From Bursaphelenchus xylophilus (taxonomy: Eukaryota > Nematoda > Chromadorea > Rhabditida > Aphelenchoididae), in assembly GCA_904066235.2 (NCBI GenBank), contig CAJFCV020000005.1, positions 3,467,501-3,531,500 of the forward strand: a stretch of 64,000 bases of DNA, read 5' to 3'. The notes under the pieces were generated by a model. That model saw nothing but the letters and a program-made list of their open reading frames with translations. It had not been told where the DNA came from and did no database searches. The translations under genes and the position numbers were made by a program. Below, piece after piece: positions 1-64,000 of this stretch (position 1 is the stretch's first letter; every line of letters starts with the position of its first letter).

Positions 1-751
1 ATTATACTTGATATTTTCATCTCAAAAATTGTCGAATTCTACGGCTAAACTCCATAGAAATACTATTCTTTTTATGTTGCCTAGGTTTCAGAAATTTCCC
101 ACGGCTTGTCCACACTATAATTCCTTCAGACTTCTTCGCATTTCATAACAATTTTTGCAAGTATAAACTATAAACTCCATTTTCCTTTGTCCTGGTCGCA
201 TATCATGGCTTTTTGTCTAAAGTTTAAACTAAATTCGCTCCGCGGTCCCTTCATTTTGCGAGTTTTTAGTCGAAGGTCACGAATTATTTGATTGGTTTCG
301 TCTTGTGGTCAAATTATATTATACTCTAATATCAGATGGTTTTTGATCAAAAAGTCGCAAATTTTCGTGGAGATTGGCATTTTTATTATTATGAGGAGCA
401 GGAGGAGAGCATGTAGATAAATTTTGTTGCTAAAAATTGCAGTTTTGGTCGTATTAACAGTCTTTTTTACCACAAATTTGTAATCGATACTCTTTTGGAC
501 AAAATTTTTCCAAATTTTCATTCCCTTTTTGATACATCGAAATTACCAGTCGCTATTCAGCCCTCTGATACTATAATTTCCCCTTCTCTTGCATCAAAAC
601 GGCATCTTCTTGCCTCATCTTCAAGATATTTGCTATCTTCACCATCCTTCTAACCCCCAAAAATTAAATGTTCTCGCGGTTAAATGTTGCATCACGGATA
701 TTCACTCAATTGCGCTCTCATTTCTGTCCAATAGACTATTTGAATGTTCAG
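1..751. other. AT-rich upstream region, no gene seen
   Basis: I see no convincing coding exon here. The short open frames on both strands are rich in K, F, I and N, as expected from AT-rich spacer. The stretch probably holds the promoter of the GCLM gene. The pyrimidine-rich acceptor ending in CAG at 749-751 directly abuts the chosen GCLM start codon. Confidence 0.5.
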
Positions 752-2015
752 ATGACGAATCAGAACAGCATCGCGAGCAATCCCGCTTGGCAGGCATTGA
801 TCAAACGATTGGAAGGGCTGAAAAGCTTCAGAATTCATACTGGAAACATCAACAATTATGTGGAATTGAAGCTGAAAAGGTTCCAGAACTCGGCTGAGGA
901 ACTGGTGGCATGTTTGGACCTACAATTTGCTGATCTCAAGGCTGATATTGATGTTACGTAAGTTGTTTAATTTTTTTGTTTGACTTTTTAGGTGAACCAA
1001 GGTGAATAAGGGAGATTATGTTAACCAAAAAGAATCATTTTTATATTCTATGGTTTGAAATGTTGATTTGGCCGGAAAGGGTTCTTTTTCGACTTTTTCA
1101 TTAATTTTTACCTAAAATAAGGTAATTTTTAGCGACAATAACATGCTGCTCCTGACGAATCGCGGCGAGAAGGACACGGTGTACGAACGAGACGATCTCA
1201 AGATCACATTGAAAGTATTCCTCTCCGAATTCGATCTCCAACAACTTCACGACGCCGTGGACGGAGTGATCGCCCAGCTGAAGACGGACAACATCGAACA
1301 ATTGATTGTGTCGTTCCCATCTTCGGAGAGCGCCAAGATTGATGAGCACACCGAGTTGGATGAGGTGTGGTTTGGCAAGGTTTTGGAGGCCTGGAACAGA
1401 ATCGATCAGGAATTGGTTCAAACGAACAAAGTTGTCAGTGTTGGGGTAGCGGACTTCGAACTCCCCGCTCTGAAGGCTCTCCACGAAAGAAGCGACAACA
1501 AACCATGTGTGGATCACTATAATATCGAAGGTTGTTGTGTGGTAAGTGGTTTAGTGTATTTTGTTTTTGGATTTAGGTGACATTTTATACGATGAAACAT
1601 GCTTTTGTAACACATGTGAAAGTCATGAAAAATCGAATGTATTTCTGTCATGTTTTGGTTTAAAATGATCTTGAATGAAATTTAAGGTCCCACCAGAGCT
1701 CCAAGCCTTCGCTAAACAGTATGATATCCAACTTCTCACTCATAATGACCCTGATCCATTCCCATTGAAAGAAGTTTTCCGAACTTTTTGTGATCTCTCC
1801 GAAACTGCGCCTGTTTGTAATGTCTGCTTTGAGCCAACATGGGCTGCAAGGTAAGTTAGTTAACTACTAATTATGGTTTTATTAAATAATGGATTATTTT
1901 GATGTTATACTTGATATTACTCTACATTTCTACAACTTTCAGATACACGGTCTGGGTCCGCCGACGCTCGCTTATGGCCTCTAAAGGATATATTGTTCAG
2001 TTTGTCAAGGAATAA
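752..2015 (+). CDS. GCLM: Glutamate-cysteine ligase modifier (regulatory) subunit
   Basis: Exons 752-957, 1133-1541, 1687-1850 and 1943-2015 give 283 aa, close to the roughly 274 aa of animal GCLM. The protein binds the catalytic subunit GCLC in the cytosol and tunes the first, rate-limiting step of glutathione synthesis. It belongs to the aldo-keto-reductase fold group. The diagnostic block is in exon 3, where the residues FAKQYDIQLLTHNDP match the conserved GCLM C-terminal segment; the last exon carries the family ending ASKGYIVQF. The start at 752 was chosen because TTCAG lies immediately before the ATG, which looks like a trans-splice acceptor. An in-frame ATG at 668 would add 28 residues. 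AATAAA-type signals follow the stop. Family identification rests on remembered motifs, not on a search. Confidence 0.88.
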
Positions 2016-2443
2016 ATACCATTCGAATACACTAATTATAAAATTTTATAACTTTGAACTTTCTTGCATTATAGAAGTTACAAGTATAATGTAACCAGTT
2101 TTCCTTCATTTTTTATCGTATTACATGTGTAAAAAAATAAATATGATTATGTAATCGTCATTTTGAATCGGTGCAGAGTTAGAAGGACCTCTCTAAAAAA
2201 CGGCCTTGAAGAAAACTTGGGTATTTGAAAAGATATAACCTAAATCAATGTAATTAAAGGTGGAAGCTTTCGTTCCTTTCTTTTCCAGCCTCTGAAAAGT
2301 CATACAGGCGTTAGAGCAGCTCATGTGTGTAATTTGTAAGGCAGCCTAGCCTTATGCAACCTGCAGACCTCGGGCGCAGCTCGCAAACAAAAATAATTCT
2401 TATTTTCCTCGCAAAAGTGTTTTTTTACACCGAATAGTGCAGT

Positions 2444-5400
2444 ATGAGTACGAAGAGGTACCCACAGAAGACCGAGCGTCTTCTGGAGTCGCTGGGAATC
2501 GTGTCTCCCTCAAGTTTACGCGACCGACTTCTCAATGCGCCCGATCTGAAGGAGGAGATCCGCAAATTTCAAGCCGAAAACCAAATTCCGGTAAGTACTA
2601 TGTCTGTTTACTGTGACGTCGAGTGCACTCTTGTTATTTGCAGTGAATAGGTTTTAATACGAATCCGTCTTCATGGCCGATTAGCTTATTTTCGCCGTTT
2701 CTCTCGCTTTACTCGGTAATTTTATACTATACGAAAAGCCTTTCAGGTCCCTTCGCTGAGGCCCATTCTGAACATTCTCGACCTACATGGCGTGCGGAGA
2801 AACGAATTGAACCAGGTGGTAAGTTTTTATTATATTATCCATTTTCAAGTTTAGGTATTAAAAGAATTGACCGGAAAATTGTTGGACAAAATCAAGGACT
2901 TGTCGCCGAAAAAGAATCCTAAAGATGCGAAGAAGCTGGAGGAGTTGCTGGATAAGATTTTCAGACTGTATCCGGTGGAGAGCATGCGGAAAATTGTCCT
3001 TGAGACGTTGAAAAGTGTTCCTCAACTTTCAAATAAGTGAGTTTTTTCTTCTTTTTTTTGAATTTTTTTGATGGGAACGGTGATAACAAGAACAATTTGA
3101 GCTGTAAATCTCGAAGTTGCCGAGTAGAAATTTCCAATTTTCTATTTTTGATATCATGGATAATCAAAATTCTTAAAAATTTTTGACTGAATCTTACCGA
3201 ATCCTCTTTTAGATATCTAAAAAAGATTGCTGATGACAAGCTTCTCTACAGCGAATGTGATGTCAGTGTAAAACAGCAGATTTGGGTTGTCAATGAGAAG
3301 TTATTCCATCAAGCAATCGAGCCGATTATTGATGAATACGTAGATGAAAAAGAGAAGATCCTGACTTTAACTGGAAGATCTCAGACCAATTTCTTTACTT
3401 CCGACACCACAAAGATCCGGCGACAATGGAAACAAGTGAAAGGTAAGTGGAAATTTACGAGTGCACTGTGCAGTCAAAAAAAATTTTTTTTATTGCACGG
3501 TGCAGTGGGAATTTCGGTAAATTTTTTGTCGAATTGAAAGAGGGTCGAATGAATTCTTTTGTTGCACAGTTCTGATAAATTTTGAGTTCTCCTGCACTGT
3601 ACAAAAAAAATTTTTTTGACCGCACCGTGCAGAAAAAAATTATGGTCTGTTTTGCACGGTGCAGTCGGATTTTTGAAATTTTTATTATGGAAATGGAAAG
3701 TTGAGGGCAAATACACATCATCTGTGGAAAAATTAAAAAAAAAAATTTACCCGTTCTGCATCTCCTAAATTTTTTTTTCAGATTTGATCCAAATGTCCGG
3801 CAGAAACCCCTCTCTGTACAAAGGAATCACTGATTTGGTGCAACTGCGATATTTGGAGACCGGCAGCTGTCATTATGCCTCATTGAGGTTGGAATTGGCC
3901 ATGGCTTTGCATGATTTGAACGTTGAATTTGCCACAAAAACGGATCCGATTCACGATTTTGCTTGGGTTTTGGATGTGGCCTTGAGGGATCGGCACATGG
4001 ACACCCAGCAGGTCAACAAGCTGAAGAATGTCATCGATAAAAAGAAGTTTTTGGAAGAGGTGGGTGGTATAATATAACGTGGATTTTGAATAAAAATTTA
4101 CTGCAACGATTGCGGAGCAGATCGTATTTTACATAGATATGAAAAAATTCATGATTTTTTGTGAATTTTGAGGCTCTCATTAACTTTTTTTTTGTTATAA
4201 ATCACCTTGTTTTACTAGTCGCGCAAAACGTCCTTGGAATTTGTCGCGGTCCCCAAATTCCGTCGCGCTCCGAAAATGTTGGTTTTGCACAGTGCAATTT
4301 CATAGTGCAAAAAAGCCTATGGTTTTGCACCGTGCAATTTCATAGACAAAAAAGCCTATGGTTTTGCACAGTGCAATTTCATAGTGCAAAAAAGCCTATG
4401 GTTTCGCACAGTGCAATTTCATAGTGTAAAAAAGCCTATGGTTTTGCACCGTGCAATTTCATAGACAAAAAAGCCTAGGATTTTGCACAGTGCAATTTCA
4501 TAGTGCAAAAAAGCCTATGGTTTTGCACAGTGCAATTTCATAGTGCAAAAAAGCCTATGGTTTTGCACAGTGCAGAGTCCTTGGAATTTTTCCCGATCCC
4601 CAAATTCCGTGCGCTCCGAAAAGTTGATTTGTCGCTGCGAAAAACGGGAATCGCGCGCGACGTAAGGCAAAAACAAACAAAATTGCACTGTGCAAAAGCA
4701 CTTTTGGGCCTGAAGCACGGTGCAAAATGTTTTTTCGAGCTCATGCACGGTGCGGAGTCACAAAAAATTCCAATGACTTTTTGCGCGGACTTTAGTGGGC
4801 ATTTTTTGATTGGAAAATTGAGTTTTGGCCCACATTTTTGCTTGAGGCTTCTACGAAATTTAATCTTGAAGCCTTATTTTGGTTTTAACAGTAGTTGTTT
4901 ACAAATATCTCACCTGATTTTAGATTTTGTTACCTAAAATAAGGTGTTTTTTCGGTTCGAACTGTCATTTCTTTGGCTAATGTCTATAATTTGTAAGAAT
5001 ATTATTTTTTTATGACTTTATTTTACCTCAAACCTCGTTTTCAGAACTTCAAAAACGTTGCTTTGGTCGCCGCCGACCCCCACGTCCTCCATTTGCTATG
5101 CTCCATGACCCTGAAAATTATTTTCGACAGCACAAAAACTTGTAATCAAATCCCCAGAGATCACACATTACTCCATTTGATCATCCGATTACTTTATTTT
5201 GGACTATATTCGAGGGTAAGCGACCTTTTTTGATTTTATTTTTTTATTTTTTTAGGAGATTATAAACGAGGAAAAGGAATTTCAAAGTGTAATTAATGCA
5301 GACTGTCTGGTCAAATTCCTCCCAGCCATGACTGAAGTGATCTTGAGGGATCAGGTTCGCATGGAATTGCAAAAAGCCAGCGGTAAGCTTGTTTATAGAC

Positions 5401-7213
5401 CTTGTTTTAGAAAAAAATAGTATTTTTTTGAGGAATTTTTGATTTTTAAAATCCTTTTTGTGTCTTATTTTAACGCAGTGATACAGATTTTACAATTTGA
5501 AACCTAGTTTATACATTTTTACTTGGAAATTTACTGTTTATTTGATATTTTTTTGTCATGGATAATATAATTTTTTGCTCGAAAAGTTTTGGTTTTTAGG
5601 CTATCAGTTATTTCTTGTTACACATTTGTTAAATGTGCGTTGAATCCTTGAGGAATGTGATAAGAAAAATAATTTTTTGATTTGTTTTACAAGTGGCTGT
5701 AAAAAATGATAAGAATGCTATATAAAGGCTGGTAAAGATTAAACATAGAATTAATAATTATATTACTGAGTAATTAGAGGGTTTGGAATTATTTTTGGAA
5801 CCAAATTGACAGCTTCATTATATTATTTTAGGTAACAACTTGGAATTTTTTTTTTATTTTGGCCGTAAATTGGTGTGTAAATAGAATTTTATAGAAAAAA
5901 AGTAGTTTAGAATATATTTTTCACGGTATTTTAGGATCCTAAATTTTAAAAAATCAAAAATTAAAAAAAAAATGAGAAAACCGCACATTTTTAAATGATA
6001 ATTGAAAATTTTCGCCGTTTCAGATGAAGTATCGGACGAATTCATGCCCGAATTCGAAATCCAACGTCCTTCGGACACCTTCTGCACATTCATCAAGCAG
6101 GACTCGGTGTGCGCCCTCCTCTTTTCCCACTATGTTTTCTCGATTTTGCCGGCCAAAAAGAGAGGCAACAGCAAAAAGCTGCTCCTCATTTATTTGGATC
6201 TCATCTTCCAGGCCAAGGATAAGGTGAGAAATGAAGCGGAGGATTCGACGAATAAGATGAATAGCATTTGGGTTTTCTGGTTTCCCCTAAGGGCATGTTT
6301 TGAGCAGTTTAAAAATTTTTTAAGCCATTTCTTTGGAAGAAATGCACTTTGCCCATTTTCTGCTGTAATTTGCGTGTTTTTCGCGGCTGATTAATTGAAC
6401 TCCCACTGATAAGACCCTCTAGAATGTTGACAAAAATTTTTGAGAACATGCCCAGAGGGCATCATGATATAAGTTTAGGATTTTTCGTCCCATTTCAGAT
6501 CGTGTTCGAAGAACCCTGGGCCCATTTGTTGCTTTTCCGCATGAGTCATTACTTCGGGAAGGAGCTGGAAAGGCCCGAACTCTGCAAACTCATCATCACC
6601 GACGCCCTTCTCCCCGCTTTACAGGTGAGGAATCAGTTTCGAGCCGATTTTTGGCCTTTTTTGGGAAACTTTTTTGTTTTGAGGGACGGATAATTGATTG
6701 ATTTTTATGAATTGAGGGGAATAGAGACTTACATGGTCTGTAGATTTGTTTGTAGTAGGGTTAGGACATTTAGATATGGAATATCTTACTTTTTTTATAT
6801 TGTTTTAGGCAAAAGTGATGACTTTTGATGAATTTTTGGAAAAAAGATTGTTTTAAGGTTAATTTTGGAGGGTTTTGGAATTTTTATGACTTTTTACTAC
6901 TGTAATTTATATTATGACCAAATTTCAGACCAACCCGAACATTGCATTCCACCTTCTCCGCCTAATTTCCCTCCTGAAAGGTCGGATCCAAGAAGAATAC
7001 GTAAATGAGACCCTCACCTCCCTCGATCCCACCGTATATTCCCTCCCACCATTCCTGGGCCACTCCAGTTTGGCCAGATTCGAAAAAGAATACGCGACTT
7101 TGGCCTCGGCTCTGAAGCCGATCATCTCGGAACAGCCGGTCATTTACCCAAATATGAGCGATGTGTTACCTCAAGAACCTCAGGACATTTTAAGTAGCAT
7201 TGGGGGAGATTAG
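2444..7213 (+). CDS. NELFB: Negative elongation factor B (COBRA1)
   Basis: Ten exons (2444-2590, 2747-2818, 2855-3036, 3213-3442, 3782-4059, 5045-5215, 5256-5382, 6024-6223, 6499-6624, 6929-7213) give 605 aa; human NELF-B is 580 aa. NELF-B is a helical scaffold of the NELF complex, which holds RNA polymerase II in the promoter-proximal pause together with DSIF. Recognisable family segments are LRPILNILDLHGVRR near residue 52, ESMRKIVLETLKSVP near 117 and FPLAxM-like helices through the centre. The introns are uneven: two are 36 and 40 nt, while those at 3443-3781 and 4060-5044 carry GCACNGTGC arrays. NELF is reported missing from C. elegans, so this gene helps exclude Caenorhabditis. Alternative identity is unlikely given the length and the match along the protein, but no alignment was run. 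Confidence 0.85.
3458..3670. repeat. GCACNGTGC array, NELF-B intron 4
   Basis: Perfect or near-perfect GCACNGTGC palindromes occur near 3464, 3496, 3628 and 3656, with degenerate copies near 3570 and 3593. They are separated by A/T-rich spacer containing long A and T runs. The two halves of the stretch are roughly inverted with respect to each other, so it could be a fold-back element. Nothing here is coding; the frames that appear open are repeat artefacts. Confidence 0.7.
4206..4760. repeat. GCACNGTGC tandem array, NELF-B intron 5
   Basis: At least eleven GCACNGTGC palindromes lie between about 4286 and 4750. From 4286 to 4575 they form a regular tandem array with a spacing near 40 bp, in which units ending in TTTCATAG alternate with the linker AAAAAGCCTATGG. 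The array is bracketed by two copies of a segment containing GTCC(T)TGGAATTT and CCCCAAATTCCGT. That bracket segment also resembles the ends of the element at 42438-42633 in the phosphatase gene, so this is likely an expanded relative of that MITE. Confidence 0.8.
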
Positions 7214-7637
7214 AGAGTTGGTGGGAACAGATATAATGGGATTTGACAAGTTTGGAGAACACTTTTTATATTACACTTGATCCCGGGCGTGATTTTTTGG
7301 CTAAAAAAGCAGAAATAGGAACTTTGAAACTGTAAATCAAGATTATCTCGATTTTCAGACGAACCCTCTGAACTCAGAGACCAGTTTTGGCTTGTCTCCA
7401 TCACTTTTTTTATGTTACACATCCCAATTGTTATCTAAAATAATATAATTTTGTTTGTTATGACTTGTTCTATGTAAATATATGATGATTAAATTATGCC
7501 CCCAGTATTGTTTACTCGATTTGAACTTTTAAATCGTGCATTTCGATCGGTTTTGTACCTAAAATGGCTTTATTTCTCTGATGTTTCGGGTTAAGCTTCA
7601 TTTCACCCAATTTCCAGGCCGAATAAGACACCAAGCA
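7214..7637. other. Spacer between NELF-B and ALDH copy 1
   Basis: About 420 bp without a gene. It contains one of the recurrent TATATTACACTTGA words near 7268. A TTTCCAG acceptor at 7611-7617 lies 20 nt upstream of the ALDH start and has no matching donor in view, so it may receive a spliced leader. Confidence 0.4.
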
Positions 7638-10600
7638 ATGTCAGCTACGCCCAGCTCCGACAAGGACTACAGTAAGGTAAGAGGGAATTGAGGGTTGGAA
7701 GAAATTGGTATTATTTTAAAATTTTTTATATTACACTAGATAAAGTTGGATAGTAGCTGTGAATTTTTGTTATGAAGATAATGTTTAGATCCTGGAAACC
7801 CTCCGTGAAGGCTTCGAGAGTGGCGCGAACGCCTCGTTGGAGAATCGCAAGGCCAATTTGACCGCACTGAAACATCTGATCGTGGAGAATGAAGACGCGA
7901 TTTGTGAAGCACTTTGGGCCGATTTGTATAAAGTAAGGTGTTTTTGAGCAGTTTTAGAGAGTATACTTGGATAAAACAGAAACATTTTTAATCCTTAAAA
8001 AGAGATTTCTGCCGAAAATTTAAGATTTTTTAACCGTGTCATCAATTTTGCCCTATTATTTGAAAAAAATTGAATATCTCAAAAATGCCTGCAGGGCATG
8101 ATCTGAAATTTTTAGTGAATAAAATGTGAAGCATTTAGAGGACTGCTGCAAAATTTGAAGAAAATCGACAGAGGCAATTTTGAGTTGTTGACCTCCGAAA
8201 ATCAATGTCTACTACAATATCGCAATTTTTTTGAATATCTCAAAATTGTCTGCAGGGCATGATCTGAAATTTTTAGTGAATAAAATATGAAGCATTTAGA
8301 GGACTGCTGCAAAATTTGAAGAAAATCGGCCGAATAAATTTTGAGTTGTTGACTTCCGAAAATCACTGTCTACTACAATATCGCAATTTTTTTGAATATC
8401 TCAAAATTGTCTGCAGGGCATGATCTGAAATTTTTAGTGAATAAAATATGAAGCATTTAGAGGACTGCTGCAAAATTTGAAGAAAATCGGCCGAATAAAT
8501 TTTGAGTTGTTGACTTCCGAAAATCACTGTCTACTACAATATCGCAATTTTTTTGAATATCTCAAAATTGTCTGCAGGGCATGATCTGAAATTTTTAGTG
8601 AATAAAATATGAAGCATTTAGAGGACTGCTGCAAAATTTGAAGAAAATCGGCCGAATAAATTTTGAGTTGTTGACTTCCGAAAATCACTGTCTACTACAA
8701 TATCGCAATTTTTTTGAATATCTCAAAAATGTCTACAGGGCATGATCTGAAATTTTTAGTGAATAAAATATGAAGCGTCCAGAGAACTGCTGCAAAATTT
8801 GAGGGAAATCGGTTGAAACATTTTTAAGTTGTTGACCTCCGAAAATCAATGTCTACTACAATATCCGAAACTTTTTTATAACCCCTCTAAGATTCCTCTC
8901 CTTTTCCAGAGTCAATTCGAATCGGTTGCCCACGAAACCAGCCACACTGTCAACGAGATCAACACCGCCATTTCGAATCTAAAGTGCTGGACTGCGCCGG
9001 AAAAAGTGACCCGATTCCTGCTCCAGGCCGCCGACGCCGCTTACATCCAACCCGAGCCCTTGGGCGTCGTCCTAATCATTGGAGCGTGGAATTTCCCGGT
9101 TCAGCTTCTCCTAGCACCAGTTGTTGGGGCTCTGGCCGCTGGAAATACGGTATTTTTGAAGCCCTCGGAGCTGGCTCCGGCCACGGAGAAATTGTTCTTG
9201 GAATTGTTTCCAAAATACATAAAAGAGAATGTCGTGAAGGTTGTCAAGGCCGATAAAGATGAGACTGGGTGAGTAAAATGGTTGTTTTTTATAGGGCGAA
9301 GAGCTTGAGACCTTATTTTAGAGTACTACGAGAAATTTCTAAAAAATGTGTCATCATGACACATTTTTGGAAAAATGAAAAATCGTTGTTTTTTGTGGTA
9401 AAAGGAATAGGAAAATGCAATGTGCGTTGAATCCGAAAATGTGTTTTGATGCTATAGACCTTATTTTAGAGTCTAACGAGAAATTTCTAAAAATGTGTCA
9501 TCATGACACATTTTTTGAAAGATGAAAAATCGGTGGTTTTTGTGGCAAAAGGGAATCGGAAAGTGCGTTTTGATGCTATAGACCTTATTTTAGAGTACTA
9601 CGAGAAATTTCTAAAAAATGTGTCATCATGACACATTTTTGGAAAAATGAAAAATTGGTGGTTTTTATGGTAAAGGGTTTAGGAAAATGTGTTTTGATGC
9701 TATAGACCTTATTTTAGAGTCTAACGAGAAATTTCTAAAAAATGTGTCATCATGACACATTTTTGGAAAAATGAAAAATTGGTGGTTTTTATGGTAAAGG
9801 GTTTAGGAAAATGTGTTTTGATGCTATAGACCTTATTTTAGAGTCTAACGAGAAATTTCTAAAAAATGTGTCATCATGACACATTTTTGGAAAAATTAAA
9901 AAATCGGTGGTTTTTGTGCTAAAGGGCTTGAGAAAATGGGTTTTAATGTTAGAAATTAAATTTTTCTTTTTTTTCAGCGAGATCCTGAAGCTCCGTTTCG
10001 ACCACATCTTCTTCACCGGCTCCACGAATGTCGGCAAAATTGTAATGAAAGCCGCGGCCGAAAACTTGACCCCAGTCACCCTGGAACTTGGCGGAAAAAG
10101 CCCGGTTATCATTGATTCGGATGTCGATCTCTACACTACGGCCAGGAGAACCATGTGGGGGAAACTGCTGAACGCCGGCCAAGTTTGTGTCGCTCCCGAC
10201 TACGCGATTATCATTGGAGATTCGGAAAGAAGAGACAAATTTGTGGAGGAATGCATCAAGAACGTCAAAGAGTTCTATGGGGAAAACGCCAAGGAAAGCG
10301 AACATTATGGAAGACTCGTCAATACGATCCAGTTCGAGTGAGTTTTTTGGAGTGACAAATGATTGGAGGTTTGGAAAAAAATTGATGTAATTTGATGGGT
10401 AAAGTAATATATTAGCTGAATGATATATTATTTTAGAGACAATTCCAGGGGCTTTTGAATGTAATATTAAATGGATTTTTGAACTGGGTATGGAGCTTTG
10501 AGTTTTCGGCATGTTAATTTAGACGTCAGATGAGTTTGATGTGTGGCACAAAAAAGGTTGCTGCTTGATGGGTAAAATAAGATGAAGGCTAAATGATATG

Positions 10601-12024
10601 TCATTTTGAAGCTGATTGCATAGACTTTCACAAATCCTGATCAGATCTTTTGATTTCGGAGGATATTTTGCGATATGGCCATATTGATTTTGACATTAGA
10701 TGAGCTTGGTAAAAGAAAACAAAGTGGTCGCTGCTAGATCGATTAAATAGCAGCTACATGGTCTCGTACTTGGTTTAAAAGTTTGTTTTATGGGCTTTCG
10801 AACGTAGTAATCACTTTCTTGATGCGGGTTTTATGAATCGAGTTATGACCATGTTGATTTAGACATTAGATGAGCCTGGTAGCGGATGAAAAGTTGGTGG
10901 CTGTCACATGGAAAAAATAGTATCAGACTTAGTTACGGTATCATTTGAAAGCTGATCTCATATATTTTGTAATAGTTAAAGAGGTTATTTACATAAGGCA
11001 ATCTTTCTTGTCGTTTGGCAGTGTTAAAGTTAGGGGTAGATGACCATTGGTAAGATTGACAAAAATTTGTTTTAATGTCCATTTATACCCGAAATATGAT
11101 TGCCGTATAATTTCAGCCGTCTTTCCAAGGTTCTCTCCGAATCCAGCGGCAAGATGAACTACGGAGGAGCCAAAGATCGCGACTCCAAGTACATCGAACC
11201 TACTATAATATCCGTGGAAGAAGGCGATGCCACACTCAAAGACGAACTCTTTGGCCCCATCTTGCCGATCCTCACCCTCCCCTCTCTAGATGACGCTATA
11301 AAATACGTGAATCGACGTGAAAAGCCGTTGGTTTCGTATCTTTTCTCCGGCCGAAAGCAGACCATCGATCGGGTCACCCATGAAACTTCGTCCGGAACTC
11401 TGACAATCAACGATACGATTATGCATATGACATTGGAAACCCTGCCATTTGGAGGTGTTGGCCACTCAGGAACTGGAAAATACCATGGGAAATCGACTTT
11501 CGATACGTTCTCGCACAAGAAAAGTGTTTTCCATCGAACCGCAGGCTTCGAGAAACTGTTGTGGTGAGTATTTATTTGTAGAGAATGGTAGGAGCAGGTG
11601 TGAAGAAACATTTGAGAGGTGAAAGACGCTGTAGAATGAGTAAATTTGGCAAAATTATATTACTTTAGGCAATGCTTGATAAAAATTTCGATTTTTGATT
11701 GAGAAAATTTTTTGAGTTGTAAAATACGATAGAAAATACTGAGTAGAGTATTTTAATAGTACTGAGTTTATTGTGGAGTAATATAGAATAGTTTAAAATG
11801 GTTTAAAATACAGGATTTTCAATTTTTTTCTTGAATTTTTAGACACCTTTTTTCGTATAAAATGTCTTCAAATTTCCATTTTTGATGATTTTCGGAAGCG
11901 CAGCAGGCCAAACCGTATTTTAAATTTAATTTGGTCTATTTTCAGGATGCGTTATCCCCCCTTCAACGCCGATAAACTGACCTGGGCGCGCCGCCTCAGC
12001 ATGAAGATCAGATTACCCTTCTAA
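7638..12024 (+). CDS. ALDH3-type fatty aldehyde dehydrogenase, copy 1
   Basis: Exons 7638-7676, 7789-7932, 8910-9268, 9978-10337, 11117-11563 and 11946-12024 give 475 aa, the usual ALDH3 length without a long membrane tail. The enzyme oxidises aldehydes to acids with NAD(P)+; the class 3 members act on medium and long-chain lipid aldehydes. Visible motifs are GAWNFP (substrate/cofactor site), the cofactor-binding KPSE, LELGG with the general-base Glu, NAGQVC with the nucleophilic Cys, ELFGP, and the class 3 ending MRYPPF. All key residues are intact. The C-terminus RLSMKIRLPF is basic and lacks the hydrophobic anchor of vertebrate ALDH3A2. It is the first of three tandem paralogues with the same five intron positions; C. 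elegans alh-4 is the likely relative. Its introns are loaded with tandem repeats. Confidence 0.9.
8065..8870 (+). repeat. 161-bp tandem repeat, five copies, in ALDH copy 1 intron 2
   Basis: The marker word GCAGGGCATG recurs at 8091, 8252, 8413 and 8574, with ACAGGGCATG at 8735: an exact 161-bp period. The central three units are almost identical, while the first and fifth are diverged, as expected for an array homogenised by unequal exchange. Each unit contains CTACTACAATAT and ends in a T-run. No protein frame is conserved across units. Confidence 0.92.
9305..9945 (+). repeat. 124-bp tandem repeat with perfect inverted repeat, ALDH copy 1 intron 3
   Basis: The word CCTTATTTTAGAGT recurs at 9311, 9459, 9583, 9707 and 9831: four 124-bp steps after one 148-bp step. 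Every unit carries AATGTGTCAT-C-ATGACACATT, a perfect inverted repeat around one central base, able to form a hairpin or bind a dimeric protein. The half-site CATGACACATTTT reappears near 63890. Confidence 0.9.
10345..11010 (+). repeat. Degenerate ~170-bp repeats in ALDH copy 1 intron 4
   Basis: Related blocks containing GACATTAGATGAGC (near 10517, 10689 and 10860) and GATGGGTAAA recur at roughly 170-bp spacing. They are much more diverged than the arrays in introns 2 and 3. Similar words occur in the equivalent intron of ALDH copy 2 (15423-15832) and, inverted, in the spacer near 16800-16990. Confidence 0.5.
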
Positions 12025-12392
12025 AATACGATTTTTTACTGTCTAACGAAGCTGTATTTAAATTATTTTCGTCTCATCTTGTCCCAGACTTAATTACCAT
12101 CCCCGTTTTAACGATTTTTCTTCTTAATTACCCGTTAAATTAGGTATTTTATATTGTTTTAGCTAGCTCTACTAATATCCGAGGCCATATCTTTCCCCTC
12201 AAAAAAAACTAGTCCAAATATTGTCCGATTTGTATTATTCAAATAAATTCTTGTTCCGCTGAGCAAGTAGTCGTCTCCAGTAGTTTTTGTAATGTGATTA
12301 CGCAATAAAAGAAGATATAACAAAGGTCGTTAGAGTGTCTGCAAAGGAGTATATAAACCAAGATGAGCACATGAAGCCATCGACTGCCTGTC

Positions 12393-13585
12393 ATGTCTTC
12401 TCTGAAAATCATCTCTTTGGCCATTTTTTGCATCGGTTTTGGATCGGATTCAGGTAGAATGTTAAGGTTTTTGTGATGATTTTCTATGATTTTGGGAAAT
12501 TTAATTTACAGGGGAATTACTCTAAGTGCGACGCTCAAATTTTGATAAAATTTGGCACAAATTTAGAATAATTTTTTCGAAAGTATATGCGAGAATCCTA
12601 GCTCGCGCTTTGCAGAAACAACCGAGAGTTTTAGATCGAAAGTCGGCCAAAATTTAGGACTTTTTGCCGAATTTCGGCACGAAAAGTTTCATGCCTATTT
12701 CTGCCATAAATAATAATGTTCTTACAAAAAACCAAATTTTTCCGCACGGAACTGCCAAAGTTATGGCCAAAAAGCGCTTTTCTCTCTGCCCGCTCTCCAC
12801 GTTTAGCGTGCTCTCTCGGCGGCAAAAATCGTTCAATATCTCGGCGGCGCCCGCAAAGCGCGAGCAAAAACTTTCAGGAATTGATATTTAGTCCGTACCC
12901 GACGTGTGTGCAAAATTTAATGAAAATCTGAGCGTCGCACTTGGAGTACTTCCCCTGTTAATTTTGATGACTATACTATAAAAGAAGCTTGGTATCTTTT
13001 CAATCAAATTTTCTTTTGATTTTTGAAGTAAATTTAACCCTTTTTTTAGCCGTTTTCGGGTACGGATGGCATCCTCATCACGATGATCATCATCATGGAG
13101 ATCATCATGGGTTAGATCATCATGGCCTTGATCATGAGGGATATGGTCATCATGGTCTTGAACACTATGGAGATCATCATGGTCTGGAGCATGAAGGCTA
13201 TGGCCATCATGGTCTTGAACATCATGGCCTTGAGCATCATGGAGACCATCACGGATACGGTCATGGTATTGAACATCATGGCTTCGAACATGGACATCAT
13301 GGACTCGAACACTATGGCTTGGACCATCACGGAGAACATCATGGACTTGAACATGACGGATATGGTCATCATGGCTTGGAACATCATGGCTTAGAGCATC
13401 ATGGGGACCATCACGGATACGGTCATGGTCTAGAACATCACGGATTTGAACATGGACGTCATGGACTTGATCATCACGGATTTGAACATGGAGATCATCA
13501 TGGTCTTGAACATGGTCACCACGGATTCGAACATGGTCATCATGGCCTTGAACATGGCTTCGGACATCATGGAGATCATTTCTAA
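12393..13585 (+). CDS. Secreted histidine/glycine-rich repeat protein
   Basis: Exons 12393-12453 and 13050-13585 encode 198 aa. The first exon is almost exactly a signal peptide (hydrophobic IISLAIFCIGFG, then a small-residue cleavage region). The mature chain is built nearly entirely of His, Gly, Glu, Asp, Leu, Phe and Tyr in imperfect HHG-LEHHG and HHGYGHHG repeats, with no cysteine. Such His-rich chains usually bind Zn, Cu, Ni or heme; here that is inference from composition. No known family is recognised with confidence. It sits between ALDH copies 1 and 2 on the same strand. The repeat CAT/CATCATGG at DNA level keeps the antisense frame open, which should not be read as a second gene. 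The intron is almost filled by a hAT-like MITE. Confidence 0.8.
12509..12957. mobile_element. hAT-like MITE (family A, copy 1)
   Basis: The element runs from CAGGGGAATTAC to GTACTTCCCCTG with terminal inverted repeats of about 35 bp, both containing GCGACGCTCA or its complement. It is flanked by TTAATTTA on the left (12501-12508) and TTAATTTT on the right (12958-12965), an 8-bp target duplication with one mismatch, as hAT transposons make. It has no transposase and is therefore non-autonomous. Two further copies lie in intron 1 of ALDH copy 3. Confidence 0.85.
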
Positions 13586-13903
13586 GCCAATCACACTTAA
13601 AATTCATAATGCTGGAGTTCAATTTGGATTCGCATTTGATTAGGAATAAAATACGATCATTTATTGTGACTTTGGATCTGTTTTAGGTTTATTTTTGACG
13701 CATTTCTGATCAAATGTGTTTTAGGGCACAAACAACGAGGTCTATTTTGTTTTCGGATGTTACGTTTGATAGTTGCGCAGACATTCACTGATTGGGTGGG
13801 CGTCAGTGATCGCTTATAAAATGATGTCCATCTTTCAGATATGTGTTATATTATTTGCAAATTTCTCTGATCTATCTCTTTGTTTTTTCAAAAAATATTG
13901 ATA
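13586..13903. other. Spacer upstream of ALDH copy 2
   Basis: No gene seen. It contains the 3' end of the His-rich gene with an AATAAA near 13645, the recurrent word AAAATACG near 13649, and presumably the promoter of ALDH copy 2. Confidence 0.4.
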
Positions 13904-16624
13904 ATGGAAACTACAAACAAATTTGAGGAGGTAAGTGTGTCAGGATAAAAAAAAATTATTTAAAACCCGATGCGTTACTGTTGTTTATTTTGAGGCTGTC
14001 CAAAAGCTTCGTCAGGGCTTCAATGAAGGGCTAAATCATCGAATTGAGAAGAGGAAAAAACATTTGAAAGCGCTGCTAAATATGGTCAAAGAGAATGAAG
14101 AGGCCTTCTGCGAGACGTTGTATCAGGATCTACGCAAGGTAAATCAGCATTTTTAAAAATGATTTTTAAATTTCAAGAGCAAAATTATCTTCGAATTTTC
14201 GGGGAATTTGAAATTTTTTGGCTTTTTGGGCCATTTTTTTTTTGATTTTTTATTCGAAAAATGATGATTTTATTTTGCGATTTCTGATCTAAAAAAATCA
14301 TCGATAATTCGAATAAGAATAGTAAATTTACTATAGTAAAATATTTCTACAAAAAAATCGCTTATTTACCATCAAAATTTGCCAAGATATAAGAGGTAAA
14401 TCTTTTTTTTCTCTAACCGTCTCTCCTGATTTCGAACACTCTAGTCCAAAAATTTTTTTGATTCCATAACTAATCCACATATAACTTCTTTTCCAGAGCG
14501 CCTTCGAAGCCAAAACCCAAGAATTGTACCATCCCTGTCATCGAATTTCCAGTGCCATTTCCCAACTGGATTCCTGGATGGCTCCGGAAAAAGTGAAACG
14601 CTCCATTCTCCAGGCCACCGACTCCACTTATATTCATTCCGAGCCCTTGGGTGTTGTCCTCATTGTTGGGGCATGGAATTTCCCGGTTCAGCTGATTTTA
14701 TCGCCGCTGATTGGAGCCTTGGCCGCTGGGAATACGGTCCTAATTAAACCACCTAATATGACGCCAGCTACGAGAGATCTGTTTTTGGAACTGATCCCTA
14801 AATATTTCGATGAAAGGGTCGTGAAAATTGTGAAAGCGGAACAAGAGGAGTTGAGGTGAGAAAAAATTGATAAAAAATCAAAAAAAAAATTATTTTTTTG
14901 TTAATTTAGGGGTGAAATTTTGATTTTTTTCGCTGAAAAATGTGATTTTTTATAATTTATACTTGAATTTTTGATATTTTTTTTTGATTTTCAAATTTTC
15001 AAAAAGTTTATTTTGGCTAATTAAATAAATTCCAAGCCCATTAAGCCTAATTCTAATTTCAGCGACATCCTGAAGCTCCGTTTCGACCACATTTTGTACA
15101 CCGGCTCCACACATGTCGGCAAACTTGTAATGAAAGCCGCCTCCGAACACTTGACTCCAGTCACCCTAGAATTAGGAGGACAAAGTCCAGTCATCATCGG
15201 CACTGATGCTGACCTCCAAACGGCTACAAAGAGGATAATATGGGGGAAATTCATCAACAATGGCCAAGTCTGCATCACTCCGGATTACGTGATTTTGATT
15301 GGAAGTTTGGATCAAAAATTGAGATTTGCAGAAGAATGTGTGAAATTTGTTAAGCAGTTTTATGGAGAGGATGCGCAGAAGAGTCCGGATTATGGGAGGA
15401 TCATCAATGAAAGGCATTTTGAGTAAGTTTTTTATTATGTTTTTTGGAATATCTTCAGAATGGATGACTTTTGATGACTTATGGAAAAATCGATGATTCC
15501 TGCTTAATGGTTTGTTTTGTAACAGGCCTCTTTATATGCCTTTAAAGCACATTTCATAAGCTTTCAGAATCTCGAAAGAAAATTTTTTAGTTGCTCTTGG
15601 AACAAAAGTTATGCCCATATTAAGTTAGACATCTCCTGGTCATGGATAATATCAAAAGAGTCCTTCTAATGTTTAAGATTTCAATTGCTTATTTAAACTT
15701 TCTTTATTCAAGTGTTCAAGAACAATTTTACTACAATCTAAGATTAATAATTATCCTACAACACTTAGTTAAACATCAATTTTTACCAAAATTTATATTA
15801 TACTAGACCTTTATCTCACCTTAATTTTTCAGTCGTATATCCAAGATCCTCGACCAAACCGATGGCAAGATTCTTCATGGAGGAAGAAGAAATCGCCCTG
15901 ACAGATTTGTCGAGCCCACAATTATTTGCGTCGAAGAGGGCGACATCACTTTAGAGGCCGAACTCTTGGGTCCAATCCTTCCAATTTTCTCAGTTCCCAA
16001 TCTAGATGAAGCTATCACTTACGTCAGACGTCGAGAAAAGCCGTTGGTCTCATATTTATTCAGCAACGACGGCAATACGATAGAGAAAGTGGTGGATAAA
16101 ATCTCTTCCGGGAACTTGACCATCAACGATGTTGTCATGCAAATGACTGTCGAGAACCTGCCATTTGGAGGGGTTGGACATTCAGGAATGGGGAGATATG
16201 CGGGAAAAGCATCGTTTGATACATTTTCTAACAAGAAGAGTGTTTATCATAGGTCATCTTGGTTTGAATGGATGCTTTGGTAAGCTGGGATTTGGACAAA
16301 GTTGGGGGGATAAAAAGTGTCGTAAAAGAAAAAGTTTTTGTTTTTGAAAAATTTAATTTTAGCCATGTGATCTGCTTTTATTAAGCTTTATTTTGGTGTT
16401 ATTTTATTGCTGCAACTTTACAATTGCAGTAGTAGCAGCAATTTTAATTTTGATCGAAATTTCAAAAATTTTGAAGTTTTTGGAACTTAATTTTTTTTGC
16501 AAGTACGATGGATAAATAACTAGTAATATGATTTTTCAGGATGCGCTACCCTCCATTCTCGGCAGACAAGCTGAACTGGATGCGTCGGATTCTCATCAGC
16601 AGCAAAATACCACTTCCTTTTTAA
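13904..16624 (+). CDS. ALDH3-type aldehyde dehydrogenase, copy 2 (altered cofactor site)
   Basis: Exons 13904-13930, 13995-14138, 14497-14855, 15063-15422, 15833-16279 and 16540-16624 give 473 aa with the same intron positions as copies 1 and 3. The catalytic Cys (NNGQVC) and Glu (LELGG) are present, so it should be active. Two cofactor-contact motifs differ from both neighbours and from the superfamily rule: KPSE is replaced by KPPN, losing the Glu that normally binds the adenosine ribose, and the ELFGP motif reads ELLGP, replacing the Phe next to the nicotinamide. LELGGKSP also reads LELGGQSP. This suggests shifted NAD/NADP preference or relaxed constraint; the reading frame is intact. Confidence 0.87.
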
Positions 16625-17359
16625 TCGATGATTGTGTAAATAAATCCTTGTAAAATAACTTAAAAAATTCCGGAATGTACATCTTTGGCAGCCTTTAGAA
16701 TTTTTCGCATATTCTTTATATAGGCTACATCTAAATTTCCAAGTATCTAACAGCTGTAAAACATATTTCAGATGCTATAAGGGGGCGATATTATTTATCA
16801 TCCATGCCCAGAGACGTCTAACTTAATATGGGTATAACTTTTTTTCTGAAAGGCGGCTGAAATTGACCTTCACAGATTCTGAAAGCTTATGAAACCCTTT
16901 TTAAAGCGATTAAAAAATTGTTTTTATAAGCGAAATCATTAAACAATAATTGTCGATTTTCTCAAAAGTCATCCATTTTTGCTGACCCAAAAACTTGACA
17001 AATTACTTACTCAAAATACCCGTCATTGATAAAGCTTCCATTATCCAGCGTTCTGTCAATAATACTTCTCAAAAAATGTTATAAATTCTTCTGGAAATTG
17101 CGAGATTTATTTCGTGTTTTGAGCTTTCCTTTTTTTTATAAGATGCCTTTCTTTCCCCGATGTTACAACCTAAGCTGCTTACGTCGCCAAGTTTAACGTT
17201 TCTCAGCGGCGTGTTTCCATTTGACTTTAAATTTCAACTGTTACAACGGGCCCATTCATTGAGCAAATCTTGTTAGTTTATTCCAACTAATTGAGTAATT
17301 AAAATTGAAGTTGTTTCGACCGTACGCGTACGTGAAATTAACAAACTAAAATTGAGAAC
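16625..17359. other. Spacer between ALDH copies 2 and 3
   Basis: No gene seen. From about 16740 to 17000 it carries an inverted, diverged copy of the repeat found in the fifth intron of ALDH copy 2 (shared words include TTAAGTTAGACATCTC-like and AAAGTTATGCCCAT-like segments). A CGTACGCGTACG palindrome lies near 17321. The promoter of copy 3 is presumably here. Confidence 0.45.
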
Positions 17360-20300
17360 ATGGGAAGTTTCAGCGAATTTGAGGAGGTAAGTTGAGGTTA
17401 TAGCTTACAAGGGAAGTATCCCAAGTGCGACGTTCAGATTTTGATGAAACTTGGTACAAATTCAGAACAATTTTTTCTAAGATAGATGCGAGAATCCTAG
17501 CTCGCGCTTTGCAGAAACAACCGAGATTTTTAGATCGAAGGTCGGCCAAAATTTAGGACCTTTTGCCGAATTTCGGCACGAAAAGTTTCATGCCTATTTC
17601 CACCGTAAAGGATAATGTTTCTACAAAAAATCAAATTTTTCCGCACGAAACTGCCAAAGTTATGGCCAAAAAGCGTTTTTCTCTCTGACCGCTCTCCACG
17701 TTTAGCGTGCTCTCTCGGCGGCAAAAATCGTCGAATATCTCGGTGGCGCCAGCAAAGCGCGAGCTAAAACTTTCAGGAATTGATACTTAGTCCATACCCG
17801 ACGTGTGTGCAAAATTTAAAGAAAATCTGAGCGTCGCACTTGGAGTACTTCCTCTGTGAACCATCTATGCCGAGAGAGCACGCTAAACGTGGAGGGCGGT
17901 CAGTGAGAAAAGCGCTTTCTGGCCATAACTTTGGCAGTTTCGTGCGGAAAAATTTGATTTTTTTGTATAAACATTACTTTTTACCGTAAAAATAGGCACG
18001 AAATTTTTCGTGCCGAAATTCGGCAAAAAGTGTCAAATTTTCGCCGACTTTCGATGTAAAAATCTCGGTTGTTTCTGTAAAGCGCGAGCTAGGACTCTTG
18101 CATATATCTTAGAAAAAATTATTCTAAATTTGTGCCAAGTTTCATCAAAATCTGAGCGTCGCACTTGGGGTACTTCCCCAGTAAGTTAAGTCCGTCAAAA
18201 CAACAGACCTTTATGTCTTCTGTTCCAGGCGGTCCAACGGCTTCGTGACGGCTTCAATGAAGGGCTAAATCATCCAGTTGAGGAGCGGAGGCGTCATTTA
18301 GAAAACTTGTCGGCGATGCTCAAAGAAAATGAAGATGCGTTTTGCAGGGCGTTGCATCAAGACCTTCGGAAGGCAAGAAATCATTTTTATACTAAAAAAA
18401 TAGATTTTTTGATCTTAATTTTGTAGATTTAAAAACTAATTATTTGAACCAAAAGTAATCAAAATTACACTTGAAACTTCAAAATCTCCTTTCAGAGCCA
18501 TTTCGAGTCCAAAACTCAAGAATTATACTTCTCTGGCTGTATAATTTCCACCGCTTTGTCAAATCTCGACTCTTGGATGGCCCCACAAAAAGTTTCCCGC
18601 TCGATTCTCCAAGCCACCGACTCCACTTACATCCATTCCGAGCCCTTGGGCGTAGTCCTCATCGTTGGGACATGGAATTTCCCGGTTCAGCTGCTTTTAT
18701 CGCCGCTGATTGGAGCTCTGGCCGCGGGGAATACGATTCTAATCAAACCATCGGAGATGGCGGCAGCTACGGAGAAACTATTTGTGGAGTTGTTCCCCAA
18801 GTATTTTGATGAGAGAGTTATCAAAGTTGTAACGGGAGGCAAGGAGGAAATGGGGTAAGAAGGAAGTTTTTTTCAATTTTGATGATTTTTCGGAAATTTT
18901 TATAATTTTTTGGGATTTCTAAAGAAAACATTTATAAGAATTAGACTTATTGCTTCCTCAACTCTCAAAAAATATGTTTTATATTTTTCAGCGAGATTCT
19001 GAAGCTGCGTTTTGACCACATCTTCTTCACCGGCTCCACTTCCGTCGGCCGCATTGTGATGAAAGCCGCGGCCGAAAACCTGACTCCAGTTACCCTGGAA
19101 TTGGGCGGGAAAAGCCCTGTGATAATCGATACTGATGCTGATTTGCGGACAACCGCAAAACGAGTAACTTGGGGAAAATTGATAAACAATGGCCAAGTCT
19201 GTGTCACTCCGGATTACGTGCTTTTGATTGGAGATTCGGAGAGAAGAAAAGAATTTACCGATGAATGTGTGAAGTGTGTGAAAGAGCTCTATGGAGAGGA
19301 TGCTCAGAAGAGCCCAGATTACGGAAGGATAATCAATGAAAGCAATTTTGAGTGGGTTTTTTGAGCGATATCCTAAAATTTCTAAAAAAGGATGACTTTG
19401 AAAAAAATTGTGATTTCAACTGAATTTAAACCTTTCTGTACAACGAATAATATACCGTTTAAAAGACTTTTGTTTGGGCTTTCAGAATCTATAAATTTAT
19501 TTTCTACTCCATCTTTCTATCAAAACTTATAGCGATATTAATTTTGCCATCAGCTCCCCATGTATAATATAAATTATTCTCCTATATTTCAGCCGTCTCT
19601 CCAAAATCATTGATGGCACCAACGGCAAGATTCTTTACGGTGGGCGTCGCGATCGTTCCGATAAATTCATCGAGCCCACGATCATCTCCGTCGAGCCGCA
19701 CGACATTACTTTAGCAGATGAACTGTTTGGCCCAATCCTCCCGGTTCTCACAGTTCCGACCTTAGATGATGCTATAAAGTATATAAGAGGCAGAGAAAAG
19801 CCTCTAGTCTGTTATTTGTTCAGCAATAACAAAAAGACTGTGGAAAAAGTAAAGCAGAAGACATCTTCTGGAACGCTGACTATCAATGATGTTATTATGC
19901 ACATGACTGTGGAAACCCTGCCTTTCGGTGGAGTCGGACATTCGGGAACTGGAAGATATCAAGGGAAAACAACGTTCGATACGTTCTCTAACAAGAAGAG
20001 TGTTTATCATAGGACATCTTGGTTCGAATGGCTTCTGTGGTAAGAGGGCTTACTATAACTTAAAAATATCATAAAAGAGACAGTTTTCTCTAATCGAAAA
20101 CACTTTTAGAGCACTCATTCTAGTTATTCAGAGTTTATAGGCTTTTATTTGTACAGTAATCTAACTTTTGAGCAATGAAAAATCAGCAGGAAATTTTTGG
20201 GGTCAGCTAGAATAAGGTGAATTAAAACGGTTATAACAGAAATAGTAAAGGCCGTAACAATTTTTGGCTTTAGCGCAGTAATTTCAGCCCAATAGGTTTT

Positions 20301-20593
20301 CCTTTAGTCGTAGTTTCAATTTCGTACGATCAAATTACCACAACAGCAGTGATTTCAGTTTTGGCCCACATTAGAGAAAATGAATTTAGAAAATAAGATG
20401 GTTGCTGCAAAATACGAATGCGTGACCCTCAATAAATCTTTTGGACTTGAAAACAATAGATTTTAGAATATTATTTTACTAATAGCTCACTTACTCGACT
20501 CTTTTCAGGATGCGCTATCCTCCATTTACAGCGGACAAGTTGAAGTGGATGTGTCGCCTTATTCTCAGCAGTAAAATCCGGTTACCGTTCTGA
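17360..20593 (+). CDS. ALDH3-type aldehyde dehydrogenase, copy 3
   Basis: Exons 17360-17386, 18229-18372, 18496-18854, 18992-19351, 19593-20039 and 20509-20593 give 473 aa. Motifs GTWNFP, KPSE, LELGG, NNGQVC and ELFGP are all intact, so this copy keeps the standard ALDH3 active site. It is closer to copy 2 than to copy 1 by its short N-terminal exon (FEE|AVQ) and similar ends. The intron after exon 2 begins GCAAGA rather than GTAAG, because both paralogues and the reading frame place the junction after CGGAAG; this is a GC-AG intron. Intron 1 contains one and a half copies of MITE family A. The last exon lacks a membrane anchor. Confidence 0.88.
17408..17857. mobile_element. hAT-like MITE (family A, copy 2)
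   Basis: A full-length copy of the element at 12509-12957, from CAAGGGAAGTATCCC to GTACTTCCTCTG, lying in intron 1 of ALDH copy 3. Its terminal repeats are slightly diverged and I see no clean target duplication, probably because the site was rearranged together with the adjoining inverted copy. Confidence 0.8.
17870..18179. mobile_element. hAT-like MITE (family A, inverted half copy 3)
   Basis: This is the left half of family A in inverted orientation, directly next to copy 2. It starts at the internal block GCCGAGAGAGCACGC and ends with the outer terminus GTACTTCCCCAG. Copy 2 and this half copy together form a fold-back structure inside the intron. Confidence 0.75.
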
Positions 20594-20681
20594 ATTTGAT
20601 AAAAATGTAAATAAAATTTTCTCTACAATTATTTGACAAAGAGTTTTTTACCGTTTCCAACTATAATTAGCCCTAAAAACG

Positions 20682-21199
20682 CAGGGGTGGTCAGCGGACC
20701 CTATTTTTCCGATTTTCGGCCCGCGGCCCGGCCCGTCTAATCACCGGCCCGGCCCGGCCCGTCTAGTCTTTTTCCAGGCTCGGCCCGGCCCGGCCCGTGA
20801 CGGGCCTGGCCCGGCCCGGCCCGGCCCGTGCAGGCCCGTTTATAGAGGGTTCTGCGAACTGCGCCCAAGCTTGGGATCTAAACTTAGGCAAAAAAGGCGT
20901 TGATATAGCTAGTAAAGGATCAATGTGATAGTTTTGTGGTTTTATAATGGAACTATAGACTTGTAAACGTTTTAGAACTTGAGAAACAGCAACAATAACA
21001 ACATCAATTAATTTTCCCGGCGCGAAAACAATGAATGCCAACGGTTTGGCATTGTAATTTAGACGGGCCGGGCCGGAAAAAACCCCAGGCCCGCGGCCCG
21101 GCCCGGCCCGGCCCGTGACGGGCCCGGCCCGTTTGTAATTTTCCATTTTTGAGCCCGGCCGGCCCGTCACGGGCCGGCCCGGCCCACTGACCACCCCTG
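20682..21199. mobile_element. GC-rich hAT-like MITE with 8-bp target duplication
   Basis: The 518-bp element starts CAGGGGTGGTCAG and ends CTGACCACCCCTG, a terminal inverted repeat of at least 13 bp. It is flanked by a perfect 8-bp duplication, TAAAAACG, at 20674-20681 and 21200-21207. Both subterminal arms are built from iterated GGCCCG/CGGGCC units with inverted orientation, separated by an AT-rich core. An open frame on the minus strand (proline, glycine and arginine repeats) is a by-product of the GC repeats. No transposase is present. Confidence 0.93.
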
Positions 21200-21333
21200 T
21201 AAAAACGTCGAAAAAGTCAGACTTGGCTCGAGTCAACTTTTTCTCTCAATTTTCACGCGGATTTTTTATTTTCGAAAATTGAAAGACAATTTTCGAAATT
21301 TCCGACAAATTCTTGTCCGCTCATGTTGGTATT

Positions 21334-24300
21334 ATGGCTACAGTCGATCCGGACGTTCTAACACTTCATAGATGTCCAATATGCCGAAGAAATTTAGTTG
21401 AGTTGTCGTTGGACTTGAGGCAGGATCATTTTAACCGTTGCAAAGACCCGATAAAGGTTTTCAAGAAGCTGGATACCAAATTGAGCAAGGTCGACGTGAA
21501 CTTTACCTGTCCAGTATGCGCAGTGGAACTTATTGTGGGCTCGGTAAGCTTTTTTTGTCGTTTTTGTTGGTTTAGGTATCAAGCATAATCTAATCTCTGC
21601 TGGGCTTTACTTTTTATAGTGGTGGTCGCTATAAAAAGTAATTTATTTGTGTTGAGGTGCTCTCTGTCACATAAGAAGAAAATGTAGCAGAATAAATCTG
21701 CTTTTATGCATCCATTTTCTCTATTGACATCCAACTTTTAGGAAAGATCGCGACATGTTCGAGATTGTGCCCAAAGAACCAACATAGAGCTCTACAAAAT
21801 GATGGAGAAGGTAGATTACGAAGTTAAACAAGCCAGAGCGAGAGAAAGGCTTCGTGAACGACAGTGTGTGTAAGTATTTTCTATCATCCATCTTATACAG
21901 GGTGTTTCAAGAAATTCCCCGGAAAGCAATCGTCGATTTCTCGGCGCTCAGCCACGATATCCAAAAAATTTTTTTTGCAGTAGAAAGAAGGTTATGGGCG
22001 GTTTTTTGCCTAAAAAGATTTTTTTCTACGCCGACGCGGAATGTAGTGTATTCGGCGAAGACTTTTGACCGCTTTTTTGGTCATCACATACATCTTAAAC
22101 GCTTTTTTGTGGTTTCTGATGGCTGAAATGCGGATAATTTACTGATTTTTGTGCTTATCAAGCGTTCGGCAAAGGTATGGCAGCCGCTCGCCATATCTTA
22201 ACTCAGATACGGACCAGAAATGGTCCAACACAATTTTTATTGTCTGGCAACTAGTTTCTGCGGGTATCGTATACCCTCCAAAATTTTGTGGTCAAGCCTT
22301 GGCAGATGTCTAGCCATCACGGAACCACTTGGTGCACCAGAAAACAACAAAAAAAAATTTGCTTAAATTTCTCTTTGCCCTGCTGTTTCAAACATTCGCG
22401 CAGTGGGCTCGACTTTATCGATATTGCAGCGACTGTATTGCACTGTGCAGTCGCTAAATGGGATCGCATAGCGTTATACCCTGCCTCCTGATCCATTGTG
22501 CAAAAAATCTGAAGACTTTCCGGATGCTGCAGTGTCACAGTAAAGCGTTTTAGATAAGTGTGATGGTCAAAAAAGCGGTCAAAAGTCTTCGCCGAATACA
22601 CTGCATTCCGCGTCGGCGAAGAAAAAAATCTTTTTAGGCAAAAAACCGCCCATAACCTTCTTTCTACTGCAAAAAAAATTTTTTGGATATCATGGCTGAG
22701 CGCCGAGAAATTGACGATTGCTTTCCGGGGAATTTCTTGAAACACCCTGTACTTTAGGCGTCCAACGAATTTTGCCGTTCCTGCGAAACGCCCACGTCCC
22801 AGCGTGGAAATTGCCGATCAAACAGATAGTATCGACCTTTGTGATGCTAGTTCTAGTCACGCTGAGATGAAAAGGTGAGGGAAATTGCTTTGTTTTGGAT
22901 GATGTTGTACTAGACTGCTTTGTTTATGAAAAATAATAAAAAATCTTTAATTTCAGTGAAGCTATAAGCAATATAACTGCAAAATCAAGAACCTCAAAGA
23001 CGATACGTCGCCCAGAACCTGTGCAGAGGGTTTGTCAATGTCTGGTTTTGGAGAAAATTCAAAAAAGATTTGTCGAAAAATTCGAAACCATTCAAATCCC
23101 AGAAAAGTCTCCGAAAACAAATGATCCTGCAGTCGAATCCATGGCACAAAAGGTATTTAGATTCCTTATAATGTATTCTTACTTTAGTTGAATCGTTTAG
23201 AAGCCTTGGCCAACTCATTTCGACGGGCTTTTCTCTCGGGCGACGTGCAAATTATCACAAAAAATGGAAATATTCGAGCGCATTCCTTCATTTTGACCTA
23301 CAGAAGCCATTTGAAACTGGAAGATGGAAGTGTGCAGATGAATGCAAGATTGTCGGATGTCGAGGTCTGGCTGAGGTATCTTTATTCCGCTCAAATCGAC
23401 TGGTCGAAGAGTCAAATTAAGGCTTTGATGGAAATTGCTGCCGAATATGGCCCTCCGGAACTTTTGCATCTCCTCCAAAATGGCCGTTATAACTCGGATA
23501 ACTTGGATAACAATTGTAGAACGAAAGTTGATCAAGGAATTCAATGCGGGACCAGTTATATTATCCATGAGAAGGTTGATGAAGCAGTCCAATGTGATGG
23601 ATATATTGCAAATTCGGACGTCTACGATGACTATTCAGATGGCCGAGAGTTCAGCGAGATCTTCAACAATGCGATTACGGAGGAAGAAGACGTGATGAAC
23701 TTGACTTTTCACGAAAAAAGTTTATTTTTTGAAGCCGAAGAGGCCTCCATGGACTCGACCGAAGAGCCCTATAAAACCCGATATTGTTGTCCAGAAGACA
23801 GAGATGCTAATAGTATGGAAAATGGCCAAGAAATTAGCGATCCACACGTCTATGCGGTCGAAAATTCGGTAGATGATTATATTGTTCATGTTGAGGAGGA
23901 AAAAAATGAAAGAAATGGTCATAAATCGAAGCGGAAAAGTGATTGCGGAGAATTTAATAGCTCAGCAGAGCAAGAGGCTCTTCTGGATGGAGTGGATCGG
24001 CAGAATTTGGGTTACTGTAACAAGGAAAATATCGAAAATCCAGGAAATCCTCGGGAAATTGGACCAAAATCGCCGGAATCTGTGGTTTTCGTCGAGGAAA
24101 GAAGCCATGACCTTGAATTTGATGTCAAACAAGAGCCAGTGGATTACTGTAACAATGAGGAGGTTGTAGAGCAAGGAAATGCAGGGGAATGTCCAGAAGA
24201 TGACTTGTTTTATGAGGAAATTCCTATGGAAGATATCAATTATGAAGAGTTTAATATGCAAAATCATGTGGGGAATGACAATTTTGAAGTCATCCAGGTA

Positions 24301-27300
24301 GATATTTGCTTTTGATTGGAGTTTTGATTGATTTTTAGGCAATTTTTGGTGTTTTGGGATATTATACTAGACAAAACTGATATTTTTAGCTGGATTCGAC
24401 AAAAATTTCATCGAAAAGGAGGCCAGTAGGTCATGAAGAAGCTGGAAGCAGCCGAAGGACCTCAAATGACCCAGTGAACACCCCAAAAACTCGAAGATCG
24501 ACTATATCTACTATGAATCGACTTGATTTTGAAGAGAACTTGGCGTATGATGTCGTGCAAAAAGAAATTTCGCCAAGCACAATGAGAACGAAGACGATAG
24601 AACGCTATCAAGTCAAAAAATCGCAAGGAACCTCGAAGAATGACGATGAAAATGATTGTTTTATCCAAGAGCAGGTCATGGATAATATAACAGATCGGAG
24701 AACAGAGGCTGTAGATAAGGGAAGGCATGGAGAATTGAGCGAGAACAGCTTCAAGACCCCAGAAACACGGCGAACGGCGGAAATGGACGTGGATTTGTTG
24801 TTGTCCATGAAGATTTTGAAGAAGAACAATATCACTCCAATGCCGAATTATAAAGCCATGTCGGAGAGTGAATTGAATGTAAGAAGGGGTAATAAGGCAT
24901 GGGGTTTGAGAATATCAGGGTTAAAAGAGGCATAGGGTTGATTATATGGGATTTTTAGACGACTTTTGTAGATTTGGGATCTAAAATAAGGTAAATTTTG
25001 TCAAAATTTGTGATTTTTTACGGCTTGATGGAAAAATCTAGTTGATTTTAGATTCCATGAAGTGTTTGTGATCTATAACTTTGATTTGTAAAGAAAATTG
25101 CTGCAGTAGACTATCAATTTTGCCTTTTGGATATTGAGTTAGGCTATGATAAAGTTTGGATCAGAAATTTTGATTGATCGTGGAATTCCGGGTGAATTTG
25201 GTGCTAACAACACCAGTAGGGTCTAATCTTTTTGTTTTTGAAAATAACTGCGGTTTTATGAGAAAATCGGATTAGAAGGATGTTGCACTTGACATTAGTA
25301 ATGATTTGTACCATACAGAATGGGTGATGTTATTTATGTGTGTGAATTTGTGCTAAAAGGGATGTTTGTGATCTAAATTTATTGTTGAGAAAGAGTCGTT
25401 TTTTATGAGCCCAAAATTTTGTCAGTTGTATGTTATTTTAGACATTTATATCCAAAAATTTTATGGAACTGGGACGATCGGGGAAAAAGACGATTGGGGA
25501 AACCGAAAAGTATTATTTTTCTTCGATGCAAGTCGAAATTGGGATAATCGAGGGTGATGATTTCGAAAATGACATTTTTTTATCTTTACTTTTTTCCTTA
25601 AAAGACGATTTTTGGCTCGCTGCGTCAGCCAATACGAGGGGCCGGACATTCAAAAATTTTTTTTTTGAGTTTTTTGCCCTAAAATGTTGGTATAGGTCAC
25701 AAAAACAAATTCCCAAAATTTTTTTGCCCAGTGATGCCCGGAAGGTAGAAATTTGCATACGGTTATAATCGTCCTTCTGAGCTCTGCTGTTGCCGTCGCA
25801 ATAAAGACAACTTGACGAAACCGACCCCGCATGGGTTTTGGCGGACGGCGAATTCAAAAATCGCAATTTAAAGTTCGTAGGATTACTGTAACATACAGTT
25901 TTTGACCTTCGGTCGATAAAAATCGACCGTATCTCCTTCAAATCAAAAATCCCACAAGATTTTATTGCAGATTCGGAATCAGCGTAAAATTCTGGTCTAG
26001 AAACATGTAATTTGCATCCTTGATTCCGTGGCAGATAAATCATGGCGCAGTGGGTTTTGACGAAAACTAGTAATCTGACGACCCTGGTTCGATCCCCGCT
26101 GGAGACAAATCTTGTAAAAAATGTGAAAATGACATTTAATGGAATTATGAGGGTTATATGAGCAACGCTGAGTATTTTTAGACATCAATGAAACATGAAT
26201 TTGAGGTTAGAACAGGGTTTATATTATTTTAGTCTCGGAATCCGTGAAAAATAAAACTGCTTCAAACGGCCTGAAATTGATAACACCTATTCTAGGCCTA
26301 ATTCTTAGAAACTTTTACGTTAACTTTTTTTTTGTTAGATTACTGTAACGTGGATTACGGTAACATAAAGCCCAATTTTGTTTTTTCATACCACAAGGCG
26401 CAGAGCCATCGGAATATCACGAAGATTGTAGGAATGGTTAAGAACGAGTGGGTTTGCGCATTAATAGTTCGTTTATGGCCGTACGTTTTAAAATACCTGA
26501 GTTATCTAACACAATATCACCAATGGATGGTGCGATTAATTCGGACTGAAAATGAGTTAGAATTGCATTTTAAATATGAGGCATGCCCGCTTTCTGCCGT
26601 TTGAATAGCATAGCCAAAAAAATTTTTTAATTTTGTGCGAAAATTTTGAAGAAATCGCCTTTAAGGAGGCCGAGCTTTTTGCTGCCGTAATCCACGTTAC
26701 AGTAATCTAACAAAAACCAGTTAACTTAAAAGTTTCTAAGAATTAGGCCTAGAATAGGTGTTATCAATTTCAGGCCGTTTGAAGCAGTTTTATTTTTCAC
26801 GGATTCCGAGACTAAAATAATATAAACCCTGTTCTAACCTCAAATTCATGTTCCATTGATGTCTAAAAATACTCAGCGTTGGTCATATAACCCTCATAAT
26901 TCCATTAAATGTCATTTTCACATTTTTTACAAGATTTGTCTCCAGCGGGGATCGAACCAGGGTCGTCAGATTACTAGTTTTCGTCAAAACCCACTGCGCC
27001 ATGATTTATCTGCCACGGAATCAAGGATGCAAATTACATGTTTCTAGACCAGAATTTTACGCTGATTCCGAATCTGCAATAAAATCTTGTGGGATTTTTG
27101 ATTTGAAGGAGATACGGTCGATTTTTATCGACCGAAGGTCAAAAACTGTATGTTACAGTAATCCTACGAACTTTAAATTGCGATTTTTGAATTCGCCGTC
27201 CGCCAAAACCCATGCGGGGTCGGTTTCGTCAAGTTGTCTTTATTGCGACGGCAACAGCAGAGCTCAGAAGGACGATTATAACCGTATGCAAATTTCTACC

Positions 27301-29117
27301 TTCCGGGCATCACTGGGCAAAAAAATTTTGGGAATTTGTTTTTGTGACTTATACCAACATTTTAGGCCAAAAAACTCAAAAAAAAATTTTTTGAATGTCC
27401 CCGGCTGACGCAGCGAGCCAAAAATCGTCTTTTAAGTAGTACTGTAAAGTAGAAATTTTTTGATTTTTTCTTGATAAATACTCGATTTGGGGGTTTCGAT
27501 GGTGCTGCTTTCAAATCAGAAAAAATGAATAAGATTTTCGAAATCAGCACCATCGAAATCCCACAAACATAAGTATTTGTGAAAAAAATTCAAAAAATTA
27601 CTATTATACTTTACAGTACTACTAAAAGAAAAAAGTAAAGATTGAAAAAATGAATGTCATTTTCGAAATCAGCACCCTCGATTATCCTAATTTCGACATT
27701 TCCATCGAAGAAAAATAATACTTTTCGGTTTCCCCAAACGTCCTTTTCCCCGATCGTCCCAGTTCCATTAAATTTTTTGGATAAAAATGTCTAAAACCAC
27801 ATTCAACTGACAAAGTTTTGGGCGCAGAAAGAACAACTCTTTCTAAACAATAAATTTCGACCAGAAACATCGCTTTTAGCATAAATTCATAAACATAAAT
27901 AACATCACTCATTCTGTATGGTACAAATCATTACTAATGTCAAGTGCAACATCCTTCTAATCCGATTTTCTCCATAACCGCAGTTATTTTCAAAAACAAA
28001 AAGATTAGACCCCACTGCAGTTTTTAATACCAAATTCACCCACAATTCTACGATCAATCAAAAATTCTGATCCAAACTTTGTCATAGCCTAACTCAATAT
28101 CCAAAACGCAAAAACTGATAGTCCACCGCAGTAATTTCCTTTCCAAATCAAAACTTTATACCACAAACACTTCATGGAATCTAAAAGGAACTAAAATGAA
28201 CATTACTCATATCAAGTGCACCATCCTTCTAATCGTCCATCTCCGAAATTTTATGTCTTTGGTTTTAAAATAATGAAGGCTTGAATGATTATCAATATTT
28301 TCAGCAATGCCTGGACGCCATTGGAATCCGACCAATGGGAAAGAAGCGGGCCATCGAACTCCTCACCCAAGCCTTTGATTTTACCCATCCCTCGTCTGAT
28401 TATGGAACCCCAACCAAAGCTGATGTCTTCAAACGAATGCAGGCTGTAGAACAAGCCAAGCAAGAGAAATTGGCAAAGAAAAAAGCGCCGAAAATGAAAT
28501 TCCCAGCGAATTCAGCGACAACTTCGGTAAATCCGACGATTTCATCGACGGAACCCTCGGTTGATGAGGTTTTCACGAACCCAGCGAACGATCGAAAGAG
28601 GGATGTGAATGATTTGGCGAAGATTTTCTTGGATTGGCTGCGAAAAGAGGAGAATTCGGAGGTTTATAATCAACTGCTCACCTTGAACACGATTTTGTTT
28701 GTAAGTTTGGGAAAGTTTGAAAATTTTGATTGGAGTTTTTGGTGGGAACTTGTTGAAGATGGATTTTTATGAGAGATGGAGGACTTTTTTTTATTTTTGA
28801 GGTGATTGGACAGTAAATTCGAGGGGTGAAACACGGAATTTGGAGGGAAAGGCTTTGTGTCATGTGTTTCTCTGAGATCAAAGTTGTTAAAAAAAGTTGT
28901 AAAATACGATAGGTCTCGTGTAAATTTTCAAACGATAAAATTAATTTTGCCATATACATTATTTATACAAAGTAGTCGACCATTTCAGGATGATTTACTC
29001 TACAAATTCGCTCCAGTAATGTCCGAACAGCGGATTGCGAAAAGCGCTTTCCTCAAGGTCCTGGATCGTCTGCATATCACATATTCGGATCGAAAACAGA
29101 ATGGACGGCATTATTAA
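21334..29117 (+). CDS. SLX4: SLX4 structure-specific endonuclease scaffold (HIM-18 type)
   Basis: Exons 21334-21543, 21742-21869, 22758-22874, 22957-23152, 23188-24297, 24390-24878, 28305-28700 and 28989-29117 give 924 aa. SLX4 assembles SLX1, XPF and MUS81 nucleases for Holliday-junction and crosslink repair in the nucleus. The domain order matches: two UBZ4 fingers (C14, C17, H32, C36 and C59, C62, H75, C79), a BTB domain from about 218 to 330 (with AHSFILTYRS), a long acidic linker, and a C-terminal SAP plus SLX1-binding domain from about 745 (LDAIGIRPMGKKRAIELL, then the last 42 residues). Introns are extreme in range: 35 nt at 23153-23187 and 3.4 kb at 24879-28304. The large intron holds a giant inverted repeat and intron 2 an 852-bp element. 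Both exons around the large intron keep frame. Confidence 0.85.
21898..22749. mobile_element. TA-flanked inverted-repeat element in SLX4 intron 2
   Basis: The 852-bp element starts CAGGGTGTTTCAAG and ends CTTGAAACACCCTG, with TA on both sides (21896-21897 and 22750-22751), as Tc1/mariner-type transposons leave. The terminal inverted repeats are very long, around 200 bp, with few differences. The interior has no credible transposase; frames in the arms are mirror images of each other. One GCACTGTGC lies in the interior near 22440. Confidence 0.88.
26041..26110 (+). repeat. tRNA-derived (SINE-like) segment, left arm
   Basis: TGGCGCAGTGG at 26043-26053 matches a pol III A box and GGTTCGATCCC at 26086-26096 matches a B box, 33 nt apart, as in tRNA-derived SINEs. 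A proper cloverleaf cannot be drawn because the T stem does not pair, so it is not called a tRNA gene. Confidence 0.6.
26941..27003 (-). repeat. tRNA-derived (SINE-like) segment, right arm
   Basis: Mirror copy of the segment in the left arm: B box complement at 26948-26958 and A box complement at 26991-27001. Because it lies in the inverted repeat, its orientation opposes the left copy. Confidence 0.6.
27435..27623. mobile_element. 189-bp MITE inserted in the right arm of the giant repeat
   Basis: The segment starts AGTAGTACTGTAAAGTA and ends TACTTTACAGTACTACT and is missing from the equivalent place in the left arm (near 25600), which reads straight through. The interior is itself palindromic around TTCGATGGTGCTG. 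A related element lies in the phosphatase intron, where it is split by GCACNGTGC elements (left part about 39300-39440, right part about 40475-40545). Confidence 0.82.
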
Positions 29118-29481
29118 GTCAATGGAAATTATAAATATTCATTTTATATCGTTTGTGAATTAAACGAACAGTAAAAAAAGGTGTATTATATATAGGTTTA
29201 ACGTAGATTTTTTATGTCGTTTTGAGGTTATTTTTGTAGAACGAACCTTGGAAATTAATCGTGCGGATGTTTTAATCGTATTTTACCCCATGAAGAGAAC
29301 ACTTGACACATTTTGGGTCAAGTGTTTCTCTTGGCGAAAAAGGCTCTGGAATTAGAAATTTTATTCACAGAACTGAAAAATGCAGTATTTATTAGACTAG
29401 CACAACTGCTTTTGCCGATTTTAGAGTTAGTTTGGGGATATCTGGACGAAATAATATTACTCTAGACATCAATTTAAAATT
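29118..29481. other. Convergent spacer between SLX4 and lysozyme, with hairpin
   Basis: No gene seen. An inverted repeat GAACACTTGAC ... GTCAAGTGTTTC spans about 29297-29333 with a short loop. The core ACACTTGAC is the word that recurs in many introns of the window. It might act as a 3' processing or terminator hairpin for the two convergent genes, but this is inference. Confidence 0.45.
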
Positions 29482-30692
29482 CTATTTATTTACAGTGAAA
29501 TTGGCGCCAAATCCTAGTGGAATTCCACTAAAATTACCCTGTAGATTATGGGGATATATATTTTTGTACACATTCCGGTTTATGAGCACTCCACATACTG
29601 TTTCTTGAGATCCAAATTGCTTTATCAACGGTTTGACGAACGGCCCAATCGGGCGAAAATCTTCGAAATCTTTCTCCGATTCTCCCTGCACTCCTCGACC
29701 GAGCTGATTCCAATACCAAATATCTTCAACGTCTTGGATTTTTGTGGTATTAACGGTGATTAAATTGTAGTCATACCAGCTGGTAAAGAGGCCAACTTTG
29801 ACCTTTCGATACTGAAAATGTGGGTAAAATACGGAACTCGTATCGAATATGAGTGTTTCTTATGGCCAATATAACCTTATTTGGTCATATAGAGCAAAAT
29901 ATTACATATTTTTTTCAGTTTTTGAAAATTTTGAGATATTGATTTTAGTCCCGACACGAAAACTTTCAAATCGAAAACTTAAAATAAGGTCTAAAAACTC
30001 ACCCAAGAAGCCTTCACAAAATCCGTGATGTATTTCACATTTATTTCCTCATGATATTCCCAGTTGATTGGGTCCGTTACTTGAAGCCAGACTCGGTCCA
30101 AATTCATGTTGTTGTCTCGCGCAAACCAGTACATTTTCTCAAATTCCTGGTCACCCAATCGGAAAACATCGAAAGTATGGGTGATATAGACTTCAAATGG
30201 GAGATTGGCTGGAAAAATTTGTTGTTTTAAATACGAAAATATTCGAGTTTTGGGTATTATATTGTAGTAGGTGACTAGGGCTAAAAAACGTGGGTAACCC
30301 AATAAGTAGCATTCGTAATTAGTCTAAATTTTGCATGGTATCGCCAAATAGATTGTAGATAAACCTCTGAAAATTTTGGACGTCTATCTTACCGTACATC
30401 TGAGATATAACCAATTTTTTACATTTTGGTCTAGATGTCTAGGACAATATAAAAAATCCCATTTTTAGTCACCCCACATACCATAATACGCATTTAAAGC
30501 ATTTTTCATTCCAATTTTGTCTCCCTTATCGTCGCCATATATCCGGAAGATCGCAGTTTTATATCCCTTTTCGATTAGACACCTCAAATTTCCCCCATTC
30601 ACAGGTTCTGAAGTGTCAAATGCCAGCGAAAAGTCATCGCTTTTTGCAGCCCAAAATTTCAGAAAAATGAAAATAATCCAAATTCTAAACAT
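29482..30692 (-). CDS. GH25-type lysozyme (nematode LYS family)
   Basis: Reading on the minus strand, exons 30692-30482, 30208-30003 and 29811-29482 give 248 aa. The protein begins with a signal peptide (FRIWIIFIFLKFWAA) and then LAFDTSEP, the GH25-like first strand with the catalytic Asp, followed by GYKTAIFRIYG. These match the Entamoeba/nematode lys-type glycosidases, secreted enzymes that cleave bacterial peptidoglycan in the gut and serve digestion and immunity. The usual length is 220-300 aa. The C-terminal exon contains an IEDIWYW-like segment and a final glycine/asparagine-rich tail. The family call rests on remembered motifs and overall layout. Confidence 0.72.
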
Positions 30693-31088
30693 TTTTGAGA
30701 ATTTCGTCCATTAAAATAATTTTAAAAACATCTTTTTATATGTAATTTTCGTATCTAAATTCGGGCTTATCAATGAAGGATTAGGAAAAAACGTGATCTT
30801 CGTGGAACAAGTGTGGTTCTTATCAAGCTTCTTACTTGATTATTCTATGATCATCGAAAGTACAGGCTGAATTAAGATTCATCGCTGAATTTTTGCAAAT
30901 TTATTACATAAACCATCAAAAAAAATAAAAAAAAATAACGAATAACAAGTCAAAAAGCATGAGGATCAAACAAAAACGTCCTAAATATGTATCAGTCTGA
31001 AATCAAAATAGTTTTCCCAGTATTTTTAACCAGTAATCCATTCAAAAATCAGACAATTTTTTCAAAAATCATCCAAAATCCCTATTTT
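30693..31088. other. Spacer between lysozyme and uS5m
   Basis: About 400 bp of AT-rich sequence with no coding exon seen. It should hold the lysozyme promoter and the 3' UTR of the ribosomal protein gene upstream on the same strand. Confidence 0.4.
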
Positions 31089-33826
31089 TTACTCTTTCTT
31101 CGGAATCACGGCTGAGAGACCGATGCCCTGAGGAATTGGGACGACTCCATTGATGGCCTTTTCGTTCCATCTAGCCGCATATTCATGACGGTTGTCTCGA
31201 GTCCAGCGCTCTACAAATCCATCGGCCATTAAACGCACCTGGACATTCTCCATGTTTCGGAATGGATGTTTGCGCCATTCGGCGAGGAGATGACCTGAAA
31301 AATGTGTTTTGTATTACTCTATAGGTCATTGCATATCATTCTCTACACCGTTTCTATACAGCTTCTTTTATTTTCGGTCAATTATATTACACTTGACATC
31401 TGATGTTCAAGTGTAATATAGAGCCTACCATACTTCATAGTTTAGTTTTATACCGTGAATATAACCTCTAAAAAGACGTACTGATCACTTTTGACACCGA
31501 GCTTACTGTTTTCCCGCTTTATATTACACTTGACATCTGATAGGCAAGTGTAACATAGAGCCCACCATATTTCATAGTTTGGTTTTATACCTCGAATACA
31601 AATACTAGGCCTCTAAAAAGACGTACTGACAACTTTTGACACCGAATTTACTATTTTCCCGCTTTATATTACACTTGACATCTGATAGGCAAGTGTAACA
31701 TAGAGCCCACCATATTTCATAGTTTGGTTTTATACCTCGAATACAAATACTAGGCCTCTAAAAAGACGTACTGACAACTTTTGACACCGAATTTACTATT
31801 TTCCCGCTTTATATTACACTTGACATCTGATGGGTCAAGTGTAATATAGAGCCCACCATGTTTCATAGTTTGGGTTCATAACTTGAATATAAGTACTAGA
31901 CCTCTAAAAAGACGCATTGTTCACTTTTGACACCGAATTTACTGTTTTCCCGCTTTATATTAACACTTGACATCTGATAGTCAAGTGTAAGATAATTAAC
32001 AAATCTCCTCTTCCCAGGGCTTTACAATCGCCGTCAACTCAATATTAGACCTTAGAAAACTCAACAGGTCATCTTCCCACATATTGCTCATTGTTTTTCT
32101 CAACTTCTTCCCATCTGACATCTGATACCTAGTACAACATAAAGAAACGTCCATAACTCAACAAAGCTTTCTCCATATAATCCAAATTCACTATAACTAT
32201 CATCACCACTCTATTCTATTCTCCTTTTCCAATCACCAATCACAAATTTCCCTTACCTGGTAAGTTGGCATAGAACGGTTTTGGTTTTTCCTTGTACAAC
32301 GGCTGTCTTCCCTCGCCATAAAAGTCGTCCAGATTCAATCTCTCAATCGGCAACAAATCCTCATCGCTTCTCAGGGGGGTATCGATTGGGGATGCCACAA
32401 TTTTCGGGAAATAATTTCTGTTTGGGTCCAATTCCACCACATGGAGACCTTTTCTTTCAGCCAATTGTTGATGAGTTTCTTGGTTTTGAAGGCCAGTGAC
32501 GAATGCGTGAGTCAATGCGAGGTAATTCCTAGTGTTTCCTTCTACTTTCACGTACAAATCTTTGATTCCAATGGCCTGAAAGATCAATTTGTACTTTTTG
32601 ATAATACCCCTATCTAGTGTAATATAAAATCCTATCAAATCAAGCCCTAAATAAAAACTAAATACCCTCAAACCAGTTTCTCTTACCTCACAAATCTTCT
32701 GGAGTCTCGGATGGCACACTAATCCGAAGCCTTTTGGCCTTCTTTGCGCAAAAATTCGAGTATTTCGACATTCCGCGTAAAAGTCCTGATAGATCGTTCG
32801 GCCTTCCAATAACTCGACGTAGAACAACTTCCTCGACGCGATTCCCATTCCCTTGATTACAGCGTTCATCGATCTTTTTAGGCCGGCTTTTCCAACCGCG
32901 TAGCCGGCCAGGCCTTTTCCATTTCCGACGAAAACGAGGGCATTCATTGTATGGACACGGCCGAAAATTTTGGTCATATTCGAGGTTCGTTTGATCTGGA
33001 ACAGGAAATTATAGTCCTCATATACCCTATAAGCCTTAAATTTTCAAACCAAGTCAAAGAAAACCAAGTCCAAGCTTCCATTTTCGAAAATTTTATATTA
33101 TCCATGACACCTCTACTCACCTCCAAAACATAGGTCTGGAAGTCGTCGAAAGACACATCTCCGACTGGAGGCATTGATCCTAACTTCTGTCCTTCAATTC
33201 TGCCCCCACTGAATCCTCTTTCGAGTGGATGAAGCTTTTCTCGGACTCTTCTTTTCTTCGTTTTTCCTTTGGCTTCCAGTTTGTCATGGATCATATCAAC
33301 CTGTGCCTTCAATTCGTCTTCCGTTTGCTCTTCCACGGCCACTGGTTCGATGGATGCGGGATCATCAAAGCGGATGGGTTCATTCAGACCGGGGTATTTG
33401 ATTTTTAAGGGACCTGAAATTCGAATTATATTATACTTGACATTGATGTTCAAGACGACTATTTAACAGTTTGAAACTGGATTAAATTAAATAAACCCTC
33501 TATAAAACCTTCTTCAAAGTCCCGTACAATCTTTTCCATCCACCCTCTACCCAAAAAAACTCAAAAAACCCTATGAAAGCAAGACTTGACCGTTTGAGTC
33601 AACTCTTTCTCTATCACAAAACTCCTATGTACCCGTTGAACTTACTGGCTCCGATTCTGTAGAACTGTTCCAAGGCTCGAATAGGCTGTCTTGTGGTCTG
33701 ACGTCCCTTCTTTTGACCGGCTTTCGACACAGATGTGATTGTTTTCCAAAGCCTTCGCCCCGTATAACGCGAAAAGAAGTTGACCGTGTTCGAACGGACC
33801 TGCTGGAATGGGACCAACGACGCCAT
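31089..33826 (-). CDS. mrps-5: Mitochondrial small-subunit ribosomal protein uS5m
   Basis: Exons 33826-33646, 33413-33121, 32995-32687, 32575-32257 and 31294-31089 give 435 aa; human MRPS5 is 430 aa. The protein is part of the mitochondrial 28S subunit near the decoding centre. The S5 hallmark is VFVGNGKGLAGYAVGKA, followed by RRPKGFGLVCHP, GIKDLYVKVEG and NQETHQQLAERKGLHVVE, all typical of the mitochondrial version. The N-terminus (MASLVPFQQVRSNTVNFFSR) has arginines, no acid and suits a mitochondrial presequence. A TTTCTAG acceptor lies 6 nt upstream of the ATG without a visible donor, so it is a likely spliced-leader site. Intron 4 is filled by a 145-bp tandem repeat. Lowering mrps-5 in C. 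elegans lengthens life, by published work. Confidence 0.92.
31375..31995. repeat. ~145-bp tandem repeat with hairpin in every unit, uS5m intron 4
   Basis: ACTTGACATC recurs at 31391, 31528, 31673, 31818 and 31965, periods 137, 145, 145 and 147. Each unit opens with TTACACTTG ... CAAGTGTAA, a 9-10 bp inverted repeat with a loop of about ten bases, then a shared block ending CGCTTTATA. Units two and three are nearly identical, while outer ones are diverged. Confidence 0.9.
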
Positions 33827-34431
33827 TGCTGGCTAGAAACAACAAAAAAATGCAAAATCAATCATCAGGCAACAAAAATAGCAAAAAAAATTATATTACC
33901 CATGTCAAGTATAACATCAGGTTGAAACCTGTGAAAAAAAAATAAAATCTCCTTCTTTTCATGCTTTATTTGGATCACAAATTCAATGACAAGATTTATC
34001 GACATGAATTCAATAAATTAACAGTGAAAATTACAACATAATCGGCATTTACAAATCGACCCGGAAATGGAAAAAAAAAATTCGGTGAAAATAAGTTGAA
34101 TTACATTTTATGAAGCGTCTAAGCTTTCAGTTGGTCTAGTATATCATCTGGTAAGTGAGTTTCTCTCACACTGGGAGTATAATTTCCAGAAATTCCAAAA
34201 TTTCCTCTAGGACCTACTGCAATGTGAAAAACCCCAAAAAATCGACCAAGAATAGTAAAATTAATATAAAAACTGTGGCTGACAGAGTAAACAGACCATG
34301 GGCATCCCTTAGCCTACAGAGTGTCTACTTTTACTACTCAATAAACGCGTCTATAAACCAAGAATTGATCTTAATCCATCTAAAAAATATATTATTTATA
34401 AATTACGACCCTCTACTCCAAGCTTCATATT
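33827..34431. other. Spacer between uS5m and SEL1L
   Basis: About 600 bp with no exon that I can support. The word GTCAAGTATAA appears near 33904 and GAGTCAACTCTTT just inside the uS5m gene. This should contain the uS5m promoter and the SEL1L 3' UTR. Confidence 0.4.
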
Positions 34432-37400
34432 CTACTGTTGTTGTGAGGCAGTCGGGCTTGAATTTCCATCCTGTGACCCCCCACTTCCACCTGTCGATCC
34501 TGTGTTTGCACCGTGCGGATTTCCCAAATCTGCACTGTGCGCAGACCCTTCATTTCTGGGGTCGGTGGGGCTGGATTGGTGGCCAAGAGCACTCGAACTA
34601 CTGGCCGATTCCTGACGTGATATGTTCGGGGTTGAGGGGCTAGGGTCAGCCGGGGCATTTCCGTCGGCTTGGAGCTGTCTTCGATAATGCCAATAAACCA
34701 CGGCCAGCCAAATTGTTAGGGTAAAGAACAACGTCATCAAGTACAGATCCCATTGAGGACCCATAAGGCGCTCAATGAGGGGTGCTTTGCCTTCAGAGTC
34801 GAACAAAATCCCCTAAAAATCAATGTTTCTAAAAATAAATGTAAAATTTTATCTACTACAATATAAATTATTGCTCTAAAATATCAAAAATGAATCTCTA
34901 TGCAAACTTACGCCGGTAAAAAAGTCCGTAATGAAAAGGAATCTCAATTTGATCAGTGCCAAAGTGACTGGGACAATGGCGTCTGTTGAAGTTTCAGCGG
35001 CCAAATCATAAAATCTCTTGGCCAAATGGAGGTCCTGAAAGCAAAAAAATAAAAATAGAAGCAAAACCATCAAAGCTACTGAAAACTTTTTCTCTGAGCG
35101 AGTAAGTTCTCTTCTGAACATGTTTGAGTCAACTCTCTTCTTCATAAAAATTTGGGTCAAGTGTTCCCCTCAAATATATCAGTAGCCCAAAGCTATCCCT
35201 TCAAAGTGTACTCAGCTAAGGTCTTTTTTAAATTTCCGTTAAAAACCATTTTTTCAACAAAAAATTTTTTGAGTCAACTCTTTCCCTCGTGTCTCAAAAT
35301 GGGTCAACTCTTGCCCTCAAGCTGAAACTAATGTAATTTATTTCACTGAGCCTACAAAATTTCAAAAAATTTATGATCCATCACCCCATCTCTTACCCTG
35401 CTAACTCCAAGTCCATTTTCATGCATATAAGCCAAGTTGAACAAGGCTTGGGCGTTCTGATGCGAGGTTGCGGCGACCTTGTACTGATTCGCTGCGGCTG
35501 CGAGATCCACTGGAGTTCCGAGGCCGTAGAACAAGTAATCTCCGAGCTTTACTCTGGCGAATGCGTATTCCTGATTCGCCGACCTCAACCAGTATTGGTA
35601 GGCTCTTTGATAGGTCTGATTCGGTTTGAAAAGTTGTTGGCGCCCATCGGACTTGTCCATGAGAAAGGCGAAATTCGTTTGCGCCACTTCATAGCCCAAT
35701 TCTGCGAGGAAGAGATACCTACAACATTATTTTACACTGACTAAGACATCAAACTCAAGATTACCTTACACTAGACCCTTCAATAAAAATAATATCCAAA
35801 TTTCTATGCAAAACCTCCCCATTTATCCACCTACCGTATCGCAGCCTCATCCGTATGTCCCAACTGGAATTTAGCGAAGGCATCGACGAATCTTTCGGCC
35901 CATCTTCCTCTCTCCGCGACATTCTTCATCAGCTCCGTGGCCAAGGTGCAAGATCTTTGAGTTCCCGTTCCTGTGGCATGGATGTGGGCCAAATTATACA
36001 GCGCTAGAATGTGGCCGGATTGGGCTGCTAGTTGGAAGTATTTGATGGCTTGTTTGTAATTCTTTTCCACTCCGATTCCGTAAAAATACATTTGGCCAAG
36101 GTGAAGTTGGCCGTCCGAGGAGCCTTGTTCCGCAGCCATACTGAAAAACAGAGGCTATAATTCTTAATTTCACATAATTGCCAAGACATTAAAACTGTTT
36201 TTAATATCCATATTATCCATCACTTCATGGATAATATAGATAGCTCTAGGTCCCACAACGAAAACATGACAAGTCCCGAATCCTCTTTAAATTTACTTCC
36301 TTATCTTCTATAAGTCTCCAACACTTACCTGAACAATTTAAAGGCCAAGTTGCTATCCTGATCCACCCCATATCCGACTAGGAACATCAGACCAAGTCCA
36401 CTTTGAGCCATTGCATTTCCTTTGTCCGAGGCCTTCTTAAAGTACTCAAACGCCGTAGTATTTGACTGTGGGGTGTATGGAGTGCCTTCAAGGTACATAC
36501 GTCCCAGATATGCGTAGGCTGGGATATTCCCGGCTTGAGCAGCGACCTTGAAGTAGCGAGCCGCGGCGTCCAAATCCATGGGCACTCCCTTGCCACCAGT
36601 CAAGTAGAGTTGAGCCAGGGCAAGCTAAAAGATCATATTTCAGCTTTATTCAACTAAAATCAGAAAAAACCCGCAAAAATAATTCTTACAGTAGCTTGAA
36701 CATCTCCAGTTTCGGCCAGATAGCTATAATACATAAACAAGTTGTTGTCGAGCAAATTCCCCGAGCTGGAGCTGCCTTCGACTTCATCTGGGATTCGGAT
36801 TCGTTGGATTGAAGGGGATCCAGTGAGTTTTAGCTTGTCCGCAACTTTTTGGGCGACTCTTCGATACCAGTTTAGGGCAATATCACAATCGGCTTTCACG
36901 TTTACCCCAGAATGATAGCGATATCCCTGTAACAAATTGGTCAAGCAATCTCCATTTCGAGCGAAAATTCTCTAAACTTCAAGAAAATAATAGCAAAAAT
37001 CTTACCATAGCCATCTGAGCCAGAGGGTTACCTCCGAGAGCCGAAACCGTGTAATGCAGAAGCCCTTTGGCCGGATCGGGATTATCCAAGCCAAGTCCGG
37101 TTGAGTAAATAAATCCTAGACCCAAATGCGCATCTGGACTGCCATTTTCAGCCAGCCTCTCGAAGATATTTCGGGCTTCGTCAATACTCCATCGATGCTC
37201 TCCAAATAGGTAGGAAAATGCTGAAAATAAAGGTTTTTTTTCAAATATAACAAGAATCAGAAAGCAACTGTAAATGAAGATAACAGTGTATTCGTCCTTA
37301 CCCAAAATTTTCTGCGCGTCTGGATGCCCCATTTCCGCGGCCCTTTCCATCTCTTTATAGGCATTCTTCAGATCTGAAACATCAACTTGAGCCCATCGCT

Positions 37401-38039
37401 TTCGACCGAGAACTTCCAGCGCGTTTTCGTATAGGACCTGAGCTTGAGCATCCAACTCTCTGAAACATCAGATTTACAAATATCAGTTTCGTGTCCGAAA
37501 AACTTGATGTTAGACTTGATCTAGTATAACATCAAAAAATCTCAGAAATAAGGATTTTGTGAAGGAATGAAAGAAGAACACAGTTTCTTTGAACAATCTA
37601 CCGCCTTAAAACCAAGGAACTAATAAACTAAAACTTCTTACCTCGTCGGTTTTTTTTCTGGAATAAATTCGACGAAAATATCGGACAACGCATTTCTCTC
37701 CTCCACTTCCTGTGTGATCAAGGCCGGAGTAGAGCCAGTATGTTCCATACGATCTATATCGTCATCTGTTAGAAAACGGGAACCACTGGGCTTTTCTTCT
37801 TCTAAAAATTACATGGATAATATAATTTCTTACTGTTTATCCTCGATATAAAGTACGTCAAAATTCTTACCGGGTTCGTCCAATGCATCCAGGTCATCGG
37901 CTAGTATAATTATTGTTTCTTCTTTGATCAATGGTGCTGTTTTTTCCTTCGATTCTTCTGATTTGGAGGACTTTTGAGCTGATCCTATTCGAACAACCAA
38001 AAATATGAGTAAACTAGTACATAGGACTCTTCTGTACAT
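34432..38039 (-). CDS. sel-1: SEL1L / HRD3 ER-associated degradation adaptor
   Basis: Ten exons (38039-37871, 37801-37642, 37459-37302, 37220-37006, 36926-36690, 36624-36329, 36140-35835, 35718-35397, 35034-34912, 34812-34432) give 788 aa, equal to animal SEL1L (about 790). It is an ER membrane protein that holds the HRD1 ubiquitin ligase and delivers misfolded lumenal proteins for degradation. Seen here: signal peptide (RRVLCTSLLIFLVVRIGSA), an acidic linker, many Sel1-like repeats such as AQAGNIPAYAYLGRMYLEG and YFQLAAQSGHILALYNLAH, and one membrane span at about 683-703 (YLMTLFFTLTIWLAVVYW). The vertebrate fibronectin-II domain is absent. The cytosolic tail (704-788) is Ser/Pro/Gly/Asn-rich and its DNA contains two GCACNGTGC palindromes. 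Confidence 0.93.
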
Positions 38040-38674
38040 GGTTCGTCGCAACTCTACGTCAACAAACACTCACATCCAACCAACGTATGAACAAATTCTA
38101 TAGTTTTCCGGAGGAAAATGAAAAAATTATACGTCGGCGAAAGACTTGACGCAAGGTGGATGGGTCAAGTGTTTGCTTGTTATTGTTTTTGCAATTCTCT
38201 TGAAGATTTGATTATGAAAGTGGTTTGCTTTTGACATTATCAGATTTTCAGAGTCGTCATTATCATTATAATACACAAATTTATCATTAACAACCCCGAA
38301 TTCAAGTACACATTCATCTAGAAGAACACTTGACACAAAGGTCAACCGCGAGTCAACTCTGCAATTTTTTTTTAATTCGCCCAATCACCATTGGCAGTGC
38401 TCGCCCTGGCTCGGCCATAAGCATTTTAGCCCCAGGAAAATTTTTGAAAATTATTTAGGATTAGAAGAAACAGTTACGAGTGCAAAAATCTATTTTACAA
38501 AAGGAATAATACAAATTTTCTCAAAAATACTTTTAGAAGCTCAAAGAACTTTATTTTCCCAAGCAAATTAGCATTTGGGAATGTCACGACAAACTCCCAT
38601 CGATGGATTCGCCATCATTTTCACGAGATCCTCTACCGGAGGCGGCCGCATTCCGCCGTTGCACTCGAGTTATA
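38040..38674. promoter_or_regulatory. Divergent spacer between SEL1L and tyrosine phosphatase
   Basis: About 635 bp between two divergent genes, so both promoters should lie here. The words GGTCAAGTGTTTG (near 38161) and AACACTTGACAC (near 38330) are present, joined by a nearby GAGTCAACTCT. I see no TATA box or known element that I can name with confidence. Confidence 0.4.
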
Positions 38675-41600
38675 ATGGCACGCGGAAGTGCGGAAAAAGG
38701 AAGAAAAGTAGGCTTGGGATTACAATCATCTTGATGGACAATGGAATCGCCTTCTCATGGGTACTGTAATTTTAAATTTTTAGAGTCGAACTACGATTGG
38801 AACGAGGAAAGCCGAGACCCGAGGGCGTGGAGTGGCCCGGCGGAAGTACACGGAAGGCGCGAATAATCGCTGCTCGGTGGAGAAGCAGACCACCGCCAAC
38901 GAAGCCCCGAGGGTCGCCATCGCAGCAAAGTTCGTCCATAAAGGGTTACCCAAAGACAGCGGCAATTCTGTAAGTTTGCGTGGACTACACATAGCCTGTG
39001 TTGTCTATGGACTGTGTACACCATAGGCTGGTTGTGAGATATTAACCAAAACAGGAAGGGAGTTTCGAGTGACCTACTCTGTATAGTGTTGTAGTAATAA
39101 GGCGATACTAGCCTTCCGGAAAGTTGACGGACTGATATATCCAAAAATTTTATGGAACTGGAACGATTGGGGAAAAAGACGATTGGTGAAACCGAAAAGT
39201 ATGATTTTTCTTCGATTCAAGTGTCGAAATTAGGATAATCGAGGGTGCTGATTTCGAAAATGACATTCATTTTTTTTGATACTTACTTTTTTCTTTAAGC
39301 AGTACTGTAAGGTAGTGATCTTTTGATTTTTTTTTCATGAATACTCGATTTGGGGGTTTCGATGGTGCTGGTTTCAAATCAGAAAAAATGAATGTCATTT
39401 TTGAAATCAACACCATCGAAAACCCCCAAATCGAGTACTAGTCCTTCCGTAAAGTCGCTGGAATGATTTCGGCGACGCGCACTGTGCAAGAAAACTCAGG
39501 GTGCGAGCGACGTCCCAAAAAGCTTATTGCACTGTGCAAAAAGCCAAAAATTGCACAGTGCAAAGTGAACTTTCGTTTTCGCGGAGTGCATGTCGCCGAA
39601 AACATTCCAGCGACTTTACGGAAGGACTAGTACTAGTCCTTCCGGAAAGTCGCCGGACGGAAATCGGCGACATGCACTCTGCGAAAACGAAAGTTCACTT
39701 TGCACCGTGCAATTTTTGGGTTTTTGCACTGTGCAATAGGCTTTTTCGAGCTGTCGCTCGCACCCTGAGTTTTTTCTCACAGTGCATGTCGCCGATTTCC
39801 GTCCGGCGACTTTCCGGACGGACTAGTAGCTCTATCGGTCTGTCGGGAAAAAAACGGCGGATCGTCGCGCCTCGGAGTCAGTCGCTCATCATCGCTTTGC
39901 GACTGCAAGCCGCGGCTTGGGATTTGGTGCGCGATGGCGGCGAGGCGAGACATTTTGGTGCGACGATCCGCCGTTATTTTCCCGACAGACTGATAAATTT
40001 GCACCAAATTTACGATTAGTCAAAATCTGAGCGTCCAATTTTACCCCCTAATTACAGTCTTTGTACTAGTCCTTCCGGAAAGTCGCCGGGCGGAAATCGG
40101 CGACATGCACTCTGCGAAATCGAAAGTTCACTTTGCACTGTGCAATTTTTGGCTTTTTGCACTGTGCAATAAGCTTTTTCGAGCTGTCGCTCGCACCCTG
40201 AGTTTTTTCCCACAGTGCATGTCGCCGATTTCCGTCCGGCGACTTTCCGGAAGGACTAGTAAAAGCTCAAGCTGGAAAGCTTAAGTCCGTTCGTAAAGTC
40301 GCTGGAATGTTTTTGGCGACATGCACTCCGCGAAAACGAAAGTTCATTTTGCACTGTGCAATTTTTGGCTTTTTGCACAGTGCAATAGGCTTTTTCGAGC
40401 TGTCGCCCGCACCCTGAGTTTTCTTGCACAGTGCGCGTCGCCGAAATCATTCCAGCGACTTTACGAACGGACTAGTATTTACGAAAAAAATTCAAAAAAT
40501 TACTACTTTACAGTACTACTTAAGGAAAAAAGTAAACATCAAAAAAAATGAATGTCATTTTCGAAATCAGCACCCTCGATTATCCTAATTTCGACACTTG
40601 CATCGAAGAAAAATAATAATTTTCTGTTTCCTCAATCGTACTTTTCCCCAATCATCCAACTGAAAGTCGCCGGAATGATTTTTGGCGCTTGCACTGTGCG
40701 AAAAAAGTCAGAGTGCGAGCGACAGCCGACAAAAGCCTATTGCACGGTGCAAAAACCCAAAAATTGCACAGTGCAAAAAAAAGTTTTGTTTTCGCACAGT
40801 GCGTTCTTTAATTTCAGGAACATTCGAAGCCGGGAAATTCTAAACAGGCAGCCTGTAAGCTGTGGTTTGACCAGATTTACGATTTGGGATTACCGAAGCT
40901 TCGCAAAGAGTTTGTTCAAAAAATCAAACAATGTAATCCCGATGGTGCTCACGAAGCCTGCATGGCCGATGAGAACTTCAGTAAGAACCGATACGACGAT
41001 GTTTTTCTGTTGGACAAGACCCGGATCAAAGTCAATATTAATCCTGACAAAGGTAACCAGAAATTTTTTTTATTTTGTTGTTTTATCATTAATACATCGC
41101 ACATTTTCAGACGATTACATCCACGCCAGCGCCGTCGAAGTCCACCCCGAATTGACGTACATCTGTGCCCAAGGTCCCATGGATAACACGGTCGCGCAGT
41201 TCTGGCTGATGTGCATCCAAGAAGACGTCCGTGTCATCCTCCAGTTGTGTCAGAACACCGAAGATGGAAAGGAGAAGTGCTCGGAGTACATGACCGGAGG
41301 CAAATCGGACTGGGTGACCTATGGACCGGTCCAGGTCAAGCAGGTGGACTACCAGAAGAATGTGGCCGGCACCAAGAAGGTGAACAAGACCAAAATACAA
41401 GTCAAGTTCAACGACAAGGTCCATTCGTGCACCCATTTGTTGTATGCGGGATGGCCGGATCATGGGGTGCCGGAGAGTGTGTCCACTTGTCGAGAAGTCA
41501 GGAACTTGGTCCACAAGTATTATGAGAAGAAACCGATCGTCATCCATTGTTCGGCAGGCGTTGGTAAGGGCTTTAACGAAAAAGCGTTAACTTTTTATTA

Positions 41601-42825
41601 GCATTTTCACAAAGTGTCTGGACATTTGTCGCGGCGCGCACTGTGCACAAAAGCCTGCGATTTTTTGCACCGTGCACTCACTTTTTTTTTGGTTTTGCAC
41701 TGTGCATTTGAAATATCGCTGCGACGTAAGCTTTTCTCAACTGCGCCGCCGCGATTTGGCTCAAAAATGTGCCTGGACATGTTTTCACTTTCGCACAGTG
41801 CATCTTGAATTTTTGTCGCCAAGGCACTGGGGATTTTTGCCTTTGCGCACCGTGCAAACCCAAAAAATGCCGATTGCACTGTGCACATTTCTGTGAAAAA
41901 CCGCAGCGGCGAAGTTGAGAAAAGCTTACGCAAAGTTCCAGGACATTTGTCGCGGCACGCACTGTGCACAAAAGCCTGCGATTTTTTGCACCGTGCACTC
42001 ACCTTTCTTTTTGGTTTTGCACTGTGCATTTGAAATATCGCTGCGACGTAAGCTTTTCTCAACTGCGCCGCCGCGATTTGGCTCAAAAATGTGCACAGTG
42101 CAATCGGCTTTTTTGAGGTTTGCACGGTGCGCAAAGGCAAAAATCCACAGTGCGTTGGCGACAAAAGTTCAAGATGCACTGTGCGAAAGCGAAAAGATGT
42201 CCAGGCACTTTGTGAAAATGCTAATGATTAAAGAATACGATGAATTTGTAATCTTATTTATATTTCGATGTTTATAGGTAGGACTGGAACTTTTGTTGCG
42301 ATAGAGATGGTGTGTCACAAACTGATGCAGGAAGAGAACGCCAACTTTACGATGTTGGAGCTCGTGAAGAACCTCAGAGAACAAAGAATGCACGCCGTCC
42401 AAAACGATCAGGTATTTTTGGCTTCTTTTACTGAATACTAGTCGCGGAAAAAAGTCCTGGGAATTTTCGGCGACTCTGCACTGTGCACGACCCCGAAAAG
42501 TGCTTTTGCACAGTGCAATTTTGTTGATTTTGCCTTATTGTCGCGCGCGATTCCCGCGACAAATCAACTTTTCGGAGCGCGACGGAGTTTGGGGGCCGCG
42601 AGAAATTCCCAGGACTTTTTTCCGCGACTAGTACCATTTTTAATTTCATCGTTTGTTACGCTCTATTTGCAGCAATATTGCTTCATCATCCGCTGTGTGA
42701 TCGAGATTCTGGTGGCAGAGGACTGTTTGCCGCGCAATCCCCGTGTCATACAGTTCATCCAGGACTTTGAGGAGATGGTTGAACGGAAGAAGAAACAACG
42801 GGCCGCCAGAGTCGAGAAGGATTGA
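38675..42825 (+). CDS. Receptor-independent protein tyrosine phosphatase, nematode type
   Basis: Exons 38675-38707, 38784-38969, 40818-41052, 41111-41563, 42278-42411 and 42673-42825 give 397 aa. All classical PTP signatures are intact: the pTyr loop KNRYDD, the WPD loop GWPDHGVP with acid Asp268, the P-loop HCSAGVGRTG with Cys298 and Arg304, and the Q-loop after QMHAVQNDQQ. So it should be an active tyrosine phosphatase. The N-terminal 70 residues are basic and low complexity, and no membrane segment or SH2 domain is present; this resembles the expanded nematode single-domain PTPs, many of them sperm-expressed. The introns at 38970-40817, 41564-42277 and 42412-42672 are packed with GCACNGTGC elements, yet every splice junction keeps frame. 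Confidence 0.9.
39145..40665. mobile_element. Nested MITE complex in phosphatase intron 2
   Basis: An outer element, also present at the ends of the giant repeat in SLX4 (words near 25470 and 27740), starts near 39155 and ends near 40660. It contains the AGTACTG-type MITE, which is itself interrupted at the word GAGTACTAGTCC by a cluster of about 195-bp elements. These lie at about 39440-39633, 39634-39828, 40065-40260 and 40288-40477. Each begins ACTAGTCCTTCCGGAAAGTC or a close variant and ends with its complement. Each carries two to four GCACNGTGC palindromes and several AGTGCATGTCGCCGA words. Between the second and third copy lies an unrelated block (39830-40060). Confidence 0.85.
40670..40805. 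repeat. GCACNGTGC half element next to phosphatase exon 3
   Basis: A truncated relative of the 195-bp elements: it opens AAAGTCGCCGGAATG and contains palindromes near 40690, 40742, 40766 and 40795, but the right terminus is missing. It stops just before the acceptor of exon 3 at 40817. Confidence 0.7.
41598..42224. mobile_element. MITE with GCACNGTGC payload, phosphatase intron 4
   Basis: The 627-bp element starts TTAGCATTTTCACAAAGTG and ends CACTTTGTGAAAATGCTAA, then repeats GTCTGGACAT / ATGTCCAGGC inside the termini. About twelve GCACNGTGC palindromes lie in the interior. The interior contains a duplicated half (about 41630-41770 and 41945-42085), suggesting a tandem or fold-back amplification. 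Confidence 0.88.
42438..42633. mobile_element. MITE with GCACNGTGC payload, phosphatase intron 5
   Basis: A 196-bp element with ends ACTAGTCGCGGAAAAAAGTCC and its near-complement, containing two GCACNGTGC palindromes (near 42478 and 42507) and the segment TCGCGCGCGATTCCCGCGA. The right half is related to the segment bracketing the array in NELF-B intron 5. Confidence 0.85.
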
Positions 42826-42944
42826 GAAAACACTCAAAACTTTTTTAGTTGTCAGAGATGACATTGATAAACCAGAGTAACGTGTGGCGAGGTCATGACG
42901 GGTGAGGGAGGGGAGATGAGGCCGGGAAAACAAAACCTATTGTG

Positions 42945-43237
42945 TTAGCATTTTCACAAAGTGCCTGGGCATGTTTTCGCTTTCGCACAGTGCATCTGGA
43001 ACCTTTTTCGCCAACGCACTGTGGATTTTCGCCTTTACGCACCGTGCAAACCTCAAAAACGCCCATTGCACCGTGCACATTTTTGATCAAAATCGCAGCG
43101 GCGCAGTTGAGAAAAGCTTACGTCGCAGCGATGTTTCAAATGCACAGTGCAAACTCAAAAAGAGGTGAGTGCACGGTGCAAAAAATTGGGGTTGAAAATT
43201 TGGGGTCAAATGTCCAGGCACTTTGTGAAAATGCTAA
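42945..43237. mobile_element. MITE with GCACNGTGC payload, downstream of phosphatase
   Basis: A 293-bp copy of the family at 41598-42224 with the same terminus TTAGCATTTTCACAAAGTGCC and its complement, and five palindromes inside. It lies between the stop codon of the phosphatase and the stop codon of the reductase, the two genes being convergent. Confidence 0.87.
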
Positions 43238-43411
43238 TATAATAGTTTGGGTCAATCCAGGAAGTGTCCGAAATTTGAGGTAAAAAATCCATCAATTTAC
43301 CATAATCAAACACAATATTCAACCGCCAAAATTTGACACCATTTATATTAGAAATCACACATTGAAACCCTAGACAATCTTGACAAATACCTGTAAAATT
43401 GGAGGTAATAT

Positions 43412-44637
43412 TCAATAAATAAAAGGCATGAAGATCTTCCGATCCCTGGGATAATCCTCCTTGAACTTGTTCAGGTACCACTTGTGGTTCTGGATGGCCC
43501 TGGGGAAGGTGTTGGCGAAGGTGAAGAAGGCAAAAGCCCAGGCAGGTAGGGATTGGGCAAACAGGGCATAACCAAACCATTCAACGTTCTCTCCAAAGTA
43601 ATTTGGGCATGAGATGAATTCGAACAGTCCTCCTGAAACGGATTCAGTACCAGTAGGCGGAGCACAGCCTAAACATTAAGAAAAAGGAAAAAATCTCTTA
43701 CCATATGGGATTTTGTAGCTGGAATCACTCGAATTCTTCCTGAGACCTCTCAATCTTCTGTCCGAATCAACGTTTATGATAAATCCGATCACATAAAGGG
43801 CAACTCCAACTCCCCTCAGCACGTTAAGGGCAGTATCAGGGTTCCATGAGTCGTAGTGACCGTAATGTAGGTGGTATTGCGATTGGATATACCCATTCCA
43901 TGAGCAAAAAACAAATCCGAAGACGAAAATGTGGACTGGAACTCCTTTGGAACCCGATTTCATAAGGTAGGTGTAGATGCAGGATCTGAAATTGATGAAA
44001 ACACTCAAGTTAGACCTTGTTTTTACTCATATTGTTCGGTTAGAAGACTGTAAAGCCCTACCTTTGGAAATAATGGACTGTGAACATTAACCATGCCACC
44101 CAACCGGAGAGTCCAACTTGATCGTAATTCTTTAGCCGGTAAAGAGCCAACAGAGCAAAGAGAAACGATGGAATCTCTTGAAGGAACCAGGACGCACGAT
44201 TCGACCACATCATTGGCACCCATGCCGCTCTGGTTGAATGTCTACCATAGCCGACGACAAAATTGGTAAGCGTGAGAAAGGCAAGAAGAATAGCGCCGGA
44301 AAGTAGCATTAAAAAAGACAGGTTCTTGACCAATTCTTCTTCTGACACAAAGACAAAGTCGTCCAGAAACTCGTAGACATAGTTCACAGCTGTAAAATAT
44401 TGCATTAGAACTTCTTTCGCAACTATCCATGTTCTAAAAACGAAAAACTAAAAGAAATGTAAAACACTTACCGTTAACTCCATTCTGTCCAAAATATTGT
44501 TTCGCCTTTGCAGTCACCGTACTCTTCTCCACAATGAAGGCCAAATTCTTCTCGGCTTTTCCAGCACTCCACTTGCCCAATGTTGTACTAGACAAAATCA
44601 TCAGGAACAACACGACCAGCAGCTTGTTTTGACCCAT
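43412..44637 (-). CDS. Steroid 5-alpha-reductase (SRD5A1/2-type) membrane enzyme
   Basis: Exons 44637-44472, 44389-44062, 43985-43702 and 43632-43412 give 332 aa. The last exon (GGLFEFISCPNYFGENVEWFGYA..., ending IFMPFIY) is the strongly conserved C-terminus of 3-oxo-5-alpha-steroid 4-dehydrogenases, NADPH-dependent ER enzymes that reduce the delta-4 bond of steroids. Several membrane segments are visible in exons 2 and 3. The N-terminus is odd: before the usual first membrane segment lies an extra 55-residue exon with a hydrophobic stretch KLLVVLFLMILSSTTLG that resembles a cleavable signal peptide. An in-frame upstream ATG at 44718 would lengthen it. Other steroid or enoyl reductases share the domain, so the substrate is inference. 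Confidence 0.85.
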
Positions 44638-45082
44638 GTTTATAAAAACAGGAATCGACGACTGCCATGCGAACGCAACATGGAGGCATTTTTGTAGTTT
44701 CTTCACAATGGAGCCCAAATGTCTTCACGGAGTGGGAAACTTGACCCATCCTCAAGGTGAATGACTTCCAAAACAAACAAACAACGGGATCCATTATAAT
44801 TTAGCGGTATTAGTCGGTGTTCAATACTCTTTGACCTTCTGCGGGACAAACATCTTCTTTTCGCAACAACAAAACGTGCGCTATCATAAAGTAACACTTG
44901 ACTCAAAAACATAAACAATTTTCAATTTTTTCTCGAAACTACTTCCTTTTCGATCTGATTCTTGGTTGATTTGTTGTGAAGATGACTTCGCACAGCTGCA
45001 TAAACCCAAAGAACACAAAAATTTAGCAAAGAGCTGCACAAAGTACTCAAAAACCCAAGAAACGTGCAGAAATTGCGAAACC

Positions 45083-45097
45083 TTTCCGGAATTTTCG
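45083..45097 (+). promoter_or_regulatory. Heat-shock element (HSF1 site)
   Basis: Three perfectly alternating pentamers, tTTCc-gGAAt-tTTCg, form a canonical HSF trimer site 12 nt upstream of the TATA box and about 86 nt before the start codon. A single extra GAA unit lies at 45076-45080, out of register. Confidence 0.85.
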
Positions 45098-45108
45098 CCG
45101 CGAAGGAC

Positions 45109-45116
45109 TATAAAAG
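45109..45116 (+). promoter_or_regulatory. TATA box of small HSP gene
   Basis: TATAAAAG lies 60 nt upstream of the ATG, directly after the heat-shock element. This is the layout of an inducible heat-shock promoter. Confidence 0.8.
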
Positions 45117-45168
45117 CAGGCACGAACGGCAGTGGACAAGTTCGAAAAGAGAAAACAAGTGGTCAAAA

Positions 45169-45865
45169 ATGATGCAACGTTCGTTTCAACAACTCGCTCG
45201 CCCGCTGAGGAATGTGAGCGCCATCAGTCGTCGTGGGTTCTTTGGTCCTCCGGCTCCCTGGACTCCTCGTGGCGGAATCTTCGATGATTTCCAGCATAGG
45301 ATCAACCAACTGGAGCGCGAGTTCTTCAGAGGTAAGTTGATGTTTTCTTCTTTCTTTTTTTTTGACTTTAGGCGGAAATTTGGCCATTTTTTGAAGTTTC
45401 AAGAACTTTTTGACATTGCACAAGGTAGTTGATGTCTAAAATTCAGATTCTTCATTGTTTCCCTGATGATCATTCGAATTTATTGATGTTTCAGCTCCCT
45501 TCGCAGCTTGGCGTCCATTCCAAAACGCGTTCGACAGCGAACTCTTCCGTCTTCGCAATCCAATCATCGAGGAAGATGGAGTCAAAAAGTTCAAGCTGGA
45601 ATTTGATGTCCGTCGCTTCAAACCGGAGGATGTCAAGGTTTCCACGAATGCCGAAGACCGCACTCTGACTATTGACGCCAAATACAAGGACGCGGAGAGC
45701 AGTTTCGAGTACAGTCGCAAGGTCTCCATCCCTGAAGGTGTCGAGCCGAAGCAAATCACTGCCAAGTACACTGGAGAAGGCACCTTGCTGTTTGAAGCTC
45801 CGTATACTGAACCACCAAAGCCCGAGCTGCCCAAGGAACAGACGCTGGAGATCGAACACAAGTAG
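45169..45865 (+). CDS. Small heat-shock protein, probably mitochondrial
   Basis: Exons 45169-45331 and 45495-45865 encode 177 aa. The alpha-crystallin domain covers about 70-155 (KFKLEFDVRRFKPEDVKVS, then YSRKVSIPEGV and a GTLLFEAP strand in place of the usual GVL motif). It is an ATP-independent holdase that binds unfolding proteins as oligomers. The first 30 residues (MMQRSFQQLARPLRNVSAIS and RRGFF) contain five arginines and no acidic residue, which fits a mitochondrial presequence; nematode HSP-16 proteins lack this. A perfect HSE and TATA box lie upstream, so it should be strongly heat-inducible. Two adjacent ATGs begin the frame; the first is used. Confidence 0.9.
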
Positions 45866-46105
45866 AACATCCATCTGGAACCATCTCGAATATTGTAGAC
45901 TGCTACAATCTCGGAAAAAAAACCGGTCTCCAATTCTTCCTCATGACTCTTATTACCTTTGTGCATTCTAAACCTCTTTTGTTGTTGATGTTTTTATTGA
46001 AATAAATAAAAACTTGAGATACCTTCAATGAAAACAATGATTAAATTAGAGTAGAAAACAAAAGGGTACAAAACAATACCACAGTAACTGGAATAGTTGT
46101 CCAAA

Positions 46106-46749
46106 TTACTTTCCAATGGCTTGGGGGTTCTTCAATACCATGATCACCGAATCTCCTCGAAGGAACATCTTGGAAATGAAGCGATCCTTCGCTACGGGCT
46201 TCGCCTTCTTCTTGCCTTTACCGGTTGATGGAAGTTCCGTCCACATTTCTTTCACATCTTCGAGGATCATGTTGCAGTGTCTGAAAAGAGGAAGAATTTA
46301 GTTTGTTGAAGTAAAAGAAGGGCATTCATACTTAAGAATATTTAGTTTTGTCTCTACTTTTTATTATCCATGCCTTAGCACTTCAAGAAACTCCAAAAAT
46401 AATCCCAAAGGCAGATTCCCTCAAATAAAACAACTTGACAACCTTCTAAACCCCTTTCAAACAAGTTTGGAGCATTCATTCTGCCCCTAACCATCTGCCT
46501 TTCAAAAACCTCAAAATCCGTTTTATTCTCCATACCTAAAGTCCAAATCCAAGAAAATCTACAAAAAACATACCTATCAAAAGCCTTCACTCTTCCCAGA
46601 AGCTTCCTGTTGTTTCGGCAGTTGATCAGGACCTGACCATTATTCTGAACGGACTGGTTGAGGACGGAAAGTGGGCCAATTTTGAATTCTTCTTGTTCCA
46701 GAGCATCCAGCTCCTCCTGGGACATCTCAGCACGTGGTTTAGCAGCCAT
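46106..46749 (-). CDS. snr-4: Small nuclear ribonucleoprotein SmD2
   Basis: Exons 46749-46574 and 46280-46106 give 116 aa, the standard SmD2 length. It is one of the seven Sm ring proteins of U1, U2, U4 and U5 snRNPs. The Sm1 and Sm2 motifs are complete: [37 protein letters not shown] and [15 protein letters not shown], nearly identical to the human protein. The acceptor-like sequence TTTTCGCAG ends at about 46793 on the minus strand, 43 nt upstream of the start, without a visible donor, suggesting a spliced leader. Confidence 0.96.
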
Positions 46750-47416
46750 CGTTGATTATGATTGAAGCAGACACTAGACTTGCTTAGAAGATCTGCGAAA
46801 ATGTCGAAATTTTCTTGCAAAAAGCGGTAAAAGCAGTTGCTGCGGAATGCCAAAGCTTTGTTGTTTTCGTGGTGGGGCTTAATTTTATAGTAAGAAAATG
46901 AAAGTAATTGCCCTACAATGACAAGTTGTACTGTAAAACAAAGTTTTATCGTGAAATTTCAATCTTCAGAGCTATTATTACTTATGATGTTACTTATTAT
47001 CCCATTGATCTTTGAAAATTTCCTCGAAATTTCGTTTTTAGCGAAAATTTCGAACTTCTGAAGCGTAATCGATACGGATTTGAATAAATTTCACTTAGCC
47101 CGTCCATACGGGCCTTCACATGCACAGTTGCAAGGGCTTATAACTGAAAAATTGACTGAAATCGGGGTCCAGACAGCGGCTCAAAACTTCGAAGAACTAT
47201 CAGATCGAAACGGTTTGTTCGGCGATGATACGTTCCACTTACTCGCTGTAATTTGTTGCTACATATTACTGTGCACTCTGACAAGAAAAATCCCAAAGTT
47301 TTCTGGGAGTTTCATAAGAGGTTTACGGATTAAAATTTGGAGGGAATAACACCTTGTTATTGAATAAAAAAGTAACAATATCTCCTAATTTAATTGTTGC
47401 CTAAAACGTGAAAGTT
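46750..47416. other. Divergent spacer between SmD2 and aquaporin, with unexplained open stretch
   Basis: Mostly AT-rich, but 47080-47349 stays open on the plus strand for 90 codons with mixed composition (words such as LARPYGPSHAQLQGL, then a hydrophobic LLAVICCYILLC). It has no ATG and I cannot join it to an upstream exon in frame. It could be the last exon of a small gene or a decayed gene. I recognise no family. Confidence 0.3.
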
Positions 47417-48838
47417 ATGGGTGATAATTCGGATCTCCATATGACTCGGTTGGAACGTCTTCGAGCCAAATATCGGATCCGGAATCCGCTGAAACGCCGG
47501 ATTTTGTCCGAATTCGCCGCCACTTCCTTTCTAATGGTAAATTCTCTTTCCATCCTTGGAGATTCTGTAGTATGCTGGATTTTCAGCCGGAGCCCAGACC
47601 ACTCTGAGTCATAATACACAGAATGCCGGATCCTTGGGAGTCTCTATGGCATGGGGATTGTCGCTTGTTTTCGCGATTCAAATGAGCTATCATCTTTCAG
47701 GTAAAGGGTGGTAAAACTCACGTCAACTGGATCTAAATTTGATTGTAATTTAATTTATTTAATTTTCAGGATCACATCTTAACCCAGCCATCTCATTTGC
47801 CGCGTGGACTTTCGGGGATTTGCCATTTACGGACTTTCTTTTGTACACGGCCGTCCAAACGGCCGCTAGCTTTCTTGGCGCTTTTTTGACGTTTGTTATG
47901 TACTTCGGTAAGTGGTCTATAGTCATTTTTAACATGGGACTTTCGTATTTTACAACCTCCTAGAAATATTTTTCTATCAAACATCTCAAAATTTTATAAT
48001 CATCATATTTTTTTGTCATGTACAATATCAAAAATCTTCATTCCAGACAAAATCAACGAATTTGACGGAGGTCATCGTTCCGTTTCTGGTGACACAGGGA
48101 CTGCTGGCATCTTTGCAACATATCCCGGAAACCATCTAAGTCTCGTTGGATCGATTTTTGATCAAATTTGTTGCACTGCTATGATGGCTTGCACCTCTTC
48201 GATTGTGACTGACAAACGAAATAAAATCCCGAGTTGGGCACAGCCATCGCTTCTGGGAGCCATGTTGTTGACAATTTGCTTGGGATTCGGATTAAATGCG
48301 GGAAACGCAATGAGTAAGGAAGAGGTGATGATATTGTACTTGGGCTACATAGAAAGAGCTAGTGCTCAGAGGAGCAAGCTCTGATTTTTCTCAAATTTTA
48401 CATATAGCGTCTGCAAAGGTTGTTTATCAAAGCCTAAAAGTTTCAGCTCGTTTTTTATGGGCAGAGCTGGGATATTCAACAAAGTTTTTTTAGAGAGAGA
48501 GTGTGCAAAATGAGGAGAGTTGGTCAGATAATTAATTTTTTTACATTTCAGACCCAGCTCGTGACCTTGGCCCTCGATTATTCACCTTCCTGGCCGGCTA
48601 TGGCAGTGAGGTCTTCAGTTATCGCGATTATCAGTGGTTTCTGGTCCCCGTTGTCTGCCCTTTTATTGGCGCCGTCTTGGGAATGTGGGGATATCAGCTG
48701 ATGATCGGAATCCACATCCCCGATGATGATGAGGAAGAGCAGACGGACACTGGTATCCCTGACATTCCAAGCACATCGGCTAGCCAGACGGAGATTCTGG
48801 AACATTTGGCACGGGCGAGATTACACTCTTTAGTGTAA
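47417..48838 (+). CDS. Aquaglyceroporin (GlpF-type channel)
   Basis: Exons 47417-47536, 47571-47700, 47770-47907, 48047-48313 and 48552-48838 encode 313 aa. The two channel boxes are complete: HLNPAIS (NPA at 88-90) and NPARDLGPR (NPA at 219-221). The Asp directly after the second NPA and the long extracellular loop with the GTAGIFATYP segment are marks of glycerol-conducting aquaporins, so it should pass water and small polyols through the plasma membrane. The C-terminal tail is acidic (DDDEEEQTD). The first intron is just 34 nt; its acceptor at 47570 (CTGTAG) was chosen because the downstream TTTTCAG would break the frame. C. elegans aqp-1, -3, -7 and -8 are likely relatives. Confidence 0.92.
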
Positions 48839-48979
48839 TGAGAGGAAGGCCGACTAGATGATTATTTAATAGCATTTAAAATATTATTTATATAGATTAG
48901 TAAATTTTAAAAAGATTATAGTGATGATATTTTGAATTTACATTTTTCCATGAATGTTTGGCTACCGACATTCCAACGT

Positions 48980-49525
48980 GTTCTCACTAGGGAAGTCTAC
49001 AAACGTTTGGTTTTTCAGCCTGCTCAGAAACCACTGCAATATTGAAGAAAACCTCTCCGAGGCCGCTTTGTATCATTTTTCAAGGGCTCTTCAATGATGT
49101 ATGTCACTTCTCATTTGGCGAGAGTCAGTTTTTACACTTCCCTCGCCACACAAGGATTTCGAAAAGTTGCAAATGAAATTTAAGAGTGCTATCACTGGAA
49201 ATTCAACACTATTTTTTGCCTCTGTTATACCATTTGATATCAAATTCGGAGTCCACGGTTTTATCGACCGGTTGGAAAGTCATTGCCGATTTTTAAAATA
49301 TTTCGCTCCATCTCCTCATCATAAATATTGTCTTTCAAAATTTTATTCATCAAAGAATTAAAGGACATTATAAGATCGCTACAAGCAAAATCTACGGTTA
49401 AGACGCAGTTCGATTACAATATTTTTTTAGAATTTCTATCGCAAGTTTCTCCAAGTCATTCTGAGGAAACTACAGTACTTCAATATTCGGGTAATGGCAG
49501 TGTTGTTAAGAAAAATCTTGCATGA
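48980..49525 (+). pseudogene. Unrecognised possible gene or gene remnant
   Basis: Two overlapping frames (49101-49361 and 49328-49525) have ordinary protein-like composition (for example FFASVIPFDIKFGVHGFID, then FLEFLSQVSPSHSEE) but shift frame around 49330, with no splice sites that would join them neatly. An upstream open piece (about 49017-49094) is followed by a GTATGT donor. This may be a small multi-exon gene or a decayed one. I recognise no family; low certainty. Confidence 0.25.
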
Positions 49526-49540
49526 ATGTTTCAACAAATT

Positions 49541-52500
49541 TTACTGGAAGAATTCAATCTTCCCCATGATTCGAAGCCGGCAGATACTGCAATGATCCAT
49601 GGCGTCAGCACAACCCTTGCAGCAAGTGAAGTGAAGACAGGGCATGAAGATTACTTCTCTCTGGAAAAAATAACATTTTGATGACATACTATGTTTCAGA
49701 TCATTATAACTTTTTACTGACATATCTTACTGTAACAAAACTTTTAGACAATGTAGTAAACTTACTCTAGAATCCATGCAGACCCCGCAGACGGGTCCTT
49801 GAGTTTGTCTTTGCTCCAATTCTCGGACTTCTTCACTTAGTCTGTCTACTTCGGAGCTTAGGCGAGTGACCTCGGAATTGGACTCTTGGCTGAGCTGATG
49901 GATCTGACGATCTTTCGATTTGATCTTAAAACTAGTTGTATTCAGTTTACAGAGGTTTTGATTAGATATTTTACTCAAGATGAGCTTTTTTAGCGACCAA
50001 ATGGCTATACAAAGTCTTTAAAAAGTTTTCGGGAAAAGTCATCAAAAAGATTTTTTTTTTCAAAAACTTTGCCAATAATGTCATTTCAAAGTGTCTTTAA
50101 AAGCGTCTAAATACTACAACATTCCCTTAAAAGACATTTAATAACTACCACATAAACTTACCATGTCTCTAAGATCATTGATCTCCCTGACCGCACGATG
50201 CGACCGATCATTCTCCTTGACCAATCTGGCGATTTCGTCATTCAGACTATTCCGAACCTGCAATCATTTCCCGTTATTCGCGAATATCGTCAGAATGCTC
50301 CAAAAAATATGTAAATCGCCCCCACCTCGTCGGCTTTTCTCATCTCGGCGTCGTGACGTCGCTGCAACGCCTCGTAATCCCTTTGTTGGCGCACGATGTC
50401 CGCTTCTCGGAGTTGAATGTCTTTCAGCTGGAAATGTTGGAATGAAAGGTAAAATACAGTGTAATCTTTTTAGATTTACATTGTTAATAGAATTTAGAGG
50501 CTTCATGATTGCACAGTGCACAATTCTAACGTTTTCGAGCGGTCCAAAAAGGATTGTCAACTGCACCGTGCGGAAAAGTTAGTTCGGCTGCACAGTGCAA
50601 ATTGAAAAAAGAAAAGAATGTGCACAATTAGAAAGTTTTCAAGCGTTTTAAAAAAAATGTGGACTGCACTGTGCGAAAAAAGTTCATTTGGTTGCACAGT
50701 GCGAAAAAACTATTTTTCTGTCTGCACTGTGCAAATTCAAAAAATTGATGTTTGCACAATAAGAATAAAAATTTTTTGATTGCACAGTGCACAACTAGGA
50801 AGTTAGAGCGGTCCAAAAATCCAAAATTTCCGGCTGCACGGCGCGGAAAAAAGTTCGTTCGGTTGCACTGTGCAAATTCAAAAAAATTGATGATTTCACA
50901 GTAAGAACCGAGAGATTTTTTGATTTCACGGTGCGACATCAGCATCAAAGATTTGACGGCTGACGTGAGAAATGAAAAATTCAAAAATTAGCGAATCGCA
51001 CAGTGCTATGCACAGTGCAAGACAAACAAAATCTCTAACCGCACAGTGCGAAACAAAAAAATTCCAACTGCACCGTGCGAAATAAAAAATTTTCCAACCG
51101 CACCGTGCGAAGTCGAGAAATTTCCAACCGCACTGTGCGAAACAAAAAATTTTCAAACTGCACAGTGCGAAACAAAAAATTTTCCAAGCGCACTACGCAA
51201 AATCGAGAAATTATTGATTACACAATATACAAAAATAAAGTTTTTGCCTATAAGAAGCAGAAAATCAGGCCACATACATTATCCTGAATTCTCCTATTCG
51301 CATTCTCCAATCGCTTTTCGATCTCCCCGTAATTTTTGAACAGCACTTCTTGTTGTCGAATCTTCTCATCCCTCAATTTCAGAAGATCCCTGAGGCTTTC
51401 GTTTTCGTTCAGACTGTTCTCCAGCTTCCTCTAGAACAATATTATACTGTATTTTTTCCAACTTACTCTAAGTTCATGATTTATTTGCTGAAATTCCTCG
51501 AAATGTCGGCGATTTTCGTTTTCAAAGGTGTCAATCAGCCGTTGAATGGAGCTTTTGACCTGAACCTTGCTCGAATGATGACTATAATCGGGCAGAGAGT
51601 AGTCCAGACTTCGATGCAAAGATGTGGCCGACGGAAATCGTCGGAGATTCTTCAAGGATTGGGATCGGTGGACCTCTCGGGTTGGGTCGGGGCCATGAGA
51701 TTCGTAATCTCGAAGCGTCCGAATGATCGAGGAACCCTCTCCGAAAATCTTTCCACGCCCTTGACACTTGATTCGTGTCCTTTCGGACCTAAAAGATCAG
51801 AATATTAGACTTCAAATATCAAAGAATAGTCATCAATATCTAAAACAACATACCAAGGTAAGGTGGCAGCGCCATCAATATCTTTTTCGTGGCATCCACC
51901 GATCGCTGATGAGCTTGGGAACCGAGAGATACTCGATCGAAGACTTGGAGAGTTGAAATTTGTGGGAGAACCGCGCTTCTCCTTCTGGATGTAACTCAAG
52001 GCATCGATCATCGAACTGATCGATTCAAACGGCTCAAATGGCTGAAATGAAAATTAAATTTGTGAGTGAAACTCTGAAGGCATTAAGAATGCTTTTGAAC
52101 GAAAATCTGGCATTTTTTTGGAATTTTTAGGAACCTATTTTTGATCTGCACCGTGCAGTTTTTTTGGGTGCACTGTGCATTTTAAAGAGGTCGAAAAATT
52201 TTGCTAAAATCGCAATAGTGGTTAAAAATAATATTAAATTTAAACTTAGAGGCTCGCTAAATACAATTTTGTCACCTATAATATCTATGTCCTTACTCGC
52301 ACAGGGCGAAAAGTAATCAAATTTTAATTATTAAAATTTCACAGTACAAGTAAAAAAATTTGCAAAAAAACATTTATAAAAACTGTTAAACGAGTCACAT
52401 TGAAATTTCCGAAGCCCTACCTTATCACAACTATCCTTATTAGTCCATTCCAGCGCTGCCCAGACCTCCGTATCACTGTATCCCATTTCCTTGGCATTCC

Positions 52501-52543
52501 GTAACTGATCGCTTAGTCGTCTGTCAGCAGCATCAAAAGTCAT
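49541..52543 (-). CDS. UBA / coiled-coil / RING-finger protein, putative E3 ubiquitin ligase
   Basis: Exons 52543-52421, 52041-51854, 51788-51467, 51430-51278, 50427-50326, 50257-50162, 49924-49766 and 49660-49541 give 420 aa. The first exon (KEMGYSDTEVWAALEWTN) looks like a UBA ubiquitin-binding domain. Residues about 190-370 are charged heptads typical of coiled coil. The C-terminal RING covers about 374-413: CGVC, CLHFTCCKGC and CSIC, matching the C3HC4 pattern of C-terminal RINGs in the IAP class. The layout suggests a soluble E3 ligase that dimerises through its coiled coil. I do not recognise a named orthologue. Intron 4 (50428-51277) is occupied by a GCACNGTGC array, while the neighbouring intron at 51431-51466 is only 36 nt. 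Confidence 0.8.
50505..51235. repeat. GCACNGTGC array in RING-gene intron 4
   Basis: At least fifteen palindromes or one-off variants between 50513 and 51165. The left part contains a duplicated block with the word AGCGGTCCAAAAA (near 50540 and 50808). The right part (51036-51200) is a simple tandem array with a ~30-bp period: CCGCACCGTGCGAA or CTGCACAGTGCGAA followed by AAAAATTTTC. I find no clean terminal inverted repeats around the whole stretch. Confidence 0.85.
52140..52180. repeat. Isolated pair of GCACNGTGC palindromes, RING-gene intron 1
   Basis: GCACCGTGC near 52149 and GCACTGTGC near 52169 lie about 20 bp apart in the intron between the UBA exon and the next exon, with no further copies around them. 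Confidence 0.65.
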
Positions 52544-52948
52544 TGCAATTACTTTTGGATTAAGTAAGACTTCCTTTAGGGTCTATTCCCCAAGGGTTTG
52601 AGATTCCACCTAAAATTGGGAGGGGTTTTCTATATTCAACTAGAAAGGCTACTATAACATAAAAAATGATAAAAAAAGTGTACTGAATATCAAGAACTGA
52701 CGTCGCTGATAATTATTTTGCCTAACTAATCAATTTCAACTTCATTCCGTTTTTAATTCGGTTCAAAATACCCGATTTTCAATTATATTACACTAGATGA
52801 CATCCCATATAAAATCATCAATTACAGTAACCTAAACTTAAATGATGACCCTAGCACAAACAGTATAGGTAAAAAACAAAATAAACTCCCAATAAAAAAA
52901 ATTCTCCCAGCAATCCCGACATTCCAACGACAGTCGGGAGACAAAAAC

Positions 52949-53111
52949 TCAGCAATTGTATTCACTCTTTTTCGGATCAAAACCCGAATAATCGGAGGGA
53001 AGTGGAAGCTTTGGCTTCACGGTGCGATCAAAGATAGGCGACAATCGCCTTTTGGAGGTCGAATTCGAATATTTGTTTGAGGAATATTTGAATTCCGATC
53101 CAGCCCTTGCC
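52949..53111 (-). other. Orphan exon-like segment on the minus strand
   Basis: A 163-nt open stretch with normal amino-acid composition (ending PSDYSGFDPKKSEYNC and a stop) directly follows a CGCCTCAG acceptor. The sequence is richer in GC than the surrounding spacer and looks like a terminal coding exon, but I cannot find an upstream exon in frame before the aspartyl-tRNA synthetase stop at 53321. It may be an alternative last exon of that gene or of an unrecognised small gene. Confidence 0.3.
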
Positions 53112-53320
53112 CTGAGGCGGATTTACATTTTAACTGTATTTCACGTTGTGTGAAAGATTATACACGAGTTGTACCCTCAATCAACATTGCCCTTTTACCT
53201 TTCCGTGCGATGTTTCGGGAGTTTAACAACAAAAAACTTTATTTTAGAGATAAACTTGATGTTATACTTAAGAACTTGCGGAATTCATGGGAATTCAGAT
53301 GATTTCAGCGGCGAACCCTT

Positions 53321-55375
53321 CTATGGGGTCAAACGTTTAGGGTCACGGGGGAAGAGTGAGGAGAGACGGATGTTCTTGAGGCCTAGGAAGAGCATTGTGA
53401 CACGTTCCAACCCTAAAAACATCATGGTTAATATAACCGGTGTTCAAAAATCATGTCCAAACCATTCCATTATCCTCTTGACCACCTAAAAACAGCAAAA
53501 ACAATCTCAAACACCTACCAATTCCACCTCCGGCATGCGGAGGGCATCCGTATTTGAAGGCATCGATATAACTTTGGATTTTGGAGATGTCGATTTGATG
53601 GAGCTTTGCTCTCTCCGCCAGCAAAGTCGGGTCATGAATTCTCTGAGCTCCGGAGAGGATCTCCTCGCCTCTCATGAACATATCATAGGAGTTGGACCAT
53701 CTCGAGTCATCCGGGTCGGGCATCGTGTAGAAGGGACGAATGGCCAGAGGGAACTTGTCCAGAACATAAAAGTCGGTCTTGTATTTCTCCCGGACCAATC
53801 TTCCGAGTTCCTTTTCTGTAGGAGTCGAGAGATCTTCGTCTTCCTTTTGGTCAATTCCATTTTCTTGCAAGAGTTTTACACCTTCCCAGTAGTTCAAAAC
53901 CAGCGGTTTCTCGGTGAAAAGGAATGGTTCCGCCTTGTATTGTCTTCCAACAGCTTCAATCTCGGACTGCAAATTGGCTTGAAGGTATTTGAAGACCTCT
54001 ACCATGCAATTGGCAACAGTGTACATAGCCTAAAACAAAAAATTTAGATTAGATGACTAGTCCAATATAATCACCTCATGATAATGGAATTTAAAGGCCA
54101 TTTCCAGATCGAGACCGACGAATTCGGTCATATGCCGATGAGTGTTGGAGTCTTCGGCGCGGAAGACAGCTCCGATGGTGAATACTTTGCCGAAATCTCC
54201 AGCAATCGCCATCTGCTTGTACAGTTGAGGAGATTGGGCAAGGTAGGCCGAGCCTTTGAAGTAGGACACCTAAACGCAAAACAAATAAAAAGAATAAGAT
54301 TTAACGTACCTCAAACACATTAGCTCCACCTTCAGAAGCGGCCGAGATGATCTTCGGAGTGTGAATTTCAATAAAGCCTTTATTAACCAAGGCGGTTCTA
54401 AAGGCATGGCAAATTCCGGCTTGAACTTTGAAAATGGCTTGACTTGTTGGTGTACGTAGGTCAAGGACACTAAAAGGCAAAACATTAAACATTCACTCTT
54501 CTTACATCCGGATTTCTTCACCGTGAATATCTCGTTTTTCTCTTTATGCCTATACATCTCAAAAGTAATATCAAAGACTCACCGATTATCCAGTCTAGAG
54601 TCCAAAGCAACAGTCGGCAGCTCATTGCTAGGATCCTCAGGTCGGGTAGCGTCTTCAATCTGCAGGGGGAGTCTTGGTTCGGCAGCGGAGACCACCCAGA
54701 GCTCCTTGATCTTCAACTCCACCGACTGTTGAGAACAAGAAGTAATGGGCTGAGCCACCTTGCTAATGGTTCCATGTACATCAATAATGGATTCCTAAAT
54801 AAAAAATATAAAAAATAAACCAAAAAAAAAGAATAATTACTCATAAATATTATATTCACCTTGGAGACATTGCCGATGAACTTGAGTAATTGCTTGGAAG
54901 CTTCAGGCCCAACAAAAAGAAGTCCTTGGACAGTGTAGATTTGTTGACGAATGACGACGAAGCCAGTTTTTCCTTTGATTCGTGACGTATGAAGTCTTCC
55001 GCGGACCCAGATGTCCTTTCCATCCAAACTTTCATTCAAATCTTGAACATCCACGAATGTGATATCTTTCTTCTGATCCAATTGACTGGATTGCAAGAGT
55101 TGGTAGGTTCCATACTTGCCAGCGGACACATCTTCACCTTCGTCTTGTTCTTGTTGCTGTTGTTTTTCTCCTTGACTCTAAAAGAGGTGGATAATAAGGC
55201 AAAACCAATTCATACATGTTGTTTGGACCTAAACACAAAAGATAAAAGTAAAAGAACTTACAGCGGCCTTCTTGGCAGCCTTTTCTTGCTGTCTCTTCAA
55301 CTTATTCAACTGACTTTTGGACAATTTCACTTCACCAACACCTTCTTCGACCTCCTGGACCGCAGCGTCAGACAT
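53321..55375 (-). CDS. dars-1: Aspartyl-tRNA synthetase, cytosolic
   Basis: Exons 55375-55262, 55177-54860, 54794-54583, 54469-54310, 54269-54075, 54029-53519 and 53412-53321 give 533 aa. The enzyme charges tRNA-Asp in the cytosol. Order of parts: Lys/Ala/Gln-rich N-terminal extension, OB-fold anticodon-binding domain ([20 protein letters not shown]), then the class II catalytic core with QSPQLYKQM, motif 2 ([12 protein letters not shown] near 303) and motif 3 ([16 protein letters not shown] near 500). The C-terminal PRDPKRLTP is the eukaryotic cytosolic ending. An acceptor TTTTAG ends at about 55390, 14 nt upstream of the ATG, probably for a spliced leader. It is head to head with DENR across about 205 bp. 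Confidence 0.96.
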
Positions 55376-55579
55376 TTTCGGATGTTAACCTAAAAGAAAA
55401 AATAGAAACGCCCAGCTGAGTGATTGGCAGTTCGAGAGTGGCCAGCGGCTCGAGAATTTAGGCAAAACTTTGTGGATTTACATCATGGGAAACACTTGTC
55501 ACACCGCGTCAACTGTGGTTCTCTCCAAAGATTTTTGTCGAAGAATAATTTTAGACCCGAAACTCCTCGGATTCTAAAG
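55376..55579. promoter_or_regulatory. Bidirectional promoter, dars-1 / DENR
   Basis: Two translation genes diverge from a 204-bp spacer, so one shared promoter is likely. No TATA box is seen. Confidence 0.6.
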
Positions 55580-56306
55580 ATGGCGGAGGTAGAGCAACCA
55601 GTAGAGGCTGTGAACGAAAATCTACCCGAGCCTTTGGCCGGGACGGTGCCCAAAGAAGGGGTTTCTTATCCATTGAAGGTGGTCTATTGTGGAGAATGCA
55701 CTCTGCCCATGGAATATTGCGCGTTTGGTGGACGTTCAGCCAAGTGTAAGGAGTGGTTGGACAAGAACTTGTCCGAGCTCACTTCCGAGGGCTTTGCGAT
55801 CAATGACGATGATGGAGATGCGAAGGATGAAAAGAAGCATCAGAAGCGGGGTGGAAAAGGGCAAAGCAAGCCCGTAAAGGTAAGTAGTTTCTTGTTTCTT
55901 TGCCTTTTTGAAGTTTAGATAGAAAGAACAAAGAAGGTGTCAGCTTTGTTTCACACCTAAATTCCGCCATTTTAATAAATTTTTTTATTTTACAAATGGG
56001 AATTCTATCTAGTCCTCATGTCTAATATTGCAGGAGGTGAAAAACCAACAGATCACGTTACAACGAGCTCCTCGAGGCAAGAACAAGTCAGTTACGGTGG
56101 TCAAAGGACTCAACACCTTCAACATTGATCTGAAAGTGGCTAGTAAATTCTTCGCCGGAAAATTTGCATGTGGATCATCAGTAACTGGAGCCGATGAGAT
56201 TGTAATCCAAGGAGATGTGAAGGACGAATTGTTAGACCTGATTCCCGAGAAGTGGAAGGAGGTTCCGGATGATGCGATTACTGATTTGGGAGATCAGAAG
56301 CGATAA
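55580..56306 (+). CDS. DENR: Density-regulated protein (translation reinitiation factor)
   Basis: Exons 55580-55879 and 56034-56306 encode 190 aa; human DENR is 198. DENR pairs with MCTS1 to release deacylated tRNA and 40S subunits after termination and to promote reinitiation. The N-terminal zinc-binding segment ([18 protein letters not shown]) is present, then a Lys-rich linker, then the SUI1/eIF1 domain at about 105-180 ([44 protein letters not shown]). It shares a short bidirectional promoter with dars-1, which gives a translation-related pair. Confidence 0.95.
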
Positions 56307-56586
56307 ATCCGGGAGTGTTGCAAATAGATATCAGTCTATTTATTGGTTCAATTGTTTATTGTTGATATCATTCGATTCTATTCAATAAAATATACCAGTT
56401 TGGATGGGTGAGTACACATAATTCTTTTAAATATCTTGTATATTAAAATATATCAGGCAATCTTCGGACAAATATCTAGTATAATATAATAATTTTTTGT
56501 ACAATCATCGGTATTTACATGCTCCTTGACCATTCAAGGAATCCCCGTAGCTGTGCGTAGTGTTTTCTGACTAATAAAGCGCTTGT

Positions 56587-57535
56587 TCATCGGTATCTTC
56601 GAGGCTGAGTGGGTCTGATTATCATCAATACTGTTGATCCAAATATCGACCAAGCCCATTTGAGGAAGAACATCATGATTCTGAGGAAAATGCTCTCGAG
56701 CAATGTTAGATCTCTTGGTATGATTGCTCGGTTTGTCAGCTCAATCATAGGAGAGTTCTTGAAGGATCTCCGTTGACATCTGAGACATCGAATGATCAGT
56801 CCCTCCTGCTGAGTCAGCCATGCAATAATACAATTGGCACATCCGATCACTCGCTGACATAGTAGACAATACACCGGCAGAGTACAGAGGTCGTTCAGAC
56901 AGATTGGGCAGATATCATTGGGGACATCGAGATTCTTTTGGATCTTTTTCAAAAGATCGCGGATCTGCAGTAATCTGGCGGCATGTCGACGAAAATAGTA
57001 GCCAGATTCGATAGAGGGCTCCGCACTAATCGAAGAGATGCAGTTCATCGCGCTTTCGGCTTGGGCAGCAAGTTCAGCGGAGACTTTGAGAACATCACCT
57101 GAAGCAATGTGGATAAGACAAATTTTAGGCCATAAAAGGTGAAACTGAAGTCTTCAGTGATTCTTCTTGAGTAAAATAGTTTACACAAAGCAGGTAATGC
57201 TGACAAATACCTAAAAATCAAGAAAAAATAAAAAAATCATTACCATTTTCATCAATTTCTACGTTTCCTCCGGCGCCGCATTTTCCACAGACTTTTGTTA
57301 CGTTTGATCGTGTTAACGTGTCGATGATTGGGGCGACAATTTCTTGGTAAGTCTTTCTGCCTGGGTCCTGATTCCGCGACTGCAGTGACAACCTCATTCC
57401 TTCGTTATAAGCGGTGATCTCGGGTAAGATCAGATGTCGCATATAATCACTGCCATACGTCTCGATTCGCGGCTCCAGCAAATCGTATCTTTGTCGAAAT
57501 ACATGGGTGAACATTACCGACTCATCAAGTGTTCT
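56587..57535 (-). CDS. RING-like zinc-finger membrane protein, 5' end uncertain
   Basis: Exons 57535-57244 and 57098-56587 give a continuous frame of about 267 codons; the first ATG in it is at 57514. A zinc-binding region near the exon junction (VCGKCGAGG) is followed by CPICLNDLCTLP, then CLLCQRVIGCANC and CLRC: a RING-like cluster with an unusual last half. The C-terminal 45 residues include a hydrophobic span (IFLRIMMFFLKWAWSIFG), so the protein may be membrane-bound. An AG acceptor at 57536 precedes the first exon. I found no upstream coding exon that joins in frame, so it may receive a spliced leader there. No named family is recognised. Confidence 0.6.
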
Positions 57536-57884
57536 CTGAAAATAAATTTTCGTTAATTATTTGACTTTGATTATGATAGTAGAGATCAAGTGTAATATAA
57601 AGTTATATCAAGTCTTTTTTTAATCTCCAAATATTCGAAAAACATACGTTTATTCTTGTCTCAGTTGCTACAGGTACCTGATTTCAGCACCAGTACTAAA
57701 ATTGCACAATATTTTTTCTTGCAACGGAATGCCAAAAAATGTTTTCCGTTTGAGAGAGGACCGTCTGAGAGAGGAAAAATGGAACAAGAATAAGATTCAA
57801 AATAAATTTTCTGCGGAAATCGGATTTTTTCATAGTCAACTTCGATCTCATTAATCAGACGTTGCGATCTGCATCTACTAACCC
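57536..57884. promoter_or_regulatory. Divergent spacer between RING-like gene and TOPBP1-like gene
   Basis: About 350 bp that should serve both genes. GATCAAGTGTAATATAA, a version of the recurrent intronic word, lies near 57585. A TTTGAGAGAGGACC / TCTGAGAGAGG direct repeat lies near 57750. No exon supported. Confidence 0.4.
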
Positions 57885-59114
57885 ATGGCCAAGTTTACGT
57901 TGTACGCGCGAAAATCGGATGATGTTGAGGAGGTCCTGGAGATGCTCAGCGAGTGCAAACAGGTAAAATAAGTCCTCCAAGGTGTTTTCTGCTCTTTTTA
58001 ATTTACTCTTTTGACCTTCTGAAGATGAGGAGTATTTTTTGTTCCAACTCGGCATTGGATAATATAATTTTAAAATAAAGGATATTCTGGTACCTAATTT
58101 ATTTCTTTCAGCGTCTGGAGCAGATGCATGTTGCCTTGGAGTATTTAGAAGACCAGGAGATCTTGGATATTGATGAGGTTGACAACCAACAATCGGCGTT
58201 TATCATCAACACATTTGACGGCCAAATTTTTGATCATCTCCAGGAGAAAAATGCTCGGTAAGACCTTTGATCTTTATTATTTTGCTCTGTTTAGAATCTG
58301 GTCTCATCATCTGCTTTCCCAATGTCTCAGTCAATCCAAACCCCTTCCAAAAACGCCGCTTGTGTTACATTCCTTGGCGTTCGAAGGCACAGCCATCAGT
58401 TTGAGCGGGATGAACAAGGAAAAGAAGACAGAATTAAAGAAGAAGGCGGAGATGATGGGCGGAACTGTTCTTCCCAACTTTTATTCGACCACGGACCTTC
58501 TGGTTGCAGAAACTCTTGACACAACCGCGCAGAAGTACTTGGTAAGCAGCCTCTTTTATTATTCATCGTCTTTAGGCCGCCGTCAAATGGAAGATCCCGA
58601 TTGTCCGACCTGAATTCATCGACAAAGTTTGGAGTCAATGTGCAAATCCAACCTCATTGAAGGACCCGAAGTTTCTGAAAGAGTACCGAGTACCAGTTTT
58701 CAAAGGGTGCATTATTTGTACCAGTGGTCTGAATCCTCAAGAAAGAACTATTGTAGGCCAGTTAGTGGAGAATCATGGAGGGAAATATGTCGCGGAGATG
58801 GCCAAGGATGTTTGCACGCATTTGGTTGTGGTTTCGCCTGCGGGGGAGAAGTACAAATTCGCTAGTTTGTGGGGAATCAAGGTGTGTTGGAAGTCTAGTA
58901 TAATATAGCTAATTTCTTGGATAGTATCAATTTTATTTGGGCCGTTTTGATACTAAAATATTTGGAGTTTTAGGTAGTAACTCCCACTTGGCTACGACGC
59001 TGTGTTGAAACTGGTATGCGGTTCCACGAACGCAAGTTTCATCCGGACCCCGAAATTGCCTCCAGAACGAGAAAATCCGTCCAGAAACCCACTAAACCGA
59101 CCGTGAAAGCTTGA
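57885..59114 (+). CDS. Short TOPBP1-like protein with BRCT0-1-2 only
   Basis: Exons 57885-57962, 58112-58257, 58295-58541, 58576-58881 and 58974-59114 give 305 aa. It matches the first third of TOPBP1 (Dpb11/Rad4, C. elegans mus-101): a BRCT0-like start, with TFDGQIFDHLQEKNARI aligning to the family segment before BRCT1, then BRCT1 (about 95-185) and BRCT2 (about 195-285), where VFKGCIICTSGL matches TOPBP1 closely. This module binds phosphorylated RAD9 and Treslin/TICRR for checkpoint and replication start. The protein then ends after a short basic tail (SRTRKSVQKPTKPTVKA). BRCT3-8 and the ATR-activating domain are missing and no further exon is seen. Two introns are only 34 and 37 nt. Confidence 0.85.
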
Positions 59115-59451
59115 AATATCGAATATTTATGTATAAATATAAAGAATACTACTTTTTCAAAAGCATTTACAAAGTCTGGAGATAAATTTTGCCATCAAAA
59201 ATGGCCTCGAAAAGTGAGATCACCGGTTTTCATGAGATTTCGACTGGTAATAGCGAGAAGTGACGTAGTTTTTTTCGGGTATGCATTGTATGTGATGTGC
59301 TGACTAATTGCAAGTCGATTTGGATACCATTATGGGATTTGTTGGCTTATATTGGTTCTGAAATTTCAAGTGTAATATATTTTTTGAAGAAATTTGAGGA
59401 AATTTTGAGAAAAATTGTTTTTCAGTGCCCATAAAAAGTAACTAACTGTAA
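59115..59451. other. Convergent spacer after TOPBP1-like and basonuclin-like genes
   Basis: No complete gene. On the minus strand a TTTCAG acceptor at about 59358 opens a frame of 17 codons to a stop at 59304 that would continue the basonuclin-like exon 4 in phase, so a last short exon may lie here. Confidence 0.4.
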
Positions 59452-60846
59452 TTATAGACCCGACAGTACCTGTAAAAAGTTCAGCAGCCCCAATTGCATC
59501 TGGATCAAGCTCGGGTTCGGCTGAATTCCACTGAATAATGGATGAATTTTCGGGAATTGGAATGTGTTCGGTAGTTGAAGACCGGAGTCTCGTCGGAACA
59601 GCGGAAGCCGCGAGTGCAAAGCCGAGCCCGAATGGAGTTTTGGATTAGGATTGGCCGAGTGCCGGTTCCTGAAAAAGAAAGAAATAAGTTTTTTGGGAAA
59701 AGGGGTGATTTGGGTGTAAATTAAGGTCATAAAACTTGTCAAAGGCGAAGGAAATTGGTTTATTTCCGTTACAGTTGCTGAAAATAGTATTCTAAACGTG
59801 ATTTAGGAGGGCTGACGTGATTGGGGTTTGGGTTAAAAAAAGAAAATTTGGGCTAAAACAAGGTCATTTTTGATGATTGCTCAAAATTTCTCTCAAAAAT
59901 CTTGTGGAAAAAGCCCTTGGAAATGTTGATTATGCTCTTAAGAACCTCTACTAACCAAAGACGCCGTATTTTACCTGCTCCTTCGCGACGAAAACATCAT
60001 TTCGCATCCCAGCACGGTGCACTTGTGCATCTCCCGCAAATGCACCGCACTGTTGTGGATCTTCAGCGCGCCCTTATCGCAGAACGTCTTCAAACACTTG
60101 ACGCATTGGACTCGACGTTTGGCCGAACGCACGGAATTCGGCGACTGAAAAAAAGATAAAATTTTGGTCCCAAATCCTCACATTTTTATGTTTTTCGTTT
60201 GGTTGTGGAGATTTTTGCGGGCTCATGATGCTGCTGGAAGGTTGATCTTGTTGTTGGAAAAGCTTCTGCATAAGTTCGAGACTTGGACCGGGCTGGAAAA
60301 TTAGGAATTTAGGGGAAAATCTGGTAGGTTGTTCAGAAAGTTCGTTCGTTTTTTCATTGCTTTGTTTTACAAGGATTGTTTGTCGTTTGGCAAATGGAAT
60401 ATATGTATTTGATGCAGCTTTTTCTCCTCTACAAAACTGGCTGTATCAAATAAATATATACCCTTCGCCAAACAACAAACAATCCTTGTAAAGCAAAGCA
60501 ATGAAAAACGAACGAACTTTCAGGACGACCTAATAGGTGATATCGAAAAAAGTTTGATTTTTCTTTGATTTTGAAAAGAAAAGTTGTGAATTATCTTTTG
60601 AAAAGATGTGAAATTAAATTTTACAACATTTAAAATACGAGACGCATTCATTTTATATGTTTTTTTGACATCATTTTGCAAAAATTGCCAAAAAATAGGT
60701 AAAAATGGATGACAGAAAATATAAATGTTTTGTATTGTAAACTACATATTAATTACAACCCTATGAACTCATCTACTCACCTGTTCTCTCTCCTCGTCCT
60801 TGCTGACCAGGTAATCTACCGTAAACATGCCTTTCTTCGACTCCAT
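59452..60846 (-). CDS. bnc-1: Basonuclin / Disconnected-type C2H2 zinc-finger transcription factor
   Basis: Exons 60846-60781, 60292-60182, 60144-59975 and 59668-59470 join in frame; reading on gives a stop at 59452 (187 aa), while splicing to 59357-59304 would give 199 aa. The paired fingers are diagnostic: [20 protein letters not shown] followed by [15 protein letters not shown] and then [19 protein letters not shown], which matches Drosophila disco and vertebrate basonuclin almost residue by residue. These are nuclear DNA-binding proteins; C. elegans BNC-1 sets motor-neuron identity. Disco and basonuclin usually have further fingers or a longer tail, so this gene is compact or its model is incomplete at either end. 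The long non-coding upstream tract fits a developmentally regulated gene. Confidence 0.82.
60327..60530. mobile_element. mariner-like MITE with ~65-bp inverted repeats
   Basis: A 204-bp element starts GGTTGTTCAGAAAGTTCG and ends CGAACTTTCAGGACGACC, flanked by TA (60325-60326 and 60531-60532). The inverted repeats extend about 65 bp and contain ACAAGGATTGTTTG. The start GGTTGTTCAGAAAGT is typical of mariner-group termini. It lies in intron 1 of the basonuclin-like gene. Confidence 0.88.
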
Positions 60847-62350
60847 TCGCCTACCGTAACCCGGGAGAAGAGAGCGGCCGAGAGGACCGGATGGCTTGTC
60901 GCGTCGAATGCACTCTGCCCTCGGGGCATGAGGGCCTTTTTAGGGTTGACGTGTCCCACGGTCTCGCCCCACGGCCCTCGGGGGCCTCAGCCGAAAAATA
61001 GCGTATTGGCGCACAGTGCGGTAAAATTGGGCGGAGAAATGGGTCGACCGCACAGTGCAATGGGTTGAGGGGTCGGCGAAACGGGCGAGAAATGGACTGT
61101 GCAATCGACTGAAAGAGAAGAAATGACAAAAATGGGTAGTAAATGCACTGTAAATATAAGTTGGTTAGAGAAAAGGTGACTGCACAGTGCAGTCACAAGT
61201 TTTAGACCAAAATTTGTGACTGCACGGTGCAATTTTTTGTCAAGCCGAAAAATTGCGAGGAATTGCACAGTGCGAAAAATACAAGTGTCAAAAAACTTGC
61301 CAAATGCACTGTGCGCTCGAAAAAATCAGCTTCAAAGCGATCGCACTGTGCATTCATCAAATGAAGCTGATTTGAGTACTGCACTGTGCAAAAATTTGAA
61401 AAAGTCGAGGTATGATTAGTAAACGTATGATGTGTAAAAATCAAGTGTATACTGACTGCATCGTGCTCTCAACAAATAAAAAAAACTAGTTTTATGATTG
61501 CACTGTGCAATAAACTTTATTGCAAAAGTTTGTCAAAAAACTGCACCGTGCGGTAGAAACTCGTGATCAATCTGCACTGTGCGGTCGAAAATTCCGAAAT
61601 TTTGTGAGGATTTTTTGCACAGTGCAATTGTCAATTTTCAATATAAGGTATGTTCCGCAATGCGCTAAAAATTATAAAGTTTTTCGATGAAGAATTTTTA
61701 TTGCACTGTGCAGATAATAAAAATGCTTTTTTTGCCCGCAGCGTGCAGTAATTTCAAAAAATTTTTCCAAAATTTTATTTCAAATTCCCAACCTGTTGCA
61801 GAGCACAAAAAAATAATTTTGCCTTCGAAGAGACGTCAGAGAAATTTGCCAACTTTTAGAGAGCACAGTGCATGAAATTACCCGCTCTTTTCTCGCTTTT
61901 CTTTTGCTTCCAACTCCGCCCTCAGGCAGTTCGCGGCCCATTTATGGCCAATCACGGGGTGCGGGCCGTATTTTATGGTAATGGAGTGCGGCAAATCGGT
62001 GGCCATGACATCTTCCCATCGGGCCGGCCTAGTCGTTTTTTCCCCCCTTCTCGAGGGCGCCAAAGGTCGTTGGGGGGAGGCGAAAGGAGGGCGATGACAA
62101 ATGACATCTCCGGCCCTCCACATTTCCTTTTCGTCACATTTTCGCGATCCCCGTTTACATCCATTTATTTTATTGGAAAAACAAACCAAAGACGGGCTCC
62201 TCGGGCAAAAAAAAATGAAGAAGCGACGGTAATCGAAAAGACAGCTGGATCCGCGAGGAATGGGACGGCGGATTTCGGGGGATTCAGAGCGATTGACAAA
62301 TTTGGATGGAGATTTTTGTTGGATTTGTGGGCAGGAAGGTGACATTTTCT
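60847..62350. other. Basonuclin upstream tract with GC-rich islands and GCACNGTGC array
   Basis: About 60850-61010 and 61870-62340 are markedly GC-rich compared with the rest and carry no codon-like frame I trust; they may be 5' UTR or promoter islands. Between them (about 61012-61870) lie some fourteen GCACNGTGC palindromes or one-off variants, spaced 20-60 bp apart in AT-rich sequence. Confidence 0.6.
61012..61870. repeat. GCACNGTGC array upstream of basonuclin-like gene
   Basis: Palindromes near 61014, 61051, 61182, 61223, 61264, 61306, 61344, 61380, 61500, 61542, 61571, 61618 and 61702, with a final GCACAGTGC near 61864. Spacers share little sequence. I do not see matching terminal inverted repeats, so this array differs from the MITE-borne arrays in the phosphatase gene. 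Confidence 0.85.
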
Positions 62351-62599
62351 CGGTAAAGGTCATTGGTACCGTATGGTATGAAGCGACAGTAAGCTCTACA
62401 AAAAAATTTTTTTTTACTCGTTTCCCATAGTCTCTAGTCGGCGAAAATAGACGAACATCTCAGCTGAAACTCAAAATAATGGGCTGAAAATTTCCATAGT
62501 TTAGAAGTATGCTATTGACAGTCTGTATGCCAAATTGGAAGCAAATCTGACCATCCACTATCAAATGGCGTATGTTTTTTTATTACCCTAGATATTCGG

Positions 62600-62960
62600 T
62601 GTGCAATTTTTTTGAGGGCCTTTTAGGATAATTTAGTGTCAAATTAATGTCTCCAAATTCTCAGAAATGGATTCCCAGTTGTAATTTGATTTATAAATAA
62701 ACACTCTTTTTCAGGCGTATTTTACCTTGTTTTTTTCTCTTCCGAACTTTATCTTCTCCCTTCCAAGCTCAATATCTCTTGTAAATTTTCTGAGGGCCTT
62801 TTAGGATAATTTAGTGTAAAATTATTGTCTCCAAATTCCCAGAAATGGATTCCCTATTGTATTATGATTTTTAAATTTATTACCACACTCTTTTTCAGTC
62901 GTATTTTACCTTGTTTTTCCTTCTCCAAACGTTTTCTCCTCCCTTCCAAACTCAATATCG
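62600..62960. repeat. 178-bp direct repeat, two copies
   Basis: The word GAGGGCCTTTTAGG occurs at 62614 and 62792. Both units continue through GATAATTTAGTGT, TCTCCAAATTC, CACTCTTTTTCAG and CGTATTTTACCTTG, and end CTTCCAAnCTCAATATC. The units end in an acceptor-like CTCTTTTTCAG, but the frame after it is not conserved, so they are not read as exons. Confidence 0.85.
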
Positions 62961-64000
62961 CTAAATCATCCCACTCTCCTCACTCCAGCCACCCCTGAAC
63001 AACATAATCCTTATCTCCGGCACTCTGTTGACTACCGTCTCCGCAAATACATCTGGAGCCCTCCATTTTGTCGTTGGAATCCCCAGCGGGCGGCGGGAGT
63101 GTCGAGAAGTCGCCCCATTCCCATCTTGGCCAATTCGCGAGATTTCCGCGGGTTATTCGCCGCTCCCAATGGGCGCAATGGAACGACTTTGGGTCATCTT
63201 CAGCGCCGGGAAATAAAATTGATGGTCTCTTTTGGTCTTCTGAAACCCCACCGCCCGGCTTTCGACACTTGCGCAACTGGTGGCTAGCATAAGGAAATCG
63301 AGGTGTCGGGAGGGGCATTCGGGGATCGGAAGTGGAAAAAATGAAAAAGAAAAAAAGTAGAAAGATTGCTAATAATTTTTACAGTATTAGAAGACAAGAT
63401 AATAAAGCACAGAAGGCAAACAAGGCGCTTATATTATACTTGATGACTTAATAAAATCAGCAAATAAAATAAAATAGATAAAAGAAAGAAAGCAAAAAAT
63501 ATGATTAACAAAAGAATCCTATTACGTATTTTACAACAATAAAAAGTTCACAGATCAACAACCTAATAGAAATGACAAAATTTTCGACTCCTGATACCAT
63601 AGTGTAACGGGTATGTAAAAATGAAATTTTAAAAGCAACTTCTGCAACTAATGAACATCAAAATAAAGAAATCATACACTCATAAAACAGAATACATTTT
63701 TTGGTATAAATAAAGTGTCTTCAGACCGTCTAAAGAGCAGATTTCTCAATTATATTATACATGACGGTCAGATGTGCCAAGGTTAATATAACTGGAGGAA
63801 ATGAACTGGAAGGCAATTACAAGCATTTGAAATTTGTGTCGCTTATATTGTTATTATATTTTCTTCGGATTGTTAGGGTAATGAATCATCATGACACATT
63901 TTATGGCCAAAATTTTCAAAAATTGTGCCTTTTTGCCCAAAAAAAGTTTTTGATGATTTAAAATCAGATTTGTGGCATATGGTATTAATAAACTAGTGTG
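62961..64000. other. Terminal region, no gene supported
   Basis: A GC-richer block at about 62980-63320 stays open on several frames on both strands (112 codons on the minus strand), but none shows a recognised motif, and its CCATCCC/GGCGGG words look more like regulatory sequence. The rest to the end is AT-rich. The recurrent words CGTATTTTAC (near 63534), TTATATTATACTTGATGAC (near 63433) and CATGACACATTTT (near 63890) appear. Confidence 0.4.

What the first reader, a model, noticed from the sequence alone, without database searches (positions are those of the whole stretch)
3458..61870. About 80 copies of the palindrome GCACNGTGC arranged in arrays
The eight fixed bases should occur about once in 64 kb by chance, and less in AT-rich DNA. 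By eye I count around 80 exact copies, most extended to TTGCACNGTGCAA. The centre base varies (A, T, C or G), whereas the two four-base arms are kept. Conservation of the dyad but not of the centre or spacers points to selection for a symmetric protein-binding site or a hairpin, not simple sequence drift. Copies are confined to introns and spacers of at least five gene loci, in clusters of 2-16 with 20-60 bp spacing.
Basis: seen in the sequence. Interest (0 to 1): 0.9.

Follow-up and report, generated by a model that had tools for sequence, protein, structure and literature searches.

The report
Forty thousand palindromic sites in nematode
A worm genome carries about 40,000 copies of one 11-letter mirror-image DNA word, arranged in arrays inside jumping elements, satellites and other stretches, where the word is kept while its surroundings change, which points to an unidentified protein that binds it.

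Summary
The window holds 83 exact GCACNGTGC (shuffles: mean 0.24). The genome, whose scaffold lengths match Bursaphelenchus xylophilus Ka4C1 v5, holds 41,616 against 178 for the pattern read backwards. The fuller word is YGCACNGTGCR (39,685 of 41,616); TTGCACNGTGCAA is a minority (21 of 83). 44 of 83 copies lie in three miniature inverted-repeat (MITE-like) families, 39 outside them, mostly in two irregular arrays. In two MITE families and one tandem array the arms are 6-10 times less substituted than spacers, while the centre base drifts. In family B (42 copies) arms have 0 changes on internal branches but 21 on terminal ones, so much of the constraint acts on lineages that multiply; constraint on copies in place is unsettled. 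Compensated arm changes are not enriched, against a hairpin. GCGACA is enriched beside it. Best reading: a binding site for a dimeric protein, used as a shared cis-signal by many repeats; comparable in kind to CENP-B-box satellites and the HIM-17 MITEs. The protein and its function are unknown.

The parts
3463..3662 (.). Four palindromes in an intron (donor GT near 3443, acceptor AG near 3780) beside a COBRA1-domain exon; the first and third sit in a 29-nt inverted pair
4215..4795 (+). Family C-like inverted-repeat element with 11 palindromes, 8 of them in a 40-bp tandem array (4280-4574)
22440..22448 (.). Single palindrome lying between two 216-bp inverted arms (21896-22111 and 22536-22751, 94% alike)
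34508..34540 (.). Pair of palindromes inside an open minus-strand frame (34432-34812) of unknown status
39438..39630 (+). Family A element, about 193 bp between TA dinucleotides, 3 palindromes
39633..39826 (-). Family A element, 2 palindromes
40066..40259 (-). Family A element, 2 palindromes
40284..40475 (-). Family A element, 3 palindromes
40662..40802 (+). Partial family A element, 4 palindromes
41598..42224 (+). Family B element(s), two joined or nested, 12 palindromes, in a tyrosine-phosphatase intron
42438..42631 (+). Family C element, 2 palindromes, in the next intron of the same gene
42945..43237 (-). Family B element, 5 palindromes, downstream of the phosphatase stop codon
50511..51168 (.). 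Array D: 15 exact palindromes and 2 with one mismatch; diffuse 68-82% relatives elsewhere, no full-length copy
52148..52178 (.). Pair of palindromes 22 bp apart
60012..60020 (.). Single palindrome
61011..61871 (.). Array E: 14 exact palindromes and 3 with one mismatch in nearly single-copy sequence

Best explanation
YGCACNGTGCR is an 11-bp two-fold symmetric binding site for a sequence-specific, probably dimeric protein. Arrays of it, together with a second word (GCGACA), are a shared cis-signal of many non-autonomous repeats in this nematode: MITE-like elements set between TA dinucleotides, tandem repeats and irregular arrays. Repeats with intact sites multiply better by transposition or tandem expansion, so the arms are kept in multiplying lineages while centre and spacers drift. 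Shown: the excess, the strict geometry, the arm constraint, the lack of covariation, the sharing by different repeats, the neighbouring word. Inferred: that a protein binds, that it is a dimer, that binding helps the repeats multiply. Open: whether the protein is a transposition protein or a host factor.
For: 41,616 copies against 178. 39,685 of 41,616 are YGCACNGTGCR; control 44 of 178. Spacing of exactly one base between half-sites. Substitutions, family A (40 copies): arms 6 of 960 cells, spacers 315 of 6431, centre 11 of 120; family B (22 copies): arms 7 of 1054, spacers 348 of 5077, centre 10 of 132. Variants shared by two or more copies: arms 0.2% and 0%, spacers 4.3% and 5.1%. Tree partition, internal branches: A arms 1 change in 24 columns, spacers 26 in 78; B (42 copies) arms 0 in 48, spacers 67 in 155. 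Terminal: A 4 and 36; B 21 and 216; terminal-versus-internal contrast p = 0.0018 for B. Tandem array in L022 (8 units): arms 5 of 248, spacers 77 of 646, centre 9 of 31, p = 4.5e-7. Clusters of 3 or more outside families A-C: 193 exact, 12 one-mismatch, control 0 and 0. GCGACA within 60 bp: 80 against 5.5 expected (copies of one family counted apart); seen at MITE ends and in arrays outside them. No covariation.
Against: No binding protein was identified. No autonomous partner was found: 0 of 6 mariner loci and 0 of 2 DDE_3 loci hold the word, 1 DDE_1 locus holds one near its edge; only 6 of 88 mariner and 2 of 8 DDE_3 matches were looked at. Arrays D and E show no bracketing terminal repeats among the longest inverted pairs listed, and E has few and short relatives, which an element-only account does not predict. 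The terminal-versus-internal contrast is not significant in family A (p = 0.40). Constraint in place is not excluded: singletons arms 23 of 2961, spacers 118 of 9456 (ratio 0.62, p = 0.036), and in close B pairs (<3%) arms 1 of 288 against spacers 18 of 900.
Confidence: 0.55

Rival explanations
1. Host-maintained sites: the arrays recruit a host chromatin, meiotic or regulatory protein, each site is under weak selection in place, and transposable elements merely carry and spread it.
For: Array E is nearly single-copy yet keeps 14 exact sites and 3 with one mismatch. Singletons in arms are below spacers (ratio 0.62, p = 0.036) and close B pairs differ more in spacers. Arrays like D are in chromosome arms: 0 of 40 hand-picked places in the central third.
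Against: Genome-wide, one-mismatch copies exceed the reversed control by 10,594 (18,654 against 8,060), about 3% decay per arm base, so many sites do decay. Internal branches are much cleaner than terminal ones in family B. Arms of nematode chromosomes are rich in repeats of all kinds (recalled).
Confidence: 0.25
2. Transposon-only signal: the palindrome is the subterminal or internal binding site of one transposition protein, and the arrays outside the MITEs are relics or tandem expansions of such elements.
For: 44 of 83 window copies are in MITE-like families with 814-1166 first-look candidates genome-wide for two of them; GCGAC lies at the inner ends of the terminal repeats and in other arrays; internal-branch constraint.
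Against: No terminal repeats found around D and E; no transposase linked to the word; E lacks close relatives.
Confidence: 0.35
3. Hairpin selection: the DNA or RNA stem-loop is what is kept.
For: The word is palindromic in 41,616 places.
Against: Palindrome-preserving double changes 1 against 2.4 expected; 32 single-arm changes. No covariation of the flanks and no dyad beyond position 5. Other G+C-rich palindromes are not enriched.
Confidence: 0.04
4. Neutral hitchhiking: an ancestral repeat held the word and copying spread it, without selection.
For: Many copies are in repeat families.
Against: Arms are 6-10 times less substituted than spacers of the same copies, and the centre base is not.
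Confidence: 0.05

Closest known systems
CENP-B box-like motif in Meloidogyne satellite DNAs (PMC9673304, passages seen; PMC3694981, abstract seen)
   Same: A short word kept in otherwise divergent nematode repeats, present on all chromosomes, proposed as a protein-binding site with a link to transposition.
   Different: That word is 17 bp, not palindromic, and was counted in 11 satellites; here it is an 11-bp palindrome with a free centre, about 40,000 copies, also in MITEs and irregular arrays. No sequence similarity to the quoted box.
HIM-17 m1m2 motif pair in CERP2/CELE2 MITEs of Caenorhabditis (PMC9757741, abstract and first part of Results seen)
   Same: Two short words carried by MITEs and bound by a DNA-binding protein related to a transposase.
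   Different: There one pair per inverted repeat acts in germline promoters; here long arrays of one palindrome. The m1 and m2 letters are only in a figure logo, so they could not be compared.
TNPA sites of plant En/Spm (CACTA) transposons (recalled; some searches failed)
   Same: Many copies of a short site near the ends of a transposon.
   Different: A single family with its own protein; here several families and arrays outside them, and no protein known.
Meiotic pairing-centre motifs of C. elegans (recalled; listing seen)
   Same: Thousands of copies of a short word in introns and spacers, bound by a zinc-finger protein.
   Different: Those are chromosome-specific and concentrated near one end; here all six chromosomes and both arms.

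Membership tests
MITE (families A, B; C in part) | Short element with terminal inverted repeats | tested here: met
   A about 193 bp, B about 293 bp, C 194 bp with matching inverted ends
MITE (families A, B; C in part) | High copy number | tested here: met
   1166 and 814 first-look candidates for A and B, of which 40 each were scored; C not tested
MITE (families A, B; C in part) | Target-site duplication | tested here: inconclusive
   TA on both sides in most of the 24 printed copy ends; no empty site compared
MITE (families A, B; C in part) | Related autonomous transposon | tested here: inconclusive
   6 mariner loci and 1 DDE_1 locus gave no BLAST match to A-C; 2 DDE_3 loci were checked only for the word and for their inverted repeats; most matches not examined
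CENP-B box | 17-bp consensus YTTCGTTGGAARCGGGA | tested here: not met
   Read against the consensus quoted in PMC9673304: no correspondence
CENP-B box | Same word kept in divergent satellites | tested here: met
   Kept in the L022 array and in a 40-bp tandem array in the window
CENP-B box | Bound by a CENP-B-like protein | not testable with these tools
   Needs binding data
HIM-17 m1m2 MITEs | m1 and m2 sequence | not testable with these tools
   Letters are in a figure that is not held
HIM-17 m1m2 MITEs | Bound by a THAP-domain factor; germline promoter activity | not tested
   No expression or binding data here; THAP genes were not searched
Pairing-centre motif | Confined to one end of one chromosome (recalled) | tested here: not met
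   Listed places of families A, B and D-like arrays are on all six chromosomes and in both arms
Selected hairpin (REP-like) | Compensatory changes keep the stem | tested here: not met
   1 seen, 2.4 expected
En/Spm-type subterminal sites | Sites near both ends, bound by the element's own protein (recalled) | tested here: inconclusive
   Sites fill the interior of small elements; no protein known

The most novel reading that the evidence does not exclude
About 40,000 sites form a genome-wide landing system for one unidentified DNA-binding protein with a chromosome-scale role (for instance pairing, holocentric chromatin or control of repeats in chromosome arms), which unrelated repeats have repeatedly taken up and kept.
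Probability: 0.25. Interest if true: 0.9.

Novelty: new variant of a known kind. Interest (0 to 1): 0.72.

Why it matters
Few short words are known to be kept this exactly, this often, in otherwise unrelated repeats of one genome. The fixed geometry predicts one dimeric DNA-binding protein, which a single pull-down could find. It would show whether repeats multiply by borrowing a host protein's site, and give a nematode outside Caenorhabditis a case comparable to HIM-17 and CENP-B.

Tried and rejected
Chance or composition: rejected. Hairpin: rejected as the selected feature. Helical phasing of sites: 129 spacings outside families A-C, median 31 bp, 10th to 90th percentile 25-59, smallest 12, no preferred phase at 10.5 bp. 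Rfam: no match in the window or in L009 and L010 at gathering scores. A first impression, from 264 kb, that one-mismatch copies are almost absent did not hold genome-wide (18,654 against 8,060 for the control); the excess depends on the control, since 12 palindromes had 32-72 one-mismatch copies against 64 for the word. Link to mariner, DDE_1 or DDE_3 transposases: none found in the few loci examined. A protein search meant to name the species gave one weak hit; the species came from assembly statistics. Literature: one search found 188 papers with one of five spellings, 20 listed, none of those about nematodes by title; two searches listed 2 and 11 papers; the other 168 were not seen, so absence from print is not shown.

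Full report
What was checked. The window holds 83 exact GCACNGTGC between 3463 and 61871; shuffles that keep dinucleotides give 0.24 on average. The window is C5:3467501-3531500 of a 78,253,340-base genome with six chromosomes and two small contigs. The published B. xylophilus Ka4C1 v5 assembly has a longest scaffold of 15,101 kb, N50 12,794 kb and N90 12,140 kb (PMC7561696, whole text read); contigs C1, C4 and C2 are 15,101,617, 12,794,883 and 12,140,115 bases. I take the genome to be that assembly.

The word. Genome-wide there are 41,616 exact copies against 178 for the pattern read backwards, 8,775 of TTGCACNGTGCAA against 0, and 39,685 of YGCACNGTGCR against 44. In 124 sites with distinct flanks, kept from 303 pooled, position -5 is T 66% and C 29%, the centre is A or T in 76%, and nothing is informative beyond about position 7. 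The two half-sites must be one base apart.

Where it sits. Of 83 window copies 44 are in families A, B and C. A is about 193 bp, B about 293 bp, C about 194 bp, with inverted ends set between TA dinucleotides. BLAST of A and B against the genome gave 1166 and 814 first-look candidates, 40 scored each. The other 39 are in array D (15), array E (14), an intron cluster (4), two pairs and two single sites. Array D has diffuse 68-82% relatives; E has only short ones (the tool warns that it skips common words). In a larger sample, partly chosen because it held the word, 128 of 353 copies are in A/B/C-like sequence and 225 are not. Elsewhere the word occurs in a 147-bp higher-order array and once per 172-174 bp in another stretch of L022.

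Chromosome position. Five 10-kb stretches near chromosome middles and the first 10 kb of all six chromosomes hold none. Of listed places in the central third: D-like arrays 0 of 40 (picked by hand), B 4 of 39 (p = 0.002), A 8 of 39 (p = 0.12), a 17-base form 2 of 18 (p = 0.047).

Constraint. In family A (40 copies: 36 of 44 full-length rows plus four window copies) arms are substituted in 6 of 960 cells and spacers in 315 of 6431; in family B (22 copies) 7 of 1054 and 348 of 5077; centres 11 of 120 and 10 of 132. These copies are the best-scoring ones, so they lean to young ones. Split by a tree, internal branches carry 1 arm change (A, 24 columns) and 0 (B with 42 copies, 48 columns) against 26 in 78 and 67 in 155 spacer columns; terminal branches 4 and 21 against 36 and 216; the contrast is significant for B (p = 0.0018) and not for A (p = 0.40). 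Singletons give arms 23 of 2961 and spacers 118 of 9456 (p = 0.036). So arms are nearly frozen in lineages that multiply and partly relaxed in single copies; whether they are fully relaxed is unsettled, since close B pairs (<3%) still show 1 of 288 against 18 of 900. Tests treat cells as independent.

A tandem array outside the MITE families (L022, 8 of 9 pieces used; a fifth site fell among the spacer columns because of gaps) shows 5 of 248 arm changes, 77 of 646 spacer changes and 9 of 31 centre changes.

Decay. One-mismatch copies number 18,654 against 8,060 for the control, an excess of 10,594, or about 3% per arm base.

Second word. GCGACA lies within 60 bp of the palindrome 80 times against 5.5 expected; copies of one family are counted apart, and of 168 GCGAC near sites 74 have distinct flanks. 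In family B the GCGAC columns have 0 internal changes in 15 columns, in A 4 in 25.

Mechanism. The strict one-base gap, the free centre, independent Y/R flanks and absent compensated variants fit a dimeric protein that reads YGCAC on each strand. Because different repeats keep the same word while their other sequence turns over, the protein is likely to help them multiply or persist. Whether it is a transposition protein or a host factor cannot be told here.

Known kinds. CENP-B box-like words in Meloidogyne satellites (PMC9673304, passages; PMC3694981, abstract) and HIM-17 m1m2 MITEs (PMC9757741, abstract and part of Results) are the nearest. It works like these; membership in either was not shown (see the membership table).

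Noticed in passing
   Followed up: partly
L010:1111-2445: A 445-aa frame with Tc5 transposase domains on contig C7, which begins with telomere repeats.
   Followed up: partly
8070-8877: Five copies of a 161-bp tandem repeat at 95% identity, reminiscent of the 160-bp satellite recalled for B. xylophilus.
   Followed up: no
31382-31994: A 145-bp tandem repeat of about four copies.
   Followed up: no
8817-20043: Three tandem aldehyde-dehydrogenase-like genes with none of the palindromes (Pfam match for one exon).
   Followed up: no
25039-28193: Two long inverted copies, 89-96% alike, about 3 kb in all.
   Followed up: no
L001-L005 (C1:97762-109468): Palindromes recur about every 2.36 kb, a long-period tandem repeat.
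   Followed up: no
12501-12962 and 17398-18189: A dispersed repeat of about 460 bp with copies in most of the sampled stretches that gave matches, without the palindrome.
   Followed up: no
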